64,000 nt of DNA, from positions 11,365,001-11,429,000 of the forward strand of contig NC_090785.1 of assembly GCF_040054535.1 (NCBI RefSeq), written 5' to 3'. The stretch comes from Antennarius striatus. Taxonomy: Eukaryota > Chordata > Actinopteri > Lophiiformes > Antennariidae. Position 1 is the first letter of the stretch. Every line of letters starts with the position of its first letter. Of this stretch, positions 1 through 64,000 are shown one piece after another. The translations under genes and the position numbers were made by a program. The notes below the pieces were generated by a model, which saw only the letters and a program-made list of their open reading frames with translations, was not told where the DNA came from and searched no databases.

Positions 1-686
1 AAATGTCACTGTTCATTTTCATGAAGTATTCAATGACACTAAGACCGAGGTAAATCTGGATAATGTTGTTCCTGTCAGTAACACATATATGAATAAGTCT
101 GAATATACTGAATAAGTCATCCACTAGTTTCATATACAGGACATACACACATGCACTCTCTGACAGAGGATAAATACAGGTTTATTTCCATTGGGCTTTT
201 AGCCCTGAGGCTGCAAAGAGTTGCTGCAGATTCAGTAGTGTGTTGCATCCCACTTCGGTGGTGCTTTGACATATTAATATTTACTCACAACTCCATAAAG
301 AGGAGGTGAGGAGGACGCTCTGTTCTCACTGCGGGAGAGGAGAAAGCAGAATGCAGGTTGAAATTAATGCTGACAGGAGAAGCTGCGCATGGCAAATGCA
401 ACCTAGCCACGAACAGACCTAAAATAAATAAATAAATAAAAGCAAAAAAAGAAGAGGGAGTAACCCAGCTACTAAAGTGTGTCTGCCATTTTCTACTAGC
501 TTGCAGTTTCCTGTAGAGACAGAGGGGGGCATAAGCACAAGCATCAGCCAGAGGAAGTCAGGAAGAGGAGAGGGATGAAGAAAACCAGAAAATGAAGATT
601 CTCCATGTCAGGATGAGAATGAATATGTATGAAAAGAATAAGCTGATAGTAGTGGCAAGCAAGGACACAAAAAGAAAAAGGACATG

Positions 687-688
<2 letters not shown>

Positions 689-720
<32 letters not shown>

Positions 721-721
721 G
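689..721. repeat. (GAT)n trinucleotide microsatellite
   Basis: About eleven uninterrupted GAT units lie inside a wider purine-rich tract. The antisense reading gives a serine run, which is not evidence of a gene. Confidence 0.9.
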
Positions 722-3119
722 AAGGAAAACATGTGAAGCTGGAGGAGAGTGGGGTAGAGATAACGAGAACAAAGGCAGACGAAGAACGAGAGCAAGATTC
801 CGTCGGTGGGAGGAGAGAGTAGGATATGAGTCAGAGTTACAGCGCTAACACTCGTCTTCCACACCCATGTCTCATTGTTTTATTCATACGCTGCACCCAC
901 TAGATAAGAAAATGTGAAACATTTAGGACAGTTACCAACACAACACAACACAAGTCATTTGTGTGAAATTGTAAGGCTTCACTTAAACAAATCTCCCTAA
1001 TGAAATTATAGAACAACCACTTAAATGGTGAAGTTTCTGGCTTCTTTTTTGACAGATGGTTCAACTAAAAATAAACTCAGGACAGGACAACTTCACGAAA
1101 CGAACTGCTGCGAGGGGGAGATGAGATGAATCACACTGCAAGCAGCTCACAGCTCACTTAGTCAAAATCACAAACGTGACCACAACGAGACACATGGGAT
1201 TCAGACCATTTTAATTTGAAAAAGAATACTGAGAAGGAACGTCAGGCAGTGGCCTTAATCACTGTTAAAAACTGTCTTTCTCTCTGCATCTACACTACAT
1301 TATTTGTCATGTCATAACACACATAACAACAGCACAGTTATTTCTCTATTCTACTTACTTTTATATATTTTAATAGAAACATTTTGGAGAGGTCCAGGCA
1401 TGTCCTTTAAATTGAAGAAGAAACTTGAAATCCATCATAGATTAACTCAGTATACTTACTGCAATACATAATGTCACAATGGTTCACATGGGAATTTGTC
1501 CTAAATTTGAGCAGACTACTCATTAAGTTAAAGTTTATGCAGCTAAATTAACATGTAAAAAAAATACAAAGAGTTATTTATGTCATATTATAAATCAAAT
1601 TACTTCAAAAGGCCTCTAAAATTTCACACTGAACTTTCAACTAAAGCATTAAAAAGTCAGTTCATGTTTTAGATACAGCCAATAACACATAGAAGACTCA
1701 CAACACAGCTCCATTGTTCCACTAGTCAGAAAACATAGATACCACATTTGTTAAATCAAAACCAAGCAATTATCCAGCATGATGAGTGAGGGCATTAGGC
1801 TGGGGCAAATAGCCACAGGGGAGGAGGAACCCTGTTTCTATAGCCTGGGTCTCTCTCATAACCAACATCTGATCCATTCCAAGTGTGGCCAGTCATAAAT
1901 ACAGTACACACAGTATTAACCAGACACGAATCTATGCTGACTGTGACCATATCCCACAGCTCCCCCACAGCGAGCAGTGCAGGGATACCGCAGTAAAGGG
2001 ACAATCCTCTTACCATGGCTGCATCTGAAATCTAAGCTATACTGGATCTGGAATTCTCTCAGTCATTCATACATTCATCAAATCAAACATAACAACTGAC
2101 AAAGACATAACCTATCTCATCCCCCTACATTTGTTGTCTCAGGATGTTGGTCGTGTCAAATAAAGAACAGATTAAATTTAGAACGGATATTCAACCGACT
2201 GTGTGTTCATTAGTTTTTCACTTAATGACTGTCTGTCTTTTCTCTGACCTTATGTCAGGTTCAATCCTGCAGGCATGCAGAGATGTCCTAAGTACGGCAG
2301 CAGATGTTATGGCTGTGTGAACATGAGCAGTGTAGACTCACATCTGCTCAGATTCCTGTTGATTCAGAAAGAAAAATAATACAGACAGACTGTGAGTGTT
2401 TAGAAGCAGCCCCACTGTTGCTGTACTTGCTGGTTGATGATCACATTGTTGATAAACAGGACATAAGTATAATGCAGCATGAGCTGGATTCGTATTAAAC
2501 AGCAATAAGTTAAAATGACACATGGAGCTGATGTGCACAATGCTTTTCATTAGTTATGAGTGGTCTCAGGACTCAACCTTGTCAACACTCTGGATGGAGG
2601 CCTCAGTGCATCAAATCAGCTGCAGTGGATTCTCATATGAGGGTAGCAAGGTCTAACGTATGGGACACATCCCCACAGCCATGAGTCAATGTACTGACAC
2701 ATAATGAAATGGAGGGCTTACACAATGGAGTGGTGGAGTGGAGAAAGGGCCAGACCCACTCACACGATACCAGGCTTGAAATAGAGAGTAGGAGTAAGAC
2801 TGAAAAAAAAAAAAAATCTACTGATTCCAAAGATAGACTGAGCCTATTGAATTATCAGTCTGTCTGTAGTTTGACTTCATGATTCCAGGGAAACCAGAGC
2901 TGACTTTAGGGACATGTCAACAATTAATCTCTTTCTTTATCTCTTTTTTAATATGGAAGATCCAGGTTTGACCTATATACTCATGGGAAATGAATAACCT
3001 GGGTCAGCGCACACCGGAACTGCACACGTCTCTGAATTTTTTATTTATTTATTATTATTATGTTCTGGGATTAATAACAAATGGAAAAGAGCTATGCCAC
3101 AATGTCTTGACCTGCAGTT

Positions 3120-3142
3120 GTAAAAAAAAAAAAAAAAAAAAA
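3120..3142. repeat. Poly-A run
   Basis: An A run of about twenty bases lies some 65 bp before the GT microsatellite. It could be a decayed retroposon tail, but no element body is recognisable next to it. Confidence 0.75.
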
Positions 3143-3204
3143 TCAGAAATGAAATTTGCAGCCCGCTGACTCATTAACTAGGGGGGAAACACACATACAA
3201 TCAG

Positions 3205-3206
<2 letters not shown>

Positions 3207-3301
<95 letters not shown>
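3207..3301. repeat. (GT)n microsatellite
   Basis: Roughly 47 GT units with a single TCTG interruption near 3240. This is typical of fish genomes. The Val/Cys and Thr/His open frames across it are artefacts. Confidence 0.97.
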
Positions 3302-3303
<2 letters not shown>

Positions 3304-5189
3304 AACAACACGCTATGTTATTTAGCATTTTAGTTAAATATTTAATAACAAACTTTGGTTTCTGTAATTTATTGATAATATATTGAGAGGTAAAGTTAGA
3401 AGTTATTTATGCTATAAAATTCTGAGACATAGCCATTTAAACTTTGACATTCTAACTTGAACCAGAGTCGACATGTTACTTCTTCACCAGTATACTGTAT
3501 AATGTTCCTGTCCTTTGTATTAACAGCATCCTAAAACACCAGCAAATAATCCCATCAACGGATACTGTTGAAAATAGTCACTACTAGAAACTAATCATAT
3601 ATCTGTTAGTATCATTACATGCAGACAGATCATTAATGAACTGTTTTAAAGCACTGAGATAAACAACTCTGGCTGAAACAATCATGTATTCATGAAACAT
3701 AATAGGAAGTATAACAAGACAGAAACAGATGTATGATCAATTTAATACAAACAGTAAGCTGTTGGAGGCCACATGACTTCACTGACATTGTCATTAAAAT
3801 GTAAACTTTTTTCTCAAGGATCTCTTAAATATTTCTGTCAGCATTCAGGCTCTGAGACTAAAGATGAGTGTGCTGGTAAGGCTGCACAATTTACCCATTC
3901 TGCTCTGTATTTCTGTGAGTATATTCTCAGTTATACCACTGTACCTAAATCCTGTGGTGATGCCAAATAAAATAGCACTTACTTTATTCATTGACCCTAA
4001 AACCTATTCCCATATGAGGAGTCAAATATTTGCAATCAGCAATTTATGAGTTTACATATAAAATAATTTCCTTAATTCTGAATCCACTTTAATTTGTCAT
4101 ATTGCTGTAACACAATAACAAGGCACCCATGCAAATGATTGAACCTGTATTATCTCAGCCACTCACAAGTGACAGCATAGGTCTTGACCCCTCTCTATTA
4201 CTGTACTAATACCCAAAATACTTCACCCTCCTTAGACTCTCTCAGACCCAGATTATGATCTTAGTCTGCATTCATTTGTGGGTAGTGTTGGAATAGCACA
4301 AGGTGTCCACACACGATAACAATTATTTTAATCAGTTATTATTATTTATCATGCTATTGAGGACATGTTTTTAAAGGATGTACCCTAAATCTTCATCTGT
4401 ACTCAGATCTACCTCAGAATTCCCTTGGCCCAAGAACTAACCCTACACAATATATAATGTAGAATCAAAATCCTTGAACAACTTTTTGATATATGTGGGT
4501 AATAAATGACAACAGTGAATCAGTGTTATTGTTTGGTCAGTATTGCATGTTTGAAAGTTGTTGTCTATAGTAGGTTTGTCAAAGACAGAAATGGAAGTTA
4601 AAATGAGAGCAGAAGCTGCTGGATAAAAAGGTGGAGGCATAAAAAGAGATTGTATCAAAAAGAAATGACAATCATTAGAAATACATTTTCTAAAGATAGA
4701 ATATTTTTCGTAAATGCAGGTCATCTGATGTCCTGTTTGAGGCTTTGATAGATATACTTTTATCACAGTGGATATGTTACAATCTTAACTGAAAGGATAT
4801 GTCCTCTTCATGCTTTGTTTCTTGTCCTCTACATGTCTGTTCCTCTCTTTCCACCCACCCCTTTCCTTCTGTGAGAGTGCCTTTCAGTAAGGTGGATTAG
4901 TCCACTGAGAGTGTGTGCGATGCGTTGTGTTTCTACACAGCTACGAGCACAAGCATGTGTGTGCAAAGTGCGAACATCAAGATACGTAGTAGCCGTTTTC
5001 CTTTTATCCTGCTGTGTGCCTAAATTAGATTATTGTCAATGCTGCTGACCTCAATGAGAGCAGCACCATCCTCCAGTAAAACTGCAGCAATAAGGCAGCA
5101 TGTGCCCTACTGACACACAGCAGCACATGCAAGCTGCAGCATCCGCTGCCATAACCCCACAGGCATGAAGCACAACAATATAGAGGAAG

Positions 5190-5420
5190 AGAGCGTGTGG
5201 CCCGAATGAGACAGACCACAGAACGAAAGATGGAGGAGGATAGTGAGACAAAAAATGGCTGCTTGCGAAAAGGTGAAACAAAGTGCAGAGACTTAAAAGC
5301 ATGAAAAGGAGGCCAATAGTGGGAGGGGGGGAATGAAAATGGAGAGGAGGAGAGAGGAATGATGGAGAAGGAAGATGTGGAGAGTGGTAAGCAGAGCAGG
5401 CGGAATACAGAAGGAACACT
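5190..5420. repeat. Purine-rich tract
   Basis: The + strand is strongly biased to A and G here, with many GGAG and GAGA runs. This keeps pyrimidine-rich frames open on the minus strand without any coding signature. No function is claimed. Confidence 0.5.
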
Positions 5421-8225
5421 TATTAAAGAGTGAAGTTTACAGCCCCAACCAAAAAGCAATGCTGTATACAGGAGATATTACAATAGAGCATGTCCTAAAG
5501 TATGGATAAATGGGTTAAGGAGGTAAATTTAGAAGTGGAAGGAGAACTACTAGCACATACAGTAAATACTGTCCCGCTGTAACAGCTGTGTCTCTTCTTT
5601 TTGACACTATCCTGTTAATTTCCCTCCTGATGACTCTGCATGCAGCTCAAAGAGGAAAATGCTCTCACCCATGCAACGACAACACACACAGACACAAAAA
5701 GCAAGGGTCGTTTGTCTGTGAAGATTTTCAGTGTAGACACCCAGTATGCAAACACAATTGCGCTGATCCGCTGAACCGGCCAAGCAGACAAAGCCACTGG
5801 AGCAAACAGCCACACCCCCCAACAGATGCAATTCGGACAGATGAAATTATATTATGGTTCTGTATTTACTGTACGGTGTTCTTCTCATGCAGCGACGTCC
5901 CACATCATATTTCAGTTCAATCACAAAGTATTGATTCAAGCCACCTCCCATGTGCTTACAATGTGACTGCAGCTGCTCCGCTTGCATTTCACTCACTCCT
6001 CCTCTGTCAACAAAAACACCACGGTATGTAACAAAAGCACAGTGATGCACTATTTAGTGAAGACCGTTCTTTCTCGCCACTCGGCACTCCTTAGGTGTAA
6101 TGTGGTGCACTCCTGTTTTATCACATTATTAAATCTTTTTTTTTGTTTGTTTTTTTTGGTATCTGCCATCAGGGCAGAGTTTAGCTCTGCTGGTGTACTG
6201 CATGATGCTTCGTACACATGCACACATATATTATGTGTACACATAGTGGCAGTCATTGCTGTTTAATACAGCAGTGACAAAACTGAATCCAGGAGGTGCA
6301 GAGATACTGTTCCTCTTTATGATGCTAAACCACTGATCTTTTTCTTCTTGCACTTACCACACTCTGATTTGAAGCTTCTGCTCAGACCAGGCAACATATT
6401 TCTTTAAGCTTTTCAGTAAAAACATATTCTTTGACAGTACAACATACATGCTCAACTTGGAGCCATTTTCTAGGTGCAAAATCAAATGTTGACCCAGTTT
6501 TTTGATAGAAAAAATCATCCCCAAGCTGTAAAATATATAATTAGAAGCTCAGCTATTCTCGGATTGGCTATGGCTTTTGTATCAGCACCATCTGTTGCCT
6601 GATTTATTATGGAGACTTTCCTAACATAATCCATGCCTTTCCTTCTAACTAAACCAATTTCCATTAAATATTGTGAGGTGTCTATAAATGAGCCATACAG
6701 ATACTGCTTCCCCTCCCCCCTGTTGGACTGCTCCCTCCCTCCTTCATCCTCTCCCACTGCTGTTGCTAAGACGGCTGAGGGCAAGCTAGTCTGAGAGTAA
6801 GGTGGAGCTCTTCATGTGTTGCTATGGGCAACACATGTGTTCAACAGAGAATCAGCCCAGAAACCAAGCATGCAGACCTTCCACATGGTATAAAATGTGA
6901 CCTATTTTTTCGTCAGCCAGTAGGAAACTGTATGCATTCCATTTATTTTATCCGTGCTTCTTGTTTTTCAAGCCCAGACCACAGAAAAAAACATTTGAAG
7001 GAAATATCAATGCAAATTAATTGCTTGCTGATTTGAACATTGCAATCAATGAAGGTTACGATAGAAGCTAAGTGTCCCAACTCCACCAGAGTGGCTGTAC
7101 ATTGTGATTCACTCCACATCAGCATCTCTTTCCTCCCCTGTGTTGTGGCTGCAGCCATTCATGGCCCACTGAAGCATCTCAACTATGTCAGCATGCCCAG
7201 ACATCTGTCAGTCAGTTCATTTACATGCGATAGCCCTAAATAGTCAGGAGTTTAGAACAAACCTATGAATAAACATGTAACCTAAGACAAAGATCACACT
7301 TTCATTATTATGAGATTTAAACTCAAGAAAGAAGTTACATTAAGTGCAGTAAAACTGGCTAACTTTATATTTATGAGCAGATTCATTGGTCACATAATTA
7401 AAGAAAAAACTAACACTATTCATGTGAGCAACAAATCTTATGCAAAGATTTTTTTTCCCCCTCAAATATCAAATACCAGTAGTCAGTGGAACAAACGTAA
7501 TATAATTACTAAATTTCTAAACTGACAGCAAATGTTTCCTTATTTCATAATTTTGCCACAGGCAAATCAGGGATTTAAAATATATTACAACCAATTTTAT
7601 CACCTATGATGACATAACCGCATATGGCATGAAATATGCACAGTACAGTTTAAATTATTAATAGCCGAAGTGAGTCAGTGCACTGAGAACACATGCAGGG
7701 CTCAGTGGTCTGACATGAAGAAAATGTGATGAAATCCTAGGAAGTCATCCATTTATTCCAGAAAAAAGGTTTTTCTACTAAATGCAACTTTGCCTTCACT
7801 GTCACAGAAAATGGGTTGATATGATATAGCTCAGCGTCTATTGAACTAATTTGACAAATATTTCACAAGAAAAATCTATTTCAAACACAAAATCACTATA
7901 TTTCATAAATCTGTACTATTTTTTGTGACAACTTTTTTTTTTTAGTAGACTAAGAATTGTAGCACATGAAATGCAAACTGCAGGCCATTGCATTATATAT
8001 GAGTAAATTTACTGTGAGACAAAACCTCATAAACAAGTGTAAACCAACAACTTCAATTTAAAGAGATACCACCATGAAACATGTTGATTTTTACAGGTTG
8101 GTGAGATATAAAGCTCAAGATCTGCTTCTCATCTATCACAAGCTCTCGTATCAAACTATACTGAAATGAAGTGATCTTTAAGTATGTTGGCACAGATTCG
8201 CATTAATTCTAGTGATCCTTCTTAC

Positions 8226-10589
8226 CTCCTCAGCAGTACCCCTCCTGTCAGGGAGCACCAGAGTGTTAGCGTTGCTTCCTGGTACAATAGTAGATCCAAT
8301 ACTCATTCTGGGTCCAACTAACATGTAGCGTTTGTCTCCAGATCTGTACTGGATGCTGTGACACAGTGTCCCATCATAATTAGTCTCTTGGAGATATTTA
8401 GAAGTATAGTCTGTGCTGCTTTTTGAACACTGCATTGCAATCAGCACGATGATACTGATGACAAAAAGAAGTGAAACTGAGCCCAGAGTTATCATCAGAT
8501 AAAGAGTCACATTATTCTCCTCCTCATCATCCTTTGCAGAACTTTTCACATCAGAAGCAGCAAAAGCCTCTTTGGGCTCCACAACTCTGACAATCACAGT
8601 AGCTGTTGCTGACAGGGAAACGTTCCCATTGTCTTTCACCAGTATGACCAGTTTGTGCTCAGCCTCGTCTGTCTCTGTGAATGAGCGAAGGGTTCTGATC
8701 TGTCCTGTATAGCGGTCCAAACCAAACAGACTGTGGTCAGTCACCTCCTGCAGTGAAAACAGCAACCAGCCGTTATATCCTATATCAGCGTCATAGGCTC
8801 TGACTTTAGTCACCAAGTGTCCTGCGTTCACATTGCGGGGAATCTCCTCCACACCTTCAGCAGAACCGTTGGAGCTGACTGGATACAGGATGACTGGAGC
8901 GTTGTCGTTCTGATCCAGAATGAACACGTTCACTGTCACGTTGCTGCTCAGGGACGGAGTTCCACCATCTGTGGCCACAACTTGGAACTGGAACGTCTTC
9001 AGGGTCTCAAAGTCAAAACTTTTTAACGCAGATATTTCCCCACTTTCTGAGTTAATATTTAAAAACACATCAAATCTACCTCCACTACTTTCCCTTGGAA
9101 TATAATATGTAATATGTGCATTATCACTATCATCAAGGTCAGATGCCTTAACTGAAAACACTGGCAATGTTAAATCATTGTTTTCAGTAATATAGAAGGA
9201 ATATGGGCTGAGTGAAAACTGTGGTCTGTTATCATTCACGTCTGACACCACCACATTTATTATCTTTTCGGTTGACAGAGATGGGTCTCCGTTATCCTTT
9301 GCAACAATTGTAAGCTCATACAGAGATTGCTCTTCTCTGTCAAGTTGTGATTTGGTTACAATGGTAAACATGCTAGCTTGCAAAGATGGAGATATAGTGA
9401 AAGGAACATCCCCTAGTATGAAGCAAGAAACTTTTCCATTTTGGCCTGAATCCAAATCGTTGATGCTGATCAAAGCTACTGTTGTTCCAATTCTGGAATC
9501 CTCTGCAACGGATTTAGAATATGATGTAACTTCAATCTCTGGAGGATTATCATTAAGGTCTATTACCTTTATTATCACAGTTATGTCTGTGGATAAAGGT
9601 ACAGTTCCCCTGTCTGAAGCTTGTATATCAATTTCAAAGCTTTGATTTTCTTCAAAATCAATCGGACCAATCACTTTAATTTCACCTGTGCTTGGGTTTA
9701 TGCTAAATAAATTTTGTAAATGATGATCTACTGCTTTTCCAAATGAATAAACAATTTCTCCATTTGCACCCTCATCCAAATCTGTGGCATTAACCAGTAT
9801 GACTATTGTGCCGGGAACGGAATTCTCTTTTAAAACAGCAGAATATGCATCTTTTGTAAAAACTGGGTAGTTATCATTTACATCAAGGACCTGAATTAGT
9901 AATTCTATTGCTCCAGACCTCGCTGGTTTCCCACCATCAGTAGCTGTTAGTATCAGCTTGTGTTCCTTCATAGTCTCTCTGTCTAACTGCTTCTGTAAAA
10001 TCAGAAAGGGCATCTTGCGGTCCTCGCCTCTCTCCTTAACTTCTAAACGAAAGTGGTCATTGGGGCTTAACCTGTATTGCTGAATGGTGAACTGAGCGCC
10101 ATCCGGATCACGTGCCGGTTGGAGCTGGAATCTGGCTCCAGGTGAAGTCGATTCAAATATCTCCAGTGTTTTCACTTTCTCCGGAAAGACGGGAGAGTGG
10201 TCGTTTACATCCAGCACCTCCACAGACACATAATGTATTTCCAAGGGATTTTCTAACACGGTTTTAAGGTTGAGTACGCACGCGTTACTGCGTTCGCAGA
10301 TCTCCTCCCTGTCCAGTTTCCTGCTGACGTATAGGACACCGTCGTCTTTATTCAAGCGAAACAACGGTTCCGTAGAGCTGCCAACAATGCGATAGTCTCT
10401 ATCTTTCAGTGTAGCTTTATCAATTCCTAAATCTTTGGCGATATTCCCAACAGCACTTCCTTCTTTTACCTCTTCCGAGATGGAATATCTGATCTGAGCG
10501 GAAGCTTCGCTCCAAAACGTAACCAAAGCCGCCGCGTAAAAGACGCATCTCCATTCCTCTATCCACGACGGGCGTCCGCTTGGTCCCAT
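8226..10589 (-). CDS. pcdh2g: E1: clustered protocadherin variable exon, diverged lineage (gamma-type)
   Basis: This encodes 788 residues of a neuronal type I membrane adhesion protein. The signal peptide covers about 1-31. EC1-EC6 occupy about 32-130, 131-240, 241-350, 351-454, 455-566 and 567-680, and the membrane helix about 695-720, followed by a 68-residue tail. The EC1 pair C98/C104 forms the CX5C motif of clustered protocadherins, and DxNDN/DxNDH calcium linkers end EC1-EC5. The ATG (10587-10589) is the only Met before the signal peptide. The exon ends GAG GAG before donor GTAAGA; the frame runs into the intron as far as 8178. EC1-EC5 differ clearly from E3-E12, while the 3' third is nearly identical to them. 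The acidic stretch before the membrane reads DDEEE, as in E9. It is the last variable exon before the constant region side. The gamma assignment rests on the NTLVLPDRR tail; another fish cluster subtype is possible. Confidence 0.93.
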
Positions 10590-12321
10590 TGTGTACAGAA
10601 CAGAAAAAATAATGAAGAAATAATAATTCCGGGATTTATAATGATATGATCCAGGTATAATAATCGACCTTTTTCATTTGCAAACTGCAGTCCACTGTCA
10701 GACGGATGTGGGAATTGTCCAGAGTTAGCTTCGTGTTCAAGCCCTTTCCGAGCCTTTAATCGTAATATCGCAATGCAGGGTTGGACCAAACGGTGATGAC
10801 GAAAATTTCAAGACATCACTTGCCGCTATACCGACACCATGCGATCCAGAACAACACTACCCAAATAACAAGACAGATCTAAAAAAAATATTTAAAAAAA
10901 TAAAAAAAATTAAAAAAAATTCGCAGAAAGGGAGCGGAATTACATTGTTCAGTCTATTTATCTTGTAAGATACATGGATATATATTTTTCGGCAATGTAC
11001 TCCAATCACAACCAGCTATCATTACTAGACCATTGACTGATGAAGTCTTTCATTCCATGACAATTCAAGACAAACGGATGAGACATTCAGCACCAAGGAA
11101 AGAGACAAGTCCGACGTCACAGACGCTCCTGCTCATTATTACTTGAACTTGGTAGAAAACTACGTTACACTATGGTTCATAGTCTGTCTGCATTTCACAA
11201 CTACCCAACATGAAGAGTGTCTTTTTAATGTGAGAACAAACAAACGCGGTGTGAAGTTGACAACATGTCTTTTAATTCAGGTCGACTGCAAACATTAGTT
11301 CCTCAATTTGAATTATATTCACTGACAGTCGCTCGAGTCTGATACTTGATCTCATGAAGAACAATCTCATCATCTGAAAAAAAAAAAAAAAAAAAGTACT
11401 GTATTTGTGAAAACAATAAGTGATAAACTCGATAAACTGTTGTACAGTACTGCAATGATCAGCTGTTTAGAATCAACTTGTTAGTTTATTTTGTTTGTAT
11501 TTAAGATTAAATTAACGAACGACTTACCATTAGCATATGAAAGCACCCTATCAGTTATGATTTAATTAATCACTCTTCTTCTGGCGGGGATTATGGATAG
11601 AGTACAAACTTTTCTAGGTAGAGAGTGAATAATCATTTTGGGTGAAGCTAACATTGACTAATGGCTTTTGGATTTTGTATCCTAGCATTTTAAGTCTCCA
11701 GTAGATGTTTATGCTGTGGTGCATTTTGAAATCTATAGCCTGTATTTTATAAATGGTACATTGGAATTAGCAAACTAATAACAGAGATTGTTATGCAAAT
11801 TTTCTTCGCATAAAGCCCCTATCAAAGAGAAATTATGAAAATAAATAAATAATTTCTTGGAAACTGCATTGTTTTTAAGTACATTAGGTTAATGCAGCGA
11901 TGTTACACATACCACATCTTAATTATGGTCTGCGCATTTTCATTCATTTATTTCTTGAAGGCACTAAAATCAGTAAAGATCTTGCCTCGTATCTGCCTCC
12001 GGACCATTGGTTCACCTTGGAGACTATCCAAGCTGACATAGGATGAGAGACAGTGAACACCCTGGATAAGTTTCCAGGTATCACAGAGAATTTGTACAAT
12101 TAAAAAGAATAAATAGTGTGTACTGCTTGAAGACCAACCGCACAACCACTCTCTATACTAGCAATAATTATTTTTATTAATGTTGTGAATTTCAATCAGG
12201 TTAGTGTGAATCTATCTTACCATTCAGTGATTGAGACATTCTTTGATTATTAATAACCCAATGTCATCGATCACATATATTTAAAAAAAAAAACAGTCTG
12301 AAATTAAATCATCTTTCTTAC
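10590..12321. other. Spacer between E1 and E2
   Basis: This holds the E1 promoter elements, a poly-A run at 11378-11395 and otherwise AT-rich sequence with no recognised gene or repeat. It does not resemble spacer types A-D, which fits the older divergence of E1 and E2. Confidence 0.6.
10828..10845 (-). promoter_or_regulatory. CSE/CTCF-like promoter element of E1
   Basis: The + strand reads ataccgacaccatgcgat, two mismatches from the commonest copy, and its near edge is about 240 bp upstream of the E1 ATG. A second shared box (ttggaccaaa, 10781-10790) lies between it and the exon. Function is inferred from position and from conservation across exons. Confidence 0.75.
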
Positions 12322-14676
12322 CTCCTTAGCAGTACCCCTCCTGTCAGGGAGAACCAGAGTGTTAGCGTTGCTTCCTGGTACAATAGTAGATCCAATACTC
12401 ATTCTGGGTCCAACTAACATGTAGCGTTTGTCTCCAGATCTGTACTGGATGCTGTGACACAGTGTCCCATCATAGTTAGTCTCTTGGAGATATTTAGAAG
12501 TATAGTCTGTGCTGCTTTTTGAACACTGCATTGCAATCAGCACGATGATACTGATGACAAAAAGAAGTGAAACTGAGCCCAGAGTTATCATCAGATAAAG
12601 AGTCACATTATTCTCCTCATCGTCCTTTGCAGAACTTTTCACATCAGAAGCAGCAAAAGCCTCTTTGGGCTCCACAACTCTGACAATCACAGTAGCTGTT
12701 GCTGACAGGGAAACGTTCCCATTGTCTTTCACCAGTATGAGCAGTTTGTGCTCAGCCTCGTCTGTCTCTGTGAATGAGCGAAGGGTTCTGATCTGTCCTG
12801 TATAGCGGTCCAAACCAAACAGACTGTGGTCAGTCACCTCCTGCAGTGAAAACAGCAACCAGCCGTTATATCCTATATCAGCGTCATAGGCTCTGACTTT
12901 AGTCACCAAGTGTCCTGCGTTCACATTGCGGGGAATCTCCTCCACACCTTCAGCAGAACCGTTGGAGCTGACTGGATACAGGATGACTGGAGCGTTGTCG
13001 TTCTGATCCAGAATGAACACGTTCACTGTCACGTTGCTGCTCAGGGACGGAGTTCCACCATCTGTGGCCACAACTTGGAACTGGAACGTCTTCAGGGTCT
13101 CAAAGTCAAAACTTTTTAGACTCAAAATGTTTCCGTTATCACTATTTATATTTAGAAATGAAGTGATTTTACTGTCTTTACTTCCATCTCTGAGGATGTG
13201 ATATGAAATGAGAGCATTATCATTCTCATCACGATCAGAAGCTTTGACAGAAAACACAGAGACTCCTGGATCGTTCCCCTCAGTCACATAGAAAGTATAA
13301 GGACTCAGTGAAAACTCTGGACTGTTGTCATTCACATCTGACACCACAACACTTATTGTCTTTTCAGATGATAATGGAGGCTGACCAGCATCTTTTGCAA
13401 GTATTGTCAGGTCATATTGTGACTGTTTCTCTCTGTCCAGAGGAGATTTAGTGACTAATGAATACATTTTATCCTTTGTGGATGGAGTTAACATAAAGGG
13501 AACATTCTCATCCATCGAACAAATAACTTTTCCATTGAGACCAGAGTCCAGGTCATTTACACTGATGAGGGCAACTGTTGTTCCAGGTCTGGAATCTTCA
13601 GGAATGGAGCTTGAGAATGAGGTAACTTCAATCTCAGGTGCATTGTCATTAATGTCAACTATTTTAATGATCACACTTTTTTGTGTAGCCAGAGGTGGCA
13701 GGCCTTTATCCGACGCTTCTATTTCAATTTCATATTTTTCCTTCTCCTCATAATCAATTGAACTTTTAACAGTGATTTCCCCTGTGGACTGATTGATGTC
13801 AAAAAGCTTTAAAATTCTATTGCTCATGCTATTGCTGAGGGAATACACCACATCTCCGTTTGGTCCGTCGTCTAAATCAATTGCATTAATTTGTATGACT
13901 TTTGTGCCGACAGCAATATTTTCATTTAACATCACAGAATGATCATATTTTGAGAAAATAGGTGCATTATCATTAACATCTAAAACCTTGACTAGAATAT
14001 TCATTTCGCCAGACTTGGCCGGTTTTCCTCCGTCTACTGCGGTCAGCACTAACGAATGTGTTGCTGATGTCTCCCGGTCTAAAGATTTTTGTACTACTAA
14101 AACCGGTATTTTACCATCTTCTCCCTTGTCTTTAACTTCCAGACGGAAGTGCTCGTTAGGACTGAGTTTATACTGCTGAACAGAGAAAGGACCACCGTCG
14201 GGATCTCCTGCAGCTTTCAGTGGAATGCGCACTCCGGGTGGCACAGACTCTGAGATCTCAAGCGTTTTATTTTTCTCTGGAAAACTGGGAGAATGATCAT
14301 TTATATCCATCACTTCTACTTCAATATAATGTACCTCTAATGGGTTTTCTAGAACCGTTTTCAGACTTATTAAACACGTACTGCCTCGTTCACACACGTC
14401 TTCACGGTCAATCTTGCGACTCACGTACAGGATGCCGTCATTCTGATCCACACGGAAACGGGGATCTGCGCCTCCAGAAACAATCCTATACTTCCGATAT
14501 GTCAACGTGCTCTTATCTAATCCCAAATCCTTCGCTATATTTCCCACAACAGTTCCCTCGTTGACTTCCTCAGAGATTGAATATCTTAAATCGGCCGCAG
14601 CCATGCTCCACAAAAGCACAACGCATCCAATCCACCGTCTCCTCGTCCGCTTCACCTCGCATCCTCTTTGTTCCAT
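12322..14676 (-). CDS. pcdh2g: E2: clustered protocadherin variable exon, intermediate lineage
   Basis: This encodes 785 residues with signal peptide, EC1-EC6, membrane helix and short tail, ending at donor GTAAGA. The EC1 CX5C is CERGSTC. EC1-EC3 are diverged from E3-E12 (for example [10 protein letters not shown] at the mature N terminus, and [20 protein letters not shown] in EC3). From the start of EC4 ([19 protein letters not shown]) onward it is almost identical to E3-E12, so the homogenised tract reaches further 5' here than in E1, E13 or E14. It shares two rare variants with the distant E14: KLLILV instead of KLVILV in EC6, and DDEENN before the membrane. It ends TAKE where most exons have TSEE or TAEE. 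The ATG at 14674-14676 has the usual MEQR context. Confidence 0.94.
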
Positions 14677-15507
14677 GATTAAGGCAAAAACACTATTTTC
14701 GATTGCTGATTGGTTTGAAAATGCTGAAGAAAGGCGTTAATCCAACTCATACGGGTATGCAAATAATCACTCTGTATTAAAAATGCTTCAATCATGGGAT
14801 GTTGTTGATGAAGGCAGCAGAAAGCCGTCAATGAATTGAGCGAGTCTGGAACTGAGATGGGTAAAGAGGTGGAACAAAAACGCGTTTGAAACTAGGATTT
14901 TCCTGAGACACTGACACCATGCGATCTCATTGTTCACTACAACATAATCGAGATTCTAAACAACGGTTTCAGAACAGATTTGCAACATGTTTCGTTCCTC
15001 TCTATGGTCCTAAATGTTAAGAGGTGATCATTGGGGGATCAATCTCAATGTTGAATAAACAGACAAGTGAAAATGTTTGGTTCCCTTGAAAGAAAACTAG
15101 ATCCATTATCCCAAAACTATCAGTTACTTATTAATAAATACATTAATAAAATGTGTCAAATGAAATTAGTAATATCAAATGTCTTAAAATTACTTAACAG
15201 ATTCAGGACATAAAAAGTAAAACATGTCAACACCAAAAAGACAATCATACTATCAACTGTAAATTTGCCCAACTGCTGTGACTTCATATGACTTCGGAGA
15301 TGTTGAAAAAATGAGTGAATGACACTGCTGTAATAAGATGCATGGTATAGAGTGTACAAAAAACCTCCGTTAGACTAAAAATATTCAGAGAACTGGCCTA
15401 TATTAAAATACTGCCACAAAAAACACATTGAATCACAGATCACTGACAGTTGAAATTAATAACAATTAAACCAAACAAGTGCATTTAAAAGATAAATCAC
15501 TTGTTAC
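14677..15507. other. Spacer between E2 and E3
   Basis: This is the shortest spacer, about 830 bp. It contains the E2 promoter module and AT-rich sequence. I recognise no repeat or extra gene. Confidence 0.6.
14908..14925 (-). promoter_or_regulatory. CSE/CTCF-like promoter element of E2
   Basis: A perfect copy of acactgacaccatgcgat lies about 232 bp upstream of the E2 ATG. The second box agaggtggaacaaaa is at 14865-14879. Confidence 0.82.
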
Positions 15508-17868
15508 CTCTTCTGATGTCTTCCTCCTGTCAGGTAGAACTAATGTGTTAGCGTTGCTTCCTGGTACAATAGTAGATCCAATACTCATTCTGGGTCCAAC
15601 TAACATGTAGCGTTTGTCTCCAGATCTGTACTGGATGCTGTGACACAGTGTCCCATCATAATTAGTCTCTTGGAGATATTTAGAAGTATAGTCTGTGCTG
15701 CTTTTTGAACACTGCATTGCAATCAGCACGATGATACTGATGACAAAAAGAAGTGAAACTGAGCCCAGAGTTATCATCAGATAAAGAGTCACATTATTCT
15801 CCTCCTCATCCTTTGCAGAACTTTTCACATCAGAAGCAGCAAAAGCCTCTTTGGGCTCCACAATTCTGACAATCACAGTAGCTGTTGCTGACAGGGAAAC
15901 GTTCCCATTGTCTTTCACCAGTATGACCAGTTTGTGCTCAGCCTCGTCTGTCTCTGTGAATGAGCGAAGGGTTCTGATCTGTCCTGTATAGCGGTCCAAA
16001 CCAAACAGACTGTGGTCAGTCACCTCCTGCAGTGAAAACAGCAACCAGCCGTTATATCCTATATCAGCGTCATAGGCTCTGACTTTAGTCACCAAGTGTC
16101 CTGCGTTCACATTGCGGGGAATCTCCTCCACACCTTCAGCAGAACCGTTGGAGCTGACTGGATACAGGATGACTGGAGCGTTGTCGTTCTGATCCAGAAT
16201 GAACACGTTCACTGTCACGTTGCTGCTCAGGGACGGAGTTCCACCATCTGTGGCCACAACTTGGAACTGGAACGTCTTCAGGGTCTCAAAGTCAAAACTT
16301 TTTAGAGCCAAAATGTCTCCGTTATCACTATTTATATTTAGAAATGAAGTTATTTTATTGTCTTTGCTTCCTTCTCTGAGGATGTGATATAAAATGAGAG
16401 CATTATCATTCTCATCACGATCAGAAGCTTTGACAGAAAACACAGAGACTCCTGGATCGTTCCCCTCAGTCACATAGAAAGTATAAGGACTCAGTGAAAA
16501 CTCTGGACTGTTGTCATTCACATCTGACACCACAACACTTATTGTCTTTTCAGATGATAATGGAGGCTGACCAGCATCTTTTGCAAGTATTGTCAGGTCA
16601 TATTGTGACTGTTTCTCTCTGTCCAGAGGAGATTTAGTGACTAATGAATACATTTTATCTTCTAAGGATGGAGTTAACATAAAGGGAACATTCTCATCCA
16701 TAGAACAAATAACTTTTCCATTGAGACCAGAGTCCAGGTCATTTACACTGATGAGGGCAACTGTTGTTCCAGGTCTGGAATCTTCAGGAATGGAGTTTGA
16801 GAATGAGGTCACTTCAATCTCAGGTGCATTATCATTAATGTCAACTATTTTAATTATCACACTTTTTTCTGTTGTCAGAGGAACCGAGCCTTTATCTGAT
16901 GCTTCAATTTCAACTACATACTGGTCGTCCTCCTCATAATCTATTGAACCTTTAACGGTCACTTGTCCTGTGGATGGATTTACATCAAATAGATTTAATA
17001 TGTTTTGATTCATACTGTTACTAAATGAATAAATTACTTCTGCATTCAGTCCATCATCTAAATCAGTTGCATTCACTTGTATGACTGTTGTCCCTACTGG
17101 AACATTTTCATTCAGCAGAACAGAATAAACGTCTTCAGTAAAGACAGGTGCGTTATCATTAACATCTAAAACATTTATTAGAATATTCATATTACCAGAT
17201 TTAGGAGGTTTACCTCCATCCAGTGCGGTCAGCACCAAGGAGTGACTTCCTGCTGATTCCCTGTCTAAAGACTTTTGAACAACTAATATTGGAATTCTAC
17301 CATCTTTGCCTCTATCTTTCACTTCCAAACGAAAATGATCATTCGGACTTAATCTATATTGCTGCACAGAGAAAGAACCACTGTCTGGGTCCCGTGAAGG
17401 TTTCAGCTGAAATCGTGCTCCGGGTAGAACAGACTCCGAAATTTCAAATGTTTTCATTTTTTCCGGGAAAACTGGAGAATGATCGTTAATATCCATCACC
17501 TCCACTCCTACATAATGTACCTCCAGCGGATTTTCAAGCACCGTTTTCAGATTGATTAAACACGTACTGCTTTGCGCACACACCTCTTCTCTGTCAATCT
17601 TCCGACTCACGTAAAGGATGCCGTCGTTTTGGTTCACATGAAACAGCGGATCCGCAGAGGCAGAAACAATCCGATACTTCCTGGCCTTCAGGGTGTTTTT
17701 ATCAATTCCAAGATCTTTTGCGATATTCCCAACAACAGTTCCTTCATTAACTTCCTCAGAGAGTGAATATCTGATTTGCGCAGAGACAACGCTCCACAAA
17801 AGAACCGCAACAACGCAGCCAAACAGGAATCCACGCGTCGCTCGTCTGTCGCGTTTTCTTTGTTCCAT
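15508..17868 (-). CDS. pcdh2g: E3: clustered protocadherin variable exon (expanded group)
   Basis: This encodes 787 residues in the standard architecture. The start is the ATG at 17866-17868 ([13 protein letters not shown]). The frame extends six codons further, but only to a GTG. EC1 has CAQSSTC. EC2 carries the KMKTFEI and DRGKDGRIP cassettes, and EC3 carries [11 protein letters not shown] with [10 protein letters not shown]. Signal peptide and first residues match E5, E7, E11 and E12, yet the promoter sequence beyond about 35 bp is different, so exon start and promoter have separate histories. Private changes include SFSNSIPE in EC4 and TVIVRIVEP in EC6. The tail ends RRKTSEE before donor GTAACA, a slightly weaker donor than GTAAGA. 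Confidence 0.94.
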
Positions 17869-18112
17869 GGTCACACCCGATACCACCAGTTATCAGTCAC
17901 ACGATAAAGAACAATTTCAAAATGGTTAAACCATGCGCTCCACGTTAAAAAAAAAAAAGCTATCCCCCCTCTCTTCCTACGATAGACATGAGTGGATTAT
18001 TTCCAGAGGTAGCAGTGAGACCAGAAATGACTGAACGATCATCGAACTGAGCAGCTCTAAAGAGGTGGAACCAAATCTTTTTCACAACAACGACATGCAA
18101 GGGTCTTTCATA

Positions 18113-18130
18113 ACACTGACACCATGCGAT
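18113..18130 (-). promoter_or_regulatory. CSE/CTCF-like promoter element of E3
   Basis: A perfect copy of acactgacaccatgcgat lies about 245 bp upstream of the E3 ATG. The box agaggtggaaccaaa is at 18061-18075. Confidence 0.82.
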
Positions 18131-18712
18131 GTGTTTTAAATCTGCAGAAAAAGATCAGTCAGGGAGTCTGCGAGTTGCAGATTGTCTTTTTTTTATATAC
18201 ATATATTAACATATTTTTCAATGTAGAAACAGTACCGGAGTGAATAGGAAAAGTCATCTGTTCATTATGATTTACATGTACGGTGGAGAAAAGTCTTGAG
18301 GATTACCACACTGAAATCAATTCACTGTGGTTGAAGGCGGACTGTTAATTCATAACGAAGGCGATCAGAACCATGGACAACGACCCCATCGTCTTCGCCT
18401 TGATCAAGTTACGAATTTCATTGTAAGAATCTGAATAATGTGTGAATGTTCAGCTTTCTTCATGATGTCATAGCTTGTATGCATTTCTCATTTTCTAAAG
18501 CCAAGTGCAGTGAAAATATAGACAGTGTTTGTTGATAGGAAGAAAACGTAACTAAAAATAATCTGTCCCTGCAAAAGAGGAATAATTGTTGTACCCACCT
18601 ACATAATTACAAGAAAGCAAAGGAGTGCAACAGTTATGCAATCAAATGAAACAAAACGCTGGAAGAAAATGAAAAGAAACTGAAAAATTGTTTTATAAAT
18701 GTACTGTAACTT

Positions 18713-18916
18713 GGTAGAAGGTATGCTGAGGTATGCTGAGTTTTGAACTGCCAGGCAGGAGGCCTAGAGGAAGACCAAAGAGGAGGTTTATGGATGTAAT
18801 GAGGGAAGACATGAAGGTAGTTGGTGTGAGAGAAGAGGATTCAAAGGACAGGGCTAGATGGAGGAAATTGATTCGCTGTGGCGACCCCTGAAGGGAAAAG
18901 CCGAAAGGAAAAGAAG
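18713..18916 (+). mobile_element. 5'-truncated non-LTR retrotransposon (LINE) 3' end
   Basis: The + strand encodes the C-terminal end of a LINE reverse transcriptase protein: RPRGRPKRRFMDVMREDMKV, then RWRKLIRCGDP and a stop, followed by an A/G-rich tail. The insert is flanked by a perfect 16 bp direct repeat, aaatgtactgtaactt, at 18697-18712 and 18917-18932, which reads as a target-site duplication. Only about 200 bp of the element is present, so it arrived truncated and has no activity. The family is not certain; the C-terminal motif is widespread in fish and invertebrate LINEs. Confidence 0.8.
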
Positions 18917-19335
18917 AAATGTACTGTAACTTTACCAAGGTCTAACTGAACTTAATTAAGGGCTTCTAACAAAAAAAGACAATGAAAAGGTGAAAAATAA
19001 TCAGAGAACATTTTTTTTAAAGCATAGCATTACAACCACATATTTTAAAGAACAGTTTGCAGCATTAGTATTAAAAATTGAATCACTATTTTTGTTTTAA
19101 ATTATCAGAAGTACTTGATACTCAATGTCCCAAAATAGGATTTTATGAACTAAAACATCAAAGCGAGATAACTTTTCCAAAAGAATGTATTATAATATGA
19201 ATTGAAAGTGAGTTAAAGTTGAAATTTTTTCAATTATTTTCAAATTGGACATCTTTTACTAGTATATTGGCCATGACAATGTAAGTTTATCTACAATAAA
19301 CTAGTTGCTTCTCATTATGTTTCATGAAGCCTTAC

Positions 19336-21693
19336 CTCTGATGTCTTCCTCCTGTCAGGGAGCACCAGAGTGTTAGCGTTGCTTCCTGGTACAATAGTAG
19401 ATCCAATACTCATTCTGGGTCCAACTAACATGTAGCGTTTGTCTCCAGATCTGTACTGGATGCTGTGACACAGTGTCCCATCATAATTAGTCTCTTGGAG
19501 ATATTTAGAAGTATAGTCTGTGCTGCTTTTTGAACACTGCATTGCAATCAGCACGATGATACTGATGACAAAAAGAAGTGAAACTGAGCCCAGAGTTATC
19601 ATCAGATAAAGAGTCACATTATTCTCCTCCTCATCCTTTGCAGAACTTTTCACATCAGAAGCAGCAAAAGCCTCTTTGGGCTCCACAACTCTGACAATCA
19701 CAGTAGCTGTTGCTGACAGGGAAACGTTCCCATTGTCTTTCACCAGTATGACCAGTTTGTGCTCAGCCTCGTCTGTCTCTGTGAATGAGCGAAGGGTTCT
19801 GATCTGTCCTGTGTAGCGGTCCAAACCAAACAGACTGTGGTCAGTCACCTCCTGCAGTGAAAACAGCAACCAGCCGTTATATCCTATATCAGCGTCATAG
19901 GCTCTGACTTTAGTCACCAAGTGTCCTGCGTTCACATTGCGGGGAATCTCCTCCACACCTTCAGCAGAACCGTTGGAGCTGACTGGATACAGGATGACTG
20001 GAGCGTTGTCGTTCTGATCCAGAATGAACACGTTCACTGTCACGTTGCTGCTCAGGGACGGAGTTCCACCATCTGTGGCCACAACTTGGAACTGGAACGT
20101 CTTCAGGGTCTCAAAGTCAAAACTTTTTAGAGCCAAAATTTCTCCATTTTCACTATTTATATTTAGAAATGAAGTGATTTTACTGTCTTTGCTTCCATCT
20201 CTGAGGATGTGATATGAAATGAGAGCATTATCATTCTCATCACGATCAGAAGCTTTGACAGAAAACACAGAGACTCCTGCATCGTTCCCCTCAGTCACAT
20301 AGAAAGTATAAGGACTCAGTGAAAACTCTGGACTGTTGTCATTCACATCTGACACCACAACACTTATTGTCTTTTCAGATGATAATGGAGGCTGACCAGC
20401 ATCTTTTGCAAGTATTGTCAGGTCATATTGTGACTGTTTCTCTCTGTCCAGAGGAGATTTAGTGACTAATGAATACATTTTATCCTTTGTGGATGGAGTT
20501 AACATAAAGGGAACATTTTCATCCATAGAACAAATAACTTTTCCATTGAGACCAGAGTCCAGGTCATTTACACTGATGAGGGCAACTGTTGTTCCAGGTC
20601 TGGAATCTTCAGGAATGGAGCTTGAGAATGAGGTCACTTCAATCTCAGGTGCATTATCATTAATGTCAACTATTTTAATTATCACACTTTTCTCAGTTGT
20701 CAGAGGAGCAAAGCCTTTATCTGATGCTTCAATTTCAATTACATACTGGTCCTCCTCCTCATAATCTATTGAACTTTTAATGGTCACTTGTCCTGTGGAT
20801 GGATTTACATTAAATAGGTTTAACACATTTTGATTCATACTGTTACTAAATGAATAGATTACTTCTCCATTCAGTCCATCATCTAAATCAGTTGCATTCA
20901 CTTGTATAACTGTTGTCCCTACTGGAACATTTTCATTCAGCATAACAGAATATACGTCTTCAGTAAAGACAGGTGCGTTATCATTAACATCTAAAACATT
21001 TATTAGAATATTCATGTTACCAGATTTAGGAGGTTTACCTCCATCCTGTGCGGTCAGCACCAAGGAGTGACTTCCTGCTGCTTCCCTGTCTAAAGACTTT
21101 TGAACAACTAATATTGGAATTTTACCATCTTTGCCTCTATCTTTCACTTCCAAACGGAAATGATCATTCAGGCTTAATCTATATTTCTGCACAGAGAAAG
21201 AACCACTGTCTGGGTCCCGTGAAGGTTTCAGCTGAAATCGTGCTCCGGGTAGAACAGACTCGGAAACATCCAGCTTTTTTTCTTCTTCTGCGAAAACTGG
21301 AGAATGATCGTTAATATCCATCACCTCTACTTCTACATAATGTACCTCCAGCGGATTTTCAAGCACCGTTTTCAGATTGATTAAACACGTACTGCTTTGC
21401 GCACACACCTCTTCTCTGTCAATCTTCCGACTCACGTAAAGGATGCCGTCGTTTTGGTTCACATGAAACAGCGGATCCGCAGAGGGAGAAACAATCCGAT
21501 ACTTCCTGGCCTTCAGGGTGTTTTTATCAATTCCAAGATCTTTTGCGATATTCCCAATAACAGTTCCTTCATTAACTTCCTCAGAGAGTGAATATCTGAT
21601 TTCCGCAGAGACAACGCTCCACAAAAGAACCGCAACAACGCAGCCAAACAGGAATCCACGCGTCGCTCGCGGATAACATCTCCTTTGTTCCAT
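19336..21693 (-). CDS. pcdh2g: E4: clustered protocadherin variable exon (expanded group)
   Basis: This encodes 786 residues. The signal peptide is [13 protein letters not shown] followed by a hydrophobic core ending VVSAE, shared only with E10, as is the 5' flank (spacer type A). EC2 has AEEEKKLDV and DRGKDGKIP, and EC3 has [21 protein letters not shown] and DKGFAPL; the last is shared with E10. Private changes include VIGNIAKD in EC1, RLSLNDHF (P to L) in EC2 and GNDAGVSV in EC5. The tail ends RRKTSE, one glutamate short, before donor GTAAGG. The KTSE ending links it to neighbouring E3 (KTSEE). Confidence 0.94.
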
Positions 21694-21942
21694 GGTTAAA
21701 ACAGAATCACTTACTATTCCTAACGCGAGTAAAGTATAGATGATATAAAAACATTAATCCAACAATATCCTTGAAAGAAAAAACGTACTATTTTCCTACA
21801 TTGTCTTTTTTATGGAAAACAATGTATTCTCTATGGCAAGGCAGCAAAAATGGCAGAGTAGATATCGAAGCGAGGTTTTTTTTCAAGAGGTGGAACCAAA
21901 ATGCAGTGACGACGAAATAATTTGCTACTGACTTTTTACATT

Positions 21943-21960
21943 ACACTGACACCAAGCGAC
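21943..21960 (-). promoter_or_regulatory. CSE/CTCF-like promoter element of E4
   Basis: acactgacaccaagcgac lies about 250 bp upstream of the ATG. This is the variant with AAGCGAC (GTCGCTT on the coding strand) shared with E8 and E10. The second box is at 21886-21900. Confidence 0.8.
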
Positions 21961-22636
21961 AAAACGCCTCGGCGATGAAGACCAGTTCGTTCTCAGAGTG
22001 TGTATCATAAATACAGTGGTATATATATTTTTATTTTCAGAATCGCTGAAAAAAAATAGTGGGGACAGACGAGGTGAGTAAAGTGCTCATTCAACAGCCA
22101 CAGATGTGCTTCAATAAAACCTCGGAAGACAATACCTTTTAAAATGTTCAGAAGATGAAGGTTGTCAATATTTTGTAATTGATAAAATGGGTTTAAATAT
22201 TAAGTTGGTAAGATTGCATCATTCTCTGGTTTTATCTGTGTTTCAATATATTAGTCACGTTTAAAAATGGGATCTAAACAAGTTCAGCACCACGGACATC
22301 CACTCCCAGGACAAACACATATTTGACAACATCATCCAGTCATTGGGCCAGGTGTGTGATGAAGACGAGTTACCGTCCAAGAACCTCCCAAAAAGTTGTT
22401 TTTTTTTTTTTTTTTTTTGTTTTTTTTATCAGCCACAAAAGTCTTTCTTAAAATATAACACCAAAAAATGTACGATTTTCCCATGTTCAAAAAACAACAT
22501 ACATCACACACTGAAGATGCGAAGATCACTTAAATTTCAAGATATACTAACCTTGACTAAGCCTGAGAGGGGCCAGACTTTCTACAATCCATATATAGTA
22601 AACTGGAGGGTGCACACGTGCGCAAAAGGGCACACA

Positions 22637-22750
<114 letters not shown>

Positions 22751-22908
22751 TTGGCCACCCTCCAGTCCCCAAGAAAAGTCATATAAACTGAGCTATTGCC
22801 ACCCTATGAAAAACTGGATAGGGAAATTCCTGATATTAATTTTACAAATGAAAACGTTGCTCATATTTTAAGGGAAAATATCAAAACAGTTGTTTTCGTG
22901 TGTCTTAC

Positions 22909-25269
22909 CTCCCCAGAAGTACCCCTCCTGTCAGGGAGCACCAGAGTGTTAGCGTTGCTTCCTGGTACAATAGTAGATCCAATACTCATTCTGGGTCCAA
23001 CTAACATGTAGCGTTTGTCTCCAGATCTGTACTGGATGCTGTGACACAGTGTCCCATCATAATTAGTCTCTTGGAGATATTTAGAAGTATAGTCTGTGCT
23101 GCTTTTTGAACACTGCATTGCAATCAGCACGATGATACTGATGACAAAAAGAAGTGAAACTGAGCCCAGAGTTATCATCAGATAAAGAGTCACATTATTC
23201 TCCTCCTCATCCTTTGCAGAACTTTTCACATCAGAAGCAGCAAAAGCCTCTTTGGGCTCCACAACTCTGACAATCACAGTAGCTGTTGCTGACAGGGAAA
23301 CGTTCCCATTGTCTTTCACCAGTATGACCAGTTTGTGCTCAGCCTCGTCTGTCTCTGTGAATGAGCGAAGGGTTCTGATCTGTCCTGTATAGCGGTCCAA
23401 ACCAAACAGACTGTGGTCTGTCACCTCCTGCAGTGAAAACAGCAACCAGCCGTTATATCCTATATCAGCGTCATAGGCTCTGACTTTAGTCACCAAGTGT
23501 CCTGCGTTCACATTGCGGGGAATCTCCTCCACACCTTCAGCAGAACCGTTGGAGCTGACTGGATACAGGATGACTGGAGCGTTGTCGTTCTGATCCAGAA
23601 TGAACACGTTCACTGTCACGTTGCTGCTCAGGGACGGAGTTCCACCATCTGTGGCCACAACTTGGAACTGGAACGTCTTCAGGGTCTCAAAGTCAAAACT
23701 TTTTAGAGCCAAAATTTCTCCACTGTCACTATTTATATTTAGAAATGATGCTAATTTGTTAACTTCACTTGCCTGTCGGAAAATCTGATATGAAATGAGA
23801 GCATTATCATTCTCATCACGATCAGAAGCTTTAACAGAAAACACAGAGACTCCTGGATCGTTCCCCTCAGTCACATAGAAAGTATAAGGACTCAGGGAAA
23901 ACTCTGGACTGTTGTCATTCACATCTGACACCACAACACTTATTGTCTTTTCAGATGATAATGGAGGCTGACCAGCATCTTTTGCAAGTATTGTCAGGTC
24001 ATATTGTGACTGTTTCTCTCTGTCCAGAGGAGATTTAGTGACTAATGAATACATTTTGTCTTCTAAGGATGGAGTTAACATAAAGGGAACATTCTCATCC
24101 ATCGAACAAATAACTTTTCCATTGAGACCAGAGTCCAGGTCATTTACACTGATGAGGGCAACTGTTGTTCCAGGTCTGGAATCTTCAGGAATGGAGCTTG
24201 AGAATGAGGTCACCTCAATCTCAGGTGCATTATCATTAATGTCAACTATTTTAATTATCACACTTTTCTCTGTTGTCAGAGGAACCGAGCCTTTATCTGA
24301 TGCTTCAATTTCAATTTCATATACATCTTTGTCCTCATAATCTATTGAACCTTTAACAACTATCAAACCTGATAATGGATTTACATCAAATAGATTTAAT
24401 ATGTTCTGATTCATACTGTTACTAAATGAATAGATTACTTCTCCATTCATTCCATCATCTAAATCAGTTGCATTCACTTGTATGACTGTTGTCCCAACTG
24501 GAGCATTTTCATTCAGCATAACAGAATAAACGTCCTCAGTAAAGACAGGTGCATTATCATTAACATCTAAAACATTTATTAGAATATTCATGTTACCAGA
24601 TTTAGGAGGTTTACCTCCATCCAGTGCGGTCAGCACTAAGGAGTGACTTCCTGCTGCTTCCCTGTCTAAAGACTTTTGAACAACCAATATTGGAATTTTA
24701 CCATCATTTCTTTTTTCCTTAACTTCCAAACGGAAATGATCATTCGGGCTCAATCTATATTTCTGCACAGAGAAAGAACCACTGTCTGGGTCCCGTGAAG
24801 GTTTCAGCTGAAATCGTGCTCCGGGTAGAACAGACTCGGAAATATCCAGCTTTTTTTCTTCTTCCGGGAACGATGGAGAGTGATCGTTAATATCCATCAC
24901 TTCAACTCCTACATAATGTACCTCCAGTGGATTTTCAAGCACCGTTTTCAGATTGATTAAACACGTACTGCTTTGCGCACACACCTCTTCTCTGTCAATC
25001 CTCCGACTCACGTAAAGGATGCCGTCGTTTTGGTTCACATGAAACAGCGGATCCGCAGAGGCAGAAACAATCCGATACTTCCTGGCCTTCAGGGTGTTTT
25101 TATCTATTCCAAGATCTTTTGCGATATTTCCAACAACAGTTCCTTCATTAACTTCCTCAGAGAGTGAATATCTGATTTGCGCAGAGACAACGCTCCACAA
25201 AAGAACCGCAACAACGCAGCCAAACAGGAATCCACGCGTCGCTCGTCTGTCGCGTTTTCTTTGTTCCAT
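22909..25269 (-). CDS. pcdh2g: E5: clustered protocadherin variable exon (expanded group)
   Basis: This encodes 787 residues from the ATG at 25267-25269. Both flanks match E11 (spacer A downstream, spacer B upstream), so E5 and E11 are copies of one duplicated block. Their coding cassettes disagree: E5 has EEEKKLDI and [10 protein letters not shown] in EC2, [11 protein letters not shown] with [10 protein letters not shown] in EC3, and [12 protein letters not shown] in EC5, which ally it to E9. EC1 shows SRRIDREEV, as in E10. The tail ends RRGTSGE before donor GTAAGA. The linkers and the CX5C are intact, and nothing suggests loss of function. Confidence 0.94.
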
Positions 25270-27054
25270 GGTCACACCCGATACCACCAGTTATCAGTCA
25301 CAAAATATTACTCGAGTAATACTGCAAAAATCAAATAATCCACGTTGCAAAATGTTCACCATCTTATTCAAGCCTCAGTCATCAGTTTAATATTTCTCAT
25401 ACCAGCAGCAAAATCAAAAGCGTCTGACCGAACATCGCACCGAGAATCTCCGCGGAGGAGGATCCAAAGCGGTTCTACATCAACGACGTGCTGGATTTTC
25501 TCATTTACACTGACACCATGCGATGTACATTATGTCTGCAGAACATAAATCGCCAGGCTAACAGTAACTCAATGTAATGTGTTTGTCTGTGTTCAATGTT
25601 TAGTCATCTCAAATAGTGCTCGAGTGAGTTGACATTGTACCGAATAAAAACTACTATTAATGAGCATTTCATTAATTAATGTCAATTCCTAAATCATTTG
25701 TATGATAACAATTTAGATCGAACTGAAATGTGGTCACTGTGGTTTGAGATATACCGTAATATGTTTAAGGCGTATCCAGAAACATTTTTCAGCACCATGG
25801 ACAGTGATCATCCGTAACAATTGTCAGGCTTCTTTTGATAATTTCCCAATTGAACAGTTAAAAAGTAATAATCACAGGCCGACAAAATGAAACTTTAACC
25901 TAATATATCATATCACACTTCACTGTATTTCTAATCTTTTAATAATATTACTTTTTATGTAGTAAATACAAGTTGTTAGATCAAATTTGTGTATATAAAT
26001 TAGCCGTCACTGTTTGGTTAAGAAATGACCCACCTGAATTTTATCCAAAGAAATATGTTTGCATATGAGGTTAAAAACAACAAATATAATTCAAGTATAA
26101 GGGTGAAAAGCTGCTGGAAAAAATATATAAAAACATGAAAATTGATGGTTTCCATTATGTTTCATTGTTATTATTTCAATCACCGGGTTGATCTGTACAC
26201 TTACAAAAACTAAGCAAAGATAAAATATGTTACATTCCAAAGAAAACGACAGGCAACAACCAAAGTTCAAAAACACTGCATTGGTACCAGAAAACTTATA
26301 TTTGAATCCGGAGTATTTGCTGCCATAAATGAAAGGATTTTCCCTATACTGACACCGTGTTCTCGTTAGCGTGCGTTTTTTTCAACTTTGTGCTGTCTCC
26401 CCAGCAGAATATATCAATTAAAGGTAAAGAAAACTATTGAGTGAAACAAAAAAGGAAAAACTGCATTACATTTTTCTTTATTCTAAAACTGTTTTTTTTT
26501 TTTTTTTTTAAAGAATGACGCTTTAACGTTTCGATAAAAATAATATATAATTTTACTCTATATTTATTTGCACTTAAACAGTTATGACATCATTATTAAC
26601 AAAGTAATTTAAAAAATTAACAGTCTGTTTAATTTTTGTATTTTAGTATTGGCAAAACTCAATTCTTGCACATGGATTCTACCGTATATTCTGTTTTTGC
26701 TTTCGGGATACATAAAGGTCATGTTGGGATGCACATTTTTTTCTTATAGCACAGCCAAGGTGTGCACTACTGTTTTGAGGTAAAATGAACTCTGCTAAAA
26801 ACAGAAGATTAATTTGCCAAAACACCATTACATTCCAGACATTTTCTGTAGGAGCTCATATTATAATCCCTAAGAATGGCACTAGGAAAAACACTACTTC
26901 ACAGTACAAACTGAATTGTAATTTACACCTCCAGATGAGAAAAGCAAATAAGGTAAAACAATCTGCAAAATATCTTGCTTTGGAATGAAATGGAGACAAA
27001 GGACTATCAGTTCGAGCAAAAACAATTTAGGGTTTCAAAATAATCACTCCTTAC
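25270..27054. other. Spacer between E5 and E6, type B copy 1
   Basis: This shares promoter, middle and E6-proximal sequence with the spacers at 34106, 51464 and 55161. A segment of about 420 bp (roughly 26360-26790) is present here and in copy 2 but missing from copies 3 and 4. A degenerate CSE-like motif sits at 26344-26361, far from any start codon. Confidence 0.65.
25507..25524 (-). promoter_or_regulatory. CSE/CTCF-like promoter element of E5
   Basis: A perfect acactgacaccatgcgat lies about 238 bp upstream of the ATG. The second box takes the B-type form ggaggaggatccaaa at 25454-25468. Confidence 0.82.
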
Positions 27055-29415
27055 CTCCTCAGAAGTACCCCTCCTGTCAGGGAGCACCAGAGTGTTAGCG
27101 TTGCTTCCTGGTACAATAGTAGATCCAATACTCATTCTGGGTCCAACTAACATGTAGCGTTTGTCTCCAGATCTGTACTGGATGCTGTGACACAGTGTCC
27201 CATCATAATTAGTCTCTTGGAGATATTTAGAAGTATAGTCTGTGCTGCTTTTTGAACACTGCATTGCAATCAGCACGATGATACTGATGACAAAAAGAAG
27301 TGAAACTGAGCCCAGAGTTATCATCAGATAAAGAGTCACATTATTCTCCTCCTCATCCTTTGGAGAACTTTTCACATCAGAAGCAGCAAAAGCCTCTTTG
27401 GGCTCCACAACTCTGACAATCACAGTAGCTGTTGTTGACAGGGAAACGTTCCCATTGTCTTTCACCAGTATGACCAGTTTGTGCTCAGCCTCGTCTGTCT
27501 CTGTGAATGAGCGAAGGGTTCTGATCTGTCCTGTATAGCGGTCCAAACCAAACAGACTGTGGTCAGTCACCTCCTGCAGTGAAAACAGCAACCAGCCGTT
27601 ATATCCTATATCAGCGTCATAGGCTCTGACTTTAGTCACCAAGTGTCCTGCGTTCACATTGCGGGGAATCTCCTCCACACCTTCAGCAGAACCGTTGGAG
27701 CTGACTGGATACAGGATGACTGGAGCGTTGTCGTTCTGATCCAGAATGAACACGTTCACTGTCACGTTGCTGCTCAGGGACGGAGTTCCACCATCTGTGG
27801 CCACAACTTGGAACTGGAACGTCTTCAGGGTCTCAAAGTCAAAACTTTTTAGAGCCAAAATTTCTCCACTGTCACTATTTATATTTAGAAATGAAGTGAT
27901 TTTATTGTCTTTACTTCCATCTCGGAGGATGTGATATGAAATGAGAGCATTATCATTCTCATCACGATCAGAAGCTTTGACAGAAAACACAGAGACTCCT
28001 GGATCGTTCCCCTCAGTCACATAGAAAGTATAAGGACTCAGTGAAAACTCTGGACTGTTGTCATTCACATCTGACACCACAACACTTATTGTCTTTTCAG
28101 ATGACAATGGAGGCTGACCAGCATCTTTTGCAAGTATTGTCAGGTCATATTGTGACTGTTTCTCTCTGTCCAGAAGAGATTTAGTGACTAATGAATACAT
28201 TTTATCCTTTGTGGATGGAGTTAACATAAAGGGAACATTCTCATCCATAGAACAAATAACTTTTCCATTGAGACCAGAGTCCAGGTCATTTACACTGATG
28301 AGGGCAACTGTTGTTCCAGGTCTGGAATCTTCAGGAATGGAGCTTGAGAATGAGGTCACTTCAATCTCAGGTGCATTATCATTAATGTCAACTATTTTAA
28401 TTATCACACTTTTCTCTGTTGAAAGAGGAACCGAGCCTTTATTTGATGCTTCAATTTCAATTTCATATATATCTTTTTCCTCATAATCTATTGTACCTTT
28501 AACAACTATCACACCTGATAATGGATTTATATCAAATTGATTTAATATGTTTTGATTCATACTGTTACTAAATGAATAGATTACTTCTGCGTTTGAACCA
28601 TCATCTAAATCAGTTGCATTCACTTGTATGACTGTTGTCCCTACTGGAACATTTTCATTTAGCATAACAGAATAAACGTCCTCAGTAAAGACAGGTGCGT
28701 TATCATTAACATCTAAAACATTTATTAGAATATTCATGTTACCAGATTTAGGAGGTTTACCTCCATCCAGTGCGGTCAGCACTAAGGAGTGACTTCCTGC
28801 TGCTTCCCTATCTAAAGATTTTTGAACAACTAATATCGGTATTTTACCATCATTTCTTGTATCCTTAACTTCCAAACGGAAGTGATGATTTGGGCTCAGT
28901 TTATATTTCTGCACAGAGCAAGAACCACTGTCTGGGTCCCGTGAAGGTTTCAGCTGAATTCGTGCTCCGGGTAGAACAGATTCGGAAATATCCAGCTTTT
29001 TTTCTTCTTCCGGGAACACTGGAGAATGATCATTGATATCCATCACCTCTACTTCTACATAATGTACCTCCAGTGGATTTTCAAGCACCGTTTTCAGGTT
29101 GATTAAACACGTACTGCTTTGCGCACACACCTCTTCTCTGTCAATCTTCCGACTCACGTAAAGGATGCCGTCGTTTTGGTTCACATGAAACAGCGGATCC
29201 GCAGAGGCAGAAACAATCCGATACTTCCTGGCCTTCAGGGTGTTTTTATCTAGTCCAAGATCTTTTGCGATATTTCCAACAACAGTTCCTTCATTAACTT
29301 CCTCAGAGAGTGAATATCTGATTTCTGCTGAGGCAACGCTCCACAAAAGAACCGCAACAACGAAGCCGACCAAAAAGCTGCGCGATGTTCGTTGTATATT
29401 TCTCCTTTGTTCCAT
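27055..29415 (-). CDS. pcdh2g: E6: clustered protocadherin variable exon (expanded group)
   Basis: This encodes 787 residues. The signal peptide [18 protein letters not shown] occurs only here and in E9, matching their shared C-type promoter. EC2 has EEEKKLDI and DTRNDGKIP, and EC3 has [11 protein letters not shown] and [12 protein letters not shown]2 reads [17 protein letters not shown], where others have SGSFSVQ and PNDHF, so it gains an extra, probably unpaired, cysteine. Other private changes are KSLLDREKQ in EC4 and SPKDEEENN before the membrane. It ends RRGTSEE at donor GTAAGG. The sequence after the donor matches that after E8, E12 and E13, so E6 has a B-type 3' flank. Confidence 0.94.
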
Positions 29416-29660
29416 GGTTCAGCCGTAATTAATTAGTACTCCATACACAAAAATAGAGCAAATTATACAGTAACGGAATCCAGCATTATCCGGAATATTA
29501 ATGTACAATATTTTGCTACATAGTCAACCTCGTCAAACAAAGCATTCACAAAGCCAGCCGCGTACAAAATATGGCTGTGCGGATACCGATCGAGGATGAT
29601 GTCGAGAGGTGGAACGAAAATGCAGTGACGACAAAATCGTATGCTACTGACTTCTAAGTT

Positions 29661-29678
29661 ACACTGACACCATGCGAC
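29661..29678 (-). promoter_or_regulatory. CSE/CTCF-like promoter element of E6
   Basis: acactgacaccatgcgac lies about 246 bp upstream of the ATG. The box agaggtggaacgaaa is at 29605-29619. The whole promoter is almost identical to that of E9. Confidence 0.82.
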
Positions 29679-30275
29679 AAAACATATCGCTGTTGAAAAC
29701 TGTGTGGTTTTGTTGTATGTTTGATGGAAGGTACTTTATTTCGCAGCTAAATTCACTAATTTATTCTGCACAGAGGGAGAGTGATTTCGAGATGGAATCA
29801 TCGATTAGAAATATATATTCTTCCCTTTAATAACCTTCTAACTGAAAGCTTTTCAAGATATGTGATCATTAAGATTTGCCAATATTTTATATTTACCATT
29901 GTGGAGTCACATATATTATTGATGCGTCCTAGGTTTGGCATGCACTCACATTTTAGAAAAACATTTGAAAAAAAAAGAAAGAAAACAAAACACAACACAA
30001 CAAAACCCACAAACATGTATTTCCACTGACTTCTAAAATCCTTATCATTATTATTTAAGTATTATAAAAAGTGACAGCAAGTCAACAGTCATCCAATTTA
30101 AATCTCAGCAAACCTGTTCAAACTGCCACTTCTCACCAATTCATCAACAGCAAAACATTTAGATTTTGTTGAGCGTAAGGTTAAATCCATCTATGTAAAA
30201 CGCAGAGACTACAGATTCAACACAAGTTATACACAAATATGAACACAGACGAATAAAATAAATTATGGCCCAAAC

Positions 30276-31422
30276 AGTGTTTCCTCTAAGCTGCGCATTT
30301 TCACACCGCTCGCACATTCTCAGCGCACAAGAAAATTGATGTAGCGCATGAAATAAAATTCGATATTAACGCATAAAATAATACCTAATATTAGAATTAA
30401 TTTAATACATTAGGTCAATCATATCGTTTTCTGTACCATTTTGCATCGTAACTCAGTGACAGGTGTCCAGCCAATGTCCAGCCAATACGGTGAGGCTCAC
30501 TTATGCTACCTAGCCAATCAGAGCATTGACAATCCTACACGTGCTTCCTGCTATGCGCACCGTGCAGGTTAACAGGTTAGTGACTGGAAACGAACGGGCA
30601 GGTACACACCCACTCACCAAACCAAAGTAAAAAAGAAATGCGGTTCTTCTAACATGGGATGGCTGTCAGAGTGTATGCAAATAGAAGAACAAGCTGTGAA
30701 ACTGGGTGAGATTTCTTTTCTTTTTGAGAAAGTTCAAACCAAGAAGCTGAAGAAGCCATCAACCTGGACAAAGTGTAGCACCACGTGAAATATAAGGTAC
30801 ATTTTAAGTCGGTTTTGTGAAAATTATAATGACATAATTTCAGATTTATTTTTTATTTACGGATATTAATCATTAATATCCGTTACTAGTCCATTTGTGG
30901 GTCGTAAAAATGCTGATAAAAAGGAGTAATTAGATATTTTACAGACCAAGAGTTACAGGAATGTATTCTGTATCACAATCGGCACACGTGATTGCGCAAA
31001 ATGTGAATGTTATAATGTGAACAAACTGTGATGTCTCAAACGTATATATGCGTCATTTCTTCCAGAACAGGACCCTAAGCCAGGCCACAACTGGCCCTCA
31101 CCGACAAAAGCAGCTCTCTTCCCATGGCCACATCAGGACCTTCACATATGACAAACTACACATCTCATGAAGAATAAGATTTTTGTCTTTTTCATTTCAA
31201 GTGGACCAAATCACCTATATTACAAGTAAATGAATGAAAATTGCTGCTGTAATATGAATCATTTAGTAAGCAAGTATCTTGCTATGATTCAAGGTTTTGA
31301 ACAAGTGTGATACTGGTGTGTGGTCACAGCGTGCACATTTGATGTTGCTCACAGTGGTCCTCAGTGCGCTCAGGATGCTGGTGTGTATATGCCCAGACAC
31401 ATGAAAAATTAGAGGGGACATT
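30276..31422. mobile_element. hAT-like DNA transposon remnant, copy in spacer C1
   Basis: The ends are imperfect inverted repeats: agtgtttcctctaa at the left, and a right end whose reverse complement is aatgtcccctctaa. They are flanked by an 8 bp near-match (gcccaaac / gcccacac) of the size hAT elements duplicate. GCGC-rich subterminal sequence follows each end. Inside, a 44-codon frame at 30654-30788 (starting MGWLSECMQIEEQ, ending STWTKCSTT) is the only coding-like stretch, so it is non-autonomous. The hAT label rests on ends and duplication size only. Confidence 0.5.
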
Positions 31423-31747
31423 GCCCACACATATGGCAAATCTGTGGATTAATACATATAACCACCCATCCAAAGACCTAAAAATACATTTACAATAGCT
31501 GCTGTTAGCATGCAACTAGAAGGAAAATAATTACTTTACAAAATTGCTTCCCAAACTTCAGACACAGAATATTGTAACAAGTCTAAAATATGATACGGTG
31601 CTCCGTCCACATGAGTTACTCTTTTAAAATCATACATCTGAATTAATTTCTTGATATTGTTTTTACTCATAAAAAAATAATGTTATAGCTTAATACAGTC
31701 ATTGCATCTTTTGGAATCAAAACAACAGGTGTTTGGTTCATTCTTAC

Positions 31748-34105
31748 CTCTTCAGTACCCCTCCTGTCAGGGAGCACCAGAGTGTTAGTGTTGCTTCCTG
31801 GTACAATAGTAGATCCAATACTCATTCTGGGTCCGACTAACATGTAGCGTTTGTCTCCAGATCTGTACTGGATGCTGTGACACAGTGTCCCATCATAATT
31901 AGTCTCTTGGAGATATTTAGAAGTATAGTCTGTGCTGCTTTTTGAACACTGCATTGCAATCAGCACGATGATACTGATGACAAAAAGAAGTGAAACTGAG
32001 CCCAGAGTTATCATCAGATAAAGAGTCACATTATTCTCCTCCTCATCCTTTGCAGAACTTTTCACATCAGAAGCAGCAAAAGCCTCTTTGGGCTCCACAA
32101 CTCTGACAATCACAGTAGCTGTTGCTGACAGGGAAACGTTCCCATTGTCTTTCACCAGTATGACCAGTTTGTGCTCAGCCTCGTCTGTCTCTGTGAATGA
32201 GCGAAGGGTTCTGATCTGTCCTGTATAGCGGTCCAAACCAAACAGACTGTGGTCAGTCACCTCCTGCAGTGAAAACAGCAACCAGCCGTTATATCCTATA
32301 TCAGCGTCATAGGCTCTGACTTTAGTCACCAAGTGTCCTGCGTTCACATTGCGGGGAATCTCCTCCACACCTTCAGCAGAACCGTTGGAGCTGACTGGAT
32401 ACAGGATGACTGGAGCGTTGTCGTTCTGATCCAGAATGAACACGTTCACTGTCACGTTGCTGCTCAGGGACGGAGTTCCACCATCTGTGGCCACAACTTG
32501 GAACTGGAACGTCTTCAGGGTCTCAAAGTCAAAACTTTTTAGAGCCAAAATGTCTCCATTTTCACTATTTATATTTAAAAATGAAGTGATTTTATTGTCT
32601 TTGCTTCCATCTCTGAGGATGTGATATGAAATGAGAGCATTATCATTCTCATCACGATCAGAAGCTTTGACAGAAAACACAGAGACTCCTGGATCGTTCC
32701 CCTCAGTCACATAGAAAGTATAAGGACTCAGGGAAAACTCTGGACTGTTGTCATTCACATCTGACACCACAACACTTATTGTCTTTTCAGATGATAATGG
32801 AGGCTGACCAGCATCTTTTGCAGATACTGTCAGGTCATATTGTGACTGTTTCTCTCTGTCAAGAGGAGATTTAGTGACTAATGAATACATTTTATCCTTT
32901 GTGGATGGAGTTAACATAAAGGGAACATTCTCATCCATAGAACAAATAACTTTTCCATTGAGACCAGAGTCCAGGTCATTTACACTGATGAGGGCAACTG
33001 TTGTTCCAGGTCTGGAATCTTCAGGAATTGAGCTTGAGAATGAGGTCACTTCAATCTCAGGTGCATTATCATTAATGTCAACTATTTTAATGATCACACT
33101 TTTCTCTGTTGTCAGAGGAACCGGGCCTTTATCTGATGCTTCAATTTCAACTACATATCGGTCTTTCTCCTCATAATCTATTGAACCTTTAACGGTCACT
33201 TGTCCTGTGAATGGATTTACATCAAATAGCTTTAATACGTTTTGGTTCATATTGTTACTAAATGAATAGATTACGTCTCCGTTCAGTCCATCATCTAAAT
33301 CAGTTGCATTCACGTGTATGACTGTTGTCCCTACTGGAACATTCTCATTTAGCATAACAGAATAAACTTCTTCAGTAAAGACAGGTGCGTTATCATTAAC
33401 ATCTAAAACATTTATTAGAATATCCATGTTACCAGATTTAGGAGGTTTACCTCCATCCAGTGCGGTCAGCACTAAGGAGTGACTTCCTGCTGATTCCCTG
33501 TCTAAAGACTTTTGAACAACCAAAATGGGTATTCTGTCACCGTCCCCTCTGTCCATAACTTCCAAACGGAAATGATCATTCGGGCTTAATCCATATTTCT
33601 GCACAGAGAAAGAACCACTGTCTGGGTCCCGTGAAGGTTTCAGCTGAAATCGTGCTCCGGGTAGAACAGATTCGGAAATATCCAGCCTTTTCTCGTCTTC
33701 TGGGAATTTGGGCGGATGATCGTTTATATCCATCACCTCTACTTCTACATAATGTACCTCCAGTGGATTTTCAAGCACCGTTTTCAGGTTGATTAAACAC
33801 GTACTGCTTTGCGCACACACCTCTTCTCTGTCAATCTTCCGACTCACGTAAAGGATGCCGTCGTTTTGATTCACATGAAACAGCGGATCCGCAGAGGCAG
33901 AAACAATCCGATACTTCCTGGCCTTCAGGGTGTTTTTATCAATTCCAAGATCTTTTGCGATATTCCCAACAACAGTTCCTTCATTAACTTCCTCAGAGAG
34001 TGAATATCTGATTTGCGCAGAGACAACGCTCCACAAAAGAACCGCAACAACGCAGCCAAACAGGAATCCACGCGTCGCTCGTCTGTCGCGTTTTCTTTGT
34101 TCCAT
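31748..34105 (-). CDS. pcdh2g: E7: clustered protocadherin variable exon (expanded group)
   Basis: This encodes 786 residues: signal peptide 1-30, EC1 31-129 with C97/C103, EC2 130-239, EC3 240-348, EC4 349-453, EC5 454-565, EC6 566-680 and membrane helix about 694-719. EC2 carries [13 protein letters not shown] and DRGDGDRIP, cassettes it shares with E11, and contains RGD at 186-188. EC3 has [11 protein letters not shown] and [12 protein letters not shown]4 has the LTVSAKDAG form shared with E8, E10 and E11. Private changes are KYGLSPND and PGSNTNTLV. It ends RRGTEE, one residue shorter than most, as in E10. The promoter is B-type but the 3' flank is C-type, as in E10. Confidence 0.94.
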
Positions 34106-36508
34106 GGTCACACCCGATACCACCAGTTATCAGTCACAAAATATTACTCGAGTAATACGACCACAATCAAATACTCCACGTAGAAAAATGTTAATCATCC
34201 TTGTCAAACCTTAGTTATCATTTAAATATTTCTCACGTCAGCAGCAAAATCAAAAGCGTCTGACCGAACATCGCACCGAGAATCTCTGCGGAGGAGGATC
34301 CAAAGCAGTTCTACATCAACGACGTGCTGGATTTTCTAATTACACTGACACCATGCGATGTACATTATGTCTGCAGAACATACATTTTCAGGCTAGCATT
34401 AACTCATTGTAATGTGTCTGCGTTTAGGGTTTACTAATCTCAAACAGTACCTGAGTGAGTGGAAACATTACAAAATAAAAACTACTAATATTAAAGAGCA
34501 TTATGTTGAGTTGTGTAAATTCTTTAATGATTTGTATGATTTAAGAATATGGATCAAACATATATTTGCACTATGGTTTGAGATATATTTTAAGATGGTA
34601 ACATTTTCAGCACCATGGACAGTGATCTGTAACAACCGTCAATCATCTTTTGCTAGTTTCTAATTCAGTCAAAAAATAATAATCACAGGCCAATAAAATG
34701 AGACTTAAACTAAATGTACTATGTCACAATTCATTGTATTTCTTATATTTTATTACGAAGACTATGTCTTAAATTCATGTTGTCAGAGCAAATTCGTGTA
34801 CATAAATCAGCGGGTACTTTTTGGTTAAGAAATGAGCCACCATAATTTTATCCAAACACCCATGATTGTGCGAGGCTAACAACAGTAAATAGAATTCAAG
34901 TATAAAGGTGAAAAGCTGATGGAAAAATAATGTAAAAACATGAAAATTGAAAATTAAATGAATGGAATGGATGAATGGATTTTTCTTATACTGAGTGTTC
35001 TTGTTAGCGTGCGTTTTCGCGTCTTTGACGCACATTTTTTGACAGTGACGCCCGACGATCAGACAACGTGCGTCCCTGGGACGCAAGCTTTAACTATACA
35101 AAAAAAAAATATCGATGCTACCTTTTTCTGCTATATAATATTGGGGGGAAATGCACTTCCATTCAACAAAGATATTCACTATTTATCCATTTCTCCACTT
35201 AAATTTCGAGCCCGGATATGTTTCATCTTGCGCGAGTTTCTCGTCACGACACTCACCTGTGGGATTAGATTTTATTTCAATTGACCAAACGGCAAAACAA
35301 CGTCAACTCGTTTTACATGCTGCAGTGATAGAGCGAGGAGTAGTTTTACACTATCACCATGCTTCCGAAAAAGATGCAAAAGTTGGAGAAAAGCCAAATG
35401 ACAATGGGCGCTTCCTTGAATAAAAAAAAACAAAATAACAATCAAAAGTTAATAAAGAAAACAAAATATTGACAAATTTCTCCACACACAAATTACAAAA
35501 AATATGTATGTGGAGAAGGCTCTTTCAACTTTGTGCAGTGTCCACAGGAGAACATATCAATTAAAGAAAAAGAAAACTATTGAACGAAACACAAAAAGGG
35601 AAAACCTTCCACACTTTTTCATTTCTGAAACTTTTTTTAAAAGAATGACTACCCGGCTTTAACATTTCGATAAAAAAAATTATATATAATTTTACCCTAT
35701 ATTCCACTTAAACAGTTATGAGGTTATTATTAACAAAGTCATTAAAATTAAGTGTTTTATTCTTTTAATGTAGTATTGGAAAAACTCAATATGGCTTATA
35801 CTGTATATTCTGTTATTACTTTTGGGATACATAAACGTCATGTTGGGATGCACAATTTTTTCTTGAAGCGCAGCACAGGGATACATGTGGCGCCAGACTT
35901 AGGAGAATCTGGACCGGCTCAAGTGATGCACAGGCTAAAAGCACCGTGAATCGGTGGTGGTGCACTGGCTGTGGATCAATAACGGAGCCCACAGATTAAC
36001 GTCTTCACAAGCCAGTGCCGTTTTATTAATGACTCGCGCCAGGTAAAGATTGCGAAGACGCCGCTCCCCTCGATCCACAAGAGCGTGCGAGCGCCACCCA
36101 CTGATCTGGCGCTGCAAGTGCTACCCAGTAACATCCCAGTCTGCTAACGCAACTCTAAATGACGTCTCAAAAAATAAAAAAAGTACAAAGGGGTACCTAT
36201 TAACTATTAAAACTGGTTTTCAACCAATTACATACTACTTTTTTGAGGTAAAATGAACTCTGCTAACAACAGAAGATTGATTTGTCAGAACAACTTTACA
36301 TTCCAGAGATTTTATAATCCCGAAGAATGACACTAGGAAAAACATTACTACTTCACATTACATATTGGATTGTAATTTACACCTCCAGATGAGAAAAGCA
36401 AACCAGGTGAAACAATTTGCAAAATATCTTGCTTTGGAATGGAATGGAGACACAGGACTATCAGTGTGAGAAAAAACAATTGAGGGTTACAAAATAATCA
36501 CTCCTTAC
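34106..36508. other. Spacer between E7 and E8, type B copy 2
   Basis: This is the longest B spacer. Relative to copy 1 it carries two extra blocks, about 35014-35523 and about 35885-36225. Neither is recognised as a known element. The remaining sequence follows copy 1. Confidence 0.65.
34342..34359 (-). promoter_or_regulatory. CSE/CTCF-like promoter element of E7
   Basis: A perfect acactgacaccatgcgat lies about 237 bp upstream of the ATG. The second box ggaggaggatccaaa is at 34290-34304. Confidence 0.82.
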
Positions 36509-38869
36509 CTCCTCAGAAGTACCCCTCCTGTCAGGGAGCACCAGAGTGTTAGCGTTGCTTCCTGGTACAATAGTAGATCCAATACTCATTCTGGGTCCAA
36601 CTAACATGTAGCGTTTGTCTCCAGATCTGTACTGAATGCTGTGACACAGTGTCCCATCATAATTAGTCTCTTGGAGATATTTAGAAGTATAGTCTGTGCT
36701 GCTTTTTGAACACTGCATTGCAATCAGCACGATGATACTGATGACAAAAAGAAGTGAAACTGAGCCCAGAGTTATCATCAGATAAAGAGTCACATTATTC
36801 TCCTCCTCATCCTTTGCAGAACTTTTCACATCAGAAGCAGCAAAAGCCTCTTTGGGCTCCACAACTCTGACAATCACAGTAGCTGTTGCTGACAGGGAAA
36901 CGTTCCCATTGTCTTTCACCAGTATGACCAGTTTGTGCTCAGCCTCGTCTGTCTCTGTGAATGAGCGAAGGCTTCTGATCTGTCCTGTATAGCGGTCCAA
37001 ACCAAACAGACTGTGGTCAGTCACCTCCTGCAGTGAAAACAGCAACCAGCCGTTATATCCTATATCAGCGTCATAGGCTCTGACTTTAGTCACCAAGTGT
37101 CCTGCGTTCACATTGCGGGGAATCTCCTCCACACCTTCAGCAGAACCGTTGGAGCTGACTGGATACAGGATGACTGGAGCGTTGTCGTTCTGATCCAGAA
37201 TGAACACGTTCACTGTCACGTTGCTGCTCAGGGACGGAGTTCCAACATCTGTGGCCACAACTTGGAACTTGAACGTCTTCAGGGTCTCAAAGTCAAAACT
37301 TTTTAGAGCCAAAATGTCTCCATTTTCACTATTTATATTTAGAAATGAAGTGATTTTATTGTCTTTGCTTCCATCTCTGAGGATGTGATATGAAATGAGA
37401 GCATTATCATTCTCATCACGATCAGAAGCTTTGACAGAAAACACAGAGACTCCTGGATCGTTCCCCTCAGTCACATAGAAAGTATAAGGACTCAGTGAAA
37501 ACTCTGGACTGTTGTCATTCACATCTGACACCACAACACTTATTGTCTTTTCAGATGATAATGGAGGCTGACCAGCATCTTTTGCAGATACTGTCAGGTC
37601 ATATTGTGACTGTTTCTCTCTGTCCAGAGGAGATTTAGTGACTAATGAATACATTTTATCCTTTGTGGATGGAGTTAACATAAAGGGAACATTCTCATCC
37701 ATAGAACAAATAACTTTTCCATTGAGACCAGAGTCCAGGTCATTTACACTGATGAGGGCAACTGTTGTTCCAGGTCTGGAATCTTCAGGAATGGAGCTTG
37801 AGAATGAGGTCACTTCAATCTCAGGTGCATTATCATTAATGTCAACTATTTTAATTATCACACTTTTCTCTGTTGTCAGAGGAAGTAGACTTTTATCTGA
37901 TGCTTCAATTTCAATTTGGTATATATCTTTTTCCTCATAATCAATTGAACCTTTAACAACTATCGCACCTGATAATGGATTTATATTGAATTGATTTAAT
38001 ATGTTTTGATTCATACTGTTACTCAGTGAATAGATTACTTCTCCATTCATTCCATCATCTAAATCAGTTGCATTCACTTGTATGACTGTTGTCCCTACTG
38101 GAACATTTTCATTCAGCATAACAGAATAAACGTCTTCAGTAAAGACAGGTGCGTTATCATTAACATCTAAAACATTTATTAGAATATTCATGTTACCAGA
38201 TTTAGGAGGTTTACCTCCATCCAGTGCGGTCAGCACTAAGGAGTGACTTCCTGCTGCTTCCCTGTCTAAAGACTTTTGAACAACCAATATTGGAATTTTA
38301 CCATCATTTATTTTATCCTTAAATTCCAAACGAAAATGATCATTCGGGCTTAATCTATATTTCTGCACAGAGAAAGAACCACTGTCTGGGTCCCGTGAAG
38401 GTTTCAGCTGAAATCGTGCTCCGGGTAGAACAGACTCGGAAATATCCAGCTTTTTTTCTTCTTCCGGGAAAATTGGAGAATGATCGTTAATATCCATCAC
38501 CTCTACTTCTACATAATGTACCTCCAGTGGATTTTCAAGCACCGTTTTCAGGTTGATTAAACACGTACTGCTTTGCGCACACACCTCTTCTCTGTCAATC
38601 TTCCGACTCACGTAAAGGATGCCGTCGTTTTGGTTCACATGAAACAGCGGATCCGCAGAGGCAGAAACAATCCGATACTTCCTGGCCTTCAGGGTGTTTT
38701 TATCAATTCCAAGATCTTTTGCGATATTTCCAACAACAGTTCCTTCATTAACTTCCTCAGAGAGTGAATATCTGATTTGCGCAGAGACAACGCTCCACAA
38801 AAGAACCGCAACAACGCAGCCAAACAGGAATCCACGCGTCGCTCGTTGATAACATCTATTTTGTTCCAT
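36509..38869 (-). CDS. pcdh2g: E8: clustered protocadherin variable exon (expanded group)
   Basis: This encodes 787 residues. The signal peptide [13 protein letters not shown] is a private variant of the E4/E10 form. EC2 has [13 protein letters not shown] and [11 protein letters not shown], and EC3 has [21 protein letters not shown] and the private DKSLLPL. EC5 has two changes in the otherwise invariant tract: [15 protein letters not shown] in place of [17 protein letters not shown]6 has IRSLRSF for IRTLRSF. These private changes suggest it has gone longer without conversion than its neighbours. It ends RRGTSEE at donor GTAAGG, with a B-type 3' flank and a D-type promoter. Confidence 0.93.
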
Positions 38870-39109
38870 GGTTAAACCCGAACTCTCGACTATTCCTTCT
38901 GGAGGAGAACATTAACGATGTAAAAATGTAATCCAGAAAATTCCTAAATAAAAATACAGCAATTTTCTACGTATTCAAAATTCGTTGCCAACAAGCAATT
39001 GGAAAGAAATGGACAGTTCAATCGTCGTGAGAACATCGAAGCGAGGATTTCAAGAGGTGGAACCAAAATGCAGTGACGACAAGATTGCATGCTATTGACT
39101 TTTTATATT

Positions 39110-39127
39110 ACACTGACACCAAGCGAC
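39110..39127 (-). promoter_or_regulatory. CSE/CTCF-like promoter element of E8
   Basis: acactgacaccaagcgac (the E4/E10 variant) lies about 241 bp upstream of the ATG. The box agaggtggaaccaaa is at 39053-39067. Confidence 0.8.
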
Positions 39128-39433
39128 AACACATATGGATACGGAGAGCGCACTGGGTCCTTTTCTATATATTTTTCTGTGTATTTTGACACATCTTATG
39201 CTAATTACTGGCAAAAAGCAGTGGAATGATTTAAAAGAGATGAACAGACCGTGTCTTCAGGATACAAGCACTCGTACTTTGACGACTAGTGAAATTTAAA
39301 TGTATTTTAAATGCAGTATTGTGTGTATCTACTGTGTGTATCTTTTCCTTGTACTATATGGGTTTTATTATAGACTTTAATCATATACGTCAGTGTGGGT
39401 TCTCATCTTAGACAAAATTCTTGCTGTTGTGTA

Positions 39434-39435
<2 letters not shown>

Positions 39436-39508
<73 letters not shown>

Positions 39509-39530
39509 GTGTATGTGTATGTATGTATTA
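39436..39530. repeat. (GT)n microsatellite
   Basis: About 34 clean GT units are followed by interrupted GTGCGT, GTATGT and GTAT repeats. It lies about 310 bp upstream of the E8 promoter element. Confidence 0.95.
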
Positions 39531-40037
39531 TTTAATGTTGTGGGGCTTTACGCTGCTTAAAAGAGGTGAATCAAATGCATCATTGATTTGAATTATACTG
39601 TAGTTTGACTTGAATCACTGTTGTGCGATGTAGAGAGATGAACTTGAGTATTAAAGAACCACTTTAAGTTCAGTGAATACATCTGAATGGAATTATTTTT
39701 TTTAAATATTTGCTGACGTATAATAATGAGCCCAAAATAATATTTTTTTGTGTTTTCTCAAATATTAGTTTAACAAGGTACTACATTAATGTCAAAGATG
39801 CCAATCTTCATTAACTCTTCGCTGCACCGACGCCTAATGTGAAAACGTGTAGCTGTCATAAAATTATAATATCACTGTATCTGTATTTTGGAATTGCTGT
39901 CTCTGTAGCTTGCAGAAATGTGTGTCAAGAATGACAATCCCCTTTTGTGAAATTTCAAATTCCGCCTTTTACGTTAAAACAGAAAACGATTTTCAGAAAC
40001 AAAAAAAATACAACACACTTGCTTAGAGGTGTCTTAC

Positions 40038-42401
40038 CTCCTCAGAAGTACCCCTCCTGTCAGGGAGCACCAGAGTGTTAGCGTTGCTTCCTGGTACAAT
40101 AGTAGATCCAATACTCATTCTGGGTCCAACTAACATGTAGCGTTTGTCTCCAGATCTGTACTGGATGCTGTGACACAGTGTCCCATCATAGTTAGTCTCT
40201 TGGAGATATTTAGAAGTATAGTCTGTGCTGCTTTTTGAACACTGCATTGCAATCAGCACGATGATACTGATGACAAAAAGAAGTGAAACTGAGCCCAGAG
40301 TTATCATCAGATAAAGAGTCACATTATTCTCCTCCTCATCATCCTTTGCAGAACTTTTCACATCAGAAGCAGCAAAAGCCTCTTTGGGCTCCACAACTCT
40401 GACAATCACAGTAGCTGTTGCTGACAGGGAAACGTTCCCATTGTCTTTCACCAGTATGACCAGTTTGTGCTCAGCCTCGTCTGTCTCTGTGAATGAGCGA
40501 AGGGTTCTGATCTGTCCTGTATAGCGGTCCAAACCAAACAGACTGTGGTCAGTCACCTCCTGCAGTGAAAACAGCAACCAGCCGTTATATCCTATATCAG
40601 CGTCATAGGCTCTGACTTTAGTCACCAAGTGTCCTGCGTTCACATTGCGGGGAATCTCCTCCACACCTTCAGCAGAACCGTTGGAGCTGACTGGATACAG
40701 GATGACTGGAGCGTTGTCGTTCTGATCCAGAATGAACACGTTCACTGTCACGTTGCTGCTCAGGGACGGAGTTCCACCATCTGTGGCCACAACTTGGAAC
40801 TGGAACGTCTTCAGGGTCTCAAAGTCAAAACTTTTTAGAGCCAAAATTTCTCCACTTTCACTATTTATATTTAGAAATGATGCTAATTTATTAACTTCAC
40901 TTGCCTGTCTGAAAATCTGATATGAAATGAGAGCATTATCATTCTCATCACGATCAGAAGCTTTGACAGAAAACACAGAGACTCCTGGATCGTTCCCCTC
41001 AGTCACATAGAAAGTATAAGGACTCAGTGAAAACTCTGGACTGTTGTCATTCACATCTGACACCACAACACTTATTGTCTTTTCAGATGATAATGGAGGC
41101 TGACCAGCATCTTTTGCAAATATTGTCAGGTCATATTGTGACTGTTTCTCTCTGTCCAGTCGAGATTTAGTGACTAATGAATACATTTTATCCTTTGTGG
41201 ATGGAGTTAACATAAAGGGAACATTCTCATCCATAGCACAAATAACTTTTCCATTGAGACCAGAGTCCAGGTCATTTACACTGATGAGGGCAACTGTTGT
41301 TCCAGGTCTGGAATCTTCAGGAATGGAGCTTGAGAATGAGGTCACTTCAATCTCAGGTGCATTATCATTAATGTCGACTATTTTAATTATCACACTTTTC
41401 TCAGTTGTCAGAGGAACTGAGCCTTTATCTGATGCTTCAATTTCAATTTCATATATATCTTTGTCCTCATAATCTATTGAACCTTTAACAACTATCACCC
41501 CAGATAATGGATTTACGTCAAATATATTTAATATGTTTTGATTCATACTGTTACTAAATGAATAGATTACTTCTCCATTCAGTCCATCATCTAAATCAGT
41601 TGCATTCACTTGTATGGCTGTTGTCCCTACTGGAGCATTTTCATTCAGCGTAACAGAATAGGTGTCTTTAGTAAAGACAGGTGCGTTATCATTAACATCT
41701 AAAACATTTATTAGAATATTCATGTTACCAGATTTAGGAGGTTTACCTCCATCCAGTGCGGTCAGCACCAAGGAGTGACTTCCTGCTGATTCCCTGTCTA
41801 AAGACTTTTGAACAACCAATATTGGAATTTTACCATCATTTCTTTTTTCCTTAACTTCTAAACGAAAATGATCATTTGGGCTTAATCTATATTTCTGCAC
41901 AGAGAAAGAACCACTGTCTGGGTCCCGTGAAGGTTTCAGCTGAAATCGTGCTCCGGGTAGAACAGACTCGTAAATATCCAGCCTTTTGTCTTCTTCTGGG
42001 AATCTGGGCGGATGATCGTTAATATCCATCACCTCTACTTCTACATAATGTACCTCCAGTGGATTTTCAAGCACCGTTTTCAGATTGATTAAACACGTAC
42101 TGCTTTGCGCACACACCTCTTCTCTGTCAATCTTCCGACTCACGTAAAGGATGCCGTCGTTTTGGTTCACATGAAACAGCGGATCCGCAGAGGCAGAAAC
42201 AATCCGATACTTCCTGGCCTTCAGGGTGTTTTTATCAATTCCAAGATCTTTTGCGATATTTCCAACAACAGTTCCTTCATTAACTTCCTCAGAGAGTGAA
42301 TATCTGATTTCTGCCGAGGCAACGCTCCACAAAAGAACCGCAACAACGAAGCCGACCAAAAAGCTGCGCGATGTTCGTTGTATATTTCTCCTTTGTTCCA
42401 T
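40038..42401 (-). CDS. pcdh2g: E9: clustered protocadherin variable exon (expanded group)
   Basis: This encodes 788 residues and pairs with E6 by signal peptide ([13 protein letters not shown]) and promoter, but with E5 by coding cassettes: [10 protein letters not shown] in EC2 and [12 protein letters not shown] in EC5. EC2 begins [15 protein letters not shown], with a private S to Y change. EC3 has [20 protein letters not shown], a divergent strand within this group, then [13 protein letters not shown]4 reads ICAMDENV and LTIFAKDAG, both private. The pre-membrane stretch is DDEEENN, otherwise seen only in E1. It ends RRGTSEE at donor GTAAGA. Confidence 0.94.
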
Positions 42402-42646
42402 GGTTCAGCCGTAATTAATTAGTACTCCATACACAAAAATAGAGCAAATTATACAGAAACGGAATCCAGCATTATCCGGAATATTAATATCCAATATTTT
42501 GCTACATAGTCAACCTCGTCAAACAAAGCATTCACAAAGCCAGCCGCGTACAAAATATGGCTGTGCGGATACCGATCGAGGATGATGTCGAGAGGTGGAA
42601 CGAAAATGCAGTGACGACAAAATCGTATGCTACTGACTTCTAAGTT

Positions 42647-42664
42647 ACACTGACACCATGCGAC
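42647..42664 (-). promoter_or_regulatory. CSE/CTCF-like promoter element of E9
   Basis: acactgacaccatgcgac lies about 246 bp upstream of the ATG. The box agaggtggaacgaaa is at 42591-42605. Confidence 0.82.
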
Positions 42665-43276
42665 AAAACATATCGCTGTTGAAAACTGTGTGGTTTTGTT
42701 GTATGTCTGATGGAAGGTACTTTATTTCTCAGCTAAAATCACTAATAGACTTTATTCTTCAGAGAGGGAGAGTGATTTGGAGTTGGAGTCATCAATTAGA
42801 AATGCATTTTCTTTCCTTCAATAACATTCTAACTGAAAGTTTTTCAAAATATGTCACTATTAAGATTTGTCATTTTTGGGGGGATTTACATTTATGAATT
42901 CATATCTTATATTACCGATTTTATCTGATTCTGAGGTTTTGCATGCTCTAGCATTTTCGAAAAGCATTTACAAAAAAAAAAAAAGAAAAAAGAAAAGAAA
43001 AACAGAATGAAACCAAAGATATCCCCACTGACATCTGCAAACCTTATCATTATTATTTAAATATGATACAAAGTGAAAGCAAGTCAACAGTCATCCAACT
43101 TAAATCTCTGCAAACCTGTTCAAACTGCCACTTTTCAACAATTTAAAAAAAAAAAAAACATTTAGATTTTATAGAGCGTAAGGTTAAATCCATCTATGTA
43201 AAACCCAGCGACGGCAGATTCAACACAAGTTAAACAAATATGAACACAGACGAATAAAATAAATTATGCCCCAAAC

Positions 43277-44423
43277 AGCGTTTCCTCTAAGCTGCGCATT
43301 TTCACACCGCTCGCACATTCTCAGCGCACAAGAATATGTATGTAGCACACGAATTAAAATGCGATATAAACGTATAAAATAATACCTAATATTAAACCTA
43401 ATCTATTAATTTAGGCCAATCATATTGTTTTCTGTACCATTTTGCGTAATAACTCAGTGACAGGTGTCCGGCCAATGTCCAGCCAATACGGTGAGGCTCA
43501 CTTATGCTACCTAGCCAATCAGAGCATTGACGGTCCTACACGTGCTTCCTGCTATGCGCACCGTGCAGGTTAACAGGTTAGTGACTGGAAACGAACGGGC
43601 AGGTACACACCCACTCACCAAACCAAAGTAAAAAAGAAATGCGGTTCTTCTAACATGGGATGGCTGTCAGAGTTTATGCAAATAGAAGAACAAGCTGTGA
43701 AACTGGGTGAGATTTCTTTTCTTTTTGAGAAAGTTCAAACCAAGAAGCTGAAGAGGCCATCAACCTGGACAAAGTGTAGCACCACGTGAAATATAAGGTA
43801 CATTTTAAGTCGGATTTGTGAAAATTATAATGACAAAATTTCAGATTTCTTTTTTATTAACGGATATTAATCATTAAATGCCGTCACTACTAGACCATTT
43901 GTGGGTTGTATAAATGCTGATAAAAAGGAGTAATTAGATATTTCACAGACCAAGAGTTACAGGAATGTATTCTGTATCACAATCGGCACACGTGATTGCG
44001 CAAAATATGAATGTTATAATGTGAACAAACTGTGATGTCTCAAACGTGTATATGTGTCATTTCTTCCAGAACAGGACCCTAAGCCAGGCCACAACTGGCC
44101 CTCACCGACAAAAGCAGCTCTCTTCCCATGGCCACATCAGGACCTTCACATATGACAAACTACACATCTCATGAAGAATACGATTTTTGTCTTTTTCATT
44201 TCAAGTGGACCAAAGCACTTATATTAAAAGTAAATGAATGAAAATTGTTGGTGTAATATGAATCATTTAATAAGCCATCTTGCTATGATGCAAGGTTTTG
44301 AACAAGTGTGATACTGGTGTGTGGTCACAGCGTGCACATTTGATGTTGCTCACAGTGGTCCGTAGTGCGCTCAGGACGCTTGTGTGTATATGCCCAGACA
44401 CATGAAAAATTGGAGGGGACATT
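43277..44423. mobile_element. hAT-like DNA transposon remnant, copy in spacer C2
   Basis: This is the same element, at the same site, as 30276-31422, with the same flanks. It was therefore inserted before the spacer duplicated and is not a second transposition. The internal 44-codon frame (43655-43789) is still open, with two residue differences from the other copy. Confidence 0.5.
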
Positions 44424-44748
44424 GCCCATACATACGGCAATTCTGTGGATTAATACATGTTACCATCCATCCAAACACCTAAAAATACTTCTGCAATAGC
44501 TGTTGTTAGCATGCAACTAGAAGGAAAATAATTACTTTACAAAATTGCTTCCCAAACTTCAGACACAGAATATTGTAACAAGTTCAAAATGTGATACGGT
44601 GCTCCGTCCACATGAGTTAGTCTTTTAAAATCATACATCTGAATTAATTTCTTGATATCGTTTTTACTTATTAAAAACTAATGTTTTAGCTCAATGCAGT
44701 CATTGCATCTTTTGGACTCAAAACAATAAATGTTTGGTTGATTCTTAC

Positions 44749-47106
44749 CTCTTCAGTACCCCTCCTGTCAGGGAGCACCAGAGTGTTAGCGTTGCTTCCT
44801 GGTACAATAGTAGATCCAATACTCATTCTGGGTCCAACTAACATGTAGCGTTTGTCTCCAGATCTGTACTGGATGCTGTGACACAGTGTCCCATCATAAT
44901 TAGTCTCTTGGAGATATTTAGAAGTATAGTCTGTGGTGCTTTTTGAACACTGCATTGCAATCAGCACGATGATACTGATGACAAAAAGAAGTGAAACTGA
45001 GCCCAGAGTTATCATCAGATAAAGAGTCACATTATTCTCCTCCTCATCCTTTGCAGAACTTTTCACATCAGAAGCAGCAAAAGCCTCTTTGGGCTCCACA
45101 ACTCTGACCATCACAGTAGCTGTTGCTGACAGGGAAACGTTCCCATTGTCTTTCACCAGTATGACCAGTTTGTGCTCAGCCTCGTCTGTCTCTGTGAATG
45201 AGCGAAGGGTTCTGATCTGTCCTGTATAGCGGTCCAAACCAAACAGACTGTGGTCAGTCACCTCCTGCAGTGAAAACAGCAACCAGCCGTTATATCCTAT
45301 ATCAGCGTCAAAGGCTCTGACTTTAGTCACCAAGTGTCCTGCGTTCACATTGCGGGGAATCTCCTCCACACCTTCAGCAGAACCGTTGGAGCTGACTGGA
45401 TACAGGATGACTGGAGCGTTGTCGTTCTGATCCAGAATGAACACGTTCACTGTCACGTTGCTGCTCAGGGACGGAGTTCCACCATCTGTGGCCACAACTT
45501 GGAACTGGAACGTCTTCAGGGTCTCAAAGTCAAAACTTTTTAGAGCTAAAATTTCTCCAGTGTCACTATTTATATTTAGAAATGAAGTGATTTTATTTTC
45601 TTTGCTTCCATATCTGAGGATGTGATATGAAATGAGAGCATTATCATTCTCATCATGATCAGAAGCTTTGACAGAAAACACAGAGACTCCTGGATCGTTC
45701 CCCTCAGTCACATAGAAAGTATAAGGACTCAGTGAAAACTCTGGACTGTTGTCATTCACATCTGACACCACAACACTTATTGTCTTTTCAGATGATAATG
45801 GAGGCTGACCAGCATCTTTTGCAGATACTGTCAGGTCATATTGTGACTGTTTCTCTCTGTCCAGAGGAGATTTAGTGACTAATGAATACATTTTATCTTC
45901 TGAGGATGGAGTTAACATAAAGGGAACATTCTCATCCATAGAACAAATAACTTTTCCATTGAGACCAGAGTCCAGGTCATTTACACTGATGAGGGCAACT
46001 GTTGTTCCAGGTCTGGAATCTTCAGGAATGGAGCTTGAGAATGAGGTCACTTCAATCTCAGGTGCATTATCATTAATGTCAACTATTTTAATTATCACAC
46101 TTTTCTCTCTTGTCAGAGGAGCAAAGCCTTTATCTGATGCTTCAATTTCAATTTGATATATATCTTTTTCCTCATAATCAATCGAACCTTTAACAACTAT
46201 CACACCAGATAATGGATTTATATCAAATAGATTTAATATGTTCTGATTCATACTGTTACTAAATGAATAAATTACTTCTCCATTCATTCCATCATCTAAA
46301 TCAGTTGCATTCACTTGTATGACTGTTGTCCCTACTGGAACATTTTCATTCAGCATAACAGAATAAACGTCTTCAGTAAAGACAGGTGCGTTATCATTAA
46401 CATCTAAAACATTTATTAGAATATTCATGTTACCAGATTTAGGAGGTTTACCTCCATCCAGTGCGGTCAGCACTAAGGAGTGACTTCCTGCTGATTCCCT
46501 GTCTAAAGACTTTTGAACAACTAATATTGGAATTTTACCATCATTTACTTTATCCTTAACTTCCAAACGGAAGTGATCATTTGGGCTTAATCTATATTGC
46601 TGCACAGAGAAAGAACCACTGTCTGGGTCCCGTGAAGGTTTCAGCTGAAATCGTGCTCCGGGTAGAACAGTCTCGGAAATATCCATCCGTTTGTCTTCTT
46701 CCGGGAAAACTGGAGAATGATCGTTAATATCCATCAATTCAACTCCTACATAATGTACCTCCAGTGGATTTTCAAGCACCGTTTTAAGTTTGATTAAACA
46801 CGTACTGCTTTGCGCACACACCTCTTCTCTGTCAATCCTCCGACTCACGTAAAGGATGCCGTCGTTTTGGTTCACATGAAACAGCGGATCCGCAGAGGCA
46901 GAAACAATCCGATACTTCCTGGCCTTCAGGGTGTTTTTATCAATTCCAAGATCTTTTGCGATATTTCCAACAACAGTTCCTTCATTAACTTCCTCAGAGA
47001 GTGAATATCTGATTTCCGCAGAGACAACGCTCCACAAAAGAACCGCAACAACGCAGCCAAACAGGAATCCACGCGTCGCTCGCGGATAACATCTCCTTTG
47101 TTCCAT
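44749..47106 (-). CDS. pcdh2g: E10: clustered protocadherin variable exon (expanded group)
   Basis: This encodes 786 residues from the ATG at 47104-47106 ([13 protein letters not shown], as in E4). The open frame continues to a GTG at 47244, but that part is promoter sequence. EC1 has LIKLKTV (N to K) and [13 protein letters not shown]2 has [11 protein letters not shown] and DKVNDGKIP, and EC3 has [21 protein letters not shown] and DKGFAPL. EC5 has ASDHDEN and [10 protein letters not shown]6 has RAFDADIG and [15 protein letters not shown] and VMVRVV are shared with E12. The tail has [10 protein letters not shown], shared in part with E11. It ends RRGTEE, like E7, whose 3' flank it shares. Confidence 0.94.
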
Positions 47107-47352
47107 GGTTAAAACAGAATCACTTACTATTCCTAACGCGATGATAGTGCAAATGATATAAAAACAAAATCCAACAATATCCTTGAAAGAAATTGCGTAT
47201 TGTTTTCTTACATCATCATTTCTTATGAAAAACAATATATTCACTATGGATGGTAGCAGAATGGCAGTGCAGATATCGAAGCGAGGATGTTGTTAAGAGG
47301 TGGAACCAAAATGCAGTGACGACGAAATCGTTTGCTACTGACTTTTTACATT

Positions 47353-47370
47353 ACACTGACACCAAGCGAC
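47353..47370 (-). promoter_or_regulatory. CSE/CTCF-like promoter element of E10
   Basis: acactgacaccaagcgac lies about 247 bp upstream of the ATG. The box agaggtggaaccaaa is at 47296-47310. It is nearly identical to the E4 promoter. Confidence 0.8.
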
Positions 47371-47474
47371 AAAATGCCTCGGTGATGAAGACCAGTTTGT
47401 TGTCAGAGTGTGTATCATAAATAGTACATTGTTGATACACAGAATCACTGAGGAAAACTAGTGGAGTAATTGTG

Positions 47475-48213
47475 ACAGGTTATTGTGTGAACAAAACAAA
47501 ATAATCCCATTCACTCACCCCATAGTTAATTTAAAATACAAGGGCAATTTCTTCATTCCTTTTTAAAGTTGTTCATGCTGTTATTGTTGTTTGTTCATGT
47601 GATAAATTTAATTATCCCGTCATATACTGGTAATGCCTTAGAGCCGTCTGTGGGTAGATCGATTACTCAGTGATCTGTTGGTAATGCCTTAGGGCTTCAC
47701 GCCCTGCTGTCTCGTTCAATAGAACAAGTGAACGACAGAGCTGCGTGTGGTTTTCCTCAGTTGTGTCTCACTACCATTTCCCTATTTAAGGTAATTACCG
47801 TACACAAAGCAACTTTATAAGGCACGTCAGCAATGTTTTAGTATGAGTTAGTGTCATTTTATTTGGTAAAAATGACATATTTCCTGTCGTTTTATTGTTG
47901 AAACAGTTTCATATGATAAATTTTAAGCTAGAGACGACATCGTGGCGGGGCCATATTGGACTGTTTGCCTTTCCAGGTTTGCTATTTCTTGCTAGCTACT
48001 GATACATTAACACTACTTCAGTGAGGTAAAAATGTTAATTTTGCAATTCATATGGCACTAGAATAATGTATTATTGTTATTTTTAATTAGAAGAAAAATT
48101 TGTATGTATTATGCGCAAAATGTTTGAATATAATAAGTGAACTACAGAGCTGTGTGTGGTTTTCGTCAGTTCTCTCTCACTACCATTTCCCTATTTAAGG
48201 TCACAATATTATT
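47475..48213. mobile_element. Unrecognised insertion in spacer A copy 2
   Basis: Comparison with the sister spacer shows a discrete extra block. It contains a 67 bp imperfect direct repeat (47726-47792 and 48135-48201, both ending tttccctatttaaggt) and a shorter ggtaatgccttag pair near 47629 and 47681. There is no coding sequence. I cannot name a family; the boundaries are approximate. Confidence 0.4.
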
Positions 48214-49102
48214 TCAGACGGCCGAGGTGAGTGAAGTTCTCAATCAACAACCAACGATGTGCTTCACTTGAACCTCGCAAGATAAACCTTTCAAAATGTT
48301 CAAAAGAAAAAACAATTGTCAATATGTTGTAATTCATAGGATGGTTTTAAATATGAAGTCAGTGATATTATGTCATTATTGGGTTTAATGTATTTTTATA
48401 ATGTTAACCACATTTAAAATTTGCCCCAAACAGGTTCAGCACCACGGTCAGAGACAAACAGGGTTTTGAGAGCAATATCCACTCATTGGGCCATGTGCGT
48501 GATCAAGACAAAAGTGTGTCACCGATTCAAAAACCCCAAAAAGAAATCTTCATTAGCCTCAAAAGTCCTTTTTACACTATAACTCCCAGAAAATGTATTA
48601 TTTTCCCAAGTTCAACAACGACACATATATACAGTACATTCTGTACACGGGAAGATCATTGAAAATTTTCAGATTTAATGGCCTTAACAAACAGGAGGGC
48701 AATTCAGTATATAACAACTCATACAGGCTCGAAGACACACCCCAACCCCCTGCACGCACACACAGACACATGCAGAGGGCCAGTAGACATTCATGGAAAA
48801 AAAATATTGATGGAAGGTGTAGTGACTGGCAGCCATAGAGCAGCAACATAAGAGCAGAAGCAGCTTGTAAGGATCAGTGTGAGGAGTCTCAAGCGGTCAA
48901 CTGGCACAACTCAAGCTATCAGTGTGGTCTACAATGTACTTAAACTGATTAGCCTCAAGTCCACAAGCAAAGTCCTTAACTGAACTACTGCAGCCTCATC
49001 AAATATCAAAACTAACATTTTCTGACATAATTTTGTATATGAAAACATTTTTTCACATTCTACTGTGAAGAAAAGAGAAACAATGCTTTTGGTGTGTCTT
49101 AC

Positions 49103-51463
49103 CTCCTCAGAATTACACCTCCTGTCAGGGAGCACCAGAGTGTTAGCGTTGCTTCCTGGTACAATAGTAGATCCAATACTCATTCTAGGTCCAACTAACA
49201 TGTAGCGTTTGTCTCCAGATCTGTACTGGATGCTATGACACAGTGTCCCATCATAATTAGTCTCTTGGAGATATTTAGAAGTATACTCTGTGGTGCTTTT
49301 TGAACACTGCATTGCAATCAGCACGATGATACTGATGACAAAAAGAAGTGAAACTGAGCCCAGAGTTATCATCAGATAAAGAGTCACATTATTCTCCTCC
49401 TCATCCTTTGCAGAACTTTCCACATCAGAAGCAGCAAAAGCCTCTTTGGGCTCCACAACTCTGACAATCACAGTAGCTGTTGCTGACAGGGAAACGTTCC
49501 CATTGTCTTTCACCAGTATGACAACTTTGTGCTCAGCCTCGTCCGTCTCTGTGAATGAGCGAAGGGTTCTGATCTGTCCTGTATAGCGGTCCAAACCAAA
49601 CAGACTGTGGTCAGTCACCTCCTGCAGTGAAAACAGCAACCAGCCGTTATATCCTATATCAGCGTCATAGGCTCTGACTTTAGTCACCAAGTGTCCTGCG
49701 TTCACATTGCGGGGAATCTCCTCCACACCTTCAGCAGAACCGTTGGAGCTGACTGGATACAGGATGACTGGAGCGTTGTCGTTCTGATCCAGAATGAACA
49801 CGTTCACTGTCACGTTGCTGCTCAGGGACGGAGTTCCACCATCTGTGGCCACAACTTGGAACTGGAACGTCTTCAGGGTCTCAAAGTCAAAACTTTTTAG
49901 AGCCAAAATCTCTCCACTATCACTATTTATATTTAGAAATGAAGTGATTTTATTGTCTTTGCTTCCATCTCTGAGGATGTGATATGAAATGAGAGCATTA
50001 TCATTCTCATCGCGATCTGAAGCTTTGACAGAAAGCACAGAGACTCCTGGATCGTTCCCCTCAGTCACATAGAAAGTATAAGGACTCAGTGTAAACTCTG
50101 GACTGTTGTCATTCACATCTGACACCACAACACTTATTGTCTTTTCAGATGATAATGGAGGCTGACCAGCATCTTTTGCAGATACTGTCAGGTCATATTG
50201 TGACTGTTTCTCTCTGTCCAGAGGAGATTTAGTGACTAATGAATACATTTTATCCTTTGTGGATGGAGTTAGCATAAAGGGAACATTCTCATCCATCGAA
50301 CAAATAACTTTTCCATTGAGACCAGAGTCCAGGTCATTTACACTGATGAGGGCAACTGTTGTTCCAGGTCTGGAATCTTCAGGAATGGAGCTTGAGAATG
50401 AGGTCACTTCAATCTCAGGTGCATTATCATTAATGTCGACTATTTTAATTATCACACTTTTCTCTGTTGTCAGAGGAACCGAGCCTTTATCTGATGCTTC
50501 AATTTCAACGACATAAATATCTTTGTCCTCATAATCTATAGAGCCTTTGACAATTAGGTCGCCTGTTAATGTATGTAAATCAAAAAGTTTTAGCATGTTT
50601 TTATTCATACTGTTACTAAATGAATAGATTACTTCTCCATTCAGTCCATCATCTAAATCAGTTGCATTCACTTGTATGACTGTTGTCCCTACTGGAACAT
50701 TTTCATGCAGCATAACAGAATAAGCATCTTCAGTAAAGACAGGTGCGTTATCATTAACATCTAAAACATTTATTAGAATATTCATGTTACCAGATTTAGG
50801 AGGTTTACCTCCATCCAGTGCGGTCAGCACTAAGGAGTGACTTCCTGCTGCTTCCCTGTCTAAAGACTTTTGAACAACCAATATCGGAATTCTGTCACCG
50901 TCCCCTCTGTCCTTAACTTCCAAACGGAAATGATCGTTCGGACTTAATCTATATTGCTGCACAGAGAAAGAACCACTGTCTGGGTCCCGTGAAGGTTTCA
51001 GCTGAAATCGTGCTCCGGGTAGAACAGACTCGGAAATATCCAGCCTTTTCTCGTCTTCAGGGAATCCTGGCGGATGATCGTTAATATCCATCACCTCTAC
51101 TTCTACATAATGTACCTCCAGTGGATTTTCAAGCACCGTTTTCAGATTGATTAAACACGTACTGCTTTGCGCACACACCTCTTCTCTGTCAATCTTCCGA
51201 CTCACGTAAAGGATGCCGTCGTTTTGGTTCACATGAAACAGCGGATCCGCAGAGGCAGAAACAATCCGATACTTCCTGGCCTTCAGGGTGTTTTTATCTA
51301 TTCCAAGATCTTTTGCGATATTTCCAACAACAGTTCCTTCATTAACTTCCTCAGAGAGTGAATATCTGATTTGCGCAGAGACAACGCTCCACAAAAGAAC
51401 CGCAACAACGCAGCCGAACAGGAATCCACGCGTCGCTCGTCTGTCGCGTTTTCTTTGTTCCAT
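49103..51463 (-). CDS. pcdh2g: E11: clustered protocadherin variable exon (expanded group)
   Basis: This encodes 787 residues from the ATG at 51461-51463. EC2 carries [13 protein letters not shown] and DRGDGDRIP, like E7, including the RGD. EC3 has a private form, [11 protein letters not shown], with LHENVPVG and KNMLKLFDL. It has the most private changes in the normally uniform 3' part: [42 protein letters not shown] and a tail ending RRCNSEE. All keep the frame. It shares both flanks with E5. The CX5C and calcium linkers are intact, so it is presumably functional. Confidence 0.93.
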
Positions 51464-52799
51464 GGTCACACCCGATACCACCAGTTATCAGTCACAAAAT
51501 ATTACTCGCGTAATACTGCAACAATCAAAAACTCCACGTTGGAAAATATTCGTCACTCTTTTCAAACCTCAGTCATATTTCTCATACCAGCAGCAAAATC
51601 AAAAGCGTCTGACCGAACATCGCACCGAGAATCTCCGCGGAGGAGGATCCAAAGCGGTTCTACATCAACGACGTGCTGGGTTTTCTCATTACACTGACAC
51701 CATGCGATGTACATTATGTCTGCAGAAAGTAACTTGCCAGGCCAACATTAGCTCAATGCAATTTGTTTGAACTGCTTGAGATGGTTTGCTCATCTCAAGC
51801 AGTACCTGAGTGAGTGGACACAGTACCAAATAAAAACTACTGTACTAGTATTTAAGAGCATTTCCTTAAATTGTGTATATTCTTATATAATTTGTATAAT
51901 TTAAGGATATGAATCAAACAGAAATATGTTCACTGTGGTTTGTGACATAATATATTTATGGCGTATATCCGGAAGTATTTTCAGCACCAAAGACAGTGAT
52001 CATCAGTAACAACTGTCCAGCTTCTTTTGATAGTTTCACACATAAGCAGTTAAAAAATACTAATCACAGGTCAACAAAATGAGATTTTAACTTGATGTAT
52101 TATGTCACACTTCATTGTATTTCTAATCTTTTAATATTATGACTGTTTATGGAGCAAATACATGATGCTAGAGAATGTTTGTGTATATAAATCAGCCAGT
52201 ATGCTTTGGTTAAGAAATGAGCCACCTTAATTTCATCCAAACATGTTTGTATATTTAGTTAAAAAAAATAGAATACAAGTAAAAGGGTGAAAAGCAGGTG
52301 GAAAAATCATGTAAAAGCATGAACATTGATGGTTTTCATTATGTTTCATTGTTTGTATTTCCCTCCCCAGGTTGAACTGTACACTGACGGAAACTAAGCA
52401 AAGATAAAATGTGTAACTTTCCGTGGAAAATGACTGGCAACAACTGATGTTCAAAAACACTTAATGGGTCCAAAAAGACCGATAAGTGAATCAGGAGAAT
52501 TTGCTGCCATAACTGAATGGATTTTCCAGACTGACAGTAAAAACGGAAGATTAATTTGTCAGAACACTTTATAATCCAGTGATTTTCTAAAGGGGGTTCA
52601 TATTATAATCCCGAAGAATGACACTAGGAAAAACATTACTTCTTCACATTACATACTGAAATGCAATTTATACCTCCAGATGAGAAAAGAAAATCAAGCA
52701 AAACCATCTGCAAAATGGCTTGCTTTAGCAAGTACTGGACATTAAGGGCTATCAGTGTGAGCATAAACAATTTAGGGTTACAAAATAATCACTCCTTAC
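51464..52799. other. Spacer between E11 and E12, type B copy 3
   Basis: At about 1.34 kb this is the shortest B copy. It lacks the roughly 420 bp middle segment of copies 1 and 2 and has neither of the copy 2 inserts nor the SINE of copy 4. Confidence 0.65.
51691..51708 (-). promoter_or_regulatory. CSE/CTCF-like promoter element of E11
   Basis: A perfect acactgacaccatgcgat lies about 228 bp upstream of the ATG. The second box ggaggaggatccaaa is at 51639-51653. Confidence 0.82.
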
Positions 52800-55160
52800 C
52801 TCCTCAGAAGTACCCCTCCTGTCAGGGAGCACCAGAGTGTTAGCGTTGCTTCCTGGTACAATAGTAGATCCAATACTCATTCTGGGTCCAACTAACATGT
52901 AGCGTTTGTCTCCAGATCTGTACTGGATGCTGTGACACAGTGTCCCATCATAATTAGTCTCTTGGAGATATTTAGAAGTATAGTCTGTGCTGCTTTTTGA
53001 ACACTGCATTGCAATCAGCACGATGATACTGATGACAAAAAGAAGTGAAACTGAGCCCAGAGTTATCATCAGATAAAGAGTCACATTATTCTCCTCATCC
53101 TCCTTTGCAGAACTTTTCACATCAGAAGCAGCAAAAGCTTCTTTGGGCTCCACAACTCTGACCATCACAGTAGCTGTTGCTGACAGGGAAACGTTCCCAT
53201 TGTCTTTCACCAGTATGACCAGTTTGTGCTCAGCCTCGTCTGTCTCTGTGAATGAGCGAAGGGTTCTGATCTGTCCTGTATAGCGGTCCAAACCAAACAG
53301 ACTGTGGTCAGTCACCTCCTGCAGTGAAAACAGCAACCAGCCGTTATATCCTATATCAGCGTCATAGGCTCTGACTTTAGTCACCAAGTGTCCTGCGTTC
53401 ACATTGCGGGGAATCTCCTCCACACCTTCAGCAGAACCATTGGAGCTGACTGGATACAGGATGACTGGAGCGTTGTCGTTCTGATCCAGAATGAACACGT
53501 TCACTGTCACGTTGCTGCTCAGGGATGGAGTTCCACCATCTGTGGCCACAACTTGGAACTGGAACGTCTTCAGGGTCTCAAAGTCAAAACTTTTTAGAGC
53601 CAAAATCTCTCCACTATCACTATTTATATTTAGAAATGAAGTGATTTTATTGTCTTTGCTTCTGTCTCTGAGGATGTGATATGAAATGAGAGCATTATCA
53701 TTCTCATCATGATCAGAAGCTTTGACAGAAAACACAGAGACTCCTGGATCGTTCCCCTCAGTCACATAGAAAGTATAAGGACTCAGTGAAAACTCTGGAC
53801 TGTTGTCATTCACATCTGACACCACAACACTTATTGTCTTTTCAGATGATAACGGAGGCTGACCAGCATCTTTTGAAAGTATTGTCAGGTCATATTGTGA
53901 CTGTTTCTCTCTGTCCAGAGGAGATTTAGTGACTAATGAATACATTTTGTCTTCTAAGGATGGAGTTAACATAAAGGGAACATTCTCATCCATAGAACAA
54001 ATAACTTTTCCATTGAGACCAGAGTCCAGGTCATTTACACTGATGAGGGCAACTGTTGTTCCAGGTCTGGAATCTTCAGGAATGGAGCTTGAGAATGAGG
54101 TCACTTCAATCTCAGGTGCATTATCATTAATGTCAACTATTTTAATTATCACACTTTTCTCTGTTGTCAGAGGTGCTAAACCTTTATCTGATGCCTCAAT
54201 TTCAACTACATATCGATCTTTCTCCTCATAATCTATTGAACCTTTAACGGTCACTTGTCCTGTAGATGGATTTACATCAAATAGCTTCAATATGTTTTTG
54301 TTCATACTGTTACTAAATGAATAAATTACTTCTCCATTCAGTCCATCATCTAAATCAGTTGCATTCACTTGTATGACTGTTGTCCCTACTGGAACATTTT
54401 CATTCAGCATAACAGAATAAACGTCTTCAGTAAAGACAGGTGCGTTATCATTAACATCTAAAACATTTATTAGAATATTCATGTTACCAGATTTAGGAGG
54501 TTTACCTCCATCCAGTGCGGTCAGCACTAAGGAGTGACTTCCTGCTGCTTCCCTGTCTAAAGACTTTTGAACAACTAATATCGGAATTCTACCATCTTCA
54601 CCTCTATCTTTAACTTCCAAACGGAAGTGATCATTTGGGCTTAATTTATATTGCTGTACAGAGAAAGAACCACTGTCTGGATCAATTGAGGGTTTCAGCT
54701 GAAATCGTGCTCCAGGCAACACGGACTCCGAAATTTCGAATATTTTCTCTCTTTCCGGGAACGATGGAGAATGATCGTTAATATCCATCACCTCCACACC
54801 TACATAATGTACCTCCAGCGGATTTTCAAGCACCGTTTTCAGATTGATGAAACACGTACTGCTTTGCGCACACACCTCTTCTCTGTCAATCTTCCGACTC
54901 ACGTAAAGGATGCCGTCGTTTTGGTTCACATGAAACAGCGGATCCGCAGAGGAAGAAACAATCCGATACTTCCTGGCCTTCAGGGTGTTTTTATCAATTC
55001 CAAGATCTTTTGCGATATTTCCAACAACAGTTCCTTCATTAACTTCCTCAGAGAGTGAATATCTGATTTGCGCAGAGACAACGCTCCACAAAAGAACCGC
55101 AACAACGCAGCCGAACAGGAATCCACGCGTCGCTCGTCTGTCGCGTTTTCTTTGTTCCAT
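52800..55160 (-). CDS. pcdh2g: E12: clustered protocadherin variable exon (expanded group)
   Basis: This encodes 787 residues from the ATG at 55158-55160. EC1 has TCFINLKTV (L to F). EC2 has [22 protein letters not shown] (R to I) and [11 protein letters not shown]3 has [11 protein letters not shown] and [10 protein letters not shown], the same combination as E7 apart from one residue. EC4 has the private [11 protein letters not shown]5 ASDHDEN and [10 protein letters not shown]6 VMVRVVEP (as E10), and KEDEENN precedes the membrane. It ends RRGTSEE at donor GTAAGG. It is the only exon with B-type sequence on both sides and it borders the diverged E13. Confidence 0.94.
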
Positions 55161-55408
55161 GGTCACACCCGATACCACCAGTTATCAGTCACAAAATATT
55201 ACTCGAGTAATACGACCACAATGAAATACTCCACGTTGGAAAATGTTCACCATCCTTTTCAAACCTCAGTCATCATTTAAATATTTCTCATGTCAGCAGC
55301 AAAACAAAAAACGTCTGAACGAACGTCGCACTGAGAATCTCTGCGAAGGAGGATCCAAAGCGGTTCTACATCAACGACGTGCTGGATTGTTTGTTTGTTT
55401 TTTTCATT

Positions 55409-55426
55409 ACACTGACACCAAGCGAT
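55409..55426 (-). promoter_or_regulatory. CSE/CTCF-like promoter element of E12
   Basis: acactgacaccaagcgat lies about 249 bp upstream of the ATG. It has the A-type core AAGCG in an otherwise B-type promoter. The second box gaaggaggatccaaa is at 55345-55359. Confidence 0.8.
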
Positions 55427-56330
55427 GGACATTATGTCTGCAGAACATAAACTGTCAGGACAAAATTAGCTCAATGTAATGTTTGTCTGTATTTATGGTT
55501 TGCTCATCACAAGCAGTACCTGAGTGAGTGAACACATTACCAAATAAAAACTACAAAAAATTAAGAGCATATTCTTACATTGTGTAAATGCGTTTTGTCC
55601 ATGTTATTTTGGAATATGGATCAAACAGAAATATGATCGCTGTGGTTTGAGAGGTATTTTTAAGACGTATTGAAAGAAGCTTTTTCAGCACCATGGACAG
55701 TGATCATCAGTCACATCTGTCCAGCTTCTTTTGATTTGTTTCCCATTTAAACAGATTTAAAAATATATAATCACAGGCCAACAAAAGGAGAATTTAACTT
55801 TATTATATCACACTACATTGTATTTCTGATCTTTTACTACTTTGACTCTTTATAATGTAAATGCATGCTGTTAGAGTACATTTGTGTTTTTAAATCAGCC
55901 GGTAGAGCTTGACTAACAAATGAGCCACCATAATTTTATCCAAATAAACCTGTTTGTATATGAGGTTTAAAGGAATAAACAGCATTCAAATAAAAACATG
56001 AAAATCAACTGGGAAAATCATATAAAAACATGAAAATTGAGGGTTTCTATTATGTTTCATTGTTTGCATTTCCCTCCCCAGGTTGAACCGTATACTGATA
56101 GAAACCAAGCAAAGATAAAATACGTAATATTCCATGGAAAGTGATGGCCAACAGTTGATGTTGAAAAACACTGCATGGGTCCCAGAAACTTATATTTGAT
56201 TACACTCAGGAGTATGTGCTGCCACAAATGAATGGCTTTCTCCAAGAATTTTTATCTTCTGAATCAGTTCATACTATAATCCCTAAGAATGACACTGACA
56301 AAAACATTACTAGTTCATATTACATATTGA

Positions 56331-56699
56331 GGGTGGCATGGTGGTGCAGTGGGTAGCGCTGTTGCCTCACAACACAGCGCGTCCAGGTTCGAGTCCCGCT
56401 CTGTGCGGAGTTTGCATGCTTTCTCCGTGTCTGCGTGTGTACGGTTCTCCGGTTTCCTCCCACCTCCAAAAAGCATGTGCTTCAGGTTGATTGGCCGTTC
56501 CAAATTGCCCGTAGGAGTGAGTGAGTGTGTGTGTGTGTGTGTCTGTATGTCTATATGGCTCCACAGTGCACTGGCGTCGTGCCCGGAGTGTCCCCCGCCT
56601 CACGTCCTATGCCAGCTGGGATAGGCTCCAGCTTCCCATGACCCGCTACGGCAGATACAGCGGCGGTACATGAAAATGAATGAATGAATGAATGAATGA
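56331..56699 (+). mobile_element. tRNA-derived SINE
   Basis: The left end has an RNA polymerase III A box (tggtgcagtgg, 56342-56352) and a perfect B box (ggttcgagtcc, 56386-56396), both tRNA-like. The body contains the phrases gtttcctccca and gctgggataggctccag, common in percomorph fish repeats, and the tail is (TGAA)n. A perfect 12 bp target duplication, attacatattga, flanks it at 56319-56330 and 56700-56711. Other B spacers retain the uninterrupted site. Confidence 0.85.
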
Positions 56700-56853
56700 A
56701 TTACATATTGAAATGTACTTTACACCCCCAGATAATTTTAAAAAAAAATCAGTAAAACAATCTGCAAAGTGGCTTACTATGTAAAGGACTGGAGATAAAG
56801 GACTGTCAGTGCGAGCAAAAACTATTTAGGGTTACAAAATAATCACTCCTTAC

Positions 56854-59217
56854 CTCCTCAGCAGTACCTCTCCTGTCAGGGAGCACCAGAGTGTTAGCAT
56901 TGCTTCCTGGTACAATAGTAGATCCAATACTCATTCTGGGTCCAACTAACATGTAGCGTTTGTCTCCAGATCTGTACTGGATGCTGTGACACAGTGTCCC
57001 ATCATAATTAGTCTCTTGGAGATATTTAGAAGTATAGTCTGTGCTGCTTTTTGAACACTGCATTGCAATCAGCACGATGATACTGATGACAAAAAGAAGT
57101 GAAACTGAGCCCAGAGTTATCATCAGATAAAGAGTCACATTATTCTCCTCCTCATCCTTTGCAGAACTTTTCACATCAGAAGCAGCAAAAGCCTCTTTGG
57201 GCTCCACAACTCTGACAATCACAGTAGCTGTTGCTGACAGGGAAACGTTCCCATTGTCTTTCACCAGTATGACCAGTTTGTGCTCAGCCTCGTCTGTCTC
57301 TGTGAATGAGCGAAGGGTTCTGATCTGTCCTGTATAGCGGTCCAAACCAAACAGACTGTGGTCAGTCACCTCCTGCAGTGAAAACAGCAACCAGCCGTTA
57401 TATCCTATATCAGCGTCATAGGCTCTGACTTTAGTCACCAAGTGTCCTGCGTTCACATTGCGGGGAATCTCCTCCACACCTTCAGCAGAACCGTTGGAGC
57501 TGACTGGATACAGGATGACTGGAGCGTTGTCGTTCTGATCCAGAATGAACACGTTTACTGTCACGTTGCTGCTCAGGGACGGAGTTCCACCATCTGTGGC
57601 CACAACTTGGAACTGGAACGTCTTCAGGGTCTCAAAGTCAAAACTTTTTAGAGCCAAAATGTTTCCACTTTCACTATTTATATTAAGAAATGATGCAAAT
57701 TTATTAACTTCACTTGCCTGTCTGAAAATCTGATATGAAATGAGAGCATTATCACTTTCATCATGATCAGAAGCTTTCACTGAAAACACTGGGACCCCAG
57801 GGATGTTGTTTTCAATTACATAAAATACATAAGGGCTTGATGAAAACTTTGGCCTGTTGTCATTCACATCTAACACCACAACACTTATTGTCTTTTCAGT
57901 TGAAAATGATGGTAGACCGGTGTCTTTTGCGGTAATGGTCACATCATATCGGGATATTTCTTCCCTATCTAACTGTGATCTGGTAACAACAGCATATATA
58001 TTTTCTTGCAACGATGGAGATAATGTGAACGGGACATCTCCACTTATGGTACAAATTACTTTTCCATTTATTCCAAAGTCTATATCATGGACACTAATCA
58101 GGGCCACTGTTGTTCCTATTTTAGCATCCTCTGTAACGGAGCTAGAGAAAGATGTCACCTCTATCTCAGGTGCATTATCATTAACATCAATAATAGTTAT
58201 CAGAACACTTTTGTCTGTTGTTAGTGGAGCTTGCCCTTCATCAGATGCCTGTATATCAACTTCATAAGTTTTACATTCCTCGAAATCTATCTGACCGGTT
58301 ACTTTAATTTCCCCAGTGTTTGCATCTATACTGAATAAATTCATTATTTTTGAATCAGCTTCTTTGCCAAATGAGTAAATGACCTCACCATTTGCACCCT
58401 GGTCCATGTCTGTTGCATTTACTTGAATCACAATAGTCCCAACGGGAACATTTTCTTTGAGCGTGGCAGAATACTGTTCTTTAGTAAAAACTGGTGAGTT
58501 GTCATTTACGTCAAGTACATCCACAATAATTTCTATCGTGCCAGATTTCGCGGGTTTTCCTCCATCAACGGCGGTCAGACGCAGATTATGCCTCTCAGCT
58601 GTTTCTCTGTCCAGCTGTTTTTGCAAAACCAGAAACGGTACTTTTCGGTCTTCACCTCTATCTTTCACTTCTAATCTGAAATAGTCGTTCATGCTGAGTT
58701 TATATTGTTGAATGGAGAACTGGCCTACATCAGGGTCTCTTGCAGCCTGTAGTTGAAATCTGGCTCCTGGCAAGGCCGACTCAGAAATCTCAAGCCTTTT
58801 TTCTTTTTCTAGAAAAATAGGGTTGTGGTCATTTATATCAAGTACTTCCACTGCAACATAGTGGATCTCTAACGGGTTTTCTAGCACTGTTTTCAAATTG
58901 ATCAGACATGGACTGCTCCGGTCGCACACCTCCTCCCTATCTATTTTTCTTTTCACAAACAACACGCCATCATTTTGATTCACCTGGAAAAGGGGTTCAG
59001 TCGAGCCTGTTACAATGCGATATTTTCTGTCTTTGAGTGCACGCTTATCAAGTCCCAAATCTTTGGCTATATTTCCCACGATCGTTTCTTCCGGAACCTC
59101 CTCAGATATTGAATATCTGATCTGAGCAGAAGCTCCACTCCATAGAATATCCAAAGCAACCATGAAAGCAAACAAACTCCACGGCTTCCTCCATGATATG
59201 CGTCTCCTTTGTTCCAT
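56854..59217 (-). CDS. pcdh2g: E13: clustered protocadherin variable exon, diverged lineage
   Basis: This encodes 788 residues. The signal peptide ([20 protein letters not shown]), EC1 ([22 protein letters not shown]5C as CDRSSPC) and EC2-EC4 are clearly diverged from E3-E12 and closer in style to E1 ([27 protein letters not shown]). From within EC5 ([20 protein letters not shown]) it switches to the shared sequence, including the [13 protein letters not shown] cassette of E5 and E9, then the uniform 3' third. It ends RRGTAEE, as E1 does, at donor GTAAGG. The downstream intron start matches E6, E8 and E12, so homology continues past the exon. Confidence 0.94.
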
Positions 59218-60198
59218 AATTGAAAAGCGATGGGGAACTATCCAGAAACCCCCTTGATATACAAACGAGGCTTAGTGCTTCTTGTTTCACAAGGATGGCC
59301 AAAATCCTTCTCAACAAAAATCGTACAAAGTGTTCCGCTCCTTTTGCTGCCAGACGCGATCGTGCGTTGCACAACGCTCTGAGAAAAATGCAAAGACTTG
59401 GCTCAAATAAAGCTTCTGACGTAAAATGTGGCCAGACACAGAATCATTGAAAGACACTGACACCTAGTGGTCACTTTGACACACAACAAGCATTTTCTGC
59501 ACATTATTTAAAATATGGACGCTATTATAAATTGAATCTTCAGTCCATATATGAGCGTAGAAGAACGGGACGTTATTACCTGTCATAGTATTGGTCATAA
59601 CATATGAATATCAAACAAGTGACGGCAATAAATCATTTAATGGATGACACTTATCCATAACTGACGACTGTGAAATACATTTGTAAGTAATATTCTGTAA
59701 ACACACATCGTATTGATGTTGTATTATTCTAATATCTTCATTGGATTGTATTTTATGAAATAAACAAATATTTTTGTGTAGTTTCTCATTTTTAGTATTA
59801 TTCTCTTTTGTTATTATTTTTCTTTTTCATTAACTTCTTTTTTATTATTATTATTGTTGTTGTTTTTCTTGTTCTTCATTGTGATAGTTGAGCTCACTCC
59901 TGCTAGTATCTTATCCTTACTTTAGTAAACTCAAGTATCTATTTATTTAATTGTGTATTTACTGTATTCATTTATTTACATGCGTACGGACGCATGTATG
60001 TATGTATTCATACAGTACATACATCGGTGAAAACAAATTAATGCCATCCATGTATGCTGTAGAAGCTATAATAAGTTTGTGTATAGGTGGAAAGTTTAGC
60101 TCGGCTGCTTGAATTAGAATTGACATGATTGACTTAATCTTTTTTCTAAACATCTTAGAAAATTCTAAAAATCATAAAATATTGGATATTAATCTTAC
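59218..60198. other. Spacer between E13 and E14
   Basis: This contains the E13 promoter and AT-rich, T-run-rich sequence around 59770-59880. I recognise no repeat element or further exon. Confidence 0.6.
59454..59471 (-). promoter_or_regulatory. CTCF-like promoter element of E13
   Basis: The + strand acactgacacctagtggt gives ACCACTAGGTGTCAGTGT on the coding strand, very close to the CTCF core CCACTAGGTGGCAG. It lies about 237 bp upstream of the ATG, in the same orientation as all the other copies. Confidence 0.82.
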
Positions 60199-62559
60199 CT
60201 CTCCAGATGTTTGTCTCCTGTCAGGGAGCACCAGAGTGTTAGCGTTGCTTCCTGGTACAATAGTAGATCCAATACTCATTCTGGGTCCAACTAACATGTA
60301 GCGTTTGTCTCCAGATCTGTACTGGATGCTGTGACACAGTGTCCCATCATAATTAGTCTCTTGGAGATATTTAGAAGTATAGTCTGTGCTGCTTTTTGAA
60401 CACTGCATTGCAATCAGCACGATGATACTGATGACAAAAAGAAGTGAAACTGAGCCCAGAGTTATCATCAGATAAAGAGTCACATTATTCTCCTCATCAT
60501 CCTTTGCAGAACTTTTCACATCAGAAGCAGCAAAAGCCTCTTTGGGCTCCACAACTCTGACAATCACAGTAGCTGTTGCTGACAGGGAAACGTTCCCATT
60601 GTCTTTCACCAGTATGAGCAGTTTGTGCTCAGCCTCGTCTGTCTCTGTGAATGAGCGAAGGGTTCTGATCTGTCCTGTATAGCGGTCCAAACCAAACAGA
60701 CTGTGGTCAGTCACCTCCTGCAGTGAAAACAGCAACCAGCCGTTATATCCTATATCAGCGTCATAGGCTCTGACTTTAGTCACCAAGTGTCCTGCGTTCA
60801 CATTGCGGGGAATCTCCTCCACACCTTCAGCAGAACCGTTGGAGCTGACTGGATACAGGATGACTGGAGCGTTGTCGTTCTGATCCAGAATGAACACGTT
60901 CACTGTCACGTTGCTGCTCAGGGACGGAGTTCCACCATCTGTGGCCACAACTTGGAACTGGAACGTCTTCAGGGTCTCAAAGTCAAAACTTTTTAGAGCT
61001 AAAATCTCTCCGTTGTCAGAGTTGATGCTTAGAGATGAGGTCACTTTATTGTCGTGGGGTTTACTCCTGAGAATGTGGTACGAAATAACGGCATTGTCGC
61101 CCTCATCGCGATCAGATGCGCTGACAGAAAATGCACAATGCCCTGGGGGATTATTTTCTTTGATGTAGAAAGAATATTGCTTCATTGAAAACACTGGACT
61201 GTTATCATTCGTGTCTGACACAAACACACGTATTGTCTTTTCGGATCTTAAGGCTGGCTCGCCTGCGTCCTTTGCGATTATTGTGATATTATAATTTGAT
61301 TGTTGTTCCCTGTCTAGCTGTGATTTCGTGACAACAGCAAACATATTCGTTTGCATTGAAGGAGTTAACTTAAAATGGCTCTCTTCGGCAACATAACTTA
61401 TAATTTTACCATTCAGTCCAGAATCTAAATCAGTAATGCTGATGAGAGCGATCGTAGTTCCTGGTCTCGAATCTTCTGCAACAGCAGCAGACAACGACGC
61501 TACTTCTATCTCTGGAGGATTGTCATTTATATCTCCAATTTCAATGAGCACACTTTTATCGGTTCTAAACGGAATGCTTCCTTTATCAGATGCCTGTATG
61601 TCAATGTCATAGCTGTCTTGCTCCTCATAATCTATGCAGCCTGTCACAATTATCTCCCCAGTGACAGGGTCGATGTTAAACAGCTCTAGAATTTTTCCTT
61701 TAACATTTGCTCCAAATGAATAAACAACTTCTCCGTTTGGGCTGTCGTCTAAATCGGTTGCGTTAACTTGAATGACTGTTGTTCCGACTGGGGCGTTCTC
61801 TTGTACCATGGTTGTGTATGTGTCTTTGGTAAACACCGGCATATTATCATTTACATCTAGAACATCTAAGTATATTTCAACCGTACCGGTCTTCGGCGGA
61901 TTTCCACCGTCTACAGCCGTCAACACGAGTTTATGGCTGTTTTTTACCTCTCTATCGAGCTGCTTCTGTAGCTGTAAAATCGGAGTTTTACCAGTTCTCC
62001 CACGATCTTTAATCTCCAAACGAAAATGTTCGTTTTTACTGATTGTATACTGTTGGACGGAATTAATACCACCATCCGGATCGTAGGCATTTTGCAGCTG
62101 ATATCGCGCTCCAGGCAACGCAGACTCCGAAATCTCCAATCTCTTTGTTTTTTCTGGAAATGTGGGGGAGTGGTCGTTCAAATCGGTTATCTCCACGGTC
62201 ACATAATGAACCTCGAGAGGATTTTCGAGAACCGTTTTCAGGTTGATTAAACACGTTGCGCTTTCCTTACACACCTCCTCTCTGTCTATTCTATTGCAGG
62301 TATAAAGCACCCCATCATCCTCATTTACCTTGAAAAGCGATTCCGTTGAGCCCGACATTATGCGAAATCCTCTCTGCTTCATTAAATTCAAGTCTATTCC
62401 CAAATCTTTAGCGATATTCCCGACAAAACTTCCCTCTTGGAGCTCTTCGGGTATAGAATACCTCAGTTGTGCCGAGGTTTCTTTGAAAAATAAAAGCAAA
62501 CTCAAACCGACATACAGATGTAGTCGCTGGCGCGTTGTCTCCCATCCTCTTTGTCTCAT
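60199..62559 (-). CDS. pcdh2g: E14: clustered protocadherin variable exon, diverged lineage
   Basis: This encodes 787 residues from the ATG at 62557-62559 ([13 protein letters not shown]), chosen because it aligns with MEQR in the others. An in-frame ATG twelve codons upstream (62593-62595) is a possible alternative. EC1 has [20 protein letters not shown] and CX5C as CKESATC. EC2-EC5 are diverged (for example VQENAPVG in EC3, and [17 protein letters not shown] with an extra cysteine in EC5). After [17 protein letters not shown] it joins the uniform 3' third. It shares KLLILV and DDEENN with E2, which lies some 46 kb away. It ends RRQTSGE at donor GTAAGA. Confidence 0.94.
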
Positions 62560-63912
62560 GATTTGAGGTAAAAATCCGAGTCCAAACAGATCCATAATTA
62601 TATAGTCGTCAAAAACAGAGTCTCGATCAGACGTATACTAATATTTTCCAGGAAAATGTTTAATGTCACAAATACTAAATATTCACCTCATCGTTTTTCG
62701 ATGCGTGTAAGCCAAAATATTTCTCTGCAGTCTGGACGTACAGACTGGGTCATGTGTACAGGAAACTGAGACGTTGAGTCATTATAATGATAAGGTACTG
62801 CCACCGTATGAACGTGCGTAAAAATGCATCCACCACGTTCAAGAGACCAGCAATAAATATCAAAGATTATATTCAAATAAATTCTTCATAGTGTTAAATG
62901 TCTTCCGCCAAACGATTAGTTATAAAGGAACTACATAAATAAGAAATATGTTTTGACTCATATTTTGGGTATTCCCCATCAGAAAAACCCAAAATATTCG
63001 CATTGTTTGTATTGTGATTTCTTTCCAGATCTGCAGCAGATTCTGTAACACAATGTAATTTATCTCCCATGTATTACACATACGTATCTATATTTTAAGC
63101 ACTACTTTGTAAGCATCTTAGTGATATTGATGACATAAAGTGAAAAAAAAATAACCAATATCCATGATCAGATAGAAAGTCAAAATATTTTTCATAATAT
63201 CTGATGCTCCATCTTTAATAGTCACAAGTTGCCAAATACATTTTTATTCCACAACATCAAGCTGCTGCTTAGAATGAACAGCTTCCATTCATTTTCACCT
63301 GAATGACCAGTTTACTTCACATTATCTCTGTCTGGCTACTGTATATATACTGTACATATTACGATTAATGAATGTTTCAGCAAAAACAATAGCAAATACG
63401 ACATTCAGCCACATTGCTACCAAAGACTAGAAGGCCATGAAATTAAGATCGATGAATTGCAAATATCAGTAAGTTATTAATCAGAAATTATTCTCCTTCA
63501 CCAGTGCAAACCAGACAGCCAAACCAGTCTGATACAAAGAACAGCAGCTATACTTAGCTGTATAGTCCTGTTGTTTTGGTATTTGTATCTTTTTAATACA
63601 TGCTATTTACATGGACATTAAACCCGTGTCTTTCCTTTATCAATTAAAAATGTGCATTCAAACAGAACTTGTCTTTACTGAAAAATGGGATTTTAGTTTA
63701 TGGAAAGAAGCCTTTACACCACTGTTTCTTAAAAGTTTCTTAACAGAGACTTTAGTATTGACAATAACATTATGAGAATGAAAATATTTAATCAGTTACT
63801 CAATAAAGAACACAAGACTTATATTTGTGAGATGTTACAATTTATAGATTGGAGTATATAACACCGTTTTAATTATCAATGAATATGTAGTGAGGTAACA
63901 TTAGAGTCTTAC
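62560..63912. other. Spacer between E14 and E15
   Basis: AT-rich sequence with only the weak E14 promoter candidate. I see no repeat element, microsatellite or coding exon. Confidence 0.6.
62795..62812 (-). promoter_or_regulatory. Weak candidate CSE of E14
   Basis: gtactgccaccgtatgaa matches the common motif only in part but sits at the expected distance, about 236 bp from the ATG at 62559. No clear second box is visible. Confidence 0.35.
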
Positions 63913-64000
63913 CTCCTCTTCAGTACCCCTCCTGTCAGGGAGCACCAGAGTGTTAGCGTTGCTTCCTGGTACAATAGTAGATCCAATACTCATTCTGGGT
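63913..64000 (-). CDS. pcdh2g: E15: 3' end of a further protocadherin variable exon, cut by window edge
   Basis: The minus strand reads [20 protein letters not shown] followed by RRGTEEE and donor GTAAGA, the same tail and splice site as E1-E14. Only the last 29 codons or so are inside the window. The GTEEE ending is not seen in the other exons. The array therefore continues upstream beyond 64000. Confidence 0.92.

Follow-up and report, generated by a model that had tools for sequence, protein, structure and literature searches.

Cassette-like reshuffling of recognition patches in a protocadherin variable-exon array of Antennarius striatus

Background

Clustered protocadherin arrays give nerve cells surface identity tags. 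The proteins pair as an antiparallel trans homodimer, in which EC2 of one molecule binds EC3 of the other, identical one and EC1 touches EC4. Regional gene conversion in the clustered protocadherins of fish was reportedly described by Noonan in 2004, as told by papers that cite that work.

Gene conversion in fish protocadherins is already known, and the literature examined treats EC2-EC3 as little touched by it or exempt. In the passages available, the fugu paper (PMC1852091) states that EC1-EC3 'does not undergo gene conversion', builds its trees on EC1-EC3, describes EC2 and EC3 as 'seldom' homogenised in zebrafish and mammals, and uses raised GC3 as a signature of conversion. Passages of the Xenopus paper hold that EC2 and EC3 are apparently not subject to conversion, and those of the anole paper that EC1-3 are less prone to it (PMC4978886, PMC2764143). 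A literature search for earlier reports of exchange inside EC2 or EC3 found none in the sources it covered, with Noonan 2004 and Wu 2005 outside its scope.

Results and discussion

The variable-exon array

The window (the whole 64-kb stretch of DNA that was analysed) holds, by its sequence, a fish-type clustered protocadherin variable-exon array. It contains no N and has 14 intact variable exons (E1-E14), all on the minus strand, with ORFs of 790–844 aa that run from a signal peptide through six cadherin repeats to a TM segment and a short tail. Three of the 14 exons were scanned against Pfam, and all three matched Cadherin, Cadherin_2 and Cadherin_C_2. The E5 ectodomain can be aligned along its length to the PDB sequences of Pcdh10 and Pcdh gamma B4; the array may be called gamma-like solely by the best clustered PDB match of E5. 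A splice donor, GAG/GTAA, lies just 3' of LPDRR in 14 of 14 exons. With up to three mismatches allowed, TCGCWTGGTGTCAGTGT has 13 matches in the window, all on the minus strand (0.30 expected) – this candidate promoter element occurs once 5' of each of E1-E13, and no match at that threshold was found upstream of E14. We take it to be the CSE/CTCF element, with a putative role in the promoter. A six-frame search of the window for the constant-exon motif NTDW/TDWR gave no match, and the constant exons may lie beyond the window. The proteins of E3-E12 are 92–96% identical to that of E5. Positions 22909-51463 start at the splice donor of E5 and end at the ATG of E11; E12 falls outside these limits.

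Table 1. Positions of variable exons and of their islands and cassettes in the window
Feature	Position	Strand	Remarks
E3 ORF	15466..17868	-	in shuffled group
E4 ORF	19315..21693	-	5' flank as E10 (90%), signal peptide same as E10
E5 variable exon, coding to splice donor: signal peptide, cadherin repeats, TM, short tail	22909..25269	-	
E5 EC2a island, 18 residues	24832..24885	-	
E5 EC2b island, 10 residues	24691..24720	-	codon-identical in E9
E5 EC3 island, LSG type	24313..24402	-	
E5 EC5 cassette, 13 residues	23749..23787	-	common to E5, E9, E13
E5 homogenised EC6/TM/tail	22975..23634	-	nearly identical in 14 exons (alignment, dS)
E6 ORF	27007..29415	-	5' flank and signal peptide as E9
E6 signal peptide	29326..29415	-	protein identical to that of E9
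E6 EC5 cassette, 13 residues, common type	27895..27933	-	
E7 ORF	31667..34105	-	
E7 EC2a island, DEKRLDI	33668..33721	-	
E7 EC2b island, 10 residues	33527..33556	-	
E7 EC3 island, TGQVTVKG type	33149..33238	-	
E8 ORF	36461..38869	-	
E9 ORF	40023..42401	-	
E9 signal peptide	42312..42401	-	protein identical to that of E6
E9 EC2b island, 10 residues	41823..41852	-	
E9 EC5 cassette, 13 residues	40881..40919	-	triplet tract codons 509-521 (backbone E6, donor E13)
E10 ORF	44686..47106	-	3' flank as E7 (92%), 5' flank as E4 (90%)
E11 ORF	48929..51463	-	
E11 EC2a island, DEKRLDI	51026..51079	-	as E7
E11 EC2b island, 10 residues	50885..50914	-	as E7
E12 ORF	52752..55160	-	
E12 EC3 island, E7-like	54204..54293	-	triplet tract codons 304-332
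E13 EC5 cassette, 13 residues	57694..57732	-	host exon divergent in EC1-EC4

Homogenised and variable segments

EC1, EC4, EC6 and the tail are homogenised (dS 0.01–0.06). From EC6 to the tail homogenisation is nearly complete, and E1, E2, E13 and E14 differ from E3-E12 there by a dS of 0.01–0.04. The ratio of the highest to the lowest dS among EC1-EC6 is about 20. GC3 is 0.58 in the homogenised EC6, against 0.32 in EC2 and 0.22 in EC3; it is just 0.43 in EC1 and 0.42 in the tail, though both are homogenised. Neither EC2 nor EC3 has a dN/dS above 1 (0.29 and 0.37). An excess of amino-acid changes, read from codon labels, was ruled out, with dN/dS at 0.23–0.45 in all eight regions.

Patches and flanks with different partners

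The exons are mosaics, and new combinations of cassettes exist among them. The original prediction had E5 coding patches matching E9, and this is borne out: the 10-residue EC2b patch is identical in 10/10 codons, and the EC5 motif of the two exons (codons 508-522) agrees in 15/15 residues and 13/15 codons. The same EC5 motif is found in E13, where E9 and E13 agree in 14/15 codons. E6 and E9, predicted to share promoter and signal peptide and to differ in EC5, have identical 30-residue signal peptides, 5' flanks that agree at 99% across some 320 bases, and different EC5 cassettes. The E7-like EC3 of E12 is likewise present, with 22/23 residues and 21/23 codons the same across codons 311-333. 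The likeness of E11 patches to E7 stands as far as shared motifs go (DEKRLDI and DRGDGDRIP are in both exons), and the evidence for an exchange between them in EC2 is weak: with E11 on backbone E5 and donor E7, p is 0.038 in EC2-EC3 (uncorrected), 0.049 in the whole CDS and 0.16 in codons 45-540.

Descent of E5 and E11 from one block had been argued from the sharing of both spacers. Their 5' flanks are indeed of one type, a commoner one than claimed, as the E5 type is found in E11 (91%), E7 (89%) and E12 (89%). For the 3' spacers the sharing is partial – 68.8% along 513 bp and 84.9% along 370 bp, with 52% in the first 260 bp. The two flanks of other exons also differ in their partners. The 3' flanks of E6 and E9 are 37% alike, despite the 5' flanks at 99%, and E7 and E10 have 3' flanks 92% alike and 5' flanks 47% alike. 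A single duplicated block accounts for both the E7-E6 and the E10-E9 spacer (91.4% over 2357 bp). Unrelated flank types are mostly 35–50% identical, with little homology, and because cross-type alignments carry so little, flank trees were read for clades within types only.

Conflicting histories within the coding sequence

Segments of the exons have conflicting histories, and the predicted disagreement of segment trees was found in constrained-tree AU tests (constrained searches, with branch lengths stripped). EC5 rejects E6+E9 (6.6e-6) and E5+E11 (1.6e-6). EC2 rejects E5+E11 (0.012) and the main EC3 split (0.003), and EC3 rejects E7+E11, the EC2 pair (0.009). The 5' flank rejects E5+E9 (2.8e-50) and E7+E10, the 3'-flank pair (7e-60). 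EC1 rejects just 3 of the 13 clades tested at 0.05. A first cross-segment AU table was set aside because some of its user trees scored far below others in a manner that points to poorly optimised branch lengths.

PHI was at its floor (p=0.0005, 2000 permutations) in the whole CDS, mature EC1-6, EC2+EC3, EC3 alone and SP+EC1, and was 0.0015 in EC2 alone. GENECONV-like runs with a global p<0.05 were found in 11 of 45 pairs for the whole CDS and 7 of 45 in EC2-EC3. Association between variable sites is lost within about 100 bp: r2 is 0.547 at ≤3 bp and 0.108 at 80–150 bp, with 0.111 expected under free reassortment. The drop in r2 between 0–20 and 80–300 bp is 0.365, and the maximum in 100 simulations without recombination (nucleotide-level, with fitted rate classes and 66–105 informative sites per set, against 119 in the real set) was 0.073. 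Rmin (43 intervals) was dropped as evidence of recombination, since those simulations reach 25–49.

Tracts within exons were sought in triplets, in which an exon was set on a backbone exon with a donor exon and given a permutation p. Triplets overlap and are not independent; 163 of 810 triplets were at the permutation floor (0.27 expected), and 83 of 720 EC2-EC3 triplets had p<0.001 (0.72 expected). A clear tract of 29 codons in E12 (codons 304-332; backbone E11, donor E7) has the strongest support of the named cases for a short exchange within EC2-EC3, with p=4e-5 in EC2-EC3 (3e-5 on recount) and 1e-5 to 1e-4 in the whole CDS (2.3e-5 with 400,000 permutations). The tract in E9 on backbone E6 with donor E13 (codons 509-521) has p=2e-5 (1e-5, the floor, on recount). 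PHI, AU tests, r2 decay and triplets agree that short tracts move from exon to exon, EC2 and EC3 included.

Origin of the mosaic exons

E3-E12 probably go back to duplication of blocks of exon plus spacer. Short tracts would then have been exchanged among them, with interlocus gene conversion as the presumed molecular process and some crossing-over within exons besides. The EC2, EC3 and EC5 islands may stay variable because selection acts against copying over them or mismatch hinders it. An exon would then combine a small number of alternative cassettes within one shared frame, and its specificity islands could be paired anew. The suggestion that this raises diversity faster than point mutation has to be weighed against the homogenisation of EC1, EC4, EC6 and the tail by the same process, and against dN/dS below 1 in EC2 and EC3.

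Unequal crossing-over and block duplication could have acted by themselves, joining exon halves so that patches follow breakpoints. The disagreement of 5' and 3' flanks (E6/E9, E7/E10) and the duplicated spacer block fit this, and so does E5/E9. Floor p-values for E5 on E11 with donor E9, and for E9 on E6 with donor E5, were obtained only in tests that include the signal-peptide end, and within codons 45-540 neither triplet was significant (p=0.14 and 0.24), so a single switch near codons 141-151 is enough. However, the E12 and E9 tracts are interior, with the same backbone on both sides, and association is gone by 80–150 bp, which makes crossing-over and duplication alone unlikely.

Parallel selection, with the same patches arising repeatedly by point mutation on a recognition surface that allows few solutions, is less likely still. 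The patches do sit in EC2 and EC3, the recognition domains (PMC5001838, in the part consulted), and homoplasy by itself yields Rmin of 25–49. Against this, the patches are near codon-identical (10/10 for E5-E9 EC2b, 13/15 for E5-E9 EC5, 14/15 for E9-E13 EC5 and 21/23 for E7-E12 EC3), none of the 100 simulations reproduced the short-range association and its decay with distance, and dN/dS is below 1. An assembly artefact, in which near-identical exons were wrongly stitched, is very improbable: E3-E12 are alike enough in protein, EC6 is nearly invariant, and the human protocadherin locus is described in a 2023 paper (PMC10463633, in part) as too duplicative for good short-read mapping, but the window has no N, each of the 14 has an open frame and a GTAA donor, and the EC2/EC3 differences are so closely spaced that many independent chimeras would be needed.

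If conversion does act inside EC2 and EC3, any tree of fish protocadherins based on EC1-EC3 blends different histories, and the repertoire of recognition would evolve by recombination of cassettes as well as by mutation.

Matched splits between domains

Since EC2 of one protein binds EC3 of its identical partner, swapping one alone should disturb self-recognition unless the other is matched, and arrays of this sort would reveal which swaps are tolerated. Nucleotide r2 between EC2b and EC3a is 0.14, barely over the free-reassortment value of 0.111. A Mantel test of EC2b-EC3a gave r=0.34 (p=0.040, uncorrected among 78 segment pairs); others below 0.05 were 5F-SP (0.001), EC3a-EC3b (0.006), EC2a-EC4 (0.013), EC5-3F (0.022) and EC1-EC3b (0.025).

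Exactly matching amino-acid splits were found in 21 of 208 EC2xEC3 column pairs (null mean 3.5, p=0.005) and in 2 of 8 EC1xEC4 column pairs (p=0.02), for a combined p of 0.003; the splits had been noticed first and the test refined afterwards, and columns of one island are not independent. One example pairs E/G at EC1 column 135 with K/E at EC4 column 417. Other domain pairs had 2 matching splits (null mean 5.1, p=0.88). When the ten exons were left out one at a time, the combined p was 0.0017–0.0067; without E5, splits in the other domain pairs rise too (p=0.042), and without E10, EC1xEC4 has p=0.053. Mean Cramer V2 gave p=0.020 for EC2-EC3 and 0.079 for EC1-EC4; the lowest of the 28 domain pairs was SP-EC4 (p=0.007), which has no structural reason. 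Coupled columns were placed at the level of domains, not of contact residues.

Long-range matched splits are concentrated between domains that meet in the trans dimer, which is only a lead, because it comes post hoc from one array and ten of its exons. A tentative and rather doubtful reading is that cassettes are shuffled almost freely and selection keeps the combinations whose dimer surfaces fit, so that splits survive mainly in EC2-EC3 and EC1-EC4. On that reading, the contact domains of the dimer would show up in a shuffled array.

Comparison with known systems

As far as the sources consulted describe them, zebrafish and fugu arrays share the design found here – tandem variable exons, a homogenised C-terminal part with raised GC3, and more divergent EC2 and EC3. 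Unlike the fugu account, the Antennarius striatus array also homogenises EC1 and exchanges short tracts inside EC2 and EC3. Its dS high/low ratio of about 20 is below the 79.5–1280 of zebrafish and the 38.4 to >94.6 of fugu, as quoted in PMC2764143, with different methods of estimation. Arrays of Xenopus tropicalis and anole have the same exon design and were examined by the same dS approach to conversion, but conversion in them is described as low, unlike here (PMC4978886, PMC2764143). Copepod GOT1 (PMC3728101, in the part available) likewise has islands of divergence that persist in converted genes, and new combinations of variants. In contrast to GOT1, the present array is one of homophilic recognition, with ten or more copies.

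Layout of the array

The window holds 14 ORFs of 790–844 codons (E1–E14), all on the minus strand, and all 14 have a splice donor at a common position after the residues LPDRR. A Pfam scan of three of the 14 gave cadherin family matches; the best PDB matches of E5 were protocadherin-10 and protocadherin gamma B4. These are the variable exons of a clustered-protocadherin array, whose strong homogenisation, as known from zebrafish and fugu, points to a teleost. A conserved 17-base element, TCGCWTGGTGTCAGTGT, occurs at 13 sites, ca. 230–270 bases before the ATG of 13 of the 14 exons (E1–E13); upstream of E14 there was no match to it at up to three mismatches.

Coordinates of features in the array
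Feature	Start	End	Strand	Remark
TCGCWTGGTGTCAGTGT, 13 sites	10828	59470	minus
E2	12304	14676	minus
E5–E12 ORFs	22861	55160	minus	numbering of the original prediction
Predicted reshuffled region	22909	51463		ends at the E5 splice donor and the E11 start codon
E6, EC5 cassette	27895	27933	minus
E7-E6 spacer of the duplicated pair	29416	31666
E10-E9 spacer of the duplicated pair	42402	44685

Conflict among segments

The original prediction was that the recognition patches of E3–E12 are reshuffled cassettes in conflict with their flanks. Nine segments of these exons were compared by the AU test, using clade-constrained searches against the free tree for 13 clades (12 distinct splits). The segment trees were not congruent, as predicted. 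EC5 (the cadherin repeats are EC1–EC6) rejected E6+E9 and E5+E11; EC2 rejected E5+E11 and the main EC3 split; and EC3 rejected E7+E11, a pair from EC2, together with two pairs from the flanks, E7+E10 and E4+E10. The 5’ flank rejected E5+E9 and the main EC3 split, and the 3’ flank rejected the tested EC3 groups. Clades not rejected were E7+E12, an EC3 pair, by the 5’ flank (AU 0.65); E5+E9 by the 3’ flank (0.47); E5+E11 (0.093), E6+E9 (0.38) and E5+E9 (0.72) by EC3; and E6+E9 (0.096) and E5+E9 (0.37) by EC2. EC1 had little signal, with 3 of the 13 clades rejected at 0.05.

One type of 5’ flank is found in E5, E7, E11 and E12 (87–91% alike), with E3 further off (64–67%); others pair E4 with E10 (90%) and E6 with E9 (99%). 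E8 is apart, at 59–62% to E4, E10, E6 and E9. The 3’ flanks group E6, E8 and E12 (84–90%, with E13 at 61–63%) and E7 with E10 (92%). As these groups differ from those at the 5’ end, the two flanks also conflict with each other. E5 and E11, predicted to share both spacers, do so in part: E7 and E12 have their 5’ type as well, and their 3’ spacers match in two pieces.

The E7-E6 and E10-E9 spacers are a single duplicated block, 91.4% identical over 2357 bp. Across most of 2.2 kb identity is 86–99%; it drops to 67% in a single stretch ca. 450–600 bases before the ATG and is 98–100% in the last 300 bases.

Mosaic exons

All of the motifs quoted in the prediction were located at the positions given, and they agree in codons, not in residues alone. 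The ten-residue motif shared by E5 and E9 is identical in 10 of 10 codons, the EC2 patches of E7 and E11 in 7 of 8 and 9 of 10, and the EC3 of E7 and E12 in 21 of 23. In the EC5 cassette, E5 and E9 agree in 13 of 15 codons, as do E9 and E13, an exon divergent in EC1–EC4, in 14 of 15. E5 and E11, in contrast, agree in 2 of 10 codons of EC2b, a variable patch of EC2, and in 3 of 15 of the EC5 patch.

The EC5 cassette of E6 is the common one but carries a CGA codon otherwise seen only in E5, and AGT as in E5, E9 and E13 (also E1 and E2), where the other seven of E3–E12 have AGC. Judged from these codons, it looks as if a small piece of the other EC5 cassette had been copied in.

Triplet tests, each placing an exon between a backbone and a donor, upheld two mosaics. 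E12, on an E11 backbone, has codons 304–332 from an E7-like donor (p=4e-5 within EC2-EC3 and 3e-5 on recount; 2.3e-5 on recount for the whole CDS), and E9, on an E6 backbone, has codons 509–521 from an E13-like donor (p=2e-5; the recount was at the floor of 1e-5). The predicted match of E11 patches to E7 is present (EC2, E5 backbone, codons 144–205), but triplet support is slight (p=0.038, uncorrected). E5 sides with E11 in the signal peptide and EC1 and mostly with E9 in the rest, which amounts to a single switch (whole CDS at floor; codons 45–540, p=0.14). Given these outcomes, the cassette picture fits the array overall, and EC3 and EC5 especially, better than it fits its leading example.

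Recombination statistics

PHI was at its floor (p=0.0005) for the whole CDS and for EC2+EC3, and p=0.0015 for EC2 alone. Among 119 biallelic informative sites, r2 was 0.547 within 3 bp, 0.262 at 20–40 bp and 0.108 at 80–150 bp; random reassortment gives 0.111. In simulations without recombination on the fitted tree (66–105 such sites per set), r2 was ca. 0.2 at every distance, and the largest fall in 100 simulations was 0.073, against 0.365 observed. In the triplet tests, 163 of 810 were at the floor of 1/3001, and 83 of 720 had p<0.001 in EC2-EC3 alone; triplets overlap, so neither count is of independent tests. Rmin was uninformative and was dropped.

Islands and homogenisation

Mean pairwise dS among E3–E12 was 0.21 in EC2 and 0.22 in EC3, 0.07 in EC5, 0.056 in EC1, 0.045 in EC4 and 0.011 in EC6. 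Within EC2 and EC3, synonymous differences per site were uneven in 20-codon windows: the windows beginning at codons 135 and 185 reached ca. 0.42 and the one at 315 reached 0.37, against 0.05 at 165 and 0.03–0.08 at 215–245. The stretches of EC2 and EC3 that separate the islands are thus homogenised as well. Across eight regions dN/dS was 0.23–0.45, so dN above dS was not seen at the regional scale. GC3 was 0.58 in EC6, compared to 0.32 in EC2 and 0.22 in EC3.

E2 is homogenised with E3–E12 from ca. codon 350 (the start of EC4) onward and divergent before it (dS >1 in EC1–EC3); in E1, E13 and E14 the shared sequence does not begin until EC5.

Candidate coupling between domains

EC2b (eleven residues) presumably lies at the position of the EC2 beta4-beta5 loop, and we take the EC3 island to come after the Phe-X-Phe loop; both were placed from sequence. 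Solved structures show an antiparallel trans homodimer, with EC1:EC4 and EC2:EC3 contacts (PMC5001838; see also PMC5106212), and isoform diversity lies in the EC2 beta4-beta5 loop (mainly alpha) and the EC3 Phe-X10-Phe loop (alpha, gamma) (PMC5001838). Beta and gamma isoforms show less diversity in the former loop (PMC5001838), which does not favour its identity with EC2b. EC5 participates in the cis dimer of mouse proteins (PMC8901172).

Exactly matching amino-acid splits at least 50 codons apart were compared to a free-reassortment background. They were found in 21 of 208 EC2xEC3 column pairs, 2 of 8 EC1xEC4 pairs and 2 column pairs in all other domain combinations; in 10 of 10 exons, G at column 201 goes with T at column 314, or non-G with S. 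EC2-EC3 and EC1-EC4 are the domain pairs that touch in trans, and EC2 and EC3 are also adjacent along the chain. The combined result holds with any one exon left out. A second statistic had its lowest p for SP-EC4, signal peptide with EC4 (0.007), and the excess at the nucleotide level was slight. Coupling between trans-contacting domains, an idea that arose from the data it was tested on, is a lead suggested by sequence.

Comparison with other arrays

Gene conversion is said not to occur in EC1–EC3 of fugu (PMC1852091) and to be apparently absent from EC2 and EC3 of Xenopus (PMC4978886), and EC1–3 of anole is described as less prone to it (PMC2764143). No earlier report of short-tract exchange inside EC2 or EC3 was met in the portions of the literature searched, a scope outside which Noonan 2004 falls. 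Gene conversion in fish protocadherins is itself already known; in Antennarius striatus, unlike the fugu array as described in PMC1852091, short tracts are exchanged inside EC2 and EC3.
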